Assembly: GCA_035772405.1 (NCBI GenBank)
Contig: JAYKKM010000047.1
Location: 6,819,501 to 6,883,500 of the forward strand
Direction of reading: 5' to 3'
Length of the DNA stretch: 64,000 nt
Source of the DNA: Chrysogorgia sp. JL179-B06
Lineage: Eukaryota; Cnidaria; Anthozoa; Scleralcyonacea; Chrysogorgiidae
Below, one piece after another: positions 1 through 64,000 of the stretch; within the stretch, counting starts at the first letter, position 1, and each line of letters opens with the position of its first letter. The position numbers and the translations under genes were made by a program. The notes beneath the pieces were generated by a model, which had not been told where the DNA came from, did no database searches, and was given only the letters and a program-made list of their open reading frames with translations.

Positions 1-384
1 CTCTTTAAGTTTTGTTTAAGCAGGAATAGCAAAATTGCAACACATCTATAATATTTTAAAAAGCAAGAAACAACCTAATTAACAATTAATAATAAATTAG
101 AAAAAAGTTAATGGATTAACATTAATTATGTGACTTTATTATAAGTCTTTTATTAAACTATCTTGTTATGTAAAATATATACAGTAGTGATTATTATTAT
201 GATATATGGATGATTGCCAAGCTCAAATTCTCATAAATGAATCCCAGACATTTTCCCAAGCATTTAATTCTAGTATATAGTGAATGTTGCATATGCCATG
301 TATATATAGCAATCAAACCAGCATATCATTGTAACCTCCGCTCTCATCCGTTATAAGAGTCTTGATATTATATAGAGCATATGT

Positions 385-432
385 CACAGGCAATCAGAAG
401 GTTACAGGTTCGAGCCCTGTCTGGGACATTTT
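385..432 (+). repeat. tRNA-derived SINE fragment (B-box half)
   Basis: The stretch holds a pol III B box (GGTTCGAGCCC at about 407-417) followed by an acceptor-like GTCTGGGACA. No matching A box or cloverleaf 5' half is readable upstream, so this is a SINE or tRNA remnant rather than a working tRNA gene. Confidence 0.4.
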
Positions 433-1120
433 CTGAGGATTTGAGCTTGACAATCGCCCATGTATCGTCTGAGCTTGGTACTTTGTTTGCCACATGCATT
501 TTAATTCCATAAAAGAAAAAAAACTATAACTAATTGACAACCAGTATGCAATTTATATTACATGAAGAAATCGTTTGATATATGGGGTACCGAATGTCCG
601 AAACCGAAAATTATATTTCTTTATTATGTATGTTTATTATGACAAAATTATTTGATATAACATCATTTTTGTTAAATAATTAAGTTAATGGGCAATATTT
701 CTCATTGTTTAAAACAATTTTTCTAACTAAAAAATTATTTTATATGTTTTATATAATTTTTCAGTTGTTTTGCATTGTATTTAATAAAATGTTTTGAGTA
801 TTCATATTATATGATATAATAATACTGTTTCTACAACTGTAATTGTTTCAAATAAACATTTTAGCCAAATTAATTATGTCATAAAATGTATATTATATCA
901 TATAATGAATATTATATATAATATAATGCATATTATATATTATAATGCTTATTATATCATATATATAAATTATATATACAGTAATTTACATTATATCATT
1001 ATGTCATATTTATATATTTAGATATAATTATATGCATTATGTCATATAATGTAAATTATATCATATAATGGTTTATATGATATAATGTAAATTATATCAT
1101 ATAATTTATATTATATTATC

Positions 1121-1231
1121 GGTGGCGAAGAAACTAACCCCAAAACAACTTAGATCCTAACCCTAACATATGATATAATGCATTATATATGTTAGGGTCT
1201 AAGTTGTTTTGGGGTTAGTTTCTTCGCCACC
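1121..1231. repeat. 111-bp near-perfect palindrome
   Basis: The two arms, starting GGTGGCGAAGAAACTAACCC and its complement, are separated by a short AT-rich loop. The arms contain a CCCTAACCCTAAC-like run that resembles telomere repeats but is too short to be a telomere track. It sits in the left arm of the fold-back element and is probably a miniature inverted-repeat element. Confidence 0.6.
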
Positions 1232-1275
1232 AATAATATAATATAAAATATATATAATTTACATTATATCATAAT

Positions 1276-2579
1276 CAGGGTTCTGCCCAGGACCATGTGA
1301 GTGCCGGGTACAAGGAGTATAGGGTCATTGCCCCCCCCCCCCACCCCCATGAAAATGTCAGTGGTTACGTTTTGCTGGGTGATATTAGCCAGTCAAATCT
1401 ATAGTAAATCGGCTTTGGATGTGTACTCCTATAAAGGCACTTGGTGGAACTTCTGTAGAAAAAGTTTCTTTGCTGAGTGACTCACTGCTTGTTTACAACA
1501 TACAACCATCATAATATTATTTGTTTACAACATACAACCATCATTGTATATGAGGCCTGCGATCGCACGCGCCCGCCATAAATCGTCCAGACGTGCGATT
1601 TATCATATGGGCGAAAGAGTTTTAATACTTTTCCCTTTCGAAAGTATAGGAAAAATTACAGTATTACTCACATGAAGCGAGAGAAAACTCCCAAATCACG
1701 TTTTGCTAACTGAATAACTCGCGCTAATGAACTGGTTTTGTTTTTTATTGTGTATCAAGTCTTCCGTAAGCTCGTAACAAGTAAAGGTGATGGCGAGTTC
1801 TCTGAAAAAAACTCAGAGGAATAAGCGTCAATGAATTGAACGTTGAACCGCGATTTCGCGCGTCGATTTCAGTCATTTCTCTAATGTTGGAAACCGTACG
1901 AAAAATGTTGTCTCACTTCTTGATTCTTTCCGTCTTTCCTAGCGCTCGGGATAATGATAAACGTCTTTTAGAACTGTTGTCTGTAGCGTCGTGAGAATTC
2001 CTCGAAGTTGCGAACTTGCGTGCACCAAGATCACACAAAAAATAAAGAGTTGGTTTTTTCGTTAGTGTTCGCGAGAATATTACGTTATATAATATATACA
2101 CAAATTCATATCTATACGATCGATTGATTTGTTTGTTTTTATTCTGAAATCTGAAGAAGCCATTCTCAATGGCACTGTTCTCTCATCTGAAAGCCAAATT
2201 TTCGCAGACGAAACGTGTTGAGAAAACTGCCGAAAATGTATATTAAAAGACAAAACCTGACGTGGTAACCGGCAAAAATGTTATATTATAACGGGTTATC
2301 CTGGATGCTTGTACGAACAACCTTACAGTAAGAAGTTTTAATGAGCCATTTGATCCATTTCACGCATAATTTGCCACCAGAAGCTAAAATAGCGCGCATT
2401 TCGCTGCTAAATTTAAACGAATAATATTGTTTGAATAAAAGTTCAGTGAAGATAAAAAAATATGAGGTTTTCTTACTTTGAGTGCCGGGCGGAAAGGTCC
2501 GCTATCGCGTGAGTGCCGGGCGGTACGACTAAGTGCCGGGCGCTGCCGCCCGGCGCCGCCCACCGTGGGCAGAACCCTG
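1276..2579. mobile_element. Non-autonomous DNA transposon, TIR CAGGGTTCTGCCCA
   Basis: The left end reads CAGGGTTCTGCCCA and the right end is its reverse complement. Both sides are flanked by CATAAT, a candidate 6-bp target duplication. Near both ends GTGCCGGG is repeated (several copies at about 2480-2540 and one near 1302). No transposase frame is open, so the copy is non-autonomous. The CAGGG start recalls hAT-type ends, but that family usually makes 8-bp duplications, so the superfamily stays open. Confidence 0.6.
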
Positions 2580-3071
2580 CATAATGTATAATCCATTATA
2601 TGATATAATTTACATTATATTTATATCATAATATAATGCATTATGAGATATAATGCATTATATCACATAATGCATTATATCATATAATTTATATTATATG
2701 ATATAATATGCATTATATTACTGTATATAATATGCATTTAATATGATATAATATACATTTTATGACATAATTAATTTGGCTAAAATGTTTATTTGAATCA
2801 ATTACAGTTGTAGAAACAAGTATTATATCATATAATATGAATACTCAAAACATTTTATTAAATACAATGCAAAACAACTGAAAAATTATATAAAACTTTA
2901 TATAAAATATTTTTTTAGTTAGAAATATTATTTCAAACAATGAGAATTGCCATTAACTTAATTATTTAACAAAAATGATATTATATCAAATAATTTTGTC
3001 ATAATAAACATAGTAATATAACAATATAATATAACAAAGAAATGTAATTTTCGGACATTCGGCATCCCATA

Positions 3072-3760
3072 GAATAATGCCAAATGTCTGCATAAAAATA
3101 TGATAACAACACTTCTAAAACAAAACCAATATCACATATGAACTCACTCTCTGAACTTGTGCTTTTCAGCAAGGATTTAAATCTTAGAAATGCCCTGTTG
3201 TTGATTGTTTATATTCATACCTAATCATCATTTACAAATAAAGGTTATGTAAACAGTTAATCTCGATAAATGTTTGTATAACATACCACTTTGTTTCCTA
3301 AGACCAGATAAATGTTGGCTTTCTGAGAACGTTTATCAACACAGTCAACATCTCCATTGAAAAATTATAACTAAAAGACAAAGTTTTTGATAAGTGACAA
3401 CTATATATTTGATTTTGTATTGATATAGCTGCTGCAATCAAACATTCAAACATTCGTTTAGCACAGAGTCAGACTTACCTTCGTCTTCGAACTTTGCTGA
3501 AGGCATGAAATCGCATCACTGCCGTATTTACTCCCGCAGCCGATCAGCCATTTCTTTAGAATTGGTATGACAATTGGTATGACACAAACCAGCATATTAT
3601 TAAAGTTTTTCAGCAATTCAGCCACAGAATATGTAATAGAACGGGATGTACTAACCGTAGAAAATTCGCGTACACCTCCTCGCTCTTTTTGTTCATAAAT
3701 ATATCAAATTCACTCCTCGTAAAGAATCCGCCATTTTGAAAATATATTGGCATCGTCCCA
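3072..3760. other. Host DNA with no recognised feature
   Basis: I see no credible coding frame, RNA gene or clear repeat here; the sequence is moderately AT-rich. Confidence 0.4.
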
Positions 3761-3761
3761 G

Positions 3762-3955
3762 TTACCCCAAACGTATGGGGTAATTTTTACCCCCGTAATC
3801 CCAATTCCAAAACTACCCTCCGTTACCCCCAACAAAGGGGTAAATATTTGGACATATTGCCCCAGATCTTGGGGTAGTTTTTACCCCCTGAAAAGTCACC
3901 CCATCCACTTTGAACATTTTACCCCAAAAATGGGGTAATTTTTACTCCTTGAAAT
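3762..3955. repeat. Degenerate TTACCCC / GGGGTAA repeat
   Basis: Alternating TTACCCC and GGGGTAATTTTTACCCC blocks recur about every 40-60 bp and can pair with one another. An open frame of 63 codons crosses it, but its composition is that of the repeat, so I do not call a gene. Confidence 0.45.
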
Positions 3956-4177
3956 TTACAGTGTGTGGTAGGAGTGTAGAGAAATGTTATTGTAGTACAC
4001 GAAATGCCCAAAGGTCCCATTGCAGAGGGCGTGTCTGAAAGCGCTCGATATGCTTGGTGGGAAACAGTAATATATCTCGTTCCCCCTTTTCTCCTAAACG
4101 TAAGGCAGCCGAGGACCGGCTTTTTAGTAAAGGAAAGTCTGTGGCAAGTTTTCCACCGTTACCTGAAGAACAACATA

Positions 4178-4630
4178 CTAAAGCAAATAACTTGTGTACG
4201 TATACGTGAGTAAGGTTGAGGTCGTAATAGAGGCTCGTAATATCGACTCTGTTGGGCTGCTAAAGGTACGGGGGCTGGCAGGCAATAGGGGTGACGAATA
4301 TCCTGGGTTTTGAAGAGTTTTTTTAATAATTGTGGCGACGGCCATGTCATCCTGATCACCGATCAATTTCATCAGAACCGTTTGAAACTGGGCATTGTGG
4401 AGAAGCGGTCTACATTGTTTGTAAACCACATGATATCTATTGGCGAGCTGATGATGGTTTTCTCGAGCAACATCGACCAGGTTTTCGATTGCGGACAGTG
4501 CAGCATATGGGTCAAATACTCCTTTTGGTTTTCGAAGCTCAGCCTGAATTAAATGTAAGGCGGTAACAACAGTTCTGGTATTTGCACTTTTTCTAGGCGT
4601 TCAATTTTTGCCAGGAGAGATTCCATAGTC
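4178..4630 (-). pseudogene. Possible degraded retroelement gag/ORF1-like fragment
   Basis: On the minus strand a frame beginning near 4630 (MESLLAKIERLEK) changes frame near 4570 and continues with protein-like, helix-rich composition (for example LVDVARENHHQLANRY, DDMAVATIIKKTL) down to about 4300. It then passes into a proline- and serine-rich tail of the kind seen in capsid-type ORF1 proteins of retroelements. No zinc knuckle or reverse transcriptase lies next to it. I do not recognise the family; it may instead be an old host exon. At least one frameshift is present. Confidence 0.22.
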
Positions 4631-4696
4631 ACCTCCTATAGAGAATTAAATAGACGCCACACGTTAATGTCCGTCAGTGAACCCGATATATATGGT

Positions 4697-4838
4697 ATAT
4701 CAAGTAAACTACGCTTTACCAAGAGCGTTCTCAAGCAAGTCTTGCCTCATCTAAGGCATATACACATATAGACATACTGTCATACCGATACACAGACATA
4801 TACAATTATACACAATATACACATGCCCACACATAAAT

Positions 4839-4878
<40 letters not shown>

Positions 4879-5735
4879 TATCTTCGCTTCACCAAAAGCG
4901 TGCTCGTGCAAATCGTGCCTCATCTAAGGCATATATATTAAACTTCGCTTCACCAAAAGCGTGCTCATGCAAATCGTGCCTCATCTAAGGCATATATATT
5001 AAACTTGCTTCACCAAAAGCGTTCTCATGCAAATCTTGCCTCATCTAAGGCATATAGTAAACTTCGCTTCACCAAAAGCGTTCTCATGCAAATCGTGCCT
5101 CAGATCATCTAAGGCATATATATTAAACTTCGCTTCACCAAAAGCGTGCTCATGCAAATCGTTCCTCATCAAAGGCATATATAGTAAACTTCGCTTCACC
5201 AAAAGCGTGCTCATGCAAATCGTGCCTCATCTAAGGCATATATATTAAACTTCGCTTCACCAAAAGCGTGCTCATGCAAATCGTTCCTCATCAAAGGCAT
5301 ATATATTAAACTTCGCTTCACCAAAAGCGTGCTCATGCAAATCGTTCCTCATCAAAGGCATATATAGTAAACTTCGCTTCACCAAAAGCGTTCTCATGCA
5401 AATCGTGCCTCATCTAAGGCATATATATTAAACTTCGCTTCACCAAAAGCGTGCTCATGCAAATCGTTCCTCATCAAAGGCATATATATTAAACTTCGCT
5501 TCACCAAAAGCGTTCTCATGCAAATCGTGCCTCATCTAAGGCATATATAGTAAACTTCGCTTCACCAAAAGCGTGCTCATGCAAATCGTTCCTCATCAAA
5601 GGCATATATATTAAACTTCGCTTCACCAAAAGCGTTCTCGTGCAAATCTTGCCTCATCTAAGGCATATATATTAAACTTCGCTTCACCAAAAGCGTGCTC
5701 ATGCAAATCTTGCCTCATCTAAGGCATATATACTA
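4697..5735. repeat. 61-bp satellite, block 1 (~15 copies)
   Basis: The unit runs from AACTTCGCTTCACC through AAAAGCGTGCTCATGC and AAATCGTGCCTCATCTAAGG to CATATATATT, about 61 bp, with two common variants (GTGCCTCATCTAAGG and GTTCCTCATCAAAGG). The first copy is diverged and is separated from the rest by an ATATAT tract. Each unit contains the short inverted repeat GCCT..AAGGC. Open frames across it are a by-product of the period. Confidence 0.9.
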
Positions 5736-6777
5736 GAAGTTACTATCGCAAGGGAAGTGCTGCCTCTAAATCCAAGGCAGTCGTGATATTGTTCAAAATT
5801 GCTAAAATAAGTGGTAGTACAGCCTCGTACCCATGCGGTTATGGTTTACTTAGGTAATACCAGAGCAGTGAGTTCTACATATATATGGAGCTCACAATGA
5901 GGTTGCTGGACCATAGGTACTCAGTGGCATGTTAGACATCTATTTGGGGTAAGTCAATAATTACACAGCCAGGGGACCCACACATGCTTCATCTGCCACT
6001 GGCACATTTCCTGTCTATTGACAATATATATAGTAGTTCATGAACATGTGTAATACTATAAAACAGATGTAAGTTGAACAGTTGCATAAATATGCAGTTG
6101 AATTTGTATAACATAGTTCTCTGTACACGGCTTGCATAAAAATGCTGTTAAATATGAACACAAAAAGTTGACATTATAACAGTTGATAAACTATAAAGTT
6201 CATCAGAATTTGTTTCTTGCATAAAAATGCAGCTCAATATGAGGGACACGGATGTGCATGAGCATTCTTCTGCATGCTCAATATCGTGAGGAACAATGAA
6301 CTCACACCAATATATACCTAAAATAGAAGGTAAATCTTATTCACAAACAAAGTATTTGATAATTGTGATAACCATGACGTCACAGTGTCAGCATATTAAG
6401 TATTAACCGTGGTGTCAGAGATGGCATGAAATCGCAGATGACTTACCTTGACAAGAGAAACTTTCCTCGCTGAAATCGAAGTTAAAATTCGCAAGCACAA
6501 GCAGGCTAAAGCACAGTTGCCAGAAGTTCAGCACTAAAGCAGAACATGTTATAATGACGATTGATGAACGAAGCTTTTCACAAAATATCATGAGTTCCGA
6601 ACATTTGATTCGGCATCCGGCGATTATACGAACATCTACGAGTTACGTCATAAAACGTCATAAATCTGTGGACATCCATGAAAAAATCGAGCGTGATTTT
6701 AACTTGATCGACTATACATAGTTCCGCGAAGAGGTCTGGGTACGAGACTGTCAAGATTAGTGTGCTGCCTACGGCAG
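5736..6777. other. Host spacer between satellite blocks
   Basis: No gene is supported. The phrase TTGCATAAAAATGC occurs about three times between 6080 and 6230, perhaps the remains of a short repeat. The spacer interrupts the satellite array, so it is probably an insertion or an unrelated segment between two expansions. Confidence 0.4.
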
Positions 6778-7330
6778 CAATTAAACTTCGCTTCACCAAA
6801 AGCGTGCTCATGCAAATCTTGCCTCATCTAAGGCATATATATTAAACGTAACGTCGCTTCACCAAAAGCGTGCTCATGCAAATCTTGCCTCATCTAAGGC
6901 ATATATTATATATATTTCGCTTCACCAAAAGTGTTCTCATGCAAATCGTTCCTCATCAAAGGCATACATATTAAACTTCGCTTCACCCAAAAGCGCTCTC
7001 ATGCAAATCGTTCCTCCTCAAAGGCATATATATTAAACTTCGCTTCACCAACAGCGTGCTCGTGCAAATCTTGCCTCATCTAAGGCGTATATTATATTAA
7101 ACTTCGCTTCACCTAAAAGCGTCCTCATGCAAATCTTGCCCCATCGAAGGCGTATATATTATACTTCGCTTCATTAAAAGCGTTCTCGTGCAAATCTTGC
7201 CTCATCTAAGGCGTATACATTATACTTCGCGTCATTAAAAGCGTTCTCGTGCAAATGTTGCCTCATCTAAGGCGTATACATTATACTTCGCTTCACTAAA
7301 AGCGTTCTCGTGCAAATCTTTCCATCGAAT
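6778..7330. repeat. 61-bp satellite, block 2 (~9 diverged copies)
   Basis: The same unit as in block 1, but more diverged: CATTAAAAGCG replaces CACCAAAAGCG and GGCGTATA replaces GGCATATA in the later copies. The gradient suggests an older edge of the array at the right side. Confidence 0.85.
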
Positions 7331-8640
7331 GGCGAAGGCATACTATAATTACTATGTTTTTTGTTTGATGGGGCTCCGGGGTAATCGCATGCGGGATTCC
7401 TGCTGCGGGGCGAATTGGGGCCTATACTATAGAAAACAGAAACCATCTCAATTCTGACCGCATTAAATATAACAATAGTAACGTCTAACGAGGTGTTTTT
7501 TGAATTGATGGGAAACAAGCCGCATAAACTACCCAGACAAAGGTCTAAATGAATGTATGGAATTCTGCAGATGACACGAACCACGACTAATCAACGAGAA
7601 CTCCGTCGCAGACAGTGTATAAGGCGTAACTAAGTTTGCCCCTCTCGATAACCAGTACGGATAAGCGGCATAAACAGAGCCAAGTATCGTAGCCAATGCA
7701 TGTGTATATACGCCGCAGCTTCCCATCGCAAATTAGCCAGAAAAGTATCGAAGACTAAGTGCTCACAGACATGTAACTGAGTAAATCGGATGAGGTTAAT
7801 TTTGGCAAAAATAAAAACGATGCTTCACCGCACAAAATGTCACCACTGAATAAAAATAGTCAATATTCAACTCGCTTATTATGTCGTTTTCGGATAATAT
7901 TAACGGTATAACTATAGAGCGTTACCCCCAGGAACTACCGTGGTTGAGAAATGCTCCGAAATCAGTAAAACGACTTAGTTATATATTTCCCCAAAACTAT
8001 AAATGGGGACGAGCATGTTATGGTCCGTGGAACAGCAAGGCATAGCCCTAGGGAAGGCGAACGTGTAGAACCCGCATTAACTGTATTCTATGTAAACGCA
8101 ACAAGTACGAAGGAAAATTAACAAACCTGTGGCTGTAATGGTGCCGCATTTTCAGGCTGTTCCGGAACGTGTTCAAGCGGCTGTTGTTGTTCTTCGAGCT
8201 GACGGATATCAGCAATATCGGCTGGTTGTGGTACGATTGGTTTGGCCATGATATGAAGGGAATAAACGTTCGCTCGGCTGCGACACGAGGCAGTTTTAAA
8301 ACAAAAACTCCACGCCCAATCTTGTCTGTCTTCGTGGCAAAATGATGAAAAATTGTACCTTCCCTGGTTTGTTAAATAGTAATCTTTGTTCCCATGGGAA
8401 CTGATGCCCTGAATAGTACTTTGTGCTTCATTAATCACGTTATTCGGCATTGCTTAGGCTAAACGCCCCGTGAGAATATAATGAAAGATATAAGCCGTTG
8501 GGTGTATTTGGCGTCGGACCTGCTTTTAGCAGTGACCCTATATTAATTAAGCTGCGGTCATTTGCGCAATCCCCGGCTAGGGTAATATAATGTAATTATT
8601 GACTGATGTTGATATAACAATAGCTTGAGTATAGGAACAA
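7331..8640. other. Host DNA without a supported gene
   Basis: Several frames of 65-110 codons exist. The only one that looks protein-like is on the minus strand from about 8249 (MAKPIVPQPADIADIRQLEE) to 8127, rich in Q, P and E and ending at CAG/GTTTGT, which could be a splice donor. It could be a first exon of a host gene, but no partner exon is visible. Confidence 0.25.
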
Positions 8641-8760
8641 CTCGTCTTATACTGCCTGGTTGAATATCATATACATGCAAAGACCAGGGTTCGATTCCCG
8701 GTTGGGGCAGTCACTTTTTCTATATATGTATTTGACAAAATATAACCTCTCTCATATTAA
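8640..8760 (+). repeat. SINE copy, B-box half and tail
   Basis: GGTTCGATTCCCGGTTGGGGCAG (given here as the B box GGTTCGATTCC plus acceptor strand) is followed by TCACTTTTTC and a TATTTGACA tail. The same 3' body follows the fuller copy at 8935-9065. The 5' part of the tRNA-like head is degenerate. Confidence 0.5.
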
Positions 8761-8934
8761 TTATTATTCTTAAAGCCCTCTGTATACAAGAAGTTGTGTA
8801 TCGCTTCGCTACTTTGGGAAGTGCGCTCGAGAGGCCTTGCTCCACGTTATGGTTAGATGCGATGTCTGCCTGTTGGTGTCAACTAGTGAAAGCGGCGAAT
8901 TTAATATATGGAGAAATCATTGACTGTTCTGACC

Positions 8935-9065
8935 GTGTCTCAATAGCTCAGAGGTTAGAGCGCCGAAACGTTGATTCGGAGACCAGCGTTCGATTCCCGG
9001 TTGGGGCAGTCACTTTTTCCATATTTGTATTTCACTATATTAAATCCTCTCTAATATTAATCTCT
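8935..9065 (+). repeat. tRNA-derived SINE with A and B boxes
   Basis: The head has an A box (TAGCTCAGAGGTTAGAGC), a five-pair anticodon stem (CCGAA/TTCGG) around a loop that reads GTT at the anticodon place, and a B box (GTTCGATTCC) leading to GGGGCAG. The 5' acceptor strand pairs poorly with the 3' one and the base before the anticodon is C, not T, so this is a SINE head rather than a functional tRNA. The tail matches the copy at 8640-8760. Confidence 0.6.
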
Positions 9066-9086
9066 AATATATATATATATATACAG

Positions 9087-9241
9087 AACTCGTGACTAGG
9101 CAATCGGCAACGCGTCATCGCAGGGTCGCGGGTTCAATTGCAGCCGGGAAGGCCTTGAAGTTGCATATTTCGCAACTGGTCTCGGTTTGGTCTTAAAAGA
9201 TATATATTCAAACACTCGAAATTTTCATTCACCATAAATCC
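9087..9241 (+). repeat. Second SINE family, copy 1 (A-box half missing)
   Basis: It starts AACTCGTGACTA and keeps a B-box half (GGGTTCAATTGCAGCC). It has a shared 3' body (AAGGCCTTGAAGTTGCA, then TTAAAAGATATATATTC, then ACTCGAAATTTTC) with the copy at 9336-9495. The A-box half is deleted. Confidence 0.55.
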
Positions 9242-9335
9242 TTAGAACATGTAGTTTAATCGAGTGAAATGCCAAATATTACTTGTAATATACCCAAAAT
9301 CTTATCCCGACATTACAACCACTATATATATACAT

Positions 9336-9495
9336 AACTCGTGACTATAGGCTCTCTGCAACGGCCTCCGTAGCTCAGTGGTCAGAGCACTGCACTAGCA
9401 AGGCCTTGACGTTGTAGTTTTTGCAATTGGTCCCAGTTTATTGATCTTAAAAGATATATATTCCAACACTCGAAATTTTCCTTCACCATAAATCC
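9336..9495 (+). repeat. Second SINE family, copy 2 (B-box half missing)
   Basis: It starts AACTCGTGACTA and keeps a tRNA A-box half (TAGCTCAGTGGTCAGAGC), then jumps straight to the shared body (AAGGCCTTGACGTTG). The B-box half is deleted, complementary to the loss in copy 1. Confidence 0.55.
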
Positions 9496-9568
<73 letters not shown>

Positions 9569-9841
9569 GTACTTATTAACCGAGCGCGAGGTCCGTACGG
9601 GAAAATATTTTGCTTGAGATCTTTTAATTTATTATATGTCTCGACTACAACGAGAAATAATTTAGAGAAAACATTATCGTGTACAGTACGTCTTCCTCCA
9701 CGTCAGCGCGAGCGGAGCGGTCTCACAGTCGCGATTCGATATAATTGACAACAAAACAACCAAAAGGGAAAACATTTTGAAAAGAATATAATTATTTTAT
9801 TTTAAGAAATTTTTTTTAACATTTTTTAATCGAGTAATACC

Positions 9842-9890
9842 GTGCGGGTCCGTACACCGAGTCCGTACGGTAAAATACGGACCCGCACGT
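9842..9890. repeat. Hairpin CGTGCGGGTCCGTA
   Basis: A 14-bp stem (CGTGCGGGTCCGTA and its complement) encloses about 20 bp that repeats GTCCGTACGG. A related CGAGGTCCGTACGGGAAAAT lies at about 9588. This looks like the end of an old repeat whose body (9570-9890) has no coding potential. Confidence 0.45.
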
Positions 9891-10059
9891 TAGCCAATCA
9901 GCGTTCAAATACGCCAGTTCGGACTCGCAAGACATATAATAAATATATATATATATATATATATTTATTTATTTATAATATAGCCATCCACCGTATATGA
10001 GCTGTTGTGCAATCTGATTGGTTCTTATACTAGCAAGCTCGAGCTCATTGTATAATTGT

Positions 10060-11452
<1,393 letters not shown>

Positions 11453-12021
11453 GGCCAGGCTTAGACGCCGAACTTTTCATGAGCCGAACCTAATTCAAAT
11501 TTAGGCCGACACAAAACAAGAAAATTTCGCCTGTTCATTTAAACGCCTGTTGATTTGGGTCAGGTCGCAGTGCTCTAGAACGTCGATTGTCATTGGTTAA
11601 AATTACGACTCATTTCCCCCATCTCACAGGAGATCCTAACCAATCACAGAAAGCTTCTAACCAATCACAGACCTTCTTCTAGAGCACTGCGACCTTACTC
11701 GTTGATTTAGAACTTAATTTACGTGAAACAATAATTATTTAATTAAATAATTATTGTTTAAAGATCAACTGCATGGAAAACGAGAACAAGGCGTTTTTAT
11801 GGATTAAGTACGGCTCACGAACAGTTCGGCGTTTGAATCAAAGTCGATCCGAAGCCGTAATTCTCGCCTGACTGGCCTGAGCCAGGCGTGAAGTTCGGTT
11901 GAGCCGTACCAAATAGAGGCTCTCAGCCATTCTTAATTGATTCAGACGCCGAACTTTTCTTGAGCATGAGACCCTATTAATTAGGTTCGGCTCATGAAAT
12001 GTTCGGTGTCTGAACCGGGCC
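11453..12021. mobile_element. MITE-like element with GGCC..GCCGAAC ends
   Basis: The left end (GGCCAGGCTTAGACGCCGAAC) and the complement of the right end (GGCCCGGTTCAGACACCGAAC) match over about 40 bp, through ATGAGCCGAACCTAATT. Sub-copies of GTTCGGCG and GAGCCGTAC recur inside. There is no coding frame. It is interrupted by a second palindromic element at 11,563-11,694. Confidence 0.6.
11563..11694. mobile_element. 132-bp palindromic MITE nested in the former
   Basis: Ends read GGTCGCAGTGCTCTAGAA and its exact complement. The interior contains AACCAATCACAG twice. It lies within the larger MITE, so it is the younger insertion. Confidence 0.6.
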
Positions 12022-12439
12022 TACTTTTCGCAATCGCTGTCAGGAAAATTAAGTCCTGAGGTGTTTTTTTAAATACCACAAGCAGTATGATGTGTATATT
12101 ATGGCTTGAGATTATGGTAACAATTAATAGACCTTAGGGATAAAGTGTGTTTCATTGGCCCTTTTTGTACTGCAGGTATATATAATGCGCGTTCAGACAA
12201 ACCCAACCTAGGAAAATCTTTGTCCAAGGTGAAAAATAGACAAAACGTTGTTGGAAAACCTCCTCAATCATGAAATAAGTCAGATAAATCCCTCGAACGT
12301 CGGGAACTATAGTGCTTTTAAATTTCCCGAACAAGACACCCCAGCGGGCACACGACGTTGTTTCGACGTCGATTTTCGGTCGAAATCGGGTCGCGACGTC
12401 GATCAACCTCGTACCTAGGGCACTTCGCGGTAAAATGTA

Positions 12440-13030
12440 AAGTTCTCCCTTTAAAATACACTGACTTTGAGAACAATCATCGGCATATTTGTACGTACTA
12501 ACGTTTAAGTGTTCAGGGACACATGCAAGTATCATGCAGATCGTCAATGTAAAAGTTAAATAACGTTGGTGAAAGTACGGATCCTTGTGGTATACCAGTA
12601 GGACGGTTTTTAATCGATGACAATCCACATCCAGAAACTTTTATTAACATTCATTCGTGCAAGTTTATTTAGCAATATTTCGTGGTCGACCAGATCAAAA
12701 GCTTTTTTTAAATCTATAAACAAAGCATGAATTCCTGATTTACCATGGAGGGAATTTTCAGTATAATAGCATTAAACTATGGTTGTGTAATAGATATCAG
12801 AGCTGATATTGTGGATCGACCGCTTGTAAATCCTTGTTCACTGGAACGTAGTGTGAGATCCTTTTAGTTTAGTTGGCGTTGTATTTTCTCAAGAATTTTC
12901 CCTGTGCCAAAACGGATATTTGTCGAAAGTCATTGTTTATGTCATTAGGTGAATAAACTTTAGGAACAGGTGTTATGAGGCCAATATGCTTTTTGCTTTG
13001 TTTGATGCTAGCTGCGATGGTTTCATGAAC
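12440..13030 (-). pseudogene. LINE reverse transcriptase, central part (broken)
   Basis: Read on the minus strand this shows hallmark RT blocks in order: an N-terminal region with TPVPKVYSPNDINNDFR, then LKKAFDLVDHEILL, then PTGIPQGSVLSP (motif around the primer/template grip), then KYADD (the catalytic YxDD box). At least three frame changes or stops separate them, so the copy is dead. Blocks of this kind belong to the non-LTR retrotransposons; CR1/Jockey-like is my best guess from the wording of the blocks. It is in opposite orientation to the C-terminal part next to it. Confidence 0.7.
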
Positions 13031-13049
13031 AACTGGCGCTAACGCATCT

Positions 13050-13646
13050 GAAAAACGTTTAAGTTACCAGGCTGGAACACCATGCATCACTTGGAATGAT
13101 CATGTTCAAAACCTGACGTCCAAGATAAAGCAGCGCCTTGCTATCTTAAGAAGAGTAAAACACTTATTACCATCTGATGCCCGCCTTACTTTATTTAACG
13201 CACTTGTCCTCCCTCTATTTGATTATGCAGATGTTATATGGGGTGATAAGAACAATATAACTCTGATGAACGCTCTACAAGTTCAGCAAAACAAGGCAGC
13301 CAAGTTAATACTAAACAAACCCATGCGCTCTTCTGCCACCCAAGCCTTGGAGACCTTAAACTGGAAACGTCTGGATGGTCGACGTCATGAACATCGCTGT
13401 ACCTTTATTTTTAAATGTCTAAACAACGTTTTTGATTCAAACTTTGAAATACTGCCAAATAGTAATTTCCACCAATATCATACTAGAAACAAGGCCAAAC
13501 TCCATTTGCCAAGAGCTAAGACAAACTGGGGAAAACATAAATTAATTTACCACGCTCTGAACGATTATAATAATTTAAATTCAGACCTTTCTAATACTAA
13601 GTCACTCTCACTGTTCAAACTTAAATTAGGTAAATTATCCTCTTAA
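13050..13646 (+). pseudogene. LINE reverse transcriptase, C-terminal end
   Basis: The frame is open well upstream of its first ATG (13,266): it contains TWNDHVQNL, the region LTLFNALVLPLFDYADVIWG, then LQVQQNKAAKLILNKP and a tail with YHTRNKAKLHLPRAKTNWGK. This succession is typical of the last 200 residues of LINE ORF2. It ends at a natural-looking stop, followed by a 3' UTR with GGTGACATGGGCTCCC and an ATT-repeat tail. It lacks the N-terminal two thirds, part of which lies inverted just upstream. Confidence 0.75.
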
Positions 13647-13769
13647 TTACTAATATGTAATCATATCTATAGCTTATTATCTTTTATTCACTTATTTCAT
13701 TTATGTCACACAGGGCCCCATTGAAAAACACTTCGGTGACATGGGCTCCCTGTTTAAATATTATTATTA

Positions 13770-13944
13770 AGTAGTAGGAAACTGAGAGTTCTAACTCACC
13801 TCACCCTGAGTCAGTAAGTTTCCACTCGTTCGCTCGCTACCCTCGACTTCCCCAACATTTCCCCACCATTTCGCTCTCGCTCACTCGCTCATGCTTCATA
13901 AAAAAAAATTTCCACATGTTTTTCACATGTGGAGATTTGATGAG
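13770..13944. repeat. Left terminal repeat of Element A (inner limit unknown)
   Basis: The tip AGTAGTA is shared with B and C. The following 100 bp contain CTCGCTC/CACTCGTTCGC motifs. A short hairpin, CCACATG..CATGTGG, lies at 13,911-13,933 just beyond the stop of the first small gene and could end transcription. Without the right end of A the repeat length cannot be set. Confidence 0.55.
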
Positions 13945-14097
13945 TTAGTAATCTTCTGGGATATCCGGGACTTCCTCGTGTATGTTTTCTTCCATTCTTC
14001 CTTCAATTGCTTTTTCGAGCACGGTATAAATTTCGTAATATTCTTCTTCCGTTTGAACATGTCTGAAAAGTTCTTCTAGTTTTTGTTTTACACTCAT
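13945..14097 (-). CDS. Small acidic protein, 50 aa, next to Element A end
   Basis: A 50-residue frame starting MSVKQKLEELFRH and ending EVPDIPEDY, rich in E, with a likely amphipathic helix over the first 35 residues. It lies between the polymerase C-terminus and the element end, in polymerase orientation. It has no counterpart in B, where the polymerase stop is only 22 bp from the terminal repeat. The function is unknown. Support is the clean frame, the position and the charged, non-repetitive composition; it is below the usual gene-finder size. Confidence 0.45.
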   Translation of the reverse strand: MSVKQKLEELFRHVQTEEEYYEIYTVLEKAIEGRMEENIHEEVPDIPEDY

Positions 14098-14139
14098 TAC
14101 CAACATCTTTCTCTACTTTATTTAGTAAAACCTTTTAAA

Positions 14140-15138
14140 CTATTTCTCGATTCGCCAATGACCTAGTGCCAATGTATTGATCCTATCAGGTAGGATGTAC
14201 CGCTTATCATCGTTTCCGCTTAGAGCTGTCTTATTGACAGATTCTGTGAATATTTCGTGTTTCCGCGATCTAAAAGTGTTCATGGTTCGCATTTGACTTT
14301 GTCCGGAGAACAGGCAATCTTTGTAGTCTTGGAATGTAATAGACTTTTCTACAACACCCTTTTTAACTCCCTTACACTTCTTCTGAGTTTTCTCGAGTTC
14401 TCTACACGCGTAGAGTTTTGCTCTTAGTCCTACAAATTCTTGGATTTGCTCGCCGGAGTTCTCGTCCTTCATCATGCCTAGAACTTTTTTGTTGTGTCCG
14501 ACTGGGATACAACTCGGGTGATCTTTGCCGTACGCCGATGTGTCAAACCTAGTTGGTACGTCTGCACTAATGTCTTTGTAGAAGTCCTCTGTTTGAATCT
14601 TGTACACAAAAGAGTCTGTGTCTGTGAACAGTAACTCAGCTTTGTCTCCGTATTTGGGTTTGATATAGTCATAGTGAAACTCATACATCACTGTCTTACT
14701 CAGATCTAAGATACTCATCCCTAAATATACTGGCTTGTTAAACTTTACACTCGTCCTCTTCATGTGCACCGCTACTAGGTCTTCGCTAAATATAGTTCTG
14801 TGGTGGTAGTTAGGCTTAGCCACTAGTTTCCTCATCTTCTCCTCGCTGGTCACTAGTTGAATATCCACTCTGTTTCTAATATTCTCCATCGTCTTCCCAA
14901 AGACGCTGTTATTCATCAGCTTGAAGAAATCCTGTTCGAAGTTGTTCTTGGCTTTTGTCCTAAGGTTAGTGTTGAGCGCTATGTACTCACCCATCCACGG
15001 ACTTTCCTTGAATGTGATGCCCCTGTGAATTTTGGTGAGCTTCAACCCTAGTTTGATGTACATCTCTAGATTCTTCTTATGAATAACATACTTAGTCTTA
15101 TTGTTCAGGTTTGGGATTAGCTTCTCCACTTTGTTCAC
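14140..15138 (-). pseudogene. polB: DNA polymerase B, C-terminal fragment (Element A)
   Basis: This is the palm and thumb part of a protein-primed family B polymerase. Visible are KLMNNSVFGKTMEN (polymerase motif B, K-x3-NS-x-YG type) and LLFTDTDSFVY (motif C, the catalytic DTDS), followed by a KLYACRE lysine-tyrosine motif and a conserved tail with ERFDT-like and DDKRYIL segments. It follows the N-terminal fragment after a frame change, and compared with Element B about 25 residues are missing between the two fragments. The two frames can therefore not be read as one protein, and Element A is not able to copy itself. Confidence 0.9.
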
Positions 15139-15211
15139 TGTAACTCTTCTGGTGCTAGTGGATAGTCGTTATGTGCGTCGTGTAAGTGCTGTGGATATTC
15201 TAAATCTACTT

Positions 15212-17875
15212 CTAGAATACAAGGTACGTTACATCTCGCCAGTTCTCTAAATCGCTGTGCTCCTCTTCGCTCTGCTTCGAGTCACTCATCCACTTAAAGT
15301 CACTCACTGGGAGTGGCATGCTCATTGCAGCTCCGTACAAGTTGTTAGCGTCTAAGTAAGGTAAGTAGATACTAGGTTTCTTAGGATCGTACGTACTGTC
15401 TCCTGTGTGTTCCTTACCCTTGAGATAGTCCATGTACTTGTTGTTTGCCTTCGCATGTCTTTTTGTAATGGTAGAGACTCCACCGCGAATTCCTTTTTCA
15501 ATCATCAATAACATGTCTATGTCTGTTAGCAAATCTAGTTCTACTTTTGTCGTCTTCAGGAGAACGTCCCAAGACAATCCTGGAGATGTGAAGTAGAACG
15601 CAGGATCTAGTGTATAATTCTTTTTGCACACTTTCCTAAAATTCTCAAACACGTCCTCTAACAGCATAACGTCTGTTTTGAGATACAAGTTGTGGTAGTC
15701 TCTCATTGTCTTCATCCCAAAGTGTTTCCACACATTTTTTGCATGTGTGTAGTCATCGTCAGTTATGTCAGAGTCTGTAAGCTTTGAGTAAAACTTGTCT
15801 TTTGGAGGTAGTGATGTCTCTCTGAGTTTCTCTAGAGAGTCCACGTACTCATAGGGATAGACTCCTTTCTTTGAAACTAACTCAAAGTCATTTTTGAACA
15901 CTCTCTTAGTAGACGTTAAGTCTTCTGACATTAGGTTTTTGACTAGTTTGTCTAGACTAGAAGCCATGAACTTAAAACTGTCTAGGAATCTTATCTCTCT
16001 AGTAATGTCTTTTACCTTACCGTCCTTACCTAAGTAGTGGTCCACCACCACGTCTTTGCTGAAGGAGATGTACTTCTCCTCGTTGTTAGGAATACACTTA
16101 ATGTTTCCTTCTGTTACTCCTAAACTTTTGATGAATAAGTGAGCATCATAACCAGAGAGATTGTGAAAAATAACGGGTACGAACTTAGGTAATTTATGCT
16201 TGAGGTTACAACTGTTGTGTGCAGCACCTCTGAACTTGCCAGTTAGGTGACAATGGTCTCTTACTTTTCGATCTTTTTCAAACCCTTCTTCCCCACACAA
16301 CCAACATATGTCAGTGTTCTCGTACACGTTTTTATCCTCAGAGTTGTAGACCATTGGTTTCACGACCTTAAACTTCTCGTACACGTTCAACACAGCTTTC
16401 TCCACTTCTAACACAAACTTTTCACCTATATTCTCGTCAGGTAGAGATTTTGTGTAAAGATAAGGTTCTTCCCAATGAAGGTTGTCGTCAAAACATTTAA
16501 GATGAAAACAGAACCCAGAAGGTGTGTGGTGTTGGTATTGGGTTGTGGAACTATGGTTAGGATTATTTGTACAGGTAGGTATAGATTCTATGAAAGATTC
16601 AAAGTCTGCATAGATTACAAACGGTACGTCTTGTGTCTTGTAATTATTCGTAAATTTTACTGTGTCACCAGGTTTTGGCATTTCTGTTCTGATACTGTCT
16701 ACATTTGAGCAATATTCATCATGTTTCTCAAGTACTTTTTCGCTAGTGAAACTATTGAGACACCGATGACAATAGTGAATCTTACCATGATGTTTACTTT
16801 TTGTGCTAGACAATAGTCTGCTCATATTTTTAATCCATGTGTAATGTGCGTTTACCTTTCCGTCGTCGTCCTCCTCTGTGATGTACAGTATGTTGATAGT
16901 GTCTTTAGAGTTTCCTTGAATGAGAAGTGGGTAGACTCCTACTTTGTCTTCGTATCCAAATACATTCACACCTATTTTGTTTTTCTTACTGAATTTTTTC
17001 ACGTCTGTGAGTGGTGTGGGAAATGAAATACCTGTCCAGTCAAACTTTTCACTCTCTTTCCTTAGTTCTTCACTTAACCTATCTGAATTTGTTTGTCTCA
17101 ACGTTCTTGCAGAGGTAATAGACCACTTGAAGCACTCGTTGTCTTTCTTGTTTTGAACGTTGACAATAGCTTTCTTTCTAACTAAGATTGCTGGTGTAGG
17201 AATGTAAGAGGATCCACTCATTGGTTTGTATGTGTCGAGGTGTATGTCTAATTTCACAACACTTAGGATTCTCCAATTACTTCCTCTCTTCAAATAGGTC
17301 GCTAAACTCTCTAAGATCTTGCCTATCATTGTATCGTAGACTTCGTCATGGTCTGTCTCAGATAGTATTATGCTTGTGAGAGAATGAAACATCGCCACAG
17401 ATTCCACGTCTCCATCGTCGGTTGTTCTCACCATAACACATTCCAGAATAAACTTTGTCTTTAATCCTTTCTTCTTCACGAGTTCACTTGTCCAAAGATC
17501 TTGTACTTGAGTTTTTGTACTCTCCAAGAAAGTTTTAGGATCTACTTTTTCTGGTGCATCTATCGTATAACTCTCTGAGAATCCACGTAGAGCAGTTTCT
17601 GATCTTTCCACGACCTGATCTTGTGCATCGTAAAACACTTCTTCTTCTGGTTCATCCACCTTGTTACCGAGTAGAGAATTGACCTTATTCTTGAGAGTTG
17701 TGAAAGCTGTAGCGACTCCTTTTTTAACTGGTCCTGGCGTGTGAGCGACAAACCAGTCAGACCACTCACTAAGTTTGTCTTTCATGTAGGATTTTGGTGG
17801 AGCGGTAGTTGGTTCTGGAGTACCAACAACCCAACTATACCAACTACTTAATTTAGATTTCAAGTAATTTGTCAT
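15212..17875 (-). pseudogene. polB: DNA polymerase B, N-terminal fragment (Element A)
   Basis: The 887-codon frame carries, in order: two copies of a W-x2-W helix motif near residues 8-50 (KLSSWYSWVVG, KLSEWSDWFVAHTP), the LRGFSESYTI region, a C2H2-like finger (CHRCLNSF) near 370, Exo I IYADFES (~418), an endonuclease-VII-like zinc module with RDHCHLTGKFRGAAH (~540), Exo II FHNLSGYDAHLF (~570), Exo III YHNLYLKTDVMLLED (~725) and polymerase motif A DANNLYGAAM (~845). The frame ends early by a one-base shift near 15,225. The start is preceded by ACACTATAATAAAGAAC, the start-site motif of Element A. Confidence 0.92.
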
Positions 17876-17962
17876 AGTTCTTTATTATAGTGTTATTTTT
17901 AAACATAAAAAAAAAAGTTGATTTTCAAAAAAAAATTAATCTTTTGAAAAACATGTTTTTTT

Positions 17963-18145
17963 TTAGTCTGACTCATAACCTGAGTCCTCTTCATTGTTCA
18001 AAAACTGTTCGTACTCATCATCATCTAGAAGACCAAGTAGAAAGTAAAATATTGCGTTTGGTGAGCTTTGTTCGTCAACAATTCTTAGAAGTAGGTCTAA
18101 AGTAATCTCACCATCTTCGTTGGTGTAGAGTCTATTGAATATCAT
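17963..18145 (-). CDS. Small acidic protein, 60 aa (Element A)
   Basis: A 60-residue frame, start MIFNRLYTNEDGEI, end NNEEDSGYESD, with net strong negative charge and a likely helical middle. It is one of a row of small minus-strand genes downstream of the nuclease and upstream of the polymerase. I do not recognise it. An early regulator or DNA mimic would suit the charge, but that is guesswork. No relative is visible in B or C. Confidence 0.45.
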   Translation of the reverse strand: MIFNRLYTNEDGEITLDLLLRIVDEQSSPNAIFYFLLGLLDDDEYEQFLNNEEDSGYESD

Positions 18146-18172
18146 AAGTGTAGAGTTTGGTACATGTTGTCT

Positions 18173-18277
18173 TTATCCAAGAAACTCAAACAAGAGCACA
18201 AGTCTCAACATCCTTGTGTCTTCATTAAACCAAATACTGTGTATTTCTTCAACAAGTTCTTCTCTTGAAATGTTCAT
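18173..18277 (-). CDS. Small protein, 34 aa (Element A)
   Basis: A 34-residue frame, start MNISREELVEEI, end LVLLFEFLG. It is called because it is preceded, about 15 bp upstream, by ACACTATAATAAAGAG, the same start-site motif that precedes confirmed genes of this element, and because it fills the gap between two other small genes. It is mixed charged and hydrophobic, with no recognised domain. Confidence 0.35.
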   Translation of the reverse strand: MNISREELVEEIHSIWFNEDTRMLRLVLLFEFLG

Positions 18278-18321
18278 TGTCTCTTTATTATAGTGTTTTT
18301 TTTTAAACAAAATATTGATTT

Positions 18322-18552
18322 TTACACTATCTCTTTACGGAGCGTGTACACAACTCCATCAACCACAAGACTTTTTCCTATTTTAATACGATAAGTAATA
18401 GATCCTGCAAACATGTCCAAACTGTTTGCTAATTCGAATATACTTTTGTATTTTGTTTCTTCACCTGTGTTCACATTAGTTTTAATCACAATCTGAGCGT
18501 GTTTTACACCTTTACAACGATCGTATCTCTTTGGTGCTTCTATAGCTTCCAT
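18322..18552 (-). CDS. NUMOD-like DNA-binding protein, 76 aa (Element A)
   Basis: The protein has an N-terminal basic half and a C-terminal segment, YKSIFELANSLDMFAGSITY..IGKSLVVDGVVYTL. It resembles the NUMOD/helix-turn-helix modules found in homing nucleases and viral regulators (SI-x-EAA..S-x-ITYRIK-x-GK..G-x-YTL). That suggests sequence-specific DNA binding without catalysis. It sits in the small-gene row of Element A and has no equivalent in B or C. The assignment rests on pattern resemblance only. Confidence 0.5.
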   Translation of the reverse strand: MEAIEAPKRYDRCKGVKHAQIVIKTNVNTGEETKYKSIFELANSLDMFAGSITYRIKIGKSLVVDGVVYTLRKEIV

Positions 18553-18588
18553 CTCTAGTGTCTCTCTAATCTCATTACGACTCGCATT

Positions 18589-18738
18589 TCATTTTAGTTT
18601 GACTCCTCGCTCTTTCGCGATAGCTTTTAGATCTCTAAGAGTTTGATGGTCGTCCTTCTCTTTTTTTGGTTTTGGTTTTCTTATGTACTTAACTTTTGGT
18701 TTTTGAATTTTGTTGAGTGATCCTTTTGGTCGTGTCAT
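18589..18738 (-). CDS. Basic small protein with SAP-like helix, 49 aa (Element A)
   Basis: The frame starts MTRPKGSLNKIQKPK, has a lysine/proline-rich middle and ends LRDLKAIAKERGVKLK. That last stretch resembles the first helix-loop of SAP/Rho-N type nucleic-acid-binding motifs. It is preceded by ACACTATAATAAAGAG four bases before the ATG, identical to the motif upstream of the neighbouring genes. It is likely a small DNA-binding protein; the evidence is composition and the start motif. Confidence 0.45.
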   Translation of the reverse strand: MTRPKGSLNKIQKPKVKYIRKPKPKKEKDDHQTLRDLKAIAKERGVKLK

Positions 18739-18761
18739 CTCTTTATTATAGTGTATTTTTT

Positions 18762-19049
18762 TTATTTTAAACCTTTCACGTACTCTAATATCTCTATAAC
18801 AGTAGTGATTAGATCATCACACACCAGTGTTTTCCATCCCATGTCGTTATATCTGTCTAAGACCTCTTTCTGGTTGCTAGACAATACTCCTGTTCCACCT
18901 GGATTCTTCAACTCAATACATAGACCATTGTACGTCTTGTGCGGGTTCATGATCATTATGTCTGGTTGTCCAGATTTGAAACCCTTTCTCCACATGTCTA
19001 TTCTCTTTTCTTCTGTGTCTTGTAACTCACCACCAGGTATGACTAACAC
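18762..19049 (-). pseudogene. VRR-NUC nuclease half of BRO-N fusion (Element A)
   Basis: The frame shows the PD-(D/E)xK nuclease core of the VRR-NUC type: TEEKRIDMWRKGFKSGQPDI, then LCIELKNPGGTG (catalytic E-x-K), then a final helix. In B and C this domain is fused in one frame to a BRO-N domain; here a frameshift near 19,100-19,140 separates it from its BRO-N half at 19,079-19,450. The C-terminal C2H2 finger found in B and C is absent, the frame ending at EYVKGLK. The copy is thus broken twice relative to its relatives. Confidence 0.75.
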
Positions 19050-19078
19050 GAGTTGTGGAAATCTTTTTCTTATCTCTT

Positions 19079-19450
19079 TTACAACTTCATAGTGAAGGTC
19101 TGTTTCACTCCTGATGGATAGCTGGTGATGCTTAACACTATACTGTAACTACCAGTTTTACGAATAGATGGTAGTACCTCTTTCATAAGCCACTTACGAA
19201 AGGTCTCAGCGGTGAGTAACTTACTTGAGAACACAAGTCTGAAGAGACCACTCTCATTAATTTCAAACTTTTTGCGTCCTTTTTGGTTGGTCAGTCTCTT
19301 CTCATCATTTCTGACATGATCTCTGATAGCTTTGTCTGGCTGCTTGTAACCTAGAACTTCAGCTACATCCTTTGCACACCACCAAGTCTCACCACCTTCA
19401 ATAGTGAGATTAATATTTTTATTCTCAAATACTTTAACGATGTTGCTCAT
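19079..19450 (-). pseudogene. BRO-N domain half of nuclease fusion (Element A)
   Basis: This is a BRO-N domain as in baculovirus repeated ORFs: TWWCAKDVAEVLGYKQPDKA, then DHVRNDEKR, then SGLFRLVFSSKL and FRKWLMKEVLPSIRKTG. BRO-N domains bind DNA. After about residue 105 the frame leaves the family sequence (a frameshift) and ends in unrelated residues; the nuclease continues in another frame at 18,762-19,049. The start is preceded by TAGTATAATAA, four bases before the ATG. Confidence 0.8.
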
Positions 19451-19516
19451 TTATTATACTATCATTTTTTAAGTAAAAATTTCCAAACAATTTTGTTTGG
19501 GAACTATAACTTTAAC

Positions 19517-20017
19517 TTAGAATCTCACACGTTCACGTTTAGGTTTTGGTTTTGTCTTCTCCTCCTTTTGATCTAAGATCACCAGTTCGTGGAGATACAA
19601 CTGTAGATGTGCGATCTCATCTTTGATGAAAACACTACACAAGTCTACAGCTGCGTTCACTTTGTAGTTTTTGAGTTTTGTCAACTCGCTAAACTCTATT
19701 TCCTCGTCGTCTTCTTTGAATGTTGAGAATGAATCTGGATTTACTTTGACATAGACTTTGTCGTCGTAGAGAGGACTTTTAACTCCTTTGACTGCGATGT
19801 CTTGATCTACAAGACTCTTTAGACAATCTTCTCTGACTTTCTTCAGTGTCTCTTGTTGGTTGTTGTCCAAACACAATGTTATTGTGAATTTCCTTGCGTC
19901 GAACTTACTTTCTTGAACACCAAATGTGAACACATTCTTGAACAGAATAGGTTTCATTTCAATATTCATTGTTGCGTTACCATATTTTTCGTTAGATTTG
20001 TAATTACTTAAGTTCAT
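19517..20017 (-). CDS. Unknown 166-aa protein, possible ssDNA-binding (Element A)
   Basis: The protein is 166 residues with alternating beta-type stretches (FKNVFTFGVQESKF, KFTITLCLDNNQQETL, KVYVKVNPDSF, VNAAVDLCSVFI) and a charged tail with KPKPKRERVRF. The order resembles OB-fold single-strand DNA-binding proteins of phages and large DNA viruses, and a protein-primed polymerase system would need one. No motif proves it. It overlaps the coiled-coil gene upstream by four bases (ATGA). No counterpart is seen in B or C. Confidence 0.5.
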   Translation of the reverse strand: MNLSNYKSNEKYGNATMNIEMKPILFKNVFTFGVQESKFDARKFTITLCLDNNQQETLKKVREDCLKSLVDQDIAVKGVKSPLYDDKVYVKVNPDSFSTFKEDDEEIEFSELTKLKNYKVNAAVDLCSVFIKDEIAHLQLYLHELVILDQKEEKTKPKPKRERVRF

Positions 20018-20421
20018 GTTTTAGTAATATAGTTATAAGTCTTATATCCAACCCATCCTGCACTCGCGTACATTAATCCTTCTGTTATCGACAAATAGTT
20101 TTTCATCTCTGATGATGGTTTGTAGTAGTCGTGAAGTTGCGGTTCTCTGCGAAATGTTGCGGAAAGTAAGTCAAGAGCTGCGTTCGTATCATTTATGTTG
20201 CGGTTAGCATCTGACAAAGCAAGTCGTAGTCTCGCAAGTTTGTCTCTATGTTTAACTTCTTCTTCGTTCCATATTTCTTTCTCTCGCGCAAGTTTCTCTA
20301 CAGCAAGATTATGACGCTTCATTTCCTTACCATATTTGTTTCCATCTAGACTTTTGAATAGAAAACCTGCACCTGCAAATGCAAACGCGTTAAATATTCC
20401 TCCTGTCATCATAGTTGTCAT
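20014..20421 (-). CDS. Coiled-coil membrane protein, 135 aa (Element A)
   Basis: The N-terminus (residues 5-22, GGIFNAFAFAGAGFLF) is hydrophobic and Gly/Ala-rich. A long coiled coil follows (about 35-90, including LRLALSDANRNINDTN), then DYYKPSSEM and a C-terminal hydrophobic segment. The same architecture and key phrases (GGIFNA-x-AFAGAGF, LSDAN-x-DINDTNHAL, DYYKPS-x-EM) occur at 47,221-47,640 in B and 55,384-55,800 in C. It is a core gene of this Maverick group, but I know no function. A virion or membrane scaffold role would fit. Confidence 0.75.
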   Translation of the reverse strand: MTTMMTGGIFNAFAFAGAGFLFKSLDGNKYGKEMKRHNLAVEKLAREKEIWNEEEVKHRDKLARLRLALSDANRNINDTNAALDLLSATFRREPQLHDYYKPSSEMKNYLSITEGLMYASAGWVGYKTYNYITKT

Positions 20422-20542
20422 GTCTTTATTTTACGACAAAAATCATAACTCATCACGTAGTTGTCTAGAAATTCTACTATTGTTTTAATAGTACACCACC
20501 CTAAATCCCACTCTTCCACTAAACATTGCATAGTGTACTTCG

Positions 20543-20716
20543 TTACTCCATTGTCATCATAGTCAATGTGAGTGAGAACTCTTCCTCGTCAACGTCTTCG
20601 TCTTCTTCATTGATGTGGTGGTTGAGGAAACGTATCATTGTAACAACACCTGTTACATCATCACACCATACATCCTCTATCTCGCATAAAAACTCTCTTT
20701 TTGTTAGTACTTTCAT
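20543..20716 (-). CDS. Small acidic protein, 57 aa (Element A)
   Basis: The frame starts MKVLTKREFLCEIEDVW, has a poly-acidic middle (NEEDEDVDEEEF) and ends LTMMTME. The start faces the plus-strand gene at 20,736 across a 19-bp gap that reads TTTATTTACGACTATAATAA, giving a start motif in each direction. It is unrecognised. The acidic stretch and position resemble other small genes of this element. Confidence 0.42.
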   Translation of the reverse strand: MKVLTKREFLCEIEDVWCDDVTGVVTMIRFLNHHINEEDEDVDEEEFSLTLTMMTME

Positions 20717-20735
20717 TTATTTACGACTATAATAA

Positions 20736-20924
20736 ATGTTTACAGGAGCACGATCACGACAATCACATCTAGAAGATTACGCAATTAAAGTACTCAAACT
20801 AGAGAAAAAGATTACAGAGTTAGAGGATTACGCAAAGTTTCGCGTGAGGAAGATAAGTACTCTGGAGTTTGAGAACAAGCAGTTAAAAAGTCAACAAGAT
20901 AGCACGTTTGCTAAAAAGAAATAA
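20736..20924 (+). CDS. Coiled-coil small protein, 62 aa (Element A)
   Basis: The frame starts MFTGARSRQSHLEDYA. Nearly the whole protein is heptad-like (YAIKVLKLEKKITELEDYAK, then LEFENKQLKSQQ), ending in a lysine cluster. GACTATAATAA lies directly before the ATG. The second half of the coil repeats LEDYA. It is likely an oligomeric DNA-binding or adaptor protein; no family is recognised. It is one of the few plus-strand genes in the left half of A. Confidence 0.5.
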   Translation: MFTGARSRQSHLEDYAIKVLKLEKKITELEDYAKFRVRKISTLEFENKQLKSQQDSTFAKKK

Positions 20925-20998
20925 CTTTTTGAGTAACTTTTGAAAAAACAAAACTTTTTTCAGTTTTTGATTTTTAGTGACCGTTCTTTTTTTTTTTT

Positions 20999-21274
20999 TT
21001 ACAACTGTCTCGTAACGAGAGGGAGTCTCAAAATGAGACACTTTCGTGCCTCACTCACCTGTCTAGCAACACATTGTTCTTTGTGAGCAACAATTACCTG
21101 GCTAATACAAGATCCAACCACAATACCACAAACTGACGCATTTATCATTCGCATCCAGTAACTAAAACCAGGGCAAACCATATTTACCACCTTCTGTGAC
21201 ACAATAATACTTGAACACAACACTGAGATATCTAGTAGGCTTTCTTTTGAATACAAATTCATAACATCAACCAT
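20999..21274 (-). CDS. Small cysteine-rich membrane protein, 91 aa (Element A)
   Basis: The frame starts MVDVMNLYSKESLLDISVL, with hydrophobic stretches at about residues 15-32 and 40-65 (INASVCGIVVGSCISQVIV) and a basic tail. It is preceded by GTACTAATAA and then ATG. It lies beside the CTGTGAG/TTTGAGTAA array at 21,293-21,512, so the array sits between this gene and the divergent 108-aa gene. No counterpart in B or C; function unknown. Confidence 0.4.
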   Translation of the reverse strand: MVDVMNLYSKESLLDISVLCSSIIVSQKVVNMVCPGFSYWMRMINASVCGIVVGSCISQVIVAHKEQCVARQVSEARKCLILRLPLVTRQL

Positions 21275-21292
21275 TTATTAGTACAGTCACTA

Positions 21293-21512
21293 GCTTTTGA
21301 GTAACTTTTGAGTAACTTTTGAGTGTACTTGGTTTTACTGTTTTTTTACTTGAAAGTGTCTAAGAGAAACTGTGAGTAACTTTTGAGTAACTTTTGAGTA
21401 AACTTTGAGTGTACTGTGAGTGTACTGTGAGTAACTTTTGAGTAAACTTTGAGTGTACTTGGTTTTACTGCTTTTTTACTTGGAAGTGTCTGAGAAAAAC
21501 TGTGAGATAAAT
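21293..21512 (+). promoter_or_regulatory. Phased CTGTGAG / CTTTTGAGTAA array (Element A)
   Basis: At least a dozen copies of CTTTTGAGTAA, CTGTGAGTAA or CTTTGAGTGTA follow each other at 10-12 bp steps, and a unit of about 75 bp containing TGTACTTGGTTTTACTG is duplicated. The array stops 4 bp before the start region of the 108-aa gene. Arrays with the same word and spacing precede the homologous gene in B (46,533-46,585) and C (56,383-56,424). Confidence 0.7.
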
Positions 21513-21516
21513 AAAG

Positions 21517-21843
21517 ATGGAGATAACTAGTAACATTCCAGTGAAAATAAAAGATCCTAGAAAAGTAGAGGCAGGGAAAAGACTTGCTGCGATCAGTAAA
21601 GACGCGAAAGAGAAAAAAGCTCGTTGTAGAGTTGAGCAGGAGAAACAGTGTGAGCGAAGTGAAAGTGGTTTCAACTTTGGATACGTTATCGGGACGGTTG
21701 GTGCTATTACAGGTGTTGGTGCGCTATACTTCGCGTATCGCAACGATGCGTTAGCATACATACAAGACAAATCTCAAGACAAGTCTACGACTTTACCATT
21801 ACCACAATCTACTACAAACCCAATTCTCGAATCTTTCGACTAA
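21517..21843 (+). CDS. Small basic membrane protein, 108 aa (Element A)
   Basis: The N-terminal basic segment, IKDPRKVEAGKRLAAISKDAKE, is followed by FNFGYVIGTVGAITGVGALYF, a single membrane span near residues 48-70, and a polar tail ending ESFD. The segment KDPKRVxAGKRLAxISKxAKEKK and the span recur in B (46,612-46,956) and C (56,086-56,361). It is probably a virion membrane or DNA-condensing protein; no function is proven. In A it is read opposite to the polymerase; in B and C it is read with it. Confidence 0.75.
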   Translation: MEITSNIPVKIKDPRKVEAGKRLAAISKDAKEKKARCRVEQEKQCERSESGFNFGYVIGTVGAITGVGALYFAYRNDALAYIQDKSQDKSTTLPLPQSTTNPILESFD

Positions 21844-21862
21844 AAAACACTATAATAAAAGA

Positions 21863-22087
21863 ATGACAGATCGAAATATGATTATGAATGATGTGTACGA
21901 CACTTTACTTTTTGTCGTTGCCGGAGTTGGTATTAGTATGGTATCAAAGAGAGTCTTTGGAAAGTCTCTTGGAGCACCAACTGATCTCATTGGAACATTG
22001 AAACTTGTGACTGCAGTGAGTGCAGGAGCAGTCGCTGTAAAATATGCACAACAGAAGAAACTTATCCCTGACAGTCCTTTCAAGTGA
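21863..22087 (+). CDS. Small membrane protein, 74 aa (Element A)
   Basis: The frame starts MTDRNMIMNDVYDTLLFVVAG. It has a hydrophobic segment with GVGISMVSKR-FG, then a second one, LKLVTAVSAGAVAVKYAQ, and ends IPDSPFK. Counterparts follow the same upstream gene in B (46,980-47,216) and, in broken form, in C (55,822-56,050). ACACTATAATAAAAGA precedes the ATG by a few bases. The conserved tail K..IP-D-PFK is unusual. It is likely a pair with the 108-aa protein; function unknown. Confidence 0.7.
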   Translation: MTDRNMIMNDVYDTLLFVVAGVGISMVSKRVFGKSLGAPTDLIGTLKLVTAVSAGAVAVKYAQQKKLIPDSPFK

Positions 22088-22187
22088 GTTCGTTGGTTTT
22101 CTCGTACGAACTAGTTCTTTCTTAGTTTTCATATCTGCTTTCATTTAGTGTTTTTGTAATGATCATTCATTACAAAACTTGTAGAAC

Positions 22188-22670
22188 TTACTCATATGTT
22201 TTCTCATATTTTCTAGACTTCTTTTCTATGGATAGTCCAAGATCTGTGACAAAGTCGTCGATAACTTTGACATCTGTTAGAAACATCACCTTGTCGTATG
22301 ACACACCACGTAAAAAAGACTTTAGTTGGTTCAGAATTTTATCATATGTAATGAATGCAGTTTTGTAGTCTTTAACTCTTGCGTCTAACTTTTTCTTTGA
22401 TATGAAGGCTTGTAGACACACTCCAAGTCCAGTCAGTGTTCCAAGAACTATTGGATTTAGTGTTATAATTCCAACCACTGCTCCAATAGATGTTAAACCA
22501 ATACTTGTCACGTTCAAGAGCGTTTGTAGTCTCTTTAAACATTTCCATTGCCACTTAAAACATGTACTATACTTGTGATAGTATGTGTATAGGTCTTTTA
22601 GTTCTTTGATCTTCTCTTCTCCCAACTCAGTACAAATGTGGTTAAAATTTATAACATTTTTCTTTCTCAT
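22188..22670 (-). CDS. Two-span membrane protein, 160 aa (Element A)
   Basis: The frame starts MRKKNVINFNHICTELGEE. The first 45 residues are charged and helical (YYHKYSTCFKWQWKCLKRL), then follow two hydrophobic stretches at about 52-95 (IGLTSIGAVVGIITLNPIV, LGTLTGLGVCLQAFI) and a charged C-terminal half with LKSFLRGVSYDKVMFLTDVK. The homolog in C is at 57,326-57,874; B has none at this place. It resembles membrane-perturbing virion proteins in layout only. Confidence 0.65.
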   Translation of the reverse strand: MRKKNVINFNHICTELGEEKIKELKDLYTYYHKYSTCFKWQWKCLKRLQTLLNVTSIGLTSIGAVVGIITLNPIVLGTLTGLGVCLQAFISKKKLDARVKDYKTAFITYDKILNQLKSFLRGVSYDKVMFLTDVKVIDDFVTDLGLSIEKKSRKYEKTYE

Positions 22671-22694
22671 GTCACTTTATAACTACACATCCTC

Positions 22695-23447
22695 TTACAC
22701 TATATTGTACTCTAGCATCATACTCTTGTTCAGACTCGAAATATCGTCTGGCTCTAGAAAACCACTCACGATCTTCAAACCATATATCTCACCTGATATA
22801 CCTGTTGTACTATCGAAACTCTCTAGACGTTCGTTAAAGAATATCGAAGAGAACGGAGCACCAATGTTTTTCCAATTCGTGTTGAAGTACGAGTCAGACG
22901 ACTTTATGTTATTCACACGTACATGACTACCTTTCATCATCCAGTGACAGGATATTAAATGTTTATTAGTTCTTATAACACCACTTGGTATTGTACAATT
23001 ATATTCTTGTACAGGCCATCCACCACCGTATGATAGTTGGTCGTTTGATCCTGTTTTGTAACCTATAAATTTATCGTAAGAACCATTATCATTACCAACA
23101 ATGTATCCGTAACTATCTACTGACGGAGCAGTTAATAACTTGAAAACCACAAATATAGAAACATTAACGCGAGTTAATTGTGGACAATCAAAAACCATTC
23201 TATTAGAACTCAAATTTTTTACAAAGTCGACGTCGACACCTACAGTAGGACTTTTACGATATGCGTTTTGATGAAGACGAGATTCCCCGTCTTCTATTCT
23301 CTCCACTTTGGTACTAATTCCAGCGTGTTGGTAAATAACCTTTGCGTCTTTAACGTTAACGTTAAAAACAGTCTTGTAAGGTAGTGGTGTCTTTTGTGTT
23401 GGTATTGTTACCTTTTTTGGTTGACTATATCCAAGATGTAAACTCAT
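22695..23447 (-). CDS. Fiber-like lectin protein, short form, 250 aa (Element A)
   Basis: The C-terminal ~200 residues form a concanavalin/LamG-like module, with IFVVFKLLTAPSVDSYGYIV, DNGSYDKFIGYKTG and IYGLKIVSGFLEPDDI at its end. The B (42,811-43,761) and C (57,880-58,833) homologs are about 317 residues and carry before this a tail-fiber-type segment (D-M..L-K-NIADPVDD-x-DAI-K). Here that segment is missing and replaced by a short linker, although the MSL..GY start is kept. It probably binds glycans on the host surface. The truncation may abolish trimer assembly. Confidence 0.65.
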   Translation of the reverse strand: MSLHLGYSQPKKVTIPTQKTPLPYKTVFNVNVKDAKVIYQHAGISTKVERIEDGESRLHQNAYRKSPTVGVDVDFVKNLSSNRMVFDCPQLTRVNVSIFVVFKLLTAPSVDSYGYIVGNDNGSYDKFIGYKTGSNDQLSYGGGWPVQEYNCTIPSGVIRTNKHLISCHWMMKGSHVRVNNIKSSDSYFNTNWKNIGAPFSSIFFNERLESFDSTTGISGEIYGLKIVSGFLEPDDISSLNKSMMLEYNIV

Positions 23448-23451
23448 TTAT

Positions 23452-24822
23452 TTATATCACAAACTTACTCACTATTACTCCTACCACTAACGCTACAAAT
23501 GGTAACAAACTGGATGGTGATGGTGATGGTGATGGTGATGGTGATGGTGTTTCCTCTTTTTTGTTTTCACCTAGTATTTCCAAATGTTCTCCACCATTAG
23601 AGTGAGTTTTCACGTTTTTACTCACACTTTTAAAGTTAAGTTTACTATTGAATCCAAACACCATATTCGTCTCTGACGACTCTCTTAGTAGATTGTTGTA
23701 ACCTGGGATAGGAGTTTTTAACAAAACCATACTTCGTGGTATTAACCATGTGTTTGGTGTGACTGCCATGTCTAATTTGACGTTCGTGTCTTTAATAGCT
23801 CTGTTCATCAAATTAATCCACGTACTTGGTGAATATTGTACAACGGCGTCTTCTACGATATTCCTAAAGACTTGTTGTACTTCACGTGCACTAGCACGAC
23901 CACCTACAATACTTTGTTTACTCTTCGCTTGCGCTCCTAACAATGCGTAGACGTACACTTCTATAGATTGGTTTAGAAGTTCCTGACCTAACTCTGTGAT
24001 TCCATTACTGACTCTTGAACAATAGCGTTTGTAATCTCCTTGAACATCTCTAATAATAGTCACCCAATTACCACCTAGAGGGAGATGGTTTTTTAACACT
24101 CTCCAATCTGGAATGTACAATCTCAAAATGTCGGCAATGTCAGCCCCACTTTTGTCAAGACGAAACATAATCCTTCTCATAGTGAAATATACATCGAATT
24201 TCATGAGACTCGTTATTTGTTTTGGAATGTCAGGGTTTGGTGTTAAGTTTTGTAGTGAAACTCCTGACTTGTACGTGGCTATGTACATTGCTGCAATAGC
24301 TTGAGAGTAACTTTTTGATAAAGTCCACACCGTACTAATCATGCTTCCCTCAGGTCCATCCTGATAATATTTTTTCGTGGTTATGACTATTCTTGGTAAA
24401 TTAGACTTGAAAGAGTTCTTATCGTCAACGTAAACATTAAAGTTATTGACTTGATAGTTGAGTACGTATGAAGGAAATATTGCATCAGAGGTACCAGCTC
24501 TCTCTGTTAATATGAGTTTTTGAACTGTACCACCACTATTCCATATTCTTGGGAAAGGTGTGTTGTTGTGAAGCCATTTCCACATACTTTGGTCATTCTT
24601 GAATGTGGTGCTTGTGATATCAGTTGAGAGTATGTCACTATTCCGAAAGTATATATCTACTCTTGTCACGTCACCTTGTTGTGTTTGAACTGGGTCAAAT
24701 TCAAATTTGCTCAGTGTTGCGTAGGGATACTTTTTCAAAAGATCCGACTTCGCTTTTTGAATTGCAATCTTAGAATTCTTAATCATCTTATCATAGTTCT
24801 CACCATAGTATGCTCGTATCAT
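23452..24822 (-). CDS. Core protein of unknown function, 456 aa (Element A)
   Basis: The protein is conserved in all three elements (B 41,438-42,808; C 58,926-60,464). Best-kept parts are VWTLSKSYSQAIAAMYIATY, the RIMFRLDKSGADIADILRLY region, ELLNQSIEVYVYALLGAQAK, SIVGGRASAREVQQ and NTWLIPRSMVLLKTPIPGYN. Near the end there is an SPSPSPSP repeat (coded by a GATGGT-type microsatellite) and a terminal membrane span (LLPFVALVVGVIVSKFVI). It is unrecognised; the size, tail anchor and place beside fiber and penton genes suggest a virion protein. The start lies 21 bp from the divergent penton-like gene. Confidence 0.75.
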   Translation of the reverse strand: MIRAYYGENYDKMIKNSKIAIQKAKSDLLKKYPYATLSKFEFDPVQTQQGDVTRVDIYFRNSDILSTDITSTTFKNDQSMWKWLHNNTPFPRIWNSGGTVQKLILTERAGTSDAIFPSYVLNYQVNNFNVYVDDKNSFKSNLPRIVITTKKYYQDGPEGSMISTVWTLSKSYSQAIAAMYIATYKSGVSLQNLTPNPDIPKQITSLMKFDVYFTMRRIMFRLDKSGADIADILRLYIPDWRVLKNHLPLGGNWVTIIRDVQGDYKRYCSRVSNGITELGQELLNQSIEVYVYALLGAQAKSKQSIVGGRASAREVQQVFRNIVEDAVVQYSPSTWINLMNRAIKDTNVKLDMAVTPNTWLIPRSMVLLKTPIPGYNNLLRESSETNMVFGFNSKLNFKSVSKNVKTHSNGGEHLEILGENKKEETPSPSPSPSPSPSSLLPFVALVVGVIVSKFVI

Positions 24823-24843
24823 TTTATTTGTAGTATAAATAAA
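24823..24843. promoter_or_regulatory. 21-bp bidirectional start region (Element A)
   Basis: The sequence between the two divergent ATGs reads TTTATTTGTAGTATAAATAAA, which carries the TAGTATAAATAAA start motif on the plus strand and TTTATACTACAAATAAA on the minus strand. It separates the 456-aa gene and the penton-like gene. B (41,415-41,437) and C (60,465-60,481) keep the same divergent pair with 23 and 17 bp. Confidence 0.6.
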
Positions 24844-25524
24844 ATGAAGAAACTATCAGTATTTATCGAAAATAGTAGGAAAACAGTTACGTTGGAGAAT
24901 AGTTTGATACTTCCAAAGAATTCAACTCTAGTTGTAAAGTCAGCGAGTGCGTTTTGGGACTACAAGAATGTGATTAAAGATTACAACGACGTCATCCAGT
25001 ATAACTCAATAAAACACACGATACCTGAAGGTTACTGGTCTTTTGAGAGTCTTGTAACATACTTCTCATACAAAAAAGACATTGGAATAATAATATCACA
25101 CAACTCACATGATCATACATGCAGACTAAAGACACTTAGCCCTACTAAGTTGTATAAGTTTGGAGAGCTACTTGGTTTCCCAACGAACACATCAATGGGA
25201 ACAGGAACGGAGATTAGTCCTAACAGGATAGACATCAACAGAGGTTTAAGATTTGTGGAGATTCATTGTGATACTCTTGTAGATGAGACAATAGACACAT
25301 TAGGTAAACAAAGCAGTGTTATCGCAGTTCTTCCTATTACTACGGAGGTAACATTAAGTGGAAGCGTATTACATTTCCCAACTGTTGAGTCTAGTGTTCC
25401 CACTCGTAGTGGCACATACAATAACTTGTCTTTTCACACAAAAACAAATGTAAGTGATATAGATGAGATAGGAAATGTTTTGATTGACATTAATATATTT
25501 TTAAATAAAAAGGATGAACAGTAA
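24844..25524 (+). CDS. Penton-like virion protein, 226 aa (Element A)
   Basis: The ATG at 24,844 is chosen because it begins MKKLSVFIENSRKTV, aligned with the starts in B and C; the frame is open further upstream but inside the divergent gene. It has beta-rich composition with STLVVKSASAFWDYKNV, then LGF..ISPNRIDINRGLRFVEIHCD, then VIAVLPITTEV and a last strand GNVLIDINIFL. The set resembles the single jelly-roll minor capsid (penton) proteins that accompany double jelly-roll capsids in Mavericks; that assignment is inference. Its stop overlaps the integrase start by 11 bases. Confidence 0.6.
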   Translation: MKKLSVFIENSRKTVTLENSLILPKNSTLVVKSASAFWDYKNVIKDYNDVIQYNSIKHTIPEGYWSFESLVTYFSYKKDIGIIISHNSHDHTCRLKTLSPTKLYKFGELLGFPTNTSMGTGTEISPNRIDINRGLRFVEIHCDTLVDETIDTLGKQSSVIAVLPITTEVTLSGSVLHFPTVESSVPTRSGTYNNLSFHTKTNVSDIDEIGNVLIDINIFLNKKDEQ

Positions 25525-26254
25525 TAACATTGTAACAGAACAGAGTCTTAGAGATTTGTACTACAACCCTGTGACTGGTTATCAAAGCATGGAGAGATTA
25601 TATCAAAAAGCATTAGAGGAAGGTCTGAACGTAAGTAGAAAGTCTGTGAAAGAGTGGTTGAAAACTCAAGACACTTACACACGATATAAGTCTATAGTGA
25701 GACATCACAAATTTCGAAAGACATGGGTCTCGTACCTTGGAGAACAAATTCAACTAGACCTCGTCGATATGGGGAAGTACAAAAACAAGAACAAAGGTTG
25801 CTATTGGATTCTCACATGTGTCGAGATTCTTAGTCGTTATGCTTTCGCTATTCCTGTATATCGTAAAGATACAAAGAACATGACAAACGCTGTGGGTGAG
25901 TTACTACAACAATTCCACGAAAGGTTTAAGATATATCCAAAACTTGCACAGTTTGACGATGGACTAGAATTTTACAATGTAGGTGTTAAAAACTTATTGA
26001 AAAAACATAACATAGAGTATTTCTCTACAAACTCTGACAAGAAAGCAGCTGTGGTTGAGAGATTTAACAGAACTTTAAAAACAGGTATGTGGAAATATTT
26101 TTACAGCAAAGGAACTTATAAGTGGATAGATATTCTGAGCGATCTCCTTAAAAATTATAATAACACGAAGCATAGTAGTATTCTCATGAAACCAGCTAAT
26201 GTTACGAAGAAGAATGAGAACCAAGTGTGGACAACGCTTTTTGGTCAAGACTTA
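25514..26254 (+). pseudogene. int: Retrovirus-type integrase, catalytic part (Element A)
   Basis: The N-terminal region LRDLYYNPVTGYQSMERLYQ is followed by a DDE core: IQLDLVDMGKY (first D), KLAQFDDGLEFYN (second D) and KKAAVVERFNRTLK (E, about 33-35 residues on), then YNNTKHSSILMKPANV. The enzyme would insert the element with 6-bp target duplications. A Harbinger transposon at 26,255 splits the gene just after TLFGQD; the SH3/chromodomain part is at 28,879-29,238. The frame runs on into the transposon end and stops at 26,428. Confidence 0.9.
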
Positions 26255-26503
26255 CGCCTGTATTCTAAAAGCGCACTCACACTCACACTCAATGAGTGGA
26301 CGCTCATTGTCAATGAGTGCAACTCACCACTCAATGAGTGTCCACTCACACTCACTGAGTATAATGCTACACTCACACTCCAACCATTCAACGACACCAC
26401 TCACACTCAAGTGAAGCGCAAAATATGAGTGAAGTGTGAGTGAGAGGTATACGTCCCTTGAGCTGCACTCAGTGACACGTACGTTGTACGTAGGGATGCA
26501 AAG

Positions 26504-27531
26504 ATGGCGGACAGGTGGCTACGAAGGTTAGAAGTACTGGACAATGTCCCAGGAAACAACAGAGACAGGAGAGGACCATATATCTTTGATTATGGGAAAT
26601 ATGACGACGAACAGTTTCGATGCAGATACCGGCTAACGAAGGCTGTATTTCGCGACTTACTGGATATAATTAGGCCAGAAATATCAGCACACAACGACCG
26701 AGGAAAGCCCATTCCCGCAGATATACAACTGCTGTTGACACTCAGGTTCTACGCCACAGGTACATTCCAGCTAGCATGCGGAGATTTGTGTGAGATATCG
26801 CAGCCATAATTATAAAGCGAGTATCGGAGGCAATCGCACGCTTAAGGAACAATTACATAACATTTCCTGAAGGTGATGGTTTGGATCAAGTGAAACTTGA
26901 TTTCTGGCGACTGTGTGCATTACCAAATGTTGTGGGTGCAATTGATTGTACACATATCAAAATACTTTGCCCGGGGGGTGCCAATGCTGAACTATTTAGA
27001 AATCGTAAAGGATACTTCTCGATAAATGTTCAAGTGGTGTGCGGTCCACATTTAGAAATGTTAAACATTGTCGCTCGTTGGGCAGGTAGCGTACATGATG
27101 CCAGAATATTCGACAATAGTCGCATATGTGCACAGTTTGAACGTGGTGATATCCCGAGTATATTACTTGGTGATAGCGATTATCCATGCCGCCCATATCT
27201 AATGACACCATTAATTGCTCCGCAAACCCGACCGCAACGCAGGTATAATGTAGCGCAGATACGTACACGCAACACAGTGGAACGGATGTTTGGAGTATGG
27301 AAACGGCTATTTCCTTGTCTTTCGACGACCCTTCGCATCACATTGCAAACGTGCTTAACTATAATTGTTGCTACCGCTGTTCTGTACAACTTCATACGAC
27401 GGCGCAATGACCCCATCGATGAAGCAGACGATGTTCGGCCGGATGGGGACGAAGTATATGACATGCAATCTGGTGAACGACGTTTGGGCAATGCGGTACG
27501 AGACGCCCTGATACTGCAACATTTTACGTAA
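26504..27531 (+). pseudogene. Harbinger transposase, one frameshift
   Basis: The first frame (26,504-26,809) starts MADRWLRRLEVLDNV and has YRLTKAVFRDLLDIIRP, then IQLLLTLRFYATGTFQ. The second (to 27,531) has NVVGAIDCTHIKI (first catalytic D), WAGSVHDARIFDNSR (D) and RNTVERMFGVWKRLFPCL (E). The two are joined by coding-like sequence in a shifted frame near 26,806, so one small indel has disabled the gene; no splice sites fit the junction. The length, about 340 codons, is normal for Harbinger transposases. Confidence 0.88.
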
Positions 27532-27703
27532 CCTATGAATAACATATCCACATTGATAACGCAATTAATATACATCAACATGGGAGATACGAACAACATG
27601 ATTGTTGTCGTATTGTGTTATTACATAACTTCATAATGGGAGGAACACGCAATCAAATATACTCGTACAATCATTATGTAGTTTATTAGGTTATGTTTTG
27701 TCG

Positions 27704-28584
27704 TTAATGTTGCTTCCTCGCCCGTGTGTTTGGTTTATGTACTTCCTCTTGTGTGGATTGTATTGACTGTTTCATCATATCCCAATATTGCAGTTCTGCG
27801 TCTAGCACCTCCATCTTTCGTTTGTGTGCAATTATTAGATTCCTTTTATTTAAATACAGCAGTTCCATCTCTGCTTCATGCTGCTGGGTTTGCATCGCCA
27901 AGCATCGTGCTTGGGCTGCGGATATTGGTGATTTGTTGGTAAAGGATGGTGCGAGGGCAGCGTCAACGACACTCGATGGCGGCAATGCATTTTCGGTCGC
28001 TGGAGTGGCTGTACCTGTAGTTGGAACCTGTACATTCGTCTCCTCGTCGTCGCGATCGCTGTCTATACATTTAAAAGCAGATAACGTAAATGCGATGTTA
28101 TGTACGGATGGGCATGTGTTGTTCCGAAATGTCAAACGAATTGATCTGATTATGCAATTGTACAACACCGGCATGCATAACACGTTGGCATTGTCTTACC
28201 TCTTTCACAATTATCGTCATCAAACATATTACTTAAGCTGTCAATTTGGGCCGGAATGATAGACGCAACGGCCGCAGCTTCATCGTCGTGTTTCGACGTT
28301 GAGGGACCGCCACCCGTCAACTTCACATCCCTCTTCTCTTTCGCCAGCTGTTTTTTGGCGCGGGCCTTTATATTTTCCCAACACTTCTTTAGCTGCTTCG
28401 CATCCCTCTTCTTCACACCGGACTGGGAATTGAATTGTTCGGATAACGTTTCCCACGTGTTATTTTTCTGTTGTATGGTTTTATAATCATTATTTTTATT
28501 CTCTAGAAGGTCTTTGTACTTTCGAACTAATTCTGTTAACAGGGCCTTTTCCAATGGCGAATAATATTGTCTACCTTCAGCCAT
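27704..28584 (-). CDS. Myb/SANT-like accessory protein of Harbinger (2 exons)
   Basis: The start MAEGRQYYSPLEKALLTELV leads into a trihelix Myb/SANT-like domain (KNNTWETLSEQFNSQ, AKQLKKCWENIKARAKK). The second exon ends in a coiled coil (EAEMELLYLNKRNLIIAHK..LDAELQYW). Exon 1 is 28,200-28,584 and exon 2 is 27,704-28,062. The intron 28,063-28,199 has GTAAGA at the donor and TATAG at the acceptor and keeps the frame: 744 coding bases, 247 residues. This protein brings the transposase to the transposon ends in the family. The frame is intact, unlike the transposase. Confidence 0.82.
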
Positions 28585-28878
28585 ATTGATGAGGAACGCC
28601 GTACGCATGCATTGACACGTCTGCAACAGTGTCACTCGTTTATATACCCTCTATCATTAATTATACATCACGATCACACCCACACTCCAGCAAGTCACAC
28701 TCGAGTGAGCTCTTTGAATACAAATCAGCCTAATATTTTCAAGGGTGAGTGCTCCCTCGGTGAGTGGCCACTCACACTCATAATCCACTCTCACTCACAC
28801 TTCAACCCCACTTCAGTGCTCCTCACTGGAATGCCACTCAAGTGTGAGTGTGAGTGAGCTTTTAGAATACAGGCCTAA

Positions 28879-29238
28879 GGTGAGTTTCCACTGCCAATGT
28901 ACAAACTTGGACAAAAGGTGAGAATAAGTAAATACAAAAGCATATTCACCAAAGGATATGAAGCAAATTTTACAGAGGAGATCTTCTCCGTGAGTAAGGT
29001 GGTTCGTGGAGATCCAAATGTTTACGTTCTTAGTGATGAAAGTGGGGAGGACGTCATTGGAAAGTTCTATGAGGAAGAGATGTCTGCTGTGGAGAAAACA
29101 GAGGACGCTACGTATCGTGTGGAGAAAATTCTAAAGAGACGTGTGGTGAACAAGAAAAAGATGGTTTTAGTCAAGTGGGCTGGTTACGACTCCAAACATA
29201 ACTCTTGGATTCCAGAGAGTGATGTGAAAAGTCTGTAA
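28879..29238 (+). pseudogene. int: Integrase C-terminal SH3 and chromodomain (Element A)
   Basis: This continues the integrase beyond the Harbinger insertion: MYKLGQKVRISKYKSIFTKG is the SH3-like part, and YRVEKILKRRVVNKKKMVLV..WAGYDSKHNSWIPESDV is a chromodomain with the aromatic cage positions Y, W and the WIPE end. The chromodomain would steer integration to chromatin marks. The stop at 29,236-29,238 matches the ends of the B and C integrases. Confidence 0.88.
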
Positions 29239-29497
29239 AAAAAAAATATATGTACTCTAAAAAAATTCTCTAGGAAAAATGCTCTAAAAAAACATTTCAA
29301 AAAAAAAAATTTCGAGTTTTTCGGAAAACACCGTTATCTTTTTGAAAAAAAAGTTCGCTAACAACACTAGTATTACTCTTGTCTATCAAGACCACACTCC
29401 TAACGTCTCGGTAGTGAGAAAAAATATATTGCGTTCGTTTAACGACATACCCATCGTTCTAGCGCGTCCGGTTTTGAAAAAAAAGTCTATAAATAAA
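29239..29497. other. A-rich spacer before the minor protein gene (Element A)
   Basis: Runs of A and short AAAAAATTCTC/AAAACATTTC phrases. The downstream frame is open back to 29,342, but the residues there have no counterpart in B, where the start follows the integrase stop by 7 bp. I therefore place the start at 29,498. Confidence 0.4.
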
Positions 29498-30661
29498 ATG
29501 GAAGGTGGTGAAGATATTTTTGAGATGGAAGAAGTGTTTCCAGAGTATGATAATCTAGACATTGAAGAACTTGACACAACTCTTGATGATCTTAATCAAC
29601 AATTACTAACAGAAGATGTTGACCCATTACTCACAGAGAGAATTACATACATCAACCGTCTTCTTTTAACTGAGACAGCTGAAACAAGTTTTGGTGGTGG
29701 CGTTGATATTAGTCAAGATGTGTTTGCACAAGTAGACAAATACGTACAAGACTCTCGCGAAGGACAAAAACTTAATCCTTACTCAGAAAGTGTGATAGAA
29801 CTTAGAAACCGAACTACTGTGAGAGATGGTAAAGTTTTTTTCAAAGAAAGACTTAAGAATGGTGGGTTCTCCTCCATTGAAAAAATAGTTCTAAACAACT
29901 CAAATGACTCGTATGTGAAAAACTCGGCAAAAAGAAACACAAATGCTGTGTCACAATTTGAAGAGCTCATCAACAAAGCAGTAAGTGAGACAAACGCGTC
30001 CTCTAACCTACCCATGATTCCTGTCATAGATCAAGTGCTAGTACCAGAAGATGTTCTTGATAGACTTAGTGAAGCAGATCGGCGTGTAGTTAGTGGTGTG
30101 TTAAACCCGTCGAATACAATCTTACCAGAGAGTAGAGTTGGCGACCGAGGAGCAATCCAACTCATGATAGACGAGTTTAGAGAAAGAAGTAACAACAATC
30201 ATGAGCTAGCAAAGGAAAGTGACCTAGCCACTGCAAGAGAACTTTTTCAAAAGTCATTTGACGAAGACGTGGTAGCAGACGCCTTTGAACAACAGAGAAT
30301 TGTAGAAGAGACACGTGGTGAGCAGGAAAAAGATGTAACACGACTAGAAAAAGTAAAAAAGTGGTTCAAAGAGAATTGGGTAGGTGCTTCTGCATTAGGT
30401 ATGGCTGTCGCAGGTCTAGTTACAACTATCATTATTGGAGCAAGGACTGCGATCACAAAAGGAGCTAAAGCAGGGTTATCGTTCGCAAAAGCAGTGAAAA
30501 ACATTATAGCGAAGATTGGTCCATGGGCAGTAGGAGCAGCGAATTTTGTGTACACCGTACTCAAGGCAGGCGCTCTTGGATTAGGTTTCTTAGCTAAAAA
30601 TCTTTGGCTTGTTGTTGTAGGGTTAGTGTGGTTATTAGTAGAAATGCGAAGAAAAAAATAG
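29498..30661 (+). CDS. Minor virion protein with membrane-active C-terminus, 387 aa (Element A)
   Basis: It starts MEGGEDIFEMEEVFPEYDN (B: MAEGGEDFNDIEMEN). An acidic N-terminal third is followed by a conserved VLNPSNTILPESRVGDRGA, a charged coil (EETRGEQEKDVTRLEKVKK), WFKENWVGASALG with a span (AVAGLVTTIIIGARTAI), and a Gly/Ala-rich hydrophobic tail ending in arginines and lysines. Homologs: B 37,392-38,822; C 62,226-63,511. The layout recalls membrane-lytic minor capsid proteins beside the major capsid gene; that role is inference. Start motif TATAAATAAA precedes the ATG. Confidence 0.7.
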   Translation: MEGGEDIFEMEEVFPEYDNLDIEELDTTLDDLNQQLLTEDVDPLLTERITYINRLLLTETAETSFGGGVDISQDVFAQVDKYVQDSREGQKLNPYSESVIELRNRTTVRDGKVFFKERLKNGGFSSIEKIVLNNSNDSYVKNSAKRNTNAVSQFEELINKAVSETNASSNLPMIPVIDQVLVPEDVLDRLSEADRRVVSGVLNPSNTILPESRVGDRGAIQLMIDEFRERSNNNHELAKESDLATARELFQKSFDEDVVADAFEQQRIVEETRGEQEKDVTRLEKVKKWFKENWVGASALGMAVAGLVTTIIIGARTAITKGAKAGLSFAKAVKNIIAKIGPWAVGAANFVYTVLKAGALGLGFLAKNLWLVVVGLVWLLVEMRRKK

Positions 30662-30669
30662 TATAATAA

Positions 30670-30780
30670 ATGAATAGTAACAAAGATTTGTCACCGCATG
30701 CAAAGAAGTCTAGCATGTCTACAATCAAAGGAACACGTACACGGCATGTCGTGACTATGAATCCTAACAAGGTTAACCCT
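30670..30780 (+). pseudogene. MCP: Major capsid protein, first 37 codons (Element A)
   Basis: The start MNSNKDLSPHAKKSSMSTIK is followed by GTRTRHVVTMNPNKVNP, equivalent to GVRTQHVITLNPNKVSPG in B. The gene is then cut by the first base of Element C (AGTAGTATAG at 30,781). The frame runs on into C and stops at 30,882. The remainder of this gene should lie beyond the right end of C, outside the window, after a repeat of AACCCT. AGTATAATAA precedes the ATG. Confidence 0.88.
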
Positions 30781-31620
30781 AGTAGTATAGGATATGGCGG
30801 TACCAGGACAGTTTTCCAAAAGTCAGATATATTTTCAAGGTCAAGTTTCAAGGTCAAGTTCTTGGAATTATTTTTGAGATAATTCCAAGAATTCCTTAAA
30901 AAAAGGACGTGGTCGAGACGTCTTAAAAAGAGCGTGGCCGAGACGTCTTAAAAAGGACGTGGTCGAGATGCCTTAAAAAGGGCGTGGTCTATTTTTAGGA
31001 ATCTATATGATTTTCCAGGAATCAGATCCATTTGGAATCTGCACGATTTGGATAAGTGCATTGGTACCCCCATGTTTTATCGTTTTTGTGTCGATCGTTT
31101 GAGCTATTTGAGACGACTGAGAAGCCGCAACTCTCTTTTACGACTGGTCATCCTTTTCCCGAGTACAGTATGTTTAAACCTCTCGTCTAGTTCATCACGT
31201 TCTAAGCTAGTCTTAGCGAAGAGTTGTCGTTTGATCTCTCTAACCTGGTAGATAAATAATAACTCTTCGTTGAGTCTCGCTGTCTTTTCCTCCACTGACT
31301 CCTGACGTTCTACACTACTATCCAGGGATCCAGCGATCATTGCTGTGTGTGAGCGCTGGAGCCCTGGAGAGTAGTGTAGAACACGGTGATACAAGGACGG
31401 TTTTCCAAATGTCAGACCCATTAGGAATCTACACGATTTGGAAAAGTGCGTTGGTACCCCATGTTCTTTGTGTGTGGTTAGATTTGTGACTGCCATGGCT
31501 CAGCCGTGTGGGCACCTACGTGTTGGTATTAAATTGGTTAAATTTGAAAATTGTTTAAATTGCTTAAATTATAAATTTATCTTTTGTTGATTAAATTTTT
31601 GTGACATATTGTTTGGGTAT
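30781..31620. repeat. Terminal region of Element C with internal repeats
   Basis: The tip segment recurs in direct orientation at about 31,371-31,466 (AGTAGTGTAG, then GGACGGTTTTCCAAATGTCAG, then ATCTACACGATTTGG). A 29-bp unit with GGACGTGGTCGAGACGTCTT occurs about four times at 30,896-30,992. A strong hairpin with a stem of about 27 bp (TTCTACACTACTATCCAGGG..) lies at 31,308-31,382 and contains the tip in inverted form. Confidence 0.65.
31104..31496 (-). CDS. Doubtful frame, up to 130 aa, in Element C terminal region
   Basis: The C-terminal half of the frame looks protein-like (EEKTARLNEELLFIYQVREI, then LFAKTSLERDELDERFKHTV) and could be a helical protein. The N-terminal half crosses the hairpin and the repeated tip, so it is not credible as coding. 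There is no start motif. It could be the remains of a small gene next to the polymerase, as in Element A. Confidence 0.25.
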   Translation of the reverse strand: MAVTNLTTHKEHGVPTHFSKSCRFLMGLTFGKPSLYHRVLHYSPGLQRSHTAMIAGSLDSSVERQESVEEKTARLNEELLFIYQVREIKRQLFAKTSLERDELDERFKHTVLGKRMTSRKRELRLLSRLK

Positions 31621-31624
31621 ATTT

Positions 31625-33918
31625 TTAGTTTATTTTGTAGTGTCCATAGGCATAGCTAGATATTCCATCTTCTAAAATGTGTCTTTTGTCGTCGAAACAA
31701 CTTAGTGATATTTTGTTAATTTCGTAACTTCCTAATTGGTGGTTTTCACTTCTAATGGTTTTCATTGTGTGAGACATTTGTTTGCTACTCGCTAGGGTGT
31801 CTTTGTAGTCGTCATGTCTTATGTTTTTTCTAATGACACTTTTCTTCACCCCTTTTGCGGTCTTGCCGCCACCTTCTGTTTCCTTAATGTAGCTGTACAT
31901 TTTCGCCCTCAATCCAACGAACTCAACTATTGGTACTCCTGATGTCTCGTCTCTCATCTTACCAATCACTTTCTTATTCACGGCGTTGAAGTATGGTGAC
32001 GTCTTGTCATAACCACTAAAGTCAAACAATTATTTGCTCTCGAACATGTCCTTGTACACGTCCTTAGTCTTGATCTCGTACATGATACTATCAGTGTCTG
32101 TGAATAGTAGCTTAGCCTCGTGTTTCTTCTTTATGTGGTTGTAGTGAAAGTCGTACATTAGTGTCTTCGATAGGTCGAGTATGCACATGCCCACGTAAGC
32201 TGGTCTATTCAGCGTTAGCGTCTCTTTGATCTTGTGTATTGCCACCAGATTTTCGTCAAATATTTTCCAACTCACGATCGTTGTCTTTGACATTAACTTT
32301 TTTACTTGCTCAGCACTAGTCATCAGCTTGACGCACACCCTCTTCCTCAGATTTTCCATGGTCTTCCCAAAGACTGAGTTGTTCATCAGCTTGAAGAAGT
32401 CCTTCTCAAAGTCATTCTTAGCTGCCGTTCTCTTGACTGTGTTGAAGTCGATGTATTTCTTCAGCCATGGAGACTGATCAAAATGTAACACCCTATGAAC
32501 CTTGCTGACTGTCATACCCAACGACATGTATAGTTGCAGGTTTCGGTAGTGAACTACATATACTTCGATTTATCGTGTAGGTTGGGCACCAGCTTAGTCA
32601 CCTCACCTGTAGATACTCCGAATTTGTCTGCTATCCTCTTACAATATGGTGACAGCGTGTCTCTACTCACTCTCATCTTCTCAGGGGCTAAGGGGTAGTC
32701 GTTGTGAAGGTCGTGCAGTCCCTCTGGATACTTAAGGTCAACCTCAAGTATCAACCCCTTGTCTGAGTCGTCACTGTATTTGTCGAGACTGTTGATGTCA
32801 AATTCTTTGACCCACTTGAACCCTCCAGTTGGTAGGTACTGGCTCATAGCCCAACCATAAAGGTTGTTTGCGCCTAGGTACGCTATGTATTTCGATGGTT
32901 TGCTACTATCATATCCCTTCATGTACTTGTTATTGGCTTCCCCATATCTGTGCGTTATGCAGGAGACACCACCTCGCATACCTTTTTCAACAAACTGGAA
33001 CATGTCGACATCGGTCATCAACTCTAACTCAATCCTAGTCATCTTCAAAGCGGCGTCCCACGATAGTCCTGGGGACGTGAAATAGTGACATGGGTCTAGT
33101 CGATAGTGTTGTTTGCATGTCACTCTGAAGTTTTCGAATACGTCGGCTAATAGCAGCACGTCAGATTTTAGGTACAGGTCATGGTACTCACCCATGCTCC
33201 TAATGTTGAACGTTTTCCATACGTTTTGCGCGTGCTTGTAGTCTGCATCTGACACGTTCTCATCATTTAGAATGCTGTAGAACGCTTCTTGAGGAGGTAA
33301 CTTAGTCTCGTCAAATCTAGCGAAGCTATCCATATAGTCATATGGGTACACGCCTTTACGTGACACTAACTCTAACCTTTCAGTGTACACCTCAGACGTG
33401 TACTTGAAACAGTCTTTTGGTAGGTTACTAACTAGACTGTCTAGACTAGAGCTCATGAATTGGAAACTATCTAGAAACACTAGATGTTTACCTAACATGA
33501 AAGCCATGTACTTCTCCATATTGTTAGGTATGACGTTGATGCTCAACCCTAGCCTACTAATCTCCTGCATGATGAAGTGACTGTCGTAACCCCTTAGGTT
33601 GTGAAAGATGACAGGTATCTTGTCAGTCAGTCTGTAGTTTCTGTTGCACAGCTTGTGTGCCGAGCCTCTGTATTTGCCAGTGGCGTGGCAATGGTCTCTA
33701 GCTCTTACGTCTCCACTTACGTACTCCTTGTCACAGATGTGGCATCTGGTAGCCTTCTTAAAGTTAGTCTTATCAGCGGAAGTCATGACCATGTCCTTGT
33801 TGAAGTGTTCCTTCTTTGTCTTTTCGCAGTACTTGACTTCTTGCACCATTTTACTCATAAATCTTCTAACTGCGTTCTTACCGCGGTACATCTCTACAGG
33901 CTTGCTGTACTCGTTGTC
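31625..33918 (-). pseudogene. polB: DNA polymerase B, C-terminal two thirds (Element C)
   Basis: Read on the minus strand from 33,918 it contains the endonuclease-VII-like module (CHICDKEYVSGDVRARDHCH), Exo II (FHNLRGYDSHFI), Exo III (YHDLYLKSDVLLLAD), motif A (YLGANNLYGWAM, with G where B has D), motif B (KLMNNSVFGKTMEN) and motif C (FTDTDSIMY). The gene is split from its N-terminus by Element B. It also has a frameshift near 32,555-32,575 and an in-frame TAA at 32,030-32,032. The D-to-G change in motif A removes a catalytic aspartate. Confidence 0.9.
33913..33918. repeat. Target duplication GTTGTC, left copy
   Basis: GTTGTC directly precedes Element B. The second copy is at 52,396-52,401 directly after it. 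The duplicated bases are the Asp-Asn codons (complement GACAAC) of the Element C polymerase. Confidence 0.93.
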
Positions 33919-34078
33919 AGTAGTATAGAGAGTGGCGGTACGAGCTCAGTCAACGTCAACCGTAATATAAACACCAAAACATCGCCAAATTTGTGTCGAG
34001 CCACAACTTGGCGATGTTTTAGTGTTTATGTTTTACAGTTGACGTTGGTGAGCTCATACCGCCACTCTCTATACTACT
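33919..34078. repeat. Terminal 160-bp palindrome, left end of Element B
   Basis: The first about 80 bp (from AGTAGTATAGAGAGTGGCGG through GAGCTCA and ACATCGCCAA) are repeated in reverse complement up to CTCTATACTACT at 34,078, with a small central gap and a few mismatches. A single strand would fold into a long hairpin at the very end of the element. Confidence 0.93.
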
Positions 34079-34438
34079 ATGGTAATCATTAGTCATTCTA
34101 AACACCCCTCCCATGTTTTCTACTCAATTGATAAGAAATACTAAAATAATGGTTTTCGCTAAATTTAAAGCTAGAATGTGTCGTTTCATCATTTTCACGT
34201 CTTTAAAAAGTGGAGAATGTCGTTTCAACATTTTCACGTATTTAAAAAAAGGCATAGTGTGCCACTTCAACGTTTTCACACATTTAAAAAAGTAGAAGGT
34301 GTCATTTCAACATTTTTACATTTTTGTTCAACAAACCACCGACACGTTCTGCTGTTGTCTCACAAATTCACGCGCGAAAAAAAACCACTAGATTTTGGTT
34401 CTAGTGGTGATGTTTATCCAAATGGATAGCGAAATGGC
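33919..34438 (+). repeat. Left terminal inverted repeat of Element B (520 bp)
   Basis: It pairs with 51,876-52,395. Frames read across the two arms (34,178-34,429 against 51,885-52,136, and 34,113-34,295 against 52,019-52,201) lie at equal distance from the ends and translate identically, so there are no indels and probably no substitutions. The inner part has a 45-bp-period run of GTCGTTTCA/TTTTCACG..TTTAAAAA (about 34,178-34,320) and a palindrome CACTAGA-TTTTGGT-TCTAGTG near 34,386-34,407. Confidence 0.97.
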
Positions 34439-34995
34439 CACCCGTCATGTTTATTTGCTTAAATACTCTAAAATGATAGTGAATTGACTGTGGGTGTGGC
34501 GGCCTGCGGGATAGATTTCGTGCTCACAATCAGAGCGCTCTTCCCAGTCCACCACACCCACAAGCTTGACGAGGTTGAGGATGTCATAATAAAATACGGC
34601 GAAAGCTTGAGGACGTGCATAATAGCATTAAACCTAAGGTATCGATCCTAGAAAAAAGCAGACCGATATGACACCAGGTTATAAGCATCCATGATGTGAG
34701 AAAAAAAATAACTAGAGGCGAGAAGTAAGTCCTCAAGGTGTTACAATAAAATACGGCGAAAGCTTGAGGGCGTGCCCAAAAAGGTAGCTTGCATTGATCC
34801 TAGAAAAAGCAGACCGGTGTGACATCAGACTCTCAAGCAGGGCGCTCATAGTGAGATTTGCAAGGGATAATCCACAAATGGCTTAGGGGCCGGATTGTCT
34901 CTCCCTCAATGGCAGATCTCAAAGTAGTCGCCCGTTTTGCTGCCTTTTAGCGTTTGTTTTGCGAGATCGCGAGTAGCCACCTGTTAGTATGTAGA
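34439..34995. other. Non-coding segment inside Element B left end
   Basis: No gene seen. An about 100-bp unit (ATAAAATACGGCGAAAGCTTGAGG..GATCCTAGAAAAA described by its two ends) occurs twice, at about 34,585-34,680 and 34,740-34,830. A hairpin joins GACTGTGGGTGTGG and CCACCACACCCA at about 34,489-34,552. This is the only sizeable gene-free region of B. Confidence 0.5.
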
Positions 34996-35511
34996 TTAGT
35001 CCACTCGCTCACTATTTTCAGCGTCGTCTACCGTTTCTTTCTTGAAGTGGTGGTCGTACACATATTTTGACGTTGTGATTCCTCCCGACAACAAGCCCAA
35101 GAAAGGCACGTACGGCGTCACAATCGCGACAATGCTCTCGACGTCTTTCTTTAGTAACGGGTCTTTTTGTAGTTCGTCATTTAGTTCGTCAGGATTCTCT
35201 ATAGCGTTCAACCCATCCAGTAAGCTAGCGAATTTGCTGATTAGTAAGTCGGTGAGAAAAGCGTTTGCGATCTCCATTCTCTTTAACTCATGTTGGCGCC
35301 ATATCTTGTCGATAACCTTTGCGGACGCTTTTTTAATGTACGCTTCAGATTGACTTACCACACCGTCACCGGACAGTCTAATAAGTTCGGCTCTCCTAAC
35401 GTCAACGTTGTCTTCCACAGTCGAAGTGTCATCAGCGTCCTCGACTAATTCCTCAATCGTAGGGTTTTCTTCACTTTTGCGTTTTACCATCACGTTATTA
35501 CTTATACCCAT
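34996..35511 (-). CDS. Unknown 171-aa protein, last gene of Element B
   Basis: The start is MGISNNVMVKRKSEENPTIE. The N-terminal 45 residues are acidic and probably disordered (EELVEDADDTSTVEDNVDV), followed by helices (AYIKKASAKVIDKIWRQHEL) and a hydrophobic segment near 135-155 (AIVTPYVPFLGLLSGGI). It lies 4 bp downstream of the ATPase in the same direction and so belongs to the capsid/packaging operon. The equivalent genes of A and C lie outside the window. No family is recognised; a packaging partner or virion membrane protein is possible. Confidence 0.6.
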   Translation of the reverse strand: MGISNNVMVKRKSEENPTIEELVEDADDTSTVEDNVDVRRAELIRLSGDGVVSQSEAYIKKASAKVIDKIWRQHELKRMEIANAFLTDLLISKFASLLDGLNAIENPDELNDELQKDPLLKKDVESIVAIVTPYVPFLGLLSGGITTSKYVYDHHFKKETVDDAENSERVD

Positions 35512-35514
35512 ATT

Positions 35515-36114
35515 TTATTGCGGAATAACAACTTCGTGACTGTATGGATAGCGTAGTGAGATTTCTAGTCTAGCGTACTTATTATTTTTTAATGCAGTCA
35601 CAATCGCCGACGATTTTTCTTTGCTAATGTTTCCAAGGTAGTCGTCAATGACAACCTTCATATCACTCCTACTCGGGCAGTAAAAACAAACGAGCTTACT
35701 AATATTTTCTCTGTACGGTTTTGCGATCGACGTCAGTTGTTGTGTGATGACAATAACGCTCAACATAAAATGTCGCGCACTAAAAGCTAAGTTGACCAAC
35801 TGACTAGTCCTATTCTTGACGTCTTGAGAACTCGCACAGTCGTCCAACACAATCAGAGTGTTAGTGCCTTTAAAAACATTTGTTACACACTTGAGAACAG
35901 CGTCGACACTGTCTTGCGCGCAGTCTATCGCTAACACGTCGGGGTCGCGCACATATTTCCAATCTTGATATGCTTTGTTCCACTCGAAAGTAGGGCAAAT
36001 CAACACAATGTAGTCAAATTTGCCACGATACTCAGATTCCAATGTTTCCAGCAAATAATGTGTCTTACCACAAGCTGTCATACCAACAATTAGCATATTA
36101 AACGGAGTCTCCAT
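35515..36114 (-). CDS. ATP: Genome-packaging ATPase, A32/FtsK-HerA type, 199 aa (Element B)
   Basis: Walker A, GMTACGKT, lies at residues 11-18 after NMLIVG. Walker B, TLIVLDDCA, is near 85-93, and the sensor-like VIVITQQLTSIAKPYREN is near 121-138. Length and layout match the small packaging ATPases of Mavericks, virophages and large DNA viruses, which pump DNA into the capsid. It is transcribed with the capsid gene (16 bp apart) and is the only ATPase copy in the window. Confidence 0.85.
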   Translation of the reverse strand: METPFNMLIVGMTACGKTHYLLETLESEYRGKFDYIVLICPTFEWNKAYQDWKYVRDPDVLAIDCAQDSVDAVLKCVTNVFKGTNTLIVLDDCASSQDVKNRTSQLVNLAFSARHFMLSVIVITQQLTSIAKPYRENISKLVCFYCPSRSDMKVVIDDYLGNISKEKSSAIVTALKNNKYARLEISLRYPYSHEVVIPQ

Positions 36115-36129
36115 TAACTCACGTTTGAT

Positions 36130-37368
36130 TTAATACCCGATTGAATGCAACCCATTGTTCACGAAGTTGACCAACCCATCACTCATCACAAACACCCTGC
36201 ACATAACGTTTGCAGTCGTCACTTTCTTAGTGATCTCAAGAAGCACACCGGATTGTGTGTTTACAATGTTCTTGCCAGTGGCGATATTGTGATTATCTTG
36301 GACACTCCTCAAGTCGATGACTAACGCAAAGCCATCTTTATAGAATTTCTGTATGGTCATGAACTGAGCGTGTTCCTCACCCAACCCAAACAGTCGCTTC
36401 GCTTCTGCGTAGAACTTCGACTTTGGAATACCCTGTGAGTACACACTATTTGGCACGCCTTCAATTGTGACCTTAACGCTCTCGATATTTGGGTAAAGAA
36501 ACTCCTCGCTGTCTGTTCGCACCTTATTCGTGAATAGCAACACAATCGCCTTCATGCTTTTTCTAGGTAGATTAACGTTTTCGTTCACAATGGTCGTGCC
36601 CTTATCCCATTCAGTGGTTTTCATCAATGTAACGTGCTCATATGACAAACTACGACCACTTGCATAGCCTGACGCTATTTCGTCAGCGAGCTCCTGATTG
36701 TCGATCGTCTCGTACTCAAGCTCGAGGTTCTCCAGAGTGTATCCACCCACAGCGCTACCGGATTGCGCCACCATGATGTCTGTGGCCTTCGGAAGTGTGA
36801 TCACATACTGCAAGTTGTTGTTCATGCTAAAAGGGGCGTACAATCCATGGTCGTTCATGATCTTACCAAGCTTAATCCGCTGTTTTGTTCCAATCACACC
36901 AAACATCAACGCGTCACTAACTTTAATGGCGTTCCCACTCGTCGCACCACTGTCGTCCTTAGAAACTAGCTTTCTCAAGTTCTCACCACCAACACCATAG
37001 TCAATCATTTGGTCTCGCGCAGTGACACTTTCCCAAAGGTCGCGATAAACACCAGTGTAGTTTTCCCCATTGTTGTCGTACACAGTCTCCCCAGCTAGTC
37101 TCACAACAAGTTTCTCAACCAACAACCTGCTAACATTGTTCAAGAACCAGCTTTTGGCGTTTGCATTCTTAAAGTCGAACACTAGACCCAACGACCCAGG
37201 CACCAAACAGCTACTAACCTTGAGCTTTGGTATGTCAATGTAAAGTTCCTCACCAGGACTGACTTTATTGGGGTTCAACGTGATCACGTGCTGCGTTCTC
37301 ACCCCTTTTATGCCGCCCATAGTTGCTCGTCTAAAACCAGGGCTCAACTCTGCCGACGTGACGTTCAT
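36130..37368 (-). CDS. MCP: Major capsid protein, double jelly-roll type, 412 aa (Element B)
   Basis: The frame starts MNVTSAELSPGFRRAT. GVRTQHVITLNPNKVSPGEE and LYIDIPKLKVSSCLVPGSLG lead into the first barrel. RLVEKLVVRLAGETVYDN-type strands (here LLVEKLVVRLAGETVYDNNG) and the loop NLELEYETIDNQELADEI separate it from a second beta-rich half (VKVTIEGVPNSVYSQGIPKS, TQSGVLLEITKKV). The order and the neighbouring ATPase fit the Maverick capsid. The same start is seen at 30,670 in A and 63,534 in C. The fold assignment is by pattern and context. Confidence 0.8.
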   Translation of the reverse strand: MNVTSAELSPGFRRATMGGIKGVRTQHVITLNPNKVSPGEELYIDIPKLKVSSCLVPGSLGLVFDFKNANAKSWFLNNVSRLLVEKLVVRLAGETVYDNNGENYTGVYRDLWESVTARDQMIDYGVGGENLRKLVSKDDSGATSGNAIKVSDALMFGVIGTKQRIKLGKIMNDHGLYAPFSMNNNLQYVITLPKATDIMVAQSGSAVGGYTLENLELEYETIDNQELADEIASGYASGRSLSYEHVTLMKTTEWDKGTTIVNENVNLPRKSMKAIVLLFTNKVRTDSEEFLYPNIESVKVTIEGVPNSVYSQGIPKSKFYAEAKRLFGLGEEHAQFMTIQKFYKDGFALVIDLRSVQDNHNIATGKNIVNTQSGVLLEITKKVTTANVMCRVFVMSDGLVNFVNNGLHSIGY

Positions 37369-37391
37369 ATACCTTTACATATGTTTTATCG

Positions 37392-38822
37392 CTACCGTTT
37401 TAGCTTGTAATAATCATAAGCGAACCACGCAAGTACCACCGCGAGTACCCACAGATTTTGAGCCAACCAAGCGAGACCCTTCGCACCCAACGTCAACATA
37501 TTGTAAACTAAATTAGCCAATCCAACAGCCCATGGACCCATCTTCGTTATCGCGTTCTTAACAGCCTGTGCGAATGACCTCGTGGCCATAGCGCCTTTCA
37601 TAACAGCGGATCTCCCAGCGATAATAATAGTTGTTATAATCCCAGCCACTGAAATTGCCACAGCGCTCAACCCAACCATATTTTCTTTAGCCCATTCCTT
37701 AAATTTCTGAAACCTGTCAATGTCGACTTCTTGTTGCGCTCTAGCTTCTTCGAGCTCGCGCTGTCTTAGGGTTATGTCTATGGCTTTCTCAAGTCCTCTC
37801 ACTCTTTTAAGCAAACCAGCGTGCTCTTGCTCTTCGTCAGGCGTGAGACCAGTTTGGTCAGCTTTTCTATTAAGCTCTGCCAATCTCCCTCTCGTCTTAC
37901 CTAACGTTTCTTTAAAGTGGTCTGCCTGCACTTGCAGCGCGCCAGTGTCACCTATTCTTGACTCACGTAACACACCATCGCTTGGGTTGAGCACACCACC
38001 TAACACACGGTTTTCGTCTGATGATAGCTCAGATATGTCGTCGTGACCCACTCTTGTTACAATCACTGAGAGGTCATCTGGGATCACTTCTGTTGTGGCA
38101 GCTGTTGTTTCTGCGCTATTAGGGATTTGTTTAACTAGCTCTTTAAACTGCTTAATAGCCTTTTTACTATTGTTATCTTTACTGTAGATCAAATCGTCTT
38201 CTTTAGGTTTTAGAATTAGCCTGGGTCCTCCATACTTACCATGTGTGCCTATTGGTTTGAAAAGAATAGCCTCTGAGTCCGTAACCCACGACCTGTTGAC
38301 TATCTCCCTTGACGCGTCGTCCTGGCCAAGTGTTTTTCCACTCAATTTGTTTATTTTCGTATTTAGCAGCTTGATTCTTTTTACTTCGTTTTTTATTAAC
38401 TCTCTGTTGAGCGTTTTTAGTTCACCCAGTCTTCTCTTAATTTCTCCCGACTCTTCAAAAGCTATATTGAAGCTTGTGTCATCAACGTCACCATACGGTT
38501 CCTGTTCAACAAACTCCACTGCGGGGACTTCTGTGTTGGTCCCCCTTATTGTCACCGTCTTACCATCGTCACTGTCGATAAATGACGTCTCTTTTTCTTG
38601 GAACCTTCTCTCTTGCTCTTCCTGTAGTCTAGCCACTCTCCCATACAATTTTTCGTACTCGACGTGCACAATGTCTGGCATGTCACCGCTGGTGTACTTA
38701 TCGTCAAGTAAATTGTAAGCTTTAATGGCGCTCTTAAGCTCGACATCTAATTGATCGTCAGTGTAAGCTCTACCAAGGTTCTCCATCTCGATATCGTTAA
38801 AATCTTCCCCACCTTCAGCCAT
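37392..38822 (-). CDS. Minor virion protein with membrane-active C-terminus, 476 aa (Element B)
   Basis: The start MAEGGEDFNDIEMENLGRAY and long acidic, coiled-coil N-terminal part lead to the conserved VLNPSDGVLRESRIGDTGAL near residue 275. A coil (RELEEARAQQEVDIDRFQKF) and WAKENMVGLSAVA precede a membrane span (ISVAGIITTIIIAGRSAVM), then a Gly/Ala helix (MGPWAVGLANLVYNMLTLGA) and a final span (NLWVLAVVLAWFAYDYY) with a basic end. The gene lies between capsid and integrase with 23- and 6-bp gaps. The length exceeds the A copy by about 90 residues, mainly in the N-terminal part. Confidence 0.72.
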   Translation of the reverse strand: MAEGGEDFNDIEMENLGRAYTDDQLDVELKSAIKAYNLLDDKYTSGDMPDIVHVEYEKLYGRVARLQEEQERRFQEKETSFIDSDDGKTVTIRGTNTEVPAVEFVEQEPYGDVDDTSFNIAFEESGEIKRRLGELKTLNRELIKNEVKRIKLLNTKINKLSGKTLGQDDASREIVNRSWVTDSEAILFKPIGTHGKYGGPRLILKPKEDDLIYSKDNNSKKAIKQFKELVKQIPNSAETTAATTEVIPDDLSVIVTRVGHDDISELSSDENRVLGGVLNPSDGVLRESRIGDTGALQVQADHFKETLGKTRGRLAELNRKADQTGLTPDEEQEHAGLLKRVRGLEKAIDITLRQRELEEARAQQEVDIDRFQKFKEWAKENMVGLSAVAISVAGIITTIIIAGRSAVMKGAMATRSFAQAVKNAITKMGPWAVGLANLVYNMLTLGAKGLAWLAQNLWVLAVVLAWFAYDYYKLKR

Positions 38823-38828
38823 ATTACA

Positions 38829-39944
38829 TTAGCTCACATTTTGAATATCGCTTTCTGGTATCCATGAGTTATGTTTGCTCTCATAACCCAACCATTTGAC
38901 CAGCGCCATCTTCTCCCCTCTAACTTTCTTTCTTTTTAACACCTTTTCAACTCTGTACACATCGTCACCACCACGTTTCTTATTGACCAGCGATAATTCC
39001 TGTTCGTAAAATTTACCAATAATCTGTTCACCGGTGTGATCCTCAATTTCGTACACATTCGGATCACCACGAATAACCTTTACCACTTTAAACAGCTCCT
39101 CAGTGAAGTTGGCTTCATAGCCCTTTGTGAACACACTTTTGTATTTACTAATTCTCACTGATTGACCAATCTTGAACTTTGGCAATGGATTGTCTGCAAA
39201 TTGGTGGCCAAATAAAGTGGTCCAAACTTCGCTTTCGTTTGACTTATTGACATCCTTCGGCTTCATCATAATACTGCGGTTCACACTGCTATTGTAATTG
39301 CTTACAAACTGATCCAAAGCGTCAATCCATTTGTACGTCCCACGGGTATAAAAGTACTTCCACATAATACTCTTGAGGCTTCTATTAAAACGCTCAACAA
39401 CAGCAGCCTTTTTGTCGGTCTTAGTGCTGAAATATTCAACACCATGTTTTTTCAACAAACTTTTCACCCCAACATTGTAGAATTCAAGTCCATCGTCAAA
39501 TTGCGCTAACTTAGGCGTGGCTCCAAACCGATCTTTAAAGTCGTTCAACAATTTTCCAACAGCCTTAGTCATGTTCTTAGTGTCTTTTCTGTAAACTGCA
39601 ATTCCAAAAGCGTATCTACTCAATATTTCAATGCCTGTCAATATCCAATAATAACCTCCATTCTGTTTTGAGTACTTACTCATGTCCACTAAGTCCATTT
39701 GGAGCTCTTCACCAAGAAATCCAACAAAAGTCGCACGGAACTTATGTCTTCTCACAATAGGTTTGTACCTAGTGTAGGTGTCCTGCGCTGTCAACCATTC
39801 TTTCACTGTTTTTCTAGTTACTTTCAATCCGTCTCCCAATGCACTTTGATACAATTTCTCTACACCACTGTACCCTGTCTTAGGATTGTAGTAAATGTCT
39901 CTCAACCCTTGTTCTGTTTCCACACCAAGCTCCATATAATTCAC
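38829..39944 (-). CDS. int: Integrase with chromodomain, 371 aa, intact (Element B)
   Basis: The start MNYMELGVETEQGLRDIYYN is followed by a helical N-terminal region (KLYQSALGDGLKVTRKTVKE), the DDE core with LQMDLVDMSKY, KLAQFDDGLEFYN and KKAAVVERFNRSLK, an SH3-like part (PKFKIGQSVRISKYKSVFTK) and a C-terminal chromodomain (DVYRVEKVLKRKKVRGEKMA, WLGYESKHNSWIPESDI). It is the only unbroken integrase of the window and the likely agent of B insertion. It overlaps the penton-like gene by four bases (ATGA), so the genes are read from one transcript. Confidence 0.95.
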   Translation of the reverse strand: MNYMELGVETEQGLRDIYYNPKTGYSGVEKLYQSALGDGLKVTRKTVKEWLTAQDTYTRYKPIVRRHKFRATFVGFLGEELQMDLVDMSKYSKQNGGYYWILTGIEILSRYAFGIAVYRKDTKNMTKAVGKLLNDFKDRFGATPKLAQFDDGLEFYNVGVKSLLKKHGVEYFSTKTDKKAAVVERFNRSLKSIMWKYFYTRGTYKWIDALDQFVSNYNSSVNRSIMMKPKDVNKSNESEVWTTLFGHQFADNPLPKFKIGQSVRISKYKSVFTKGYEANFTEELFKVVKVIRGDPNVYEIEDHTGEQIIGKFYEQELSLVNKKRGGDDVYRVEKVLKRKKVRGEKMALVKWLGYESKHNSWIPESDIQNVS

Positions 39945-40732
39945 ACAATATACAGTTCCAATAGCACCGCGCCAACGTCAGCGTCACCATTGTTTGGTTT
40001 GACACGAAACGTCATACTTGAGTAAATACCTTTTTTAATTTTCACCTTGGACTCAACGTGTGCGTAGCGCTGTATCCCCCCATCTAGAGACTTCTCGGTG
40101 AGCACTGGCAATGTTGTGATCACATCACTACGCTTCCCATCAGTGCCCACATTGCTCTCCGTATCAACAGCGTCGCACGAGACCTCCACATACTTCAGAC
40201 CTCTGTTCACGTCAATCTTGTTTGGACTGTCATGCCACCTACCATTTAGCGCAATTCCTGCATCCTTCGCGAAACCAAGCAAAAGCCCAATGCCACCTAG
40301 CCTAAGTTCTATTGTGCTGGTGGGTCTACTCCCAATACGTTGAACTTTGACCCTACTTTTACCTGTGTCCACCAGTTTCTCCACCACGAAGCTTGCATTA
40401 ACCCCCCTGAGCGTGAGTCGTAGAGCTCTAACCAACGCGTCGAAGTCGTAATGGCCACCATTCAAATGAGTTGATGCGAATCCTAAATGCGGTGTTCCTA
40501 ATCTAGCATGTAAGAATCGAATACTATCACCAAGCGCCACATTTTCGTAGTCCCAAAACACAGTGGCTGTCTTAACTATAATGTGTGGGTTATCGTGTGT
40601 GGCTACCACACTATGGCCAAAAGTTACGACTTTCTCCACACCTTCAGTAAGCACCGTCAACTTTTGAGGACTGTCGTGTACACGTCGCTTTTCAGTGTAA
40701 CCACCAGAGTCGAACCCGTAGTTTAGACTCAT
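39941..40732 (-). CDS. Penton-like paralog 1, 263 aa (Element B)
   Basis: The start MSLNYGFDSGGYTEKRRVHD recalls the MSL-x-YGF/Y starts of the fiber proteins. It is followed by a body related to the penton-like protein next door (HIIVKTATVFWDYENVALGD, PNKIDVNRGLKYVEVSCDAV, GAVLLELYIV). It looks like a duplicate of the 220-aa gene that has gained a fiber-type N-terminus. A and C have one penton-like gene only. It may form a second vertex type or join fiber to penton; the latter is speculation from the shared start. Confidence 0.6.
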   Translation of the reverse strand: MSLNYGFDSGGYTEKRRVHDSPQKLTVLTEGVEKVVTFGHSVVATHDNPHIIVKTATVFWDYENVALGDSIRFLHARLGTPHLGFASTHLNGGHYDFDALVRALRLTLRGVNASFVVEKLVDTGKSRVKVQRIGSRPTSTIELRLGGIGLLLGFAKDAGIALNGRWHDSPNKIDVNRGLKYVEVSCDAVDTESNVGTDGKRSDVITTLPVLTEKSLDGGIQRYAHVESKVKIKKGIYSSMTFRVKPNNGDADVGAVLLELYIV

Positions 40733-40751
40733 TACTTTAGCGTGCGTTTAG

Positions 40752-41414
40752 CTACTCAAGCGTTGCATACAAATCCAACAATATATCACCAACGTTGACA
40801 CCATTACCATCTTGGTCAGTCACGTTAAACACTAGCTGCGTAAAAGCGCCTTTGTTTATCGACACCTTCGACTCAATATTGAAGAATTGTTGAACGGAGC
40901 TCTTCAGTGGTTGGGTGGTGGTCAATGGTAACTCAACGATAACCTCGCTTTTGCTGCCATTAACAATATTCTCAGGTCTGTTCACAATGCTACAACCCAC
41001 TTGTACGTACTTCAGCCCTTTGTTAACGTTCACAACATTAGGGCTGACCAAACCACTACTACTCACCGTTGTGTTATCGTTGAACCCTAAGAGTTCTCCA
41101 AATTTAAACAGCTCTAATTGTTGGTCAGTTTTTATCTCACACTTCGAATCGTGTTTGTTGGCTACTAACCCAATAGCCCCTAATCCCTTCAACTCATCAG
41201 CAATCATTTTAAAAGTGTGGTACCCAGACCCAAAAACGTGTTTGTTGCTGTTGTAGCTTATTTCATCATTCACGCCAGTCTCCACGTTAACGTAGTCCCA
41301 AAAGATGGTCGCTTTTTTCACTAGTAAGTGAGGATCTGAGCCAAACGTCAAAAGTGCTTCTGGTAGATCCACAGTCTCCGTTGAGCCTCTAATCAATACT
41401 ACAACCCTGACCAT
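40752..41414 (-). CDS. Penton-like virion protein, 220 aa (Element B)
   Basis: The start MVRVVVLIRGSTETVDLPEA matches the C copy (MRVVVLISGSTKTVDLPE). Key parts are LVKKATIFWDYVNVETG, SPNVVNVNKGLKYVQVGCSI, SEVIVELPLTTTQPLKSSVQ and a final VNVGDILLDLYATLE. The beta-rich, 200-odd residue size fits a single jelly-roll minor capsid protein. It is divergently transcribed from the 456-aa gene across 23 bp that contain ACACACTATATTATA, and is followed 19 bp on by paralog 1. Confidence 0.62.
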   Translation of the reverse strand: MVRVVVLIRGSTETVDLPEALLTFGSDPHLLVKKATIFWDYVNVETGVNDEISYNSNKHVFGSGYHTFKMIADELKGLGAIGLVANKHDSKCEIKTDQQLELFKFGELLGFNDNTTVSSSGLVSPNVVNVNKGLKYVQVGCSIVNRPENIVNGSKSEVIVELPLTTTQPLKSSVQQFFNIESKVSINKGAFTQLVFNVTDQDGNGVNVGDILLDLYATLE

Positions 41415-41437
41415 ATAATATAGTGTGTGTTATGTAG
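41415..41437. promoter_or_regulatory. 23-bp bidirectional start region (Element B)
   Basis: On the minus strand it gives AACACACACTATATTAT directly before ATG; on the plus strand TAATATAGTGTGTGTTATG leads to the other gene. The core ACTATATTAT is the B form of the start motif seen elsewhere in the elements. Confidence 0.55.
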
Positions 41438-42808
41438 ATGCTAACAAAAAGAAAGCAAGGTGAACTAATTCTTCTTAGCGAATTTCCAAACGCGCAATTA
41501 AACAAGTTCGAGTTTGGGTACAACCTCGCAGACGACAATAAAACAGTCAAGACCGTTGACATTTACTTCAAGTCAGGTCCAAAGTACTCTGACATGATAA
41601 ACATAAAGTCGTCGAAGTTCACGAAGAATGAGGGCTTCACAAAATTCCTTAGCAACACGCCAAGATTCCCAAAAATATGGTCGAGCGATGGGCGTGTCCC
41701 AAAGTTATTACTGACAGAGACCCACAAGAGCTACAGAGAAGTCGAGACGTTTCCACCATATGTCCTAAATTACCCAACCCACAATTTTGACGTCTTTGTT
41801 GACGACAATAATTCCTTCAAATCAAATCTACCGAAAATATTCATCGACACCAAAAGACGTTACGATGACAAGGCAATTGGTGGTAACGTTAACACAGTTT
41901 GGACTCTAACGGAGAGTTACTATCAAGCGATCGCAGGTATGTACATCGCTACATACCGCTCAGGGGTGTCTCTACAGAACTTAAGTTATCAAGTCGACGT
42001 TCCGAAGCAAATCGTGAGTCTCATGAGGTTTCATGTGTACTTCACCATTCGTCGTGTGATGTTCCGTTTGAGTAAGAGTCAAGTTGACATTAACAACATC
42101 TTAAGACTGTACCTCCCTGACTGGCGACTTTTGAAAGGTCATGTACCATTGACTGATGTTGACAATAGATACATCAAAGACATCCAAGGTGACTATCGTC
42201 GGTATTGCCCAAGACACTCTGATGGGTTCACACCACTAGGACAAGAACTACTAAACCAATCGATTGAAGTTTACATGTATGCCATTCTTGGAGCCCAAGC
42301 GAGGTCAAAGCAAAGCATCGTAGGAACTAGAGCCAGTGCTCGAGAAACCCAACAAATCTTTAGAGACATCGTTGAAAATGCTGTGGTTCAGTATTCGCCA
42401 AGTGTTTGGATCAACCTTATGAACAAAGCGATTAGTGACACCAACGTTAAGCTAGACACAGCTGTGACACCCAACACTTGGCTTATCCCTAGAAGCATGG
42501 TTTTGTTAAAGGACCCCATCGTTGGTTACAATAACGTGCTAAGAACTTCGTCCGAAACTGGGATGACATTTGGGTATAACGACGGGTTGAACTACCACCG
42601 AGCGTCAAAAGCGAAGCATAAAAAAGTCCACCAAGCGGTAGGACTTCACTTGGAAACTCTAGTTACACCACCTGCGAAGAAAACAGTGGTCACCACCAAT
42701 CAAATAACTACAACCACCACAAGTAAGTCAGACACGACAACGTTAGCGATAATCTTAGGGTTCTCAGCAGTCTCTGGCTATCTACTAACCAAATACACCT
42801 TGAAGTAG
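41438..42808 (+). CDS. Core protein of unknown function, 456 aa (Element B)
   Basis: The start MLTKRKQGELILLSEFPNAQ leads to the beta-type domain LNKFEFGYNL..KTVDIYFKSG, then the conserved VWTLTESYYQAIAGMYIATY, RRVMFRLSKSQVDINNILRL, LLNQSIEVYMYAILGAQARS, NTWLIPRSMVLLKDPIVGYN, a Thr-rich linker (TTNQITTTTTSKSDTT) and a C-terminal span (LAIILGFSAVSGYLLTKYTL). A virion or membrane-anchored role is inferred from the tail anchor and the neighbours. Two bases separate its stop from the fiber gene start. Confidence 0.75.
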   Translation: MLTKRKQGELILLSEFPNAQLNKFEFGYNLADDNKTVKTVDIYFKSGPKYSDMINIKSSKFTKNEGFTKFLSNTPRFPKIWSSDGRVPKLLLTETHKSYREVETFPPYVLNYPTHNFDVFVDDNNSFKSNLPKIFIDTKRRYDDKAIGGNVNTVWTLTESYYQAIAGMYIATYRSGVSLQNLSYQVDVPKQIVSLMRFHVYFTIRRVMFRLSKSQVDINNILRLYLPDWRLLKGHVPLTDVDNRYIKDIQGDYRRYCPRHSDGFTPLGQELLNQSIEVYMYAILGAQARSKQSIVGTRASARETQQIFRDIVENAVVQYSPSVWINLMNKAISDTNVKLDTAVTPNTWLIPRSMVLLKDPIVGYNNVLRTSSETGMTFGYNDGLNYHRASKAKHKKVHQAVGLHLETLVTPPAKKTVVTTNQITTTTTSKSDTTTLAIILGFSAVSGYLLTKYTLK

Positions 42809-42810
42809 TA

Positions 42811-43761
42811 ATGAGTCTAAACTATGGGTATGAGTCTGACGACCCTCACGATAAAATACTAAAGAGAACGAAAAGACATCTGGACGAAGATCCTAAATTA
42901 AGTGCGACCGGTGGGAGGATGTCTGGGCCCATAGACATGCAAGGCTCAGCGATAAAAAACATAGCAGACCCAGTCGATGACTCAGACGCTATCAATAAAA
43001 GAACTCTAGAGCAATTACTATCAGGTTTCCTCAAGAGTCAGTCCTACAACATTGTGCTCGACTTCAACGTTAGCACACACGCCTTGAAAAATGTGGAATT
43101 TCACGCCAATGGTTCAAACAATGTGAAAGCCATTGGTGGAACAAGTAAATTAGTGCAGAACAACCCGGCTTATGGTCCTATTGTCGGCATCAGAAGTGTA
43201 AGCCAAAGTTTTCTGTCCCCTGTGTTAACACCACTCCCACTTGAGTCAGGTCTCCATTTTAACTGCCCCAGTATGCAATGGTGTGATCTCTCTATTTTTG
43301 TTGTGGTGAGGTTACCCACTCGCACCGCTGGATCAAATTGGGAGACAATTATATCAAACGACGATGGTAGTTGGGACAAGTTCATAGGGTACAAGACTGG
43401 TATGACTAATGGACTCGCGTATGGTGGTAGCGTCCCAGCGATGGAGAGCATATGCACTATTCCGAGTGGTGTTGACCTCACAAAAACGCATATGATATCG
43501 ATACACTGGCAAATGAGCAACTCACATGTCAGGGTCAACAACATCAAGTCAACCGATTCAGACTTCGTAGCGAATATGAAAAAGATAGGTACACCCTATG
43601 GAACAATTTTTGGAATACATCGACCAAGAATACCACTCGCACCTTATGCATACCCATCGTTGATAGAATTCTACGGTGTGAAAATTGTGAGTGGTTACAT
43701 GACGAACCGAGACATCATAATCATGGGTGGAGAAATGATGAAGGAATATGGTATAAAGTAA
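42811..43761 (+). CDS. Fiber-like protein with lectin domain, 316 aa (Element B)
   Basis: Residues 1-35 are a basic tail (DKILKRTKRHLDEDPKLSAT). Residues 37-70 hold a phage tail-fiber-type motif, GPIDMQGSAIKNIADPVDDS followed by DAINKRTLEQ, which in fibers precedes the trimeric stalk. The remainder is a concanavalin/LamG-like module (SIFVVVRLPT, ISNDDGSWDKFIGYKTG, MISIHWQMSNSHVRVNNIKS, FYGVKIVSGYMTNRDIII). A host-attachment fiber with a sugar-binding head is likely. It follows the 456-aa gene in one unit. Confidence 0.7.
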   Translation: MSLNYGYESDDPHDKILKRTKRHLDEDPKLSATGGRMSGPIDMQGSAIKNIADPVDDSDAINKRTLEQLLSGFLKSQSYNIVLDFNVSTHALKNVEFHANGSNNVKAIGGTSKLVQNNPAYGPIVGIRSVSQSFLSPVLTPLPLESGLHFNCPSMQWCDLSIFVVVRLPTRTAGSNWETIISNDDGSWDKFIGYKTGMTNGLAYGGSVPAMESICTIPSGVDLTKTHMISIHWQMSNSHVRVNNIKSTDSDFVANMKKIGTPYGTIFGIHRPRIPLAPYAYPSLIEFYGVKIVSGYMTNRDIIIMGGEMMKEYGIK

Positions 43762-43971
43762 ATGGGAGCATGTGTTTCGAGACCTCATGAAATATATAAA
43801 ATAAATAAAACGACTGACCACATGTTCAAAGCTGGTGGATCATTTGGCCGCGGTGACGTGACTCTCGAGCTCCACGCTGAGATTGGTATGAGGTCTAAAA
43901 AGACTTACGGCAAACCTATCACGCTACCTGCAGAGTCAGACACCGTAGGAGTGGTAGGAGACGTGACTTAA
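43762..43971 (+). CDS. Small protein with myristoylation-type start, 69 aa (Element B)
   Basis: The start MGACVSRPHEIYKINKTTDH has Gly2, Cys4 and Ser6, the pattern for N-myristoylation with palmitoylation. The body is polar with a beta-type stretch (GDVTLELHAEIGM). The ATG follows the fiber stop without a gap. No homolog in A or C and no known domain. Membrane association is an inference from the N-terminus. Confidence 0.5.
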   Translation: MGACVSRPHEIYKINKTTDHMFKAGGSFGRGDVTLELHAEIGMRSKKTYGKPITLPAESDTVGVVGDVT

Positions 43972-43979
43972 GTTATGTA

Positions 43980-44120
43980 ATGGGTTGGCTTAGAAAACTG
44001 GCTCGTAACATTAGAAACTTTTTCAGACGACGTAGAAAACTGAGGACTAATAAAACACATCTGATGCATTGGTACACAACAAACCAAATCTATAAAAAAC
44101 CCAACACCCACATCGAGTAG
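43980..44120 (+). CDS. Small arginine-rich protein, 46 aa (Element B)
   Basis: The start MGWLRKLARNIRNFFRRRRK forms a strongly basic amphipathic helix, followed by a polar tail ending PNTHIE. It begins 8 bp after the preceding stop, in the same transcription unit. It could be a membrane-active peptide or a DNA condenser. The evidence is its exact fit in the gap and its biased but non-repetitive composition. Confidence 0.45.
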   Translation: MGWLRKLARNIRNFFRRRRKLRTNKTHLMHWYTTNQIYKKPNTHIE

Positions 44121-44148
44121 TTTTTTTGTGGGAGACTATAATATAGCG

Positions 44149-44916
44149 ATGACTTCCGCAATACTTCGATTATTCGATTTCGATGGTCACCAAATCACAA
44201 CGGTTAATCACAACGGTGAAATATGGTTCAAAGCAAAAGAGGTCGCAAGCGCTCTAGGTTACGCTCGACCAAAAGATGCAGTCAACGACCACGTCGAACC
44301 TGATTGCAAAATGAAGATGGAACAGGTCTCGTTTATCAACGAACTTGGGGTCTACTCGCTAGTGTTCTCGAGTAACCTAGAGTGTGCGAAACACTTTGGA
44401 AGGTGGGTGCACTCAGAGGTCTTGCCAAGCGTTAGAAAAAGTTTAGCTGACGTTAGTCTCAAACACAATCAGTTTAAAATAATCACTGAGTTCGACCTTC
44501 ATACGAAAGTTGTTGGTTTTCTTAGGAAACATTATCCAGAAGCTATTTTGATAGCTGCTTGTGGTGAAAATCAAGACACTTCTGCGAAGAGAATAAATTC
44601 GTGGAAAAAAGGTTACCAGCGTGGAACACCTGACTTGGTTATTGCCAATGCAAACCGACAGCACAGCGGACTTGTGATTGAGTTCAAGAATCCAGGTGGC
44701 ACAGGTAAGACATCCAAAGAGCAGGAGTCTCTGCTACTCAGATATAAGTCCGCTGGTTATCTAACGTTGTTGTGCGACTCGTACGACGATGCTATTACTA
44801 CAGTAATAAAATATTTCTTTGACGTTGGGTTTCAGTGTTCCCGGTGTTTTCGTAAATTTAAAAATAAATCAGCGTTGAGCAACCACGAGAGACGCTATTG
44901 TAAAGAGACTTTTTAG
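44149..44916 (+). CDS. BRO-N / VRR-NUC / C2H2 fusion protein, 255 aa (Element B)
   Basis: The ATG at 44,149 is chosen because GACTATAATATAGCG stands directly before it. Residues 10-105 are a BRO-N domain (EIWFKAKEVASALGYARPKD, LGVYSLVFSSNLE, VLPSVRK). Residues about 115-215 are a VRR-NUC nuclease (DTSAKRINSWKKGYQRGTPD, LVIEFKNPGGTGK with the catalytic E-x-K). Residues about 228-250 are a C2H2 finger (CSRCFRKFKNKSALSNHERR). The enzyme probably recognises and cuts branched DNA during replication or packaging. It is complete here, whereas the A copy is broken. Confidence 0.8.
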   Translation: MTSAILRLFDFDGHQITTVNHNGEIWFKAKEVASALGYARPKDAVNDHVEPDCKMKMEQVSFINELGVYSLVFSSNLECAKHFGRWVHSEVLPSVRKSLADVSLKHNQFKIITEFDLHTKVVGFLRKHYPEAILIAACGENQDTSAKRINSWKKGYQRGTPDLVIANANRQHSGLVIEFKNPGGTGKTSKEQESLLLRYKSAGYLTLLCDSYDDAITTVIKYFFDVGFQCSRCFRKFKNKSALSNHERRYCKETF

Positions 44917-45158
44917 ACAGCGAGTAATAAGTCGAATTAGCACTCGTTCTTGTCGTTGAGACGACGTTCGAAGTGACAACTGCTCTAGCATTTTTTAAAG
45001 ACGTTTTTAACTCGGTGAAAAATATCTGCGAAACTTTCTCTATTTATTTCACAAACCTTCTGACCACTGTGTGAAAAAATGTTTCTATGAGACATTGGAC
45101 GCTTCATGTGACCAATGTCTAAATTTAAAAAGTGGGGTATCCGAGAACACCCTTAATT
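44917..45158. other. Spacer between convergent nuclease and kinase genes (Element B)
   Basis: The 242 bp lie between two convergent genes. No gene or clear hairpin was found. AATTTAAAAAGTGGGG near 45,121 may be a transcript end. Confidence 0.35.
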
Positions 45159-45725
45159 TTATGTGGAAGGATGATGACGTCTGCACACTGCGCGATATTG
45201 CTCAGCACCACCAACGAATGATGGTCCTGGGTTGTATCTCCAATTGAATGGCGCTTCAACAGTTGTTCCGTAAGTGTCGCGACAAACGGCGCAATACGCT
45301 TTTAGAAATGTGATGTCGTCTGCCATTGGGAACAACGTGTCAAGTTCGCCAAGTCTTTTTAAGTGCTCTGTTGTTATGAGACCACAAATAATGACGTGAA
45401 CGCCGGCTCTAATGTATTCGTGAATAACTGGGAGTAGATCAGAGTACCAATGGCCTTCATCAATTCCGATGACGTCATAGTCAGCTATCTCGGAAGAACT
45501 TGGAAGGTTGGTGATTAACTTCGCAGGTAAACTGTCTGATCCGACAACAATGGTCTGACGATGTGTGGAGAACGCGTGGTCAGTTCGTCTGGTGTCACCT
45601 GTGTTGTTCATGTAAAGGACTTTGAGCCCTGACTTACTTAACGTGAGTAACCTGCGAAGAGTCTCAGTTGTTTTTCCTGCAAACATGGGACCAATCACGA
45701 TTTCTAGTTTACCGATTTTCTTCAT
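45159..45725 (-). CDS. TK: Thymidine kinase, type II, 188 aa (Element B)
   Basis: The P-loop GPMFAGKTTETLRRL lies at residues 12-26. The Walker B-like DVIGIDEGHWYSDL lies near 86-99, with H and W where most family members have Q and F. The lid/zinc part has CAVCRDTYG, then PSFVGGAEQY and CRRHH, giving three cysteines and a histidine. The enzyme makes dTMP for replication in non-dividing cells. It is absent from A and C and is not part of the usual Maverick gene set, so it was probably acquired. The length is typical. Confidence 0.9.
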   Translation of the reverse strand: MKKIGKLEIVIGPMFAGKTTETLRRLLTLSKSGLKVLYMNNTGDTRRTDHAFSTHRQTIVVGSDSLPAKLITNLPSSSEIADYDVIGIDEGHWYSDLLPVIHEYIRAGVHVIICGLITTEHLKRLGELDTLFPMADDITFLKAYCAVCRDTYGTTVEAPFNWRYNPGPSFVGGAEQYRAVCRRHHPST

Positions 45726-46479
45726 GGTTACTATACCTCCAGAGAAACGCTCTCCCCTCTTGCGGCAACTGTTGCTCGTTGTTAAATATCCGCTGAAGCT
45801 CTAAGTTTTTAAGATGAGACCTCGAGCTCTCGTGTCTTGAGCGATGCATTGGGTTGTTGGTAACCACACCACATGGGTAACAATTGTACGACGCGCCGCC
45901 GTGCGCAAAATCCAGGTGAGTGTGTGAGAGTATGTGACTCATAATATCGCCCGCACCCACTATTTCATTACATCCCACCCTACAAACGTTGACGTCACAG
46001 TTTGCGGCGAGCTCTAGCCACGCTTTGGCTTTGGTTGAGCATGGTTTCCATAGAAGGGTCGCCAAGAACACTTCGAGGTAGTTACCGAGTAGTGTAGCGG
46101 CGGACTCGCAAGGGTTGCTCAAGTAGTGGCCACTTGCTAACGTAAGACGTTTGAATGGTGGGTAACACCACACAGGGATCATCTTGGCTAGTTCGTTAAC
46201 CATCCTGTTGGCTCTAACTTCATCAAGCCCGACCCAAGCCTCATGAGCAAACTTTGTATAGAGAATCTGGGCACCAAATTGTCTTGACACCTCTTCGTTT
46301 TTACGATCGGGGTCGCACAACTTGAAGACTTGCGAGTACCCTTTTAAGACGTTGGGTCCAGAGGCGCCTTGCGGGGTAGACGCATCGACAAAGGACATTC
46401 TCCGCATCGCGTCGATCTCCTCTTCTTGACGGGCTTGGTCTTGAGTCATCTCTTCTGCGATGTCTTGGACTTGAGTCAT
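45709..46479 (-). CDS. Two-zinc-finger protein overlapping TK, 256 aa (Element B)
   Basis: The start MTQVQDIAEEMTQDQARQEE is acidic and coiled. The middle is unrecognised (FGAQILYTKFAHEAWVGLDE, NRMVNELAKMIPVWCYPPFK). The end holds two finger-like sets, CRVGC..IMSHILSHTH and CYPCG..HRSRHESSRSH. The gene overlaps the kinase by 17 bases in another frame, so the two are co-transcribed. GGGTATAACATA precedes the ATG. There is no counterpart in A or C; a DNA-binding regulator is a fair guess. Confidence 0.6.
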   Translation of the reverse strand: MTQVQDIAEEMTQDQARQEEEIDAMRRMSFVDASTPQGASGPNVLKGYSQVFKLCDPDRKNEEVSRQFGAQILYTKFAHEAWVGLDEVRANRMVNELAKMIPVWCYPPFKRLTLASGHYLSNPCESAATLLGNYLEVFLATLLWKPCSTKAKAWLELAANCDVNVCRVGCNEIVGAGDIMSHILSHTHLDFAHGGASYNCYPCGVVTNNPMHRSRHESSRSHLKNLELQRIFNNEQQLPQEGRAFLWRYSNHEENR

Positions 46480-46532
46480 TATGTTATACCCCCAGAAAAA
46501 ATCCTAATTTTTTTAGCGCGTTTGGTCTGGAA

Positions 46533-46585
46533 CTGTGAGATACCTGTGAGGTCAACTGTGAGACACCTGTGAGGTCAACTGTGAG
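46533..46585 (+). promoter_or_regulatory. Phased CTGTGAG array, five copies (Element B)
   Basis: CTGTGAG occurs at 46,533, 46,544, 46,556, 46,567 and 46,579, so the steps are 11, 12, 11 and 12 bp, one helical turn each. The array ends 26 bp before the start of the 114-aa membrane gene and lies between two divergent transcription units. Confidence 0.8.
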
Positions 46586-46611
46586 TAAGATAACACGCGA
46601 TAGTGTATTAG

Positions 46612-46956
46612 ATGGTTGAGGACTCACAGACGGCTGTTGACGCTAAGATCACGGCTGATGTGAAAAGTGTTAAGGTGAAGGACCCAAAACGCGTCGCTGC
46701 TGGTAAAAAGTTGGCTGAGATATCGAAAGCTGCGAAAGAAAAGAAAATGCGTGAAATGATAGTCAACGAAGAACAGGGTGGTGAGTGGGGTTATGGATAT
46801 GTTGTCGGAACACTTGGCGTAATCATCGCTGGTGCTTCGTTATGGTACACAATTAGCAGTGAAAAAGAGACACGACTAGAGCCTGTGAGTACTACACCAG
46901 CTGTGTCAGAAAGTTGTAGGACTCGTCGTCCAACACTTGACACATTTGATTCTTGA
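46612..46956 (+). CDS. Small basic membrane protein, 114 aa (Element B)
   Basis: VKVKDPKRVAAGKKLAEISK and AAKEKK form a basic segment at residues 20-45. A single span follows (WGYGYVVGTLGVIIAGASLW), and a Thr/Ser-rich tail ends TLDTFDS. It is the homolog of 21,517-21,843 in A and 56,086-56,361 in C. The phased CTGTGAG array directly upstream is shared by all three. The gene opens the transcription unit that runs to the polymerase. Confidence 0.75.
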   Translation: MVEDSQTAVDAKITADVKSVKVKDPKRVAAGKKLAEISKAAKEKKMREMIVNEEQGGEWGYGYVVGTLGVIIAGASLWYTISSEKETRLEPVSTTPAVSESCRTRRPTLDTFDS

Positions 46957-46979
46957 ACAAAACACACGACAATGTATAT

Positions 46980-47216
46980 ATGGCTGCGATCGATCGAAAA
47001 GAACTTATGAACGAATTGTACGATGCGCTACTTGTTACGACTGGTGCTGTGGCAGTGAGTATGATTTCTAAAAAGGCTTTGGGAGAACCATTGGGAACAC
47101 CAGAGACAGTTAAAGGCATAGTGAAACTTGCTGCAGCTGTTGGTGCAGGAACGCTGTTAGTAAAATGGATGCAATCGAAAAAGTGGATACCGACAGATCC
47201 ATTCAAATCAACGTAA
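46980..47216 (+). CDS. Small membrane protein, 78 aa (Element B)
   Basis: The ATG at 46,980 (MAAIDRKELMNELYDALLVT) is preferred over an upstream TTG because the C copy starts MASIDRK at the same place and TGTATAT lies just before. Two hydrophobic stretches (LLVTTGAVAVSMI and LAAAVGAGTLLVKWM) and the tail KKWIPTDPFK follow. The partner gene 46,612-46,956 ends 23 bp before. Function unknown; conserved as a pair in all three elements. Confidence 0.7.
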   Translation: MAAIDRKELMNELYDALLVTTGAVAVSMISKKALGEPLGTPETVKGIVKLAAAVGAGTLLVKWMQSKKWIPTDPFKST

Positions 47217-47220
47217 GTTA

Positions 47221-47640
47221 ATGGCGAGTGTTGTGGCTGGAGGGATATTTAATGCAGTGGCTTTTGCAGGCGCTGGCTTTATGTTTTCAAAGTTTAATCA
47301 CACAGGCTATGAAGCTGAGATGAAAAGACATAACCATGCGTTGGAGCAGTTAGCCAGCGCGAAAGAAGCGTGGTATGAAAATGAGATTGCTAAAAAAGAT
47401 AAGATTCAGCGTTTACGGCAAATGCTCTCAGATGCTAACGCTGACATCAATGACACAAACCACGCGTTGGAAGAACTTAGAAGCGTAATGACCATACAGT
47501 ACAGCGGACGAGTGTTCACTGACCTCCCGAGGGTTGCGGATTACTACCAACCGAGTGCGGAAATGAAGGAATACCAATTGTTGTTTGTTAGCGCGCTAGG
47601 TTTGGGTAGTGGAATAGCGGTGTGGGTGCTAACTCGGTGA
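47221..47640 (+). CDS. Coiled-coil membrane protein, 139 aa (Element B)
   Basis: The start MASVVAGGIFNAVAFAGAGF is a Gly/Ala hydrophobic segment. A coiled coil over about 35-95 contains LRQMLSDANADINDTNHALE. DYYQPSAEMKEY and a C-terminal span (LLFVSALGLGSGIAVWVL) follow. It is the homolog of the A (20,014-20,421) and C (55,384-55,800) proteins. It lies 4 bp after the 78-aa gene, so it is co-transcribed. Confidence 0.78.
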   Translation: MASVVAGGIFNAVAFAGAGFMFSKFNHTGYEAEMKRHNHALEQLASAKEAWYENEIAKKDKIQRLRQMLSDANADINDTNHALEELRSVMTIQYSGRVFTDLPRVADYYQPSAEMKEYQLLFVSALGLGSGIAVWVLTR

Positions 47641-47664
47641 AAAAAATGTTGGAGTAGTATAAGA

Positions 47665-48231
47665 GTGATGGACAAACTTATGAGGCAGATGAGTTATGGC
47701 TTAACAATTGACGAAATCGCGAATGAGACGCAAATTGAGTGTGGAGGCACCTTCAGGCTTTACTACTGCTCGGATTGTGACGTTGTGAAAAATGTGACTG
47801 ACTGTGGTGGGTACGCATGTCCAAAGTGTGGCGACACCGAATGGGGTTACGTTCAGAGTTACAGCGACATGAGACTCACACGACTAAAAAGCGTTCACAA
47901 ACGGTCTTGGTGGATGGGGAGAAGACTACGGAACGTTGTGAAGTACGAGCACCTTGAGTTGATAAAAGAGGACTTCCTGAAAGTTGTCAATGTGCTGCAC
48001 TCATGCAATTTGATCAAGGGTAGAAATGTCAGCAGATATGGGTACTACATTATTAGGTTGTGTCATAGAAGACGAGTCAAGACACTCAAGAAGGTGTCAG
48101 ACCTCAAAGACGGGAAGGTGAAAGACTTGTTCGACGATAATTTGTTTGGGGTGGTGTACCCAAAGCTAGGATGGTGCGAAAGTGGCGACAATTATTACGA
48201 CGAGTGGTTTAGGAAAAAAAGTGTAGTGTAA
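47665..48231 (+). CDS. Zinc-ribbon protein, 188 aa (Element B)
   Basis: CSDCD near residue 35 and CPKCGDTEWG near 51-60 form a C-x2-C..C-x2-C ribbon. After it come a basic patch (RSWWMGRRLRNVV) and a helical domain (LIKEDFLKVVNVLHSCNLIK, YGYYIIRLCHRRR). The C relative is at 54,450-55,004. Zinc ribbon plus helical domain recalls late transcription factors of large DNA viruses (VLTF3 type), which would suit a virus with its own start motif; this is a hypothesis only. AGTAGTATAAGAGTG precedes the ATG. Confidence 0.6.
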   Translation: MMDKLMRQMSYGLTIDEIANETQIECGGTFRLYYCSDCDVVKNVTDCGGYACPKCGDTEWGYVQSYSDMRLTRLKSVHKRSWWMGRRLRNVVKYEHLELIKEDFLKVVNVLHSCNLIKGRNVSRYGYYIIRLCHRRRVKTLKKVSDLKDGKVKDLFDDNLFGVVYPKLGWCESGDNYYDEWFRKKSVV

Positions 48232-48241
48232 GTATAAGCCA

Positions 48242-51200
48242 ATGAGTCGGACTGTGAGAAACCCGCTGAAAAAAAGACGGGCGCATAAGACGAGTGCAGC
48301 CGTTGTCAATTCACTAACAGATGAAGCGACCAACGTTCACGGCTTTTTTGGAGACCAAGAAACACAACCTGTAGTCGAAGACCTCACACCGTCAACACAT
48401 CTGTTGGATCGAGCACTGAGAGGGTTCACAAGGTCCTATGGAGTCGAAGTGATTGACGACAGAGACATCAATCAGGTAAATGGTAGTAGAAGTGCTGTCA
48501 CTAACCTTTTGAGACGTGAACTAGGTGAGACCAATGGAATGAAAGTGGTGGAGACAGTCAAGGTCACTTTTGAGAAAGTTTTAGAACTCAATAAGACCAC
48601 ATACAAAACTGCCTACTTTAACAGCGAAACGTTCGTCGTCATTAACGAGCATGACATCGAGGGTGTTGCCAATCGTGGATCGGAGCAGATTTTGACGCGG
48701 ATAGCTGGGTGGTTGTCTGAGGGGTCTGGATGGACTATCGACAAAATAGATGCACACTACGTTAATGTCGCTATTTACAGACCTTTGAATGGGAGTAGCT
48801 ACATCACGCTGCCAAAGGAGCTGCGTAACAGTATGAAGGGTTTGATAAACGTAAATAACGGTGATGACAACGAGTGCTTTAGATGGTGTCACCTCGCACA
48901 TAAATTCCCTGCTGGAAAAAACTCTGATAGAACGTCGAAGTACGCTAGGCACGTCGGTGAGCTGAATTATGACGGAATTGACTTCCCAGCCACACTCAAA
49001 GATTACAACAAGATCGAAAAGGCTAACGAAATTAGCATTAATGTTTTTGGGTATGAAAATAAGCAGCCGTTCCCTGTGTACGTTTCTAAGGAGGTGTACC
49101 CTGACCATATGGACTTGTTGTTGATAACTAATGACATAGGTAACAAGCACTACGTCTACATTCGCGATTTTAATAAATTCATGCACCGGCAAACAAAGCA
49201 TGAGGCGAGAAAGCACTTTTGTAGGTATTGTTTGCAGTGCTTCACCCGAGAGGACGTGCTTGAAAGCCACATTGAAGTATGTTTGGTCATCAATGGGAAG
49301 CAAGCTATTAAAATGCCGCAAAAAGGTGCGAAAGTGAAATATGAGAATTTTAGTAGACAGCTAAACGTACCATTTGTGGTGTACGCAGACTTCGAGGCTA
49401 TCACACAGAAGGTGCACACAGCAAGACTGTCAAGCGAGTGTAGCTACACAAATGCTTACCAGAGGCACGTTGACTGTGGTTATGGGTACAAATTAGTTTG
49501 TTGCTACGACAACGAGTACAGTAAGCCAGTGAAAGTGTACCGTGGTGAAAACGCAGTTAATAAGTTCATTGGGGAGATGTTAGAAATTGTTGAATATTGT
49601 AAAGAAACATCTGAGAGTCACTTTAACAAAGAAATGGTGCTGACTGACGACGATAAGAAGAATTTCGACGAGGCTAAGAGTTGCCATATTTGTAGCGTTG
49701 AATACACTGGCGCCGACGTTAGAGTGAGAGACCACTGTCACGTGTCAGGTAAGTACAGAGGGTCCGCGCATCGTGACTGTAATGTGAACTTTAAGTTGAC
49801 TGATAAAATTCCTGTGATCTTTCATAACTTACGTGGCTACGATAGTCATTTCATCATGCAGGAGATTGGTAAGTTTGGTCAAGACATAAACGTGATACCG
49901 AACAACATGGAGAAGTACATGGCGTTCATGCTTGGAAAAAACTTGGTATTTTTGGACAGCTTTCAGTTCATGAGTAGTGGTCTAGACAACTTGGTGAAGA
50001 ACCTACCAAGGGACGCTTTCAAATACACGTCAGAAGTGTTCCACGACGAGGGGTTAGCACTTATGACAAGAAAGGGGGTCTATCCCTATGATTATATGGA
50101 CTCCTTTGAAAAATTCGATGAATGCGAGCTACCCTCCAAAAAAGATTTCTACAGCGTTCTGAACGATGAGCACATCACGGAAGAAATGCACGAGCGCGCC
50201 ATCGATGTGTGGGACTACTTCGACGTTAAAAATATGGGTGGGTATCACGACCTGTATTTGAAAAGCGATGTGCTCTTGCTTGCCGACGTTTTTGAGAACT
50301 TTAGAAAGACATGCCATCGTGAGTATAAATTAGACCCGTGTCACTATTTCACATCGCCTGGATTGGCTTGGGATGCCATGTTAAAGATGACTGGAGTAGA
50401 ACTCGAGTTATTGTCCGACATCGACATGTTCCAGTTCGTAGAATTAGGTATGCGTGGTGGTGTGAGCTACATATGCAACAGACATGGCGTGGCGAACAAT
50501 AAATATATGAAGGGGTACGATAAAGCGCAAGAGTCGAAGTATTTGATGTATCTTGACGCCAACAATTTATATGGGTGGGCAATGAGTCGAAGTCTACCTA
50601 CGGGTGGCTTCAAGTGGTTGACTGAGAGAGAGATAGAAAAGGTTAATCTATGTGACTATCACAACAATAGTAAAAAAGGTTTACTGCTTGAAGTCGACTT
50701 GGAGTATCCAGACCATTTGCATGACCTACATAACGATTACCCGCTGGCTCCTGAGAAGATGGAGATAACTGTTGACATGTTGTCGGAGTACTGCACGAAA
50801 ATCAAAAATAAGTTTAATGTGAGTGTTGGTGGTGTAAAGAAGCTGGTGACTAATTTGATGGACAAAAAAAAGTATGTGTGTCACTATGGAAATCTGCAGT
50901 TGTACATGGATCTTGGGTTAAAAATCAAAAAGACTCATAGGGTCCTACAGTTTGACCAGTCCAAGTGGTTGGGTAAGTACATCGACTTTAACACAGTCAA
51001 AAGAACCGCAGCTAAGAACGCTTTCGAGAAGGACTTCTTCAAGTTGATGAACAACAGTGTGTTTGGAAAAACAATGGAAAATTTGAGGAAGCGCGTTGAC
51101 GTGAGACTAGTGACAACTGCTGGGAAATTAGAAAAGCTCGTCTCGAAGCCAACGTTTGTGTCTTGCAAAATATTTAGCGAGAATTTAGTCGCTGTCCACA

Positions 51201-51853
51201 AAGTTAAAGAAACGCTGACACTAAATCGACCTGCGTATGTGGGTATGTGCATACTAGACTTGAGCAAAACTCTGATGTATGATTTTCACTATAACTACAT
51301 TATGAAAAAGTACTCTAGCGACACTTGCAGATTACACTTCACCGACACTGACAGTCTGTTGTACTCAATCAAAACTAATGACGTTTATTCCGACTTTATG
51401 ATGGAGCGCGAAAAGTTTGACAATAGCGACTATCCCGATGACAGCCCATTCGCTTTTAAAGAAAACAAGAAAGTTATTGGGAAGATGAAAGACGAGTGCG
51501 CTGGAACACCAATTATCGAGTTCGTTGGGTTGCGCAGTAAAATGTACAGTTATTTGAAAGAGGGTGGAGGTGGTGGGAAAACTGCTAAAGGTATTAGAAA
51601 AAATATAATTAAAAAGGTAATCAGACACGAAGATTACAAAAGTGTGTTACTTGAGCAGAAACAATTGCGACACACAATGAAGACCATTAGAAGTGTCAAA
51701 CATCAGATTGGTAGTTACGAAATTAATAAAGTATCGCTATCCTGCTTTGATGATAAACGACACCTTTTAGAAAATGGTATTGACTCCTACGCGTATGGTC
51801 ACAAAAACATTGTAGTGAGAAACAACACTGAAAACAGTGAGCAAACGGACTAA
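48242..51853 (+). CDS. polB: Protein-primed DNA polymerase B, 1203 aa, intact (Element B)
   Basis: The N-terminal 300 residues carry LRGFTRSYGVEVI, SEGSGWTIDKID and INVNNGDDNECFRW. A C2H2 finger follows at about 325-345 (CRYCLQCFTREDVLESH). Exo I is VVYADFEA (~379), an endonuclease-VII-like zinc module has CHICSVEYTG and RDHCHVSGKYRGSAHRDC (~480-515), Exo II is FHNLRGYDSHFI (~526), and Exo III YHDLYLKSDVLLLAD (~665). Motif A is YLDANNLYGWAM (~768), motif B KLMNNSVFGKTMEN (~933), motif C FTDTDSLLY (~1032). All catalytic acids are present. It lacks the W-x2-W N-terminal motif of A and C. It ends 22 bp from the terminal repeat. Confidence 0.96.
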   Translation: MSRTVRNPLKKRRAHKTSAAVVNSLTDEATNVHGFFGDQETQPVVEDLTPSTHLLDRALRGFTRSYGVEVIDDRDINQVNGSRSAVTNLLRRELGETNGMKVVETVKVTFEKVLELNKTTYKTAYFNSETFVVINEHDIEGVANRGSEQILTRIAGWLSEGSGWTIDKIDAHYVNVAIYRPLNGSSYITLPKELRNSMKGLINVNNGDDNECFRWCHLAHKFPAGKNSDRTSKYARHVGELNYDGIDFPATLKDYNKIEKANEISINVFGYENKQPFPVYVSKEVYPDHMDLLLITNDIGNKHYVYIRDFNKFMHRQTKHEARKHFCRYCLQCFTREDVLESHIEVCLVINGKQAIKMPQKGAKVKYENFSRQLNVPFVVYADFEAITQKVHTARLSSECSYTNAYQRHVDCGYGYKLVCCYDNEYSKPVKVYRGENAVNKFIGEMLEIVEYCKETSESHFNKEMVLTDDDKKNFDEAKSCHICSVEYTGADVRVRDHCHVSGKYRGSAHRDCNVNFKLTDKIPVIFHNLRGYDSHFIMQEIGKFGQDINVIPNNMEKYMAFMLGKNLVFLDSFQFMSSGLDNLVKNLPRDAFKYTSEVFHDEGLALMTRKGVYPYDYMDSFEKFDECELPSKKDFYSVLNDEHITEEMHERAIDVWDYFDVKNMGGYHDLYLKSDVLLLADVFENFRKTCHREYKLDPCHYFTSPGLAWDAMLKMTGVELELLSDIDMFQFVELGMRGGVSYICNRHGVANNKYMKGYDKAQESKYLMYLDANNLYGWAMSRSLPTGGFKWLTEREIEKVNLCDYHNNSKKGLLLEVDLEYPDHLHDLHNDYPLAPEKMEITVDMLSEYCTKIKNKFNVSVGGVKKLVTNLMDKKKYVCHYGNLQLYMDLGLKIKKTHRVLQFDQSKWLGKYIDFNTVKRTAAKNAFEKDFFKLMNNSVFGKTMENLRKRVDVRLVTTAGKLEKLVSKPTFVSCKIFSENLVAVHKVKETLTLNRPAYVGMCILDLSKTLMYDFHYNYIMKKYSSDTCRLHFTDTDSLLYSIKTNDVYSDFMMEREKFDNSDYPDDSPFAFKENKKVIGKMKDECAGTPIIEFVGLRSKMYSYLKEGGGGGKTAKGIRKNIIKKVIRHEDYKSVLLEQKQLRHTMKTIRSVKHQIGSYEINKVSLSCFDDKRHLLENGIDSYAYGHKNIVVRNNTENSEQTD

Positions 51854-51875
51854 TTTGTTGACCAATCAAAAGAGC

Positions 51876-52395
51876 GCCATTTCGCTATCCATTTGGATAA
51901 ACATCACCACTAGAACCAAAATCTAGTGGTTTTTTTTCGCGCGTGAATTTGTGAGACAACAGCAGAACGTGTCGGTGGTTTGTTGAACAAAAATGTAAAA
52001 ATGTTGAAATGACACCTTCTACTTTTTTAAATGTGTGAAAACGTTGAAGTGGCACACTATGCCTTTTTTTAAATACGTGAAAATGTTGAAACGACATTCT
52101 CCACTTTTTAAAGACGTGAAAATGATGAAACGACACATTCTAGCTTTAAATTTAGCGAAAACCATTATTTTAGTATTTCTTATCAATTGAGTAGAAAACA
52201 TGGGAGGGGTGTTTAGAATGACTAATGATTACCATAGTAGTATAGAGAGTGGCGGTATGAGCTCACCAACGTCAACTGTAAAACATAAACACTAAAACAT
52301 CGCCAAGTTGTGGCTCGACACAAATTTGGCGATGTTTTGGTGTTTATATTACGGTTGACGTTGACTGAGCTCGTACCGCCACTCTCTATACTACT
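51876..52395 (-). repeat. Right terminal inverted repeat of Element B (520 bp)
   Basis: The complement of 33,919-34,438. The inner limit is set where GAAATGGCC on the left meets GAAATGGCG on the right. The outer 160 bp (52,236-52,395) form the same palindrome as on the left. Confidence 0.97.
52236..52395. repeat. Terminal 160-bp palindrome, right end of Element B
   Basis: AGTAGTATAGAGAGTGGCGG begins the palindrome at 52,236 in direct orientation and its complement ends it at 52,395. The same orientation of the inner asymmetry (GAGCTCACC against GAGCTCAGT) is kept in both ends. Confidence 0.92.
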
Positions 52396-52401
52396 GTTGT
52401 C
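52396..52401. repeat. Target duplication GTTGTC, right copy
   Basis: Matches 33,913-33,918. Six bases is the length expected from Maverick integrases. Confidence 0.93.
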
Positions 52402-54087
52402 ATAGCAGCAGACTACCTTGTACCCATATCCACAGTCTGTGTGTTTCTGGTATGCGTTAGTGTACGACTTGTCTTTAGAGGGCGTTGCTGTGTCGATTTT
52501 CTCCGTAATAGCCTCAAAGTCAGCGTATATTACGAATGGTACCTCTAGTTGTTTGTGAAAGTTTTTGTACTTTAGAATGTTGTCTCCTTTTTTTGGCATC
52601 TTGATTGCCTGCTTTCCGTTAATCACTATGCAATTCTCTATGTGGTTCTTTAGTATGTCGACTGTGCTGAAACATTGGAGACAGTACCTACATGAGAAGT
52701 TCTTTTTATGCTTATGTTTTGACTGATTGTACATAAACCTATTGAAGTCCTTAATGTACACGTAGTGTTGTTTCTCGTCTTCTGTTATTAGCAGTAGATC
52801 CATACAGTCCTTGTTGCTCTCCTTAGAGATGTAGATGGGGAATGGCTGCTTGTCCTCATACCTAAACACGTTTATGTTTATTTTGTTCAGTTTCTCTATT
52901 TTGTTGTATTGTTTAACTGATACTGGGAAGTCGACTCCCTCATAGTCTACAGTGTTAATGTTTTTCTTATGTTTTGACACTCTCTCTGAGTGCTTGCGTA
53001 CTGGGTTCTTGTGTAGTATGTGACACCACATGAAACACTTGTCGTCATTGTTCTTTATGTTGATTAGACCCTTCAATGAGTTCCTCAATTCCAGCGGTAG
53101 TTCGATATAGCTGGATCCTTTTAGAGGCTCGTACACCACTACGTTTATGTAGTGGTCGTCTATGTTGTATATAGTCCACCCAGACCCTTCTGATAGCCAT
53201 ACAGCTATACGATTTACTATCTCTTCGCTTGACTGTCCTGTGGTTTCATGCATGCCGTTACTATTAATTACTATTTTAGTGACACTATTGAAGAACGCGG
53301 TTTTAAACGTCGTTCTATCTCCATCTAATTGTTTCTCTAGAGTCACTTTTAGTGTCTCGTTGTATTTTATACCTCTTAGTTGTCTTAGGTCTTTTCTTAG
53401 AGTTAGAACCACAGCTACTCTAGTTTTGTTAAGTTGTGATAATGGATCCTTATTGTCTATCACTTCAACGTTGTACGATCTAGTGTATCCTTTGAGTGCT
53501 ACTCGCCCTTGTGTGACTGTAGGGAGCGTGTTCTTATCAGTGTGTGCTGGTGGTGAAAAAGGTTCGACATCTGTCGGTACTTGTGGTGGCGCTCTTGTAG
53601 GACGTTTTTGCGCTGCTTTTTTGTATAGGCTAGTGATTTTGTCTTTCGCCATGTTATAGGCTTGTGAGACTGGCTTTCGTATTGACTCTGGTGTGTGTTC
53701 GACTAGCCAGTCGTACCACTCGTTTAGTTTTTGTCTGTACCCAGGTTGTGGGCGATTTGGTCGTGGTGGTGGTGTTGGCCTCGTTCTGCGTTTGTGTGGT
53801 GTTGGTTTTAGTAGACGTTTTGTTGGTTGTGGTGTTGGTGTGTCTAAAAGTGATGTTAGATTTTGTCCAGTGTTACTTTGTTGTCGGTGAAGACCACTCT
53901 TGGTCTTTACCGTGGGGGTGTCGTTTTTAGGACGTGTCGTTTTTTTCATCCTACTTGACATGTTATGTCGACTAGTCTCTAGGTCATTTTTAGGACGTGT
54001 CGTTTTTTTCATCCTACTTGACATGTTATGTCGACTAGTCTCTAGGTCATTTTTAGGACGTGTCGTTTTTTCCATCCTACTTGACAT
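52402..54087 (-). pseudogene. polB: DNA polymerase B, N-terminal third (Element C)
   Basis: Three copies of a 21-residue unit (MSSRMKKTTRPKNDLETSRH, third copy changed) open the frame, coded by a 63-bp repeat. Then come a Pro/Arg-rich linker, KLNEWYDWLVEHTPESIRKP (W-x2-W motif), LKGYTRSYNVEVI, SEGSGWTIYNID, a finger (CRYCLQCFSTVDILKNH) and Exo I VIYADFEA (~residue 516). The gene is cut after VCCYDN by Element B; the continuation is 31,625-33,918. The frame runs on into B and stops at 52,222. Any of the three Met could be the start. Confidence 0.9.
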
Positions 54088-54179
54088 GTTATGTCTATAT
54101 ACTATAGGATATGTTTTGTTTCTTTAGACCCTTACCTAAAAAGAGTCGTTTTACAATTTACTATATTAGTACAATGTAA

Positions 54180-54359
54180 TCACGCTTCCAAAATTCTCAA
54201 ATGCTTTTTGGTCTTTAGGTGTTTATATTTAGAGGTCACATGGTATGGCCTATCGCATGTCTCACACACCCATTTGTGAGTGTTCATCCAGACTTTAGTT
54301 TGCGCTCTTGCTGCTCTTAAAGCTTCTTCTTTGGTTTGGTAAATTCTAGGTCTTCCCAT
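54180..54359 (-). CDS. C2H2 zinc-finger protein, 59 aa (Element C)
   Basis: The start MGRPRIYQTKEEALRAARAQ is followed by one finger, CETCDRPYHV..HLKTKKH (C-x2-C-x12-H-x4-5-H), near residues 32-53. The basic N-terminus and single finger suit a small DNA- or RNA-binding protein. AGTATTATATA stands before the ATG. It lies between polymerase and zinc-ribbon genes, all minus strand. No counterpart is seen in A or B. Confidence 0.6.
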   Translation of the reverse strand: MGRPRIYQTKEEALRAARAQTKVWMNTHKWVCETCDRPYHVTSKYKHLKTKKHLRILEA

Positions 54360-54449
54360 TATATAATACTATATGTTTTATTTCTCTAGACCTTTTCTGA
54401 TCCACTCGTTGTAGTGTGGATCTCCTGTCCCAACCTAGATCCTTGTATA

Positions 54450-55004
54450 CTATACGCTATACAGGTTGTGCTCGAATCGCACCTTGACCTTACCAGGTTT
54501 GAGGTCGTTAAGACTACCTCTCAACTCTATACCTCTTCTAGAGCATATTCTTATGACATAGAAAATATATTTCGATATATTCTTGACAATCAACTTGTTT
54601 CTTTTAAGAGACCATAGTATTTTTACAAAATCACTAACAACTGTTTGTATGTCACTCTCGTTAACTAGTCTTTTGCTAGTCAACATTCTCTCTAACCACT
54701 TACTATAACTATGAGCCGATTTCTTGTACATCCAAATGTTAGGTACGAAGTTTCTCACACGTCCGTAGGTAGTCTCTCCACACTTGTTACAACTAAATAC
54801 ACCATATTCGATTTGGGTTCTGTGGTTAATACACTCGTAACAGTATGTGGTGTTGCACCACTTTTTTGGTGTTGCGTCCTTACTTCCGTTCTTGATCTCG
54901 TCCAATGTGTACCCTAACGTAGTACCACTCCACTTTTTTGATGTCTCAATCTCATCCAATGTATACCCAGCATAGAACATTCTCATTGTACGTTCGTCAA
55001 CCAT
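54450..55004 (-). CDS. Zinc-ribbon protein, 184 aa (Element C)
   Basis: The homolog of 47,665-48,231 in B. The N-terminus carries the phrase GYTLDEI twice in tandem (about residues 13-19 and 31-37), once in B (GLTIDEI). The ribbon is CYECIN..CNKCGETTYG. The helical part keeps DFVKILWSLKRNKLIVKNIS and IFYVIRICSRRG. The C-terminus is shorter (ends RFEHNLYSV). It may be a transcription factor of the element; see the B copy. AGTATAGTAACTTAG precedes the ATG. Confidence 0.58.
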   Translation of the reverse strand: MVDERTMRMFYAGYTLDEIETSKKWSGTTLGYTLDEIKNGSKDATPKKWCNTTYCYECINHRTQIEYGVFSCNKCGETTYGRVRNFVPNIWMYKKSAHSYSKWLERMLTSKRLVNESDIQTVVSDFVKILWSLKRNKLIVKNISKYIFYVIRICSRRGIELRGSLNDLKPGKVKVRFEHNLYSV

Positions 55005-55061
55005 CTAAGTTACTATACTATATATATCTTTAGACTATAGTGTGGTAACTTAAGTGTCGCT

Positions 55062-55355
55062 CTAGAATGTGTAATAGTTAGATAACTTAGAATCTCTACT
55101 GAATGTCTTCCCATTGTGCTGTGTCGTCATGATCTGTCTTAATCGATCTCGAGTGTCTGACAATAGTAGTCTCAACTCTTCGGTCTCATTTACCTGGCGA
55201 ATAAGATTCTCACAGAGTATCAGCAATGCTTTGTTGTGTTTCTTCTGGTTCTCGAAAAGTGTCTCCAACACATTATGTGTCTTTGTCTCCAGTGCGTCGT
55301 GTTTGAGCTTCTCGTCTGCTTCCATCGCTATCTCCTTCAAAGTTTTAGCGTTCAT
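55062..55355 (-). CDS. Truncated duplicate of the coiled-coil protein, 97 aa (Element C)
   Basis: The start MNAKTLKEIAMEADEKLKHD leads to a coiled coil with RLLLSDTRDRLRQIMTTQHN and GKTFSRDSKLSNYYTF. That matches the middle of the neighbouring 138-aa protein (QLSDANADINDTNHALDQLR, GKTFSKEPELSDYYKP), but it lacks both hydrophobic ends. A tandem duplication followed by loss of the membrane segments explains this; it could now be a soluble partner. A start motif (AGTATTATAGTA) is present, which argues for expression. Confidence 0.5.
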   Translation of the reverse strand: MNAKTLKEIAMEADEKLKHDALETKTHNVLETLFENQKKHNKALLILCENLIRQVNETEELRLLLSDTRDRLRQIMTTQHNGKTFSRDSKLSNYYTF

Positions 55356-55383
55356 TACTATAATACTATATATATAGTTATGT

Positions 55384-55800
55384 TTAGATCACTCTATACA
55401 CTAAGTACCCAATGGGTAACCCAACAGCTCCCACGAATATGATTTGGTATTCTTTCATCTCGTCTGAGGGTTTGTAGTAGTCTGACAACTCAGGCTCTTT
55501 ACTAAATGTCTTCCCATCATACTGTATCGTCAGTACTTGTCTTAGTTGATCCAGAGCGTGGTTCGTGTCGTTTATGTCTGCATTAGCATCTGACAACTGT
55601 TGTCTTAGCTCCTGAATTTTGTCTCTCTGACGAATCTCATTCTCGTAGAACGTCTCTTTCGCTCTTGCAAGACTCTCCAATGCTTTGTTGTGTCTCTTTA
55701 TCTCTGTCTCGTAGCCGGTGTGGTTTAGCTTGCTGAATATAAATCCAGCTCCTGCGAATGCTATAGCGTTGAACAAACCACCTGCTACCACACTAGCCAT
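55384..55800 (-). CDS. Coiled-coil membrane protein, 138 aa (Element C)
   Basis: The start MASVVAGGLFNAIAFAGAGF is followed by the coil IQELRQQLSDANADINDTNH, DYYKPSDEMKEY and a C-terminal span (IIFVGAVGLPIGYLVYRV). The frame is intact and close to the B copy (47,221-47,640). TAGTGTAATATATA precedes the ATG. It is the most strongly conserved of the small genes across the three elements. Confidence 0.78.
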   Translation of the reverse strand: MASVVAGGLFNAIAFAGAGFIFSKLNHTGYETEIKRHNKALESLARAKETFYENEIRQRDKIQELRQQLSDANADINDTNHALDQLRQVLTIQYDGKTFSKEPELSDYYKPSDEMKEYQIIFVGAVGLPIGYLVYRVI

Positions 55801-55821
55801 TATATATTACACTATATTATT

Positions 55822-56050
55822 TTGAAAATGGATCTACAGGTAAGTATTTCTTACTCTGTGCCCACTTGACAAGTAGTGTTGAGACACCTACAGCAGTCGC
55901 TAACTTGAGGGTGCCCTTCACTGATTCGGGGGTGCCTAACGGTTCTTTTAGTATTTCTTTGATGCCATTGATACGGCTACAGCTCCAGCAGTCACGATGG
56001 CTGCGTCGTATAGCTCGTTCATTAGTTATTTTCTGTCTATTGATGCCATA
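55822..56050 (-). pseudogene. Small membrane protein, broken (Element C)
   Basis: The counterpart of 46,980-47,216. It starts MASIDRK and then meets TAA after seven codons; a further ATG (MNELYDA) opens a frame that shifts about 25 codons later. The tail (AQSKKYLPVDPF) is still recognisable in a third frame. One stop and one frameshift make it non-functional. Confidence 0.7.
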
Positions 56051-56085
56051 TATTATACGACATGTTTTAATCGAGGCTGTCGAGT

Positions 56086-56361
56086 TTACGTGATGGTAAC
56101 AACGGTCTTAGGCTCTTCGGTCACTACTTGTTTGTCTTGCCTCGTAGTGTAATACAGTGAACCAGCGGCTATTACCACTCCTATAGTACCTATGATGTAT
56201 CCGTAGTTAAAACTATCGTCCTCATTTATCACTCTCTCTCTCATCTTCCTCTCTTTGGCTGCTTTAGATATAGCAGCCAAGCGTTTGCCTGCCTCTACTC
56301 TCTTAGGGTCTTTGACCTTTGTTGTCGACGTTATAATGGGTACGGACTCGTTGTCAGTCAT
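56086..56361 (-). CDS. Small basic membrane protein, 91 aa (Element C)
   Basis: TKVKDPKRVEAGKRLAAISK and AAKERKMRERV are followed by FNYGYIIGTIGVVIAAGSLY (span) and a short polar tail. It is the homolog of the A and B proteins with a shorter C-terminus. The CTGTGAG array (56,383-56,424, minus strand) ends about 20 bp before the start, and CACGTATAATATAG stands at the ATG. Confidence 0.75.
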   Translation of the reverse strand: MTDNESVPIITSTTKVKDPKRVEAGKRLAAISKAAKERKMRERVINEDDSFNYGYIIGTIGVVIAAGSLYYTTRQDKQVVTEEPKTVVTIT

Positions 56362-56382
56362 CTATATTATACGTGATATCTC

Positions 56383-56424
56383 GTCACAGACCACCTCACA
56401 GTCATCTCACAGATTATCTCACAG
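56383..56424 (-). promoter_or_regulatory. Phased CTGTGAG array, three to four copies (Element C)
   Basis: The complement of CTGTGAG lies at 56,395, 56,406 and 56,418, with a degenerate copy (CTGTGAC) at 56,383; steps are 12, 11 and 12 bp. It overlaps the last bases of the BRO/nuclease gene and precedes the 91-aa membrane gene. Confidence 0.78.
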
Positions 56425-57225
56425 ATAGAGTATTCGATGAAAGTATCTTTGGTGATTAAACAGTGTGGTTTCACTCTTAAATCTCCTATTACAGTACTCA
56501 CACAGAACTCTAGAGTCTCTCATATATGTTTCTATGAAATGTATTATCTCATGTTGGTCCGAGGATAGTAATGTGTTATACCCTTGTGATCTTAGTCTCC
56601 TTAATACCCTCATCTGGTTATTCCTAATAACCCCATTACCTTTCGGTGTTTTTAACTCTATAGCAAACCCATTATATCTCTTGTGTAGTTGCGGAACTAT
56701 CAAGTCTGGTTGTCCACCACTGTAACCCTTCTTCCATCCATCTATTCTTTTAGTAGATGTGTCTTGGTACTCTCCCAACCCTGGGATGACTATTGTTGGA
56801 TGATACTCTCTAATATATTTAACTATATCATAATGCAAGTCTGTCTCATTCATTATTGATAACTGGTTGCATTGTGTGTACTGACCCGTCTTTCTAATAG
56901 ACAGTAGGACTTCTGTGAATACCCATTTTTGAAACTTCTTGGCTGACTCAAGTTTCGACGAGAAGACTAGAGAGTAAACTCCTGGCTCCGATATGAGTAT
57001 CATGTTTGGTTGTAAGTTTAAAGGGGGGCGTGATTCGCGCCCCCCTTCAAGCACCTCTCGTTTGACCTTATATATATCGTCAACGTGTACACTGATAGCC
57101 CACTTCGCGTTTTTATACCCTAGTGCCTTAGCGACTTCTTTTCCATAGAACCATATATTGTCTCCATCCTTAATAGTTGTGACTGAATTGTTCTCAAAAC
57201 TGAAATTTTTGACAAGGCTAGTCAT
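56419..57225 (-). CDS. BRO-N / VRR-NUC / C2H2 fusion protein, 268 aa (Element C)
   Basis: The ATG at 57,225 (MTSLVKNFSFENNSVTTIKD) is preferred since TAGTATATTATAT precedes it. The BRO-N domain has NIWFYGKEVAKALGYKNAKW and PGVYSLVFSSKLE. VRR-NUC has DTSTKRIDGWKKGYSGGQPD and FAIELKTPKGNG. The C-terminal finger is CEYCNRRFKSETTLFNHQRY. Between GRESRP and the second BRO-N half an extra 10-15 residues are coded by a GC-rich palindrome (57,020-57,047) that A and B lack. The frame is otherwise intact. Confidence 0.78.
   Translation of the reverse strand: MTSLVKNFSFENNSVTTIKDGDNIWFYGKEVAKALGYKNAKWAISVHVDDIYKVKREVLEGGRESRPPLNLQPNMILISEPGVYSLVFSSKLESAKKFQKWVFTEVLLSIRKTGQYTQCNQLSIMNETDLHYDIVKYIREYHPTIVIPGLGEYQDTSTKRIDGWKKGYSGGQPDLIVPQLHKRYNGFAIELKTPKGNGVIRNNQMRVLRRLRSQGYNTLLSSDQHEIIHFIETYMRDSRVLCEYCNRRFKSETTLFNHQRYFHRILYL
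57020..57047. repeat. GC palindrome inside the BRO/nuclease gene
   Basis: AAGGGGGGCG and its complement enclose TGATT. It lies in frame within the coding sequence. A sister palindrome of the same form lies at 57,385-57,411. Confidence 0.7.
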
Positions 57226-57262
57226 ATATAATATACTATGTGTAATTTTATAAGTGACTCTG

Positions 57263-57291
57263 ACCAACACCCCGCTCTTGGGTGTTGGTCA
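57263..57291. terminator. Intergenic hairpin ACCAACACCC
   Basis: GACCAACACCC and GGGTGTTGGTC enclose CGCTCTT, between the BRO/nuclease gene and the 182-aa gene. It may end or process the upstream transcript, or be a third member of the palindrome group. Confidence 0.4.
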
Positions 57292-57325
57292 AAACGAGCT
57301 AATTGACGGTAATACTTCTCAGCAC

Positions 57326-57874
57326 CTACTTTTGGAACTTGTCGACTGACACACCACTGGTTCTTACGTGTAGACCTGTGTCTAAAGGGGGGTCGGAACC
57401 GGACCCCCCTTGTGTCTCGTATATTTTACTGTACCTTTTCACCATTCCATTGATTGGTGGGCATAAGTCAGTCACATTATCGTCCAACACTTTAACGTCT
57501 GAGAGAAACACTGACTCATTGTAAGGAAGACCTCTAAGATACGATCTTAGTTGTGTCAGTATCTTTTTGTAGCTAGTGTGCGCGAACTTACAATGCTCCA
57601 CTCTACTCGTGCCTTGAATGATCACGCCAGGACCACTAATACAAGCAATGATTAGAGGGTTAGCGGTTACCGATCCAGCTACAATTCCTACTGTTGTTAA
57701 CCCTATGCTAGCCATGTTTAACGATAGTTTAATTTTCTTCAACCTCTTGTATTTCCATTTGTAACAGGCTTCTAGTTTGTGGTAGTACGCGTACAAGCGT
57801 TTGAGCTCTAGCACCTCTTCCTCTGACATATCCTTTGATATGTGATTGAAAACAACAACTGACTTCTTCCTCAT
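57326..57874 (-). CDS. Two-span membrane protein, 182 aa (Element C)
   Basis: The homolog of 22,188-22,670 in A: MRKKSVVVFNHISKDMSEEE, then YYHKLEACYKWKYKRLKKI, two hydrophobic segments (IGLTTVGIVAGSVTANPLII, CISGPGVIIQG) and LRSYLRGLPYNESVFLSDVK. After YSKIYET, where the A protein ends, this one continues for about 30 residues encoded by and beyond the GC palindrome at 57,385-57,411. The C-terminus was therefore extended by that insertion. Confidence 0.66.
   Translation of the reverse strand: MRKKSVVVFNHISKDMSEEEVLELKRLYAYYHKLEACYKWKYKRLKKIKLSLNMASIGLTTVGIVAGSVTANPLIIACISGPGVIIQGTSRVEHCKFAHTSYKKILTQLRSYLRGLPYNESVFLSDVKVLDDNVTDLCPPINGMVKRYSKIYETQGGSGSDPPLDTGLHVRTSGVSVDKFQK
57385..57411. repeat. 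GC palindrome at the end of the 182-aa gene
   Basis: AAGGGGGGTC..GG and its complement (CCGGACCCCCCTT) enclose a few bases. It has the same design as 57,020-57,047 and the same reading of the G tract, coding GGSGSDPPL on the minus strand. Confidence 0.7.
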
Positions 57875-57879
57875 ATATC

Positions 57880-58833
57880 TTACTTTATATTATACTCCTC
57901 CATCATCTTCCCACCAACTATTAGCACGTCTCGGTTTGTCATGTAGCCAGAGATTATCTTCATACCGTAGAACTCTATCAAAGACGGGTACGCGTAGGGC
58001 GCTAGCAACGATTTTGGTCGATGTATTGCGAATATTGTTCCATAAGGTTGTCCTATCTCGTTGTAGTTAGCTGAAAAGTCTGAGTCTGTTGACCTTATGT
58101 TGTTGACCCTAATATGTGAGTTATCCATCTGCCAATGTATTGATATCATATGCCTCTTAGTGGTGTCGATATTGTTTGGGATTGTACACATGTACTCCTT
58201 TGCTCGAGCGCCGCCACCATACGACAACTTGTCAGCTGTACCACCTTTGTATCCGACGAACTTGTCCCAAGAACCGTCGTCGTTTGAGATAATCGCCTCC
58301 CAATCTGCTGTAGACACCCTCTTGGCTAACCTCAATACCACGAAAACTGATGTGTCACAGTACTGCATACGTGGACAGTTAAAGTGCATTCCAACCTCGA
58401 GTTGATATTGAGTTAGTGTAGGGGATAGGAAGAAACGACCATTGTCAGAGCCAATAATAGGACCATAGGATTGAATACTTTGCACTAGTGTGTTTCCAAT
58501 GGCTTTCACTTTGTTTGTCCCACTGTGGTAAAACTGTGCCATATCCGTATTCGCGGTGTACTTTGTGACGTCAAAGTCAAACAGAATGTTGTAGGACTGC
58601 ACTTTAAAGTATCGCGACAAATACACGGACTCCAACACTTTTTTACTGATAGCGTCCAAATCATCGACTGGGTCTGCTATGTTTTTGAGCGTCGAGAGCG
58701 CCATATCTATATCTCCAAACATCTTCCCACCACTCACGCTTAATTTAGGATCATTATCTAGATGCCTCTTCGCTCTTCTTAATATTTTGTCACTCTCATA
58801 GTCTCTGTCCTCAAATCCATAACTTAGACTCAT
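57880..58833 (-). CDS. Fiber-like protein with lectin domain, 317 aa (Element C)
   Basis: The layout is as in B: a basic tail (DKILRRAKRHLDNDPKLSVS), a fiber motif (GDIDMALSTLKNIADPVDDL, DAISKKVLES) and a lectin module (SVFVVLRLAKRVSTADWEAI, DGSWDKFVGYKGG, MISIHWQMDNSHIRVNNIRS, FYGMKIISGYMTNRDVLI). The frame is intact, with stop 5 bp before the 182-aa gene. GTTATAACATA precedes the ATG. The central part differs most from B, as expected for an attachment protein under selection. Confidence 0.7.
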   Translation of the reverse strand: MSLSYGFEDRDYESDKILRRAKRHLDNDPKLSVSGGKMFGDIDMALSTLKNIADPVDDLDAISKKVLESVYLSRYFKVQSYNILFDFDVTKYTANTDMAQFYHSGTNKVKAIGNTLVQSIQSYGPIIGSDNGRFFLSPTLTQYQLEVGMHFNCPRMQYCDTSVFVVLRLAKRVSTADWEAIISNDDGSWDKFVGYKGGTADKLSYGGGARAKEYMCTIPNNIDTTKRHMISIHWQMDNSHIRVNNIRSTDSDFSANYNEIGQPYGTIFAIHRPKSLLAPYAYPSLIEFYGMKIISGYMTNRDVLIVGGKMMEEYNIK

Positions 58834-58925
58834 TATGTTATAACATATATTTGCTTACTAAATAGCCAGACACAGCCGAAACCACTAGAACTAGCCCCAA
58901 CTCTGTCGTGTGGTCATCTGGTTTA

Positions 58926-60464
58926 TTAGGTTGTCACCTTTGGTTTGTCCAGGTGATGTTCCTTATTTATTACTTTGTCAAGTGTATCCAAGTGTTCTCC
59001 TCCATTTGCGTGGACTTTTTTAGGTATACTTGGGGCTTGGTAGTTTAACCCATTGTTATAACCAAATGTCATCCCACTCTCAGATGACTCTCTAAGTAGA
59101 TTGTTGTAGCCTGGGATTGGTGTCTTTAGTATAAACATGCTTCTAGGGATCAGCCAAGTGTTTGGTGTCACTGGCATGTCCAGCTTGACGTTTGTGTCCC
59201 TTATTGCTTTGTTCATAAGATTGATCCAAACACTAGGTGAATATTGAACTACAGCATCCTCGATAATATTTCTAAAAACTTGTTGAACCTCCCGACTGCT
59301 AGCGCGATCTCCCACAATACTTTGTCTAGTCTTTGCCTGTGCACCAAGTAGAGCGTACATGTACACCTCTATCGATTGATTCAGTAACTCCTGCCCCAAC
59401 TTGGTTAATCCATCAGATGTTCTTGAGCAATAACGCTTGTAGTCTCCTTTTACGTCTTTGATATCAAGGTTCCAATTACCACTTAAAGGGAGATGATTTC
59501 TCAAAAGTCGCCAATCTGGTATGTATAGTCTGAGGATGTTGGCAATATCAGCTTGACTCTTGCTAAGACGAAACATCACTCTTCTAATAGTAAAGTACAC
59601 GTGGAACCTCATGAGACTTGTGATCTGTCTTGGGATATCAGATGTTGGGGTTATGTTTTGTAAAGAGACTCCAGATCTATACGTGGCTATGTACATTGCA
59701 GCAATTGCTTGGTAGTAACTCTTTATTAGAGTCCATACTGTGTTGATGTTACCCCCATCTGGTCCATCCTGGTAGTATAACTTCGTGTCGATAATTATTC
59801 TTGGGAGACTAGACTTGAAGGAGTTTTTGTCGTCAACATAGACGTCAAAGTTGTTAACTTGATAGTTGAGCACATATGGAGGAAATGTCGTGACTTTCCC
59901 AGAGTCTCTAGTTTTATTGTTCTCTGTTAGTATCAACTTTTGAACTGTCCCACCACTCGACCATATCTTTGGGAAGGGTGTGTTATTATGGAGCCACTTC
60001 CACATACTCTTGTCGTTCTTGAACGTGGTGCTGGTAATGTCAGTCGAGAGTATGTCGTTGTTGACGAAGAATATGTCAACTCTTGTCACATCACCCTGTT
60101 GTGTTTGGACTGGTTCGAAATTGAACTTGGCCATTGTGACATAAGGATATTTTTTGATGAGGTCTGACTTGGCCTTCTGAATTGCGTCTTTAGAGTTCCT
60201 AATTGCCTTGTCATAGTTCTCGCCATAATAACGTCTGATCAACGTCTCGAAGTTTACTGGTTTGTTTAACGTCTCCACTGGTTTGTTTATCGTTAGATAC
60301 TTAGTATACTCCGGGTTACTCTTAAACCTACTTGAGTCTATACTAATGTCACCAATATTAGTTTTCGTCACGAAGAATATATGTATATGCATATTGTCGT
60401 CAACATCAAGAAAAAACCTATTCTTGTCAGCATAAGGATACTTTCTTTTGAACGCATCCATCAT
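58926..60464 (-). CDS. Core protein of unknown function, 512 aa, with duplicated N-domain (Element C)
   Basis: The homolog of the 456-aa proteins. The first 90 residues (KRKYPYADKNRFFLDVDDNM, IHIFFVTKTNIGDISIDSSR, NPEYTKYL) repeat the following domain (KKYPYVTMAKFNFEPV, TRVDIFFVNNDILSTDITST, KSMWKWL), so the N-terminal beta domain is duplicated. The conserved body follows (VWTLIKSYYQAIAAMYIATY, SIVGDRASSREVQQ). The frame stops at KPKVTT; the tail membrane span is still readable just downstream (58,855-58,925) in another frame, so a small indel removed the anchor. Confidence 0.7.
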   Translation of the reverse strand: MMDAFKRKYPYADKNRFFLDVDDNMHIHIFFVTKTNIGDISIDSSRFKSNPEYTKYLTINKPVETLNKPVNFETLIRRYYGENYDKAIRNSKDAIQKAKSDLIKKYPYVTMAKFNFEPVQTQQGDVTRVDIFFVNNDILSTDITSTTFKNDKSMWKWLHNNTPFPKIWSSGGTVQKLILTENNKTRDSGKVTTFPPYVLNYQVNNFDVYVDDKNSFKSSLPRIIIDTKLYYQDGPDGGNINTVWTLIKSYYQAIAAMYIATYRSGVSLQNITPTSDIPRQITSLMRFHVYFTIRRVMFRLSKSQADIANILRLYIPDWRLLRNHLPLSGNWNLDIKDVKGDYKRYCSRTSDGLTKLGQELLNQSIEVYMYALLGAQAKTRQSIVGDRASSREVQQVFRNIIEDAVVQYSPSVWINLMNKAIRDTNVKLDMPVTPNTWLIPRSMFILKTPIPGYNNLLRESSESGMTFGYNNGLNYQAPSIPKKVHANGGEHLDTLDKVINKEHHLDKPKVTT

Positions 60465-60481
60465 AACATACCGTACGTTAT
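60465..60481. promoter_or_regulatory. 17-bp bidirectional start region (Element C)
   Basis: With both ATGs included the sequence reads CATAACATACCGTACGTTATATG, an imperfect palindrome. It separates the 512-aa gene and the penton-like gene. Confidence 0.5.
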
Positions 60482-61126
60482 ATGAGAGTGGTAGTATTGA
60501 TTAGTGGTTCAACGAAAACTGTAGACCTACCAGAGTCAACTCTAGCAACTAACTCAGACCCTCACTTACTAGTGAAGAAGGCAGCCATCTTTTGGGACTA
60601 CGTTAACGTAACCACAGCTAACAACAAGATAACTTATAACAGTAATAACCACGTTTTTAGTCCTGGGTACCACACCTTTAAAATGATCGCCGACGACTTG
60701 AAAGAGTTAGGAGACGTGAAGCTAGTGGCTAACAGACATGACTCTACGTGTACGATAACAACTGATCAACAAATAGAACTGTTTAGATTTGGACAACTTT
60801 TAGGATTTGACGAAAACACTACAATAGTCACCACAAAAACCAGTCCCAACGTTGTGAACGTTAACAGAGGACTGAAATACATACAAGTAACATCTAATAT
60901 TGTGGACAGATCTAAGAACATAGTTAACGGTAACAGAAGCGATTGTATCGCAGTACTACCAATAACTAGCACACAGACATTAAAGGGCTCTGTACAACAT
61001 TTTGGTGTTGGGTCGAAAATCCCAATAAACAAAGGAGTCATCAACCAACTAGAATTTAAGATAACAGATCAGGATGACAACACTGTTAACGTTGGCGAGG
61101 TGCTGTTAGATTTACATATCATGTAG
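60482..61126 (+). CDS. Penton-like virion protein, 214 aa (Element C)
   Basis: The start MRVVVLISGSTKTVDLPEST matches B. LVKKAAIFWDYVNVTT, SPNVVNVNRGLKYIQVTSNI, IAVLPITSTQTLKGSV and VNVGEVLLDLHIM are the conserved stations of the family. The frame is intact. No second paralog is present, in contrast to B. It is likely a single jelly-roll vertex protein. Confidence 0.62.
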   Translation: MRVVVLISGSTKTVDLPESTLATNSDPHLLVKKAAIFWDYVNVTTANNKITYNSNNHVFSPGYHTFKMIADDLKELGDVKLVANRHDSTCTITTDQQIELFRFGQLLGFDENTTIVTTKTSPNVVNVNRGLKYIQVTSNIVDRSKNIVNGNRSDCIAVLPITSTQTLKGSVQHFGVGSKIPINKGVINQLEFKITDQDDNTVNVGEVLLDLHIM

Positions 61127-61131
61127 TGTAT

Positions 61132-62219
61132 ATGAACATAGAGCAAGAACTAAGAGATATTTACTATAATCCATCAACTGGTTACCAATCTGCTGAGAGG
61201 CTGTACCAAAAGGCACAAGAAGATGGACTAAGTGTTAGTAGGGCAAAGATAAAGGACTGGTTAAAATCTCAAGACACGTACACCAGGTACAAACCGATTG
61301 TTAGGAGACATAAGTTTAGACAAACATTTGTTGACTATCTGGGTGAGCAGATACAGATGGACTTGGTCGATATGGGCAAGTACAAGCATAAGAACAACGG
61401 GTACTACTGGATACTAACAGCCACTGAGATCCTTAGTAGGTATGCTTTCGCAATACCTGTCTATAGGAAAGATACAAAAAACATGACTAAGGCTGTCACA
61501 GAGTTACTAGAGAAGGCTAAGGTTAGATTTGGTGAGTATCCAAAGTTGGCTCAGTTTGACGATGGTAAGGAATTCTATAACGTTGGTGTGAGAGATCTAT
61601 TGGAGAAACATGACGTGAAGTACTTCAGCACGAACTCTGATAAAAAGGCAGCAGTCGTGGAACGGTTTAACAGAACACTCAAGACGTCTATATGGAAGTA
61701 CTTCTACAGTAAGGGAACGTATAAGTGGATAGACATTTTAGATCGGCTCGTTGAGAATTACAACAATACCAAACACAGTACTATTCTAATGAAACCTAAA
61801 GACGTTAGTAAGAAAAACGAAAACGAAGTATGGACGACATTGTTTGGACACCATTTCGGTGACTATACCCACTACCAAAGTTCAGAGTAGGTGAGACTGT
61901 CAGGATATCAAAGTATAAAAGCATATTCGCAAAAGGGTATGAGGCTAACTTCACTGAGGAGCTATTCAAAGTGTTAGAGGTTATACGTGGTGACCCTACC
62001 GTGTACGAGATAGAGGACCATGAGGGGGAACCTATCGTTGGTAAGTTTTATGAGGAAGAGTTGTCAGCTGTCGATAAAAAAGACGATGTTTATAAGGTTG
62101 AGAAGATAGTGAAGAGAAAGAAGGTGGGAGGTAAAAAGATGGTTTTAGTCAAGTGGCTTGGCTACGACAGTAAACACAACTCATGGATACCAGAGATTGA
62201 TATCCAAAACATTGAGTAG
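61132..62219 (+). pseudogene. int: Integrase with chromodomain, frameshifted (Element C)
   Basis: The first frame (61,132-61,890) holds MNIEQELRDIYYNPSTGYQS, the DDE core (IQMDLVDMGKY, KLAQFDDGKEFYN, KKAAVVERFNRTLK) and the linker. A frameshift near 61,855-61,870, just after TLFGHHFGD, moves the SH3-like part and chromodomain (YKVEKIVKRKKVGGKKMVLV, WLGYDSKHNSWIPEIDI) into another frame, ending 62,219. The catalytic core alone is complete, but the chromatin-reading end is lost. Confidence 0.88.
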
Positions 62220-62225
62220 TATATA

Positions 62226-63511
62226 ATGGCTGAAGGAAGGTCCGATGAAATTGAAATGCAAGATCGTAACGAGTACTCGAAATATGATGATATGGATAAC
62301 ACCGCCTTGGACAACGAGTATAACACACTCACCAAAGAGAGTTCGGATCTTATACGCAACGACGACCTCGATAAGCTGATAGTTGTGAGGGTTAGGATGA
62401 GGTATATTGATCGTTTACGTAGTGAGAGAGAAGCAGAGACGTCTTTTATAGATAGTGGTGATGGTAAGACAGTAACAATAACTAGAGAGCATCAAAGGAG
62501 TGTATCAGCCCCTGAAACTCAGTTTGTAGACACGACTAACCTACCTATAAACGACATAATACCAGCTATTGAAAACTTTATTAGTAAAGAGTTTGGTAAG
62601 GATGGTTTTATACTCAACCAACGTACTGATGGGGTGATCGAGTTACGATTAAATGTTAACAAGACTAAGAAAAACAATATAACTTATAAACTAATAACAA
62701 GTGAAAACACACGAGGCGCACCACAAATAGTACTAAACGTGATGCTACCGGTGTTCTACAATATAACGACGCTAAAGTATCGCAAGAGGCAGTCACACAA
62801 TTTAAAAAACTAATAGGTGACATCGTGAAAAAGCAAGACAATAGAGACACGACCGTCAAAGGTATGCCAATGATAGACACGTCCTCTGACGTCTCCTACG
62901 TAAAAGGGTTGACTGATGAAGAAAATCGAGTGTATCAAGGTGTGATAAACCCATCAAACACTATAGATCCACAATCAAGAGTTGGTGACAACGGCGCTCT
63001 ACAAATTCAAGCCAACTACTTTCAGGACACTATAGACACAACACTTGAAGAGAGAGACGATAGTGATGACCCTATAGAGGTAATTGGACTTGAAGAAAGA
63101 ATAATTGGTTTAAGAAAAGCGAGAGACAGAACAACTAGGCAAAGAGAGGTGGAGGAGGTTAGGGAGCGACAAGAAGAGGACGTCACTCGGTTACAAAAAA
63201 TAAAGGAGTGGTTTAAGGAAAACTGGTTGGGTGCCTCAGCTTTAGGAATAACCATAGCCTCTTTCATCACTACAATTATAATATCCGCTAGAAGCGTTGT
63301 TTTCAAAGGCGGCCAAGCACTTGGAAAATTAGGAAAAGCTATAGCTAACCTAGCCACAAAGGCTGGTCCTCTACTAGCTGGACTGCTAAACATGGTGGCG
63401 ACTGCGCTAAAGTGGGGAGCTACAGGTATATCTTGGCTAGCGTCTAATTTATGGATCCTAGATATAGCACTAGCTTGGTTCGTCTACGATCAGTACAAAC
63501 AGAGGAAATAA
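62226..63511 (+). pseudogene. Minor virion protein, frameshifted (Element C)
   Basis: The first frame (62,226-62,813) starts MAEGRSDEIEMQDRNEYSKY, follows the acidic N-terminus of the family with ETSFIDSGDGKTVTITRE as in B, and then loses the family sequence near 62,735. The second (62,825-63,511) resumes with VINPSNTIDPQSRVGDNGAL, the coil (REVEEVRERQEEDVTRLQKI), WFKENWLGASALG, a span (ITIASFITTIIISARSVVF) and a terminal hydrophobic part (NLWILDIALAWFVYDQY). One small indel separates them. AGTAGTATATA precedes the ATG. Confidence 0.75.
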
Positions 63512-63533
63512 AACATGTGTTATAATATATAGT

Positions 63534-64000
63534 ATGAATACTAACGAAAAAGAGTTGCTTCCTGGATATAGACGTCGTGAAATATCTTCTATCAAAGGCA
63601 CAAGAACGCGTAACGTTGTAACGCTAAACCCCAACAAAGCCAATCCAGGGGAGGAGTTATACATCAATATCCCGAAAACAAAGGGTAACACTTGTTTGGT
63701 ACCCTCTAGTCTCCATATTCTATTCGACTTTAAGAGTTCGAATGCGAAATCATGGTTTCTTAACAACCTTTCGAGACTACTATTTGAGAGACTGGTGGTA
63801 AAACTAGCTGGTGAGTCCGTGTACGACAATAGTGGTGAAAGCGTCATCGGTACGTACAAAGACCTCTGGAAACCTAACAGTGAGCGAGACCAGATGGTCG
63901 AATATGGTATAGCAAACGAGAACCTTCGAAAGTTAATCTCGAAGGACGACAGTGGCGCAGCCAGTGGAGACACACAAAAAGTTAGTGATGGTCTGATGTT
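63534..64000 (+). CDS. MCP: Major capsid protein, N-terminal part, cut by window end (Element C)
   Basis: The start MNTNEKELLPGYRRREISSI leads to KGTRTRNVVTLNPNKANPGE, LYINIPKTKGNTCLVPSS and a first-barrel segment like B (NLSRLLFERLVVKLAGESVY as in LLVEKLVVRLAGETVY). 155 codons are open to the last base. GTTATAATATATAGT precedes the ATG. Whether the rest is intact cannot be told. Confidence 0.85.
   Translation, partial: MNTNEKELLPGYRRREISSIKGTRTRNVVTLNPNKANPGEELYINIPKTKGNTCLVPSSLHILFDFKSSNAKSWFLNNLSRLLFERLVVKLAGESVYDNSGESVIGTYKDLWKPNSERDQMVEYGIANENLRKLISKDDSGAASGDTQKVSDGLM

What the first reader, a model, noticed from the sequence alone, without database searches (positions are those of the whole stretch)
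33919..52395. A complete, apparently young Maverick with 19 open genes and matching 520-bp ends
Seen: AGTAGTATAGAG tips, 520-bp inverted repeats of equal length with identical translations across both arms, GTTGTC duplication, and no break in any of the genes I could identify. Known: Mavericks/Polintons insert through a retroviral-type integrase with 6-bp duplications. Inferred: insertion was recent and this copy may still be able to move or form particles.
Basis: partly seen in the sequence, partly recalled or inferred. Interest (0 to 1): 0.9.

Follow-up and report, generated by a model that had tools for sequence, protein, structure and literature searches.

The report
Young virus-like Maverick inside older Mavericks
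A complete and very recently inserted virus-like mobile element, carrying a DNA-precursor enzyme gene (thymidine kinase), sits inside an older broken relative that itself sits inside an older one, and it belongs to a large family of copies in the same genome.

Summary
Observation confirmed. The 520-bp ends differ at 0 of 520 positions, GTTGTC flanks both, and 19 ORFs can be read open. (2) M3 has many relatives: an exact 37-nt tip occurs 232 times in the host genome; 98 of the 100 places listed form 49 inverted pairs 17.4-19.4 kb apart. All 17 paired elements examined have 6-bp duplications, 13 without arm substitutions, in a sample biased to M3-like arms. (3) A thymidine kinase and a capsid-like gene evolve under purifying selection (pN/pS 0.08, 0.07), and a gene block is swapped with sharp borders. 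Each arm begins with a 160-bp near-palindrome; tests gave little support for a working hairpin. Integrase, ATPase, ends and duplications make it a Maverick/Polinton; polymerase and capsid identity rest on inference, and no protease was recognised. Recent: well supported. Able to move: plausible. Particles: unshown. New variant of a known kind.

The parts
33919..34438 (+). M3 left terminal inverted repeat, 520 bp, tip (AGT)2
   Evidence: 0 of 520 differences to the other arm
51876..52395 (-). M3 right terminal inverted repeat, 520 bp
33913..33918 (.). target duplication GTTGTC, left copy
52396..52401 (.). target duplication GTTGTC, right copy
33919..34078 (.). 160-bp near-palindrome: tip, then an inverted tip copy at 34049-34078
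   Evidence: DNA fold -66.7 kcal/mol, shuffles mean -14.9, z -19; the two halves 85% identical; an inverted self-match is also listed for each of the 40 arms
52236..52395 (.). same near-palindrome at the right end
34996..35511 (-). 171-aa ORF, unknown
   Evidence: open; no Pfam match
35515..36114 (-). genome-packaging ATPase, A32/FtsK-like
   Evidence: PF04665 Pox_A32 3.3e-16; terminase-like PHROG 2.5e-9
36130..37368 (-). 412-aa candidate major capsid protein
   Evidence: 446 relatives, 120 of them listed, those with an organism name all Paramuricea clavata; next to the ATPase; no match to any known capsid; fold not tested
37392..38822 (-). 476-aa ORF with hydrophobic C-terminus (read by eye), candidate minor virion protein
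   Evidence: homologues in M1 and M2
38829..39944 (-). retroviral-type integrase with chromodomain (first ATG 39935)
   Evidence: PF00665 1.8e-6, below Pfam's own cut-off; PF00385 1.5e-10, above it
39941..40732 (-). 263-aa ORF, diverged paralogue of the next gene; candidate penton (inference)
   Evidence: 30-32% to the M1/M2 ORF that also matches the next gene
40752..41414 (-). 220-aa ORF, candidate penton (inference); present or replaced among family members
   Evidence: 96-98% in 6 of 16 family stretches; in the other 10 the best match is 32-34%, to an ORF nearer to the 263-aa gene (53-56%)
41438..42808 (+). 456-aa ORF with C-terminal hydrophobic segment (by eye); swapped block
   Evidence: 96-99% in 2 of 16 family elements, 39-42% in 14 of 16; DNA similarity to those 14 is broken off between about 41.4 and 42.7 kb or more widely
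42811..43761 (+). 316-aa ORF, weak tail-fibre-like N-terminal match
   Evidence: phrog_2710 9e-5; homologues in M1, M2
43762..43971 (+). 69-aa ORF beginning MGACVS
43980..44120 (+). 46-aa ORF
44128..44916 (+). BRO-N + VRR-nuclease + C2H2 protein (first ATG 44149)
   Evidence: PF02498 1.6e-21, PF08774 7.4e-6, both above cut-off; the C2H2 match is weak and below cut-off
45159..45725 (-). thymidine kinase, 188 aa
   Evidence: PF00265 1.3e-28; solved thymidine kinases to 3.5e-20; P-loop and DE motif kept (motif labels recalled)
45709..46479 (-). 256-aa Cys/His-rich ORF overlapping TK by 17 bp
   Evidence: no relative at E<=0.001 among 321 candidates from 5.8 billion proteins; variants in family members
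46612..46956 (+). 114-aa ORF
   Evidence: homologues in M1, M2
46980..47216 (+). 78-aa ORF
47221..47640 (+). 139-aa ORF
   Evidence: 70% in M2
47668..48231 (+). 187-aa ORF, zinc-ribbon-like by eye
   Evidence: 33% in M2
48242..51853 (+). family-B protein-primed DNA polymerase (inferred), 1203 aa
   Evidence: polymerase motifs (recalled) located; M1/M2 homologues; no polymerase match in Pfam, NCBIfam, PHROGs or the PDB
30781..33918 (-). M2 left end (tip 30781) and the C-terminal part of M2's broken polymerase gene (31631-33918)
52396..64000 (-). M2 continued: N-terminal part of its polymerase (52396-53685) and other genes; M2's right tip lies 2404 bp beyond the window
30775..30780 (.). M2 target duplication AACCCT (other copy just beyond the M2 right tip)
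13770..30780 (.). M1, outermost and oldest Maverick; its capsid-like gene is cut at 30780 by M2

Best explanation
M3 is an integrated, virus-like Maverick/Polinton of a family that has amplified recently and repeatedly in this host (a eukaryote with a 781-Mb assembly, probably an animal). Its polymerase copies a linear genome with a protein primer, its integrase joins both (AGT)2 ends to a staggered 6-bp cut, and its ATPase and capsid-type genes package the genome. Shown: the ends, the duplications, the insertion order M1>M2>M3, many family ends in the genome, purifying selection on TK and on the capsid-like gene in the copies sampled, and block exchange. Inferred: protein priming, packaging, particles, current mobility, and that the extra thymidine kinase supplies dTTP precursor for replication in cells that make little.
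For: Identical arms and duplication. Insertion in M2's polymerase: M3 polymerase residues 423-879 match window 33918-32557 and residues 4-424 match 53685-52396. M2 has AACCCT on both sides and 9 mismatches between arms; M1 has 15. Family: 232 exact tips, 0 in the backward-read control; of the 100 listed, 98 form 49 pairs of 17,361-19,394 bp. 17 of 17 paired elements have matching 6-bp duplications; arm substitutions 0 in 13 of 17, and 3, 4, 11, 14 in the others; between elements mean 2.1%. Of the 16 other paired elements, 15 have full-length TK without a stop. TK pN/pS 0.080 over 21 copies; capsid-like pN/pS 0.068 over 21. (AGT)2 ends are a published Maverick end motif (PMC8097293, passages).
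Against: No polymerase model in Pfam, NCBIfam or PHROGs and no solved polymerase matches the 1203-aa protein; its identity rests on motifs read from recall. The capsid candidate has no match to a known capsid and its fold could not be predicted. No maturation protease was recognised in the 17 ORFs scanned. Identical arms could be kept by gene conversion or be an assembly artefact. No RNA, virion or population data. Sampling: one search scored 40 of 3020 candidates, the arms most like M3's, so a pair enters only if both arms are M3-like, which favours undiverged arms (6 of the 40 arms had no partner in the list). Copies for the selection tests came from lists ranked by protein score, so intact copies are over-represented there.
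Confidence: 0.88

Rival explanations
1. The family is a pure transposon now: capsid genes are passengers, and copies spread only inside the germ line from a few active masters.
For: Copies are many within one genome; I have no particle evidence.
Against: The capsid-like gene is as constrained as TK across the copies sampled (pN/pS 0.068); silent divergence of 18-22% between copies, in a family where 13 of 17 sampled elements have no arm substitutions, points to many parental lineages rather than one master. All from ranked samples.
Confidence: 0.3
2. M3 is old and its arms are kept identical by gene conversion or collapsed in assembly.
For: Arms of a repeat can convert; copies are near-identical repeats.
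Against: 19 open frames; insertion inside M2, whose own arms have diverged at 9 sites; 4 of 17 family elements do show 3-14 arm substitutions, so conversion does not erase all differences; 17 of 17 duplications match.
Confidence: 0.06
3. The 160-bp terminal palindromes are working hairpin telomeres, as in parvoviruses (AAV), used in replication instead of or beside protein priming.
For: Near-complete hairpin starting at the first base, z -19; an inverted self-match for each of the 40 arms; all 12 distinct 160-bp ends still fold strongly (RNA parameters, -94 to -120 kcal/mol).
Against: Among 12 distinct ends 8 hairpin pairs vary; 7 of the 8 vary only by losing the pair, and the eighth (68/92) shows one end with both sides changed (T-A against C-G) but is unpaired (C-A) in 9 of 12; the structure tested came from M3 itself, which favours M3. 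Of the 100 tips listed (of 232), 98 sit in the unflipped order and 2 are unpaired, whereas hairpin transfer flips about half (recalled).
Confidence: 0.07

Closest known systems
Intact vertebrate Mavericks (Barreat and Katzourakis 2021, PMC8097293; passages seen)
   Same: Size about 17 kb, terminal repeats, (AGT)2 ends, 6-bp duplications, integrase and ATPase, purifying selection on core genes
   Different: They report 134 intact elements in 17 species, at most 38 in one genome; here an exact-tip search gives 232 ends, about 116 elements' worth, in one genome, though that counts ends and not intact genes. TK, BRO-VRR and block swap are not in the passages I saw
Cnidarian Polintons / adintoviruses
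   Same: Nearest named relatives of the 412-aa protein are from the octocoral Paramuricea clavata; Bellas et al. 2023 place cnidarian MCPs outside the main Maverick cluster (PMC10120064, passages)
   Different: Host here is unnamed; protease not recognised
High-copy Maverick-Polintons of Trichomonas vaginalis and other protists
   Same: Tens to thousands of copies per genome (PMC10120064, passages)
   Different: Protist hosts; here the named relatives point to an animal
Mavericks of the clam Mercenaria mercenaria (PMC8905726, table passage)
   Same: 7091 annotated Maverick stretches (31 Mb) in an animal genome
   Different: That table counts stretches, not elements with matching ends
Segmented bidnavirus-type parvoviruses with TK-like genes (PMC11071296, passage)
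   Same: TK-like gene in a group defined by an adintovirus-type polymerase
   Different: Single-jelly-roll capsid and segmented genome, per that passage; integrase not mentioned there

Membership tests
Maverick/Polinton | retroviral-type integrase | tested here: met
   Integrase core PF00665 1.8e-6 (28.5 bits, under Pfam's 32.6 cut-off) plus chromodomain PF00385 1.5e-10, above cut-off; IS481/IS3-type transposase models also match, below their cut-offs
[quoted passage not shown]
   Motif strings present (motif labels recalled) and homologues in M1, M2, but no polymerase model or solved structure matches
Maverick/Polinton | FtsK/A32-type packaging ATPase | tested here: met
   Pox_A32 3.3e-16, above cut-off
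Maverick/Polinton | double-jelly-roll major capsid protein | tested here: inconclusive
Maverick/Polinton | adenovirus/Ulp1-type cysteine protease (identified in 74% of Polintons, PMC4028283 passages) | tested here: inconclusive
   No protease match in the 17 ORFs scanned with Pfam; a diverged one could be missed
Maverick/Polinton | terminal inverted repeats with (AGT)2 or (AG)3 tips | tested here: met
   520-bp arms starting AGTAGT; motif from PMC8097293
Maverick/Polinton | 6-bp target duplication | tested here: met
   GTTGTC; 17 of 17 family elements
Parvovirus-type hairpin telomere | pairing kept by compensatory change | tested here: inconclusive
   8 pairs vary in 12 distinct ends, 7 only by loss of the pair, one site with one two-sided change; few changes to judge by
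Parvovirus-type hairpin telomere | both orientations (flip and flop) of the terminal palindrome | tested here: not met
   98 of the 100 listed tips (of 232) unflipped, 2 unresolved

The most novel reading that the evidence does not exclude
This is a still-replicating DNA virus lineage of an animal that endogenises in very large numbers: each integration is young, the genes evolve under selection between integrations, a captured thymidine kinase lets it replicate in non-dividing cells, and lineages exchange a block of candidate vertex or attachment genes by recombination when they meet in one cell or genome.
Probability: 0.35. Interest if true: 0.85.

Novelty: new variant of a known kind. Interest (0 to 1): 0.62.

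Why it matters
Whether Mavericks of animals still make particles is, to my knowledge, an open question. A genome with many young copies, constrained capsid-like genes and exchanged gene blocks makes it testable by observation in living animals. The three-deep nest gives an internal relative clock. On a thymidine kinase in a Maverick: two searches of the held open-licence library (2 papers with all terms; 5 papers, including those 2) gave listings; I read the TK passages in 2 of the 5 and neither describes one; the other 3 I saw only as listings. On hairpins or palindromes in Maverick ends I saw only the listings, so I claim nothing about print.

Tried and rejected
Hairpin telomere: attractive from the fold, kept only as a rival after the pair count and the orientation of the tips. 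Viral contigs: no relatives by capsid-like protein, its alignment, TK, polymerase, or the 20-nt tip. The 256-aa ORF: no homologue in the protein search. TK tree: M3 TK groups with four unnamed database proteins (support 0.999); the next nodes out have 0.81, 0.826, 0.712 and 0.0 and a wider node of 24 has 0.964, so host or virus origin is not resolved. A protease was looked for by family scans only and not found.

Not achieved: a count of tips with mismatches (tool busy), a search with the inner arm, a polymerase-family search of the genome, an empty-site search (not run).
Full report
Observation. The two arms are exactly 520 bp and differ at 0 of 520 sites, with GTTGTC on both sides. The identity is more than chance: a 22-nt tip query has four places in the window, all in the two arms, and none in 100 shuffles.

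Surroundings. M3 interrupts the polymerase gene of another Maverick, M2. Searched apart, M3's polymerase residues 423-879 match the left flank and 4-424 the right flank, meeting at the insertion point. M2's polymerase also changes frame near 32557-32560 and has one stop in its matched part. M2's left tip at 30781 interrupts the capsid-like gene of a third Maverick, M1. DNA beyond the window (L049) shows M2's right tip followed by AACCCT, the same 6 bp that precede its left tip, and then M1's capsid-like gene again, with an in-frame TGA at L049:2573-2575 that I read by eye, and M1's right tip. M1's flanks read TTATTA on both sides within a TTA repeat, so that duplication is not informative. Mismatches between arms: M1 15 in an alignment of 178 columns with 4 gap openings, M2 9 in 336 columns with 2 gap openings, M3 0 in 520. 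The nesting order and the divergence order agree. For M3, 0 of 520 gives a 95% upper bound near 0.6% divergence (my arithmetic); I do not turn it into years because the host and its rate are unknown.

Family in the host genome. The own genome has 781 Mb in 522 contigs. The arm search scored 40 of 3020 first-look candidates and found 40 full arms at 97-100% (M3's two included). Their first 24 nt are identical in 40 of 40; 34 of the 40 form 17 elements (M3 included) and 6 have no partner in the list; duplications match in 17 of 17; arm substitutions are 0 in 13 of 17, and 3, 4, 11 and 14 in the other four; between elements the mean is 2.1%, range 0-4.25%. Because only the most M3-like arms were scored, elements with one diverged arm drop out, so 13 of 17 may overstate the share of young ones. 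M3's nearest other arm differs at 11 sites. An exact 37-nt tip occurs 114 times forward and 118 reverse, 0 in the control; of the 100 places listed, 98 form 49 pairs 17,361-19,394 bp long and 2 are single. TK search: 150 of 1943 candidates scored, 150 of 150 (M3 included) full length without stops. Capsid-like search: 101 of 4049 scored, 101 of 101 (M3 included) without stops, all but one over residues 1-412. Both lists are ranked by score and so favour intact copies; the first-look numbers are not copy counts. The 16 paired elements other than M3 were chosen by arm similarity, not by gene state: TK is full length and open in 15 of 16; the shortest, on C436, lacks it. Some genes there are damaged or short: BRO in three pieces and the 256-aa gene in two on C181, the 256-aa gene split on C237 and partial on C229. 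Four of the 17 elements (M3 and those on C229, C181, C220) have Maverick DNA on both 60-bp flanks, compared with this window's Mavericks and L049 only, so nesting is not rare; I did not test whether it exceeds chance.

Selection. Over 21 TK copies (M3 and 20 of the 149 others listed, picked by me down the list) mean pS is 0.179, pN 0.014, ratio 0.080; single-copy changes are 30 silent and 15 replacement. Over 21 capsid-like copies (M3 and 20 of the 100 others listed) pS 0.220, pN 0.015, ratio 0.068; single-copy changes 61 silent and 38 replacement, for 268 silent and 968 replacement sites. Most shared differences therefore arose while the proteins mattered; the single-copy changes are less constrained, as expected if part of them came after insertion. 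The copies descend from several diverged parents.

Gene exchange. Against 14 of 16 elements M3's DNA similarity stops at about 40.2-41.4 kb and resumes at about 42.7 kb (the damaged C436 copy resumes only in pieces from 43.3 kb); inside lie the 456-aa gene and, in 10 of 16, the 220-aa gene. Against C34 and C47b it runs through. The 456-aa protein is 96-99% identical in 2 of 16 and 39-42% in 14; the 220-aa protein is 96-98% in 6, and in the other 10 the nearest ORF is 32-34% to it and 53-56% to the 263-aa gene; TK is 92-96% in 15. I read that as block replacement by recombination; in the 10 it may include loss of one of the two paralogues. Which virion parts these genes make is not known; penton or attachment is my inference.

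Ends. The first 160 bp of each arm is a near-palindrome. Its halves are 85% identical while the two element ends are 100% identical, so it is older than the insertion. An inverted self-match is listed for each of the 40 arms. M1's left end shows nothing comparable; M2 has a separate short palindrome with inverted tip copies inside its left end. For a working hairpin: all 12 distinct ends still fold strongly. Against: pairs vary mostly by being lost, and 98 of 100 listed tips are unflipped.

Genes. Matches above the curated cut-off: A32 ATPase, chromodomain, BRO-N, VRR nuclease, thymidine kinase. The integrase core matches below the cut-off. Polymerase and capsid are inferred, and searches did not confirm them. 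TK and the 256-aa neighbour have no match in the parts of M1 and M2 in the window, so they look like later cargo; TK's origin is unresolved.

Known context. Papers seen as passages: PMC8097293 (intact vertebrate Mavericks, end motifs, copy numbers), PMC10120064 (protist copy numbers, cnidarian MCPs apart), PMC4028283 (Polinton capsids, ATPase 83%, protease 74%), PMC11071308 (polymerase domain layout), PMC11071296 (adintoviruses, TK-like genes in segmented bidnaviruses), PMC4981718 (TK listing), PMC8905726 (clam table). M3 is a Maverick/Polinton by the features met; compared with those passages it adds TK, block exchange and terminal palindromes. High Maverick copy number itself is known in protists and at least one clam.

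Verdict. The finding is real and the reading largely right. The insertion is recent. Movement today is plausible and particles are unproved.

Noticed in passing
window 26255-28887: M1's integrase gene is split by an insert carrying a DDE_Tnp_4 (PIF/Harbinger-type, label recalled) transposase ORF (26794-27528) and a Myb/SANT-like ORF (28153-28650, minus).
   Followed up: partly
window 31091-31627: Inside M2's left end lie a second, diverged tip facing right (31370) and one facing left (31319) around a short palindrome 31307-31382, as if two Maverick ends met head to head.
   Followed up: partly
window 18765-19450, 44128-44916, 56422-57288: A BRO-N-like plus VRR-nuclease gene occurs in all three Mavericks; in M2 and M3 it is one ORF with a weak C2H2 match, in M1 it lies in two frames.
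   Followed up: no
window 4871-5732 and 6780-7320: Two tandem arrays of a similar 61-bp unit, about 14 and 9 copies.
   Followed up: no
G000:C47:6933403-6951935 (L033, L034, L088): Another family copy lies about 61 kb downstream of M3, with 14 arm substitutions but a matching CTGTCA duplication.
   Followed up: partly
L049:5400-6300: M1 has a further long ORF-like stretch near its right end; read by eye and not compared with M3.
   Followed up: no
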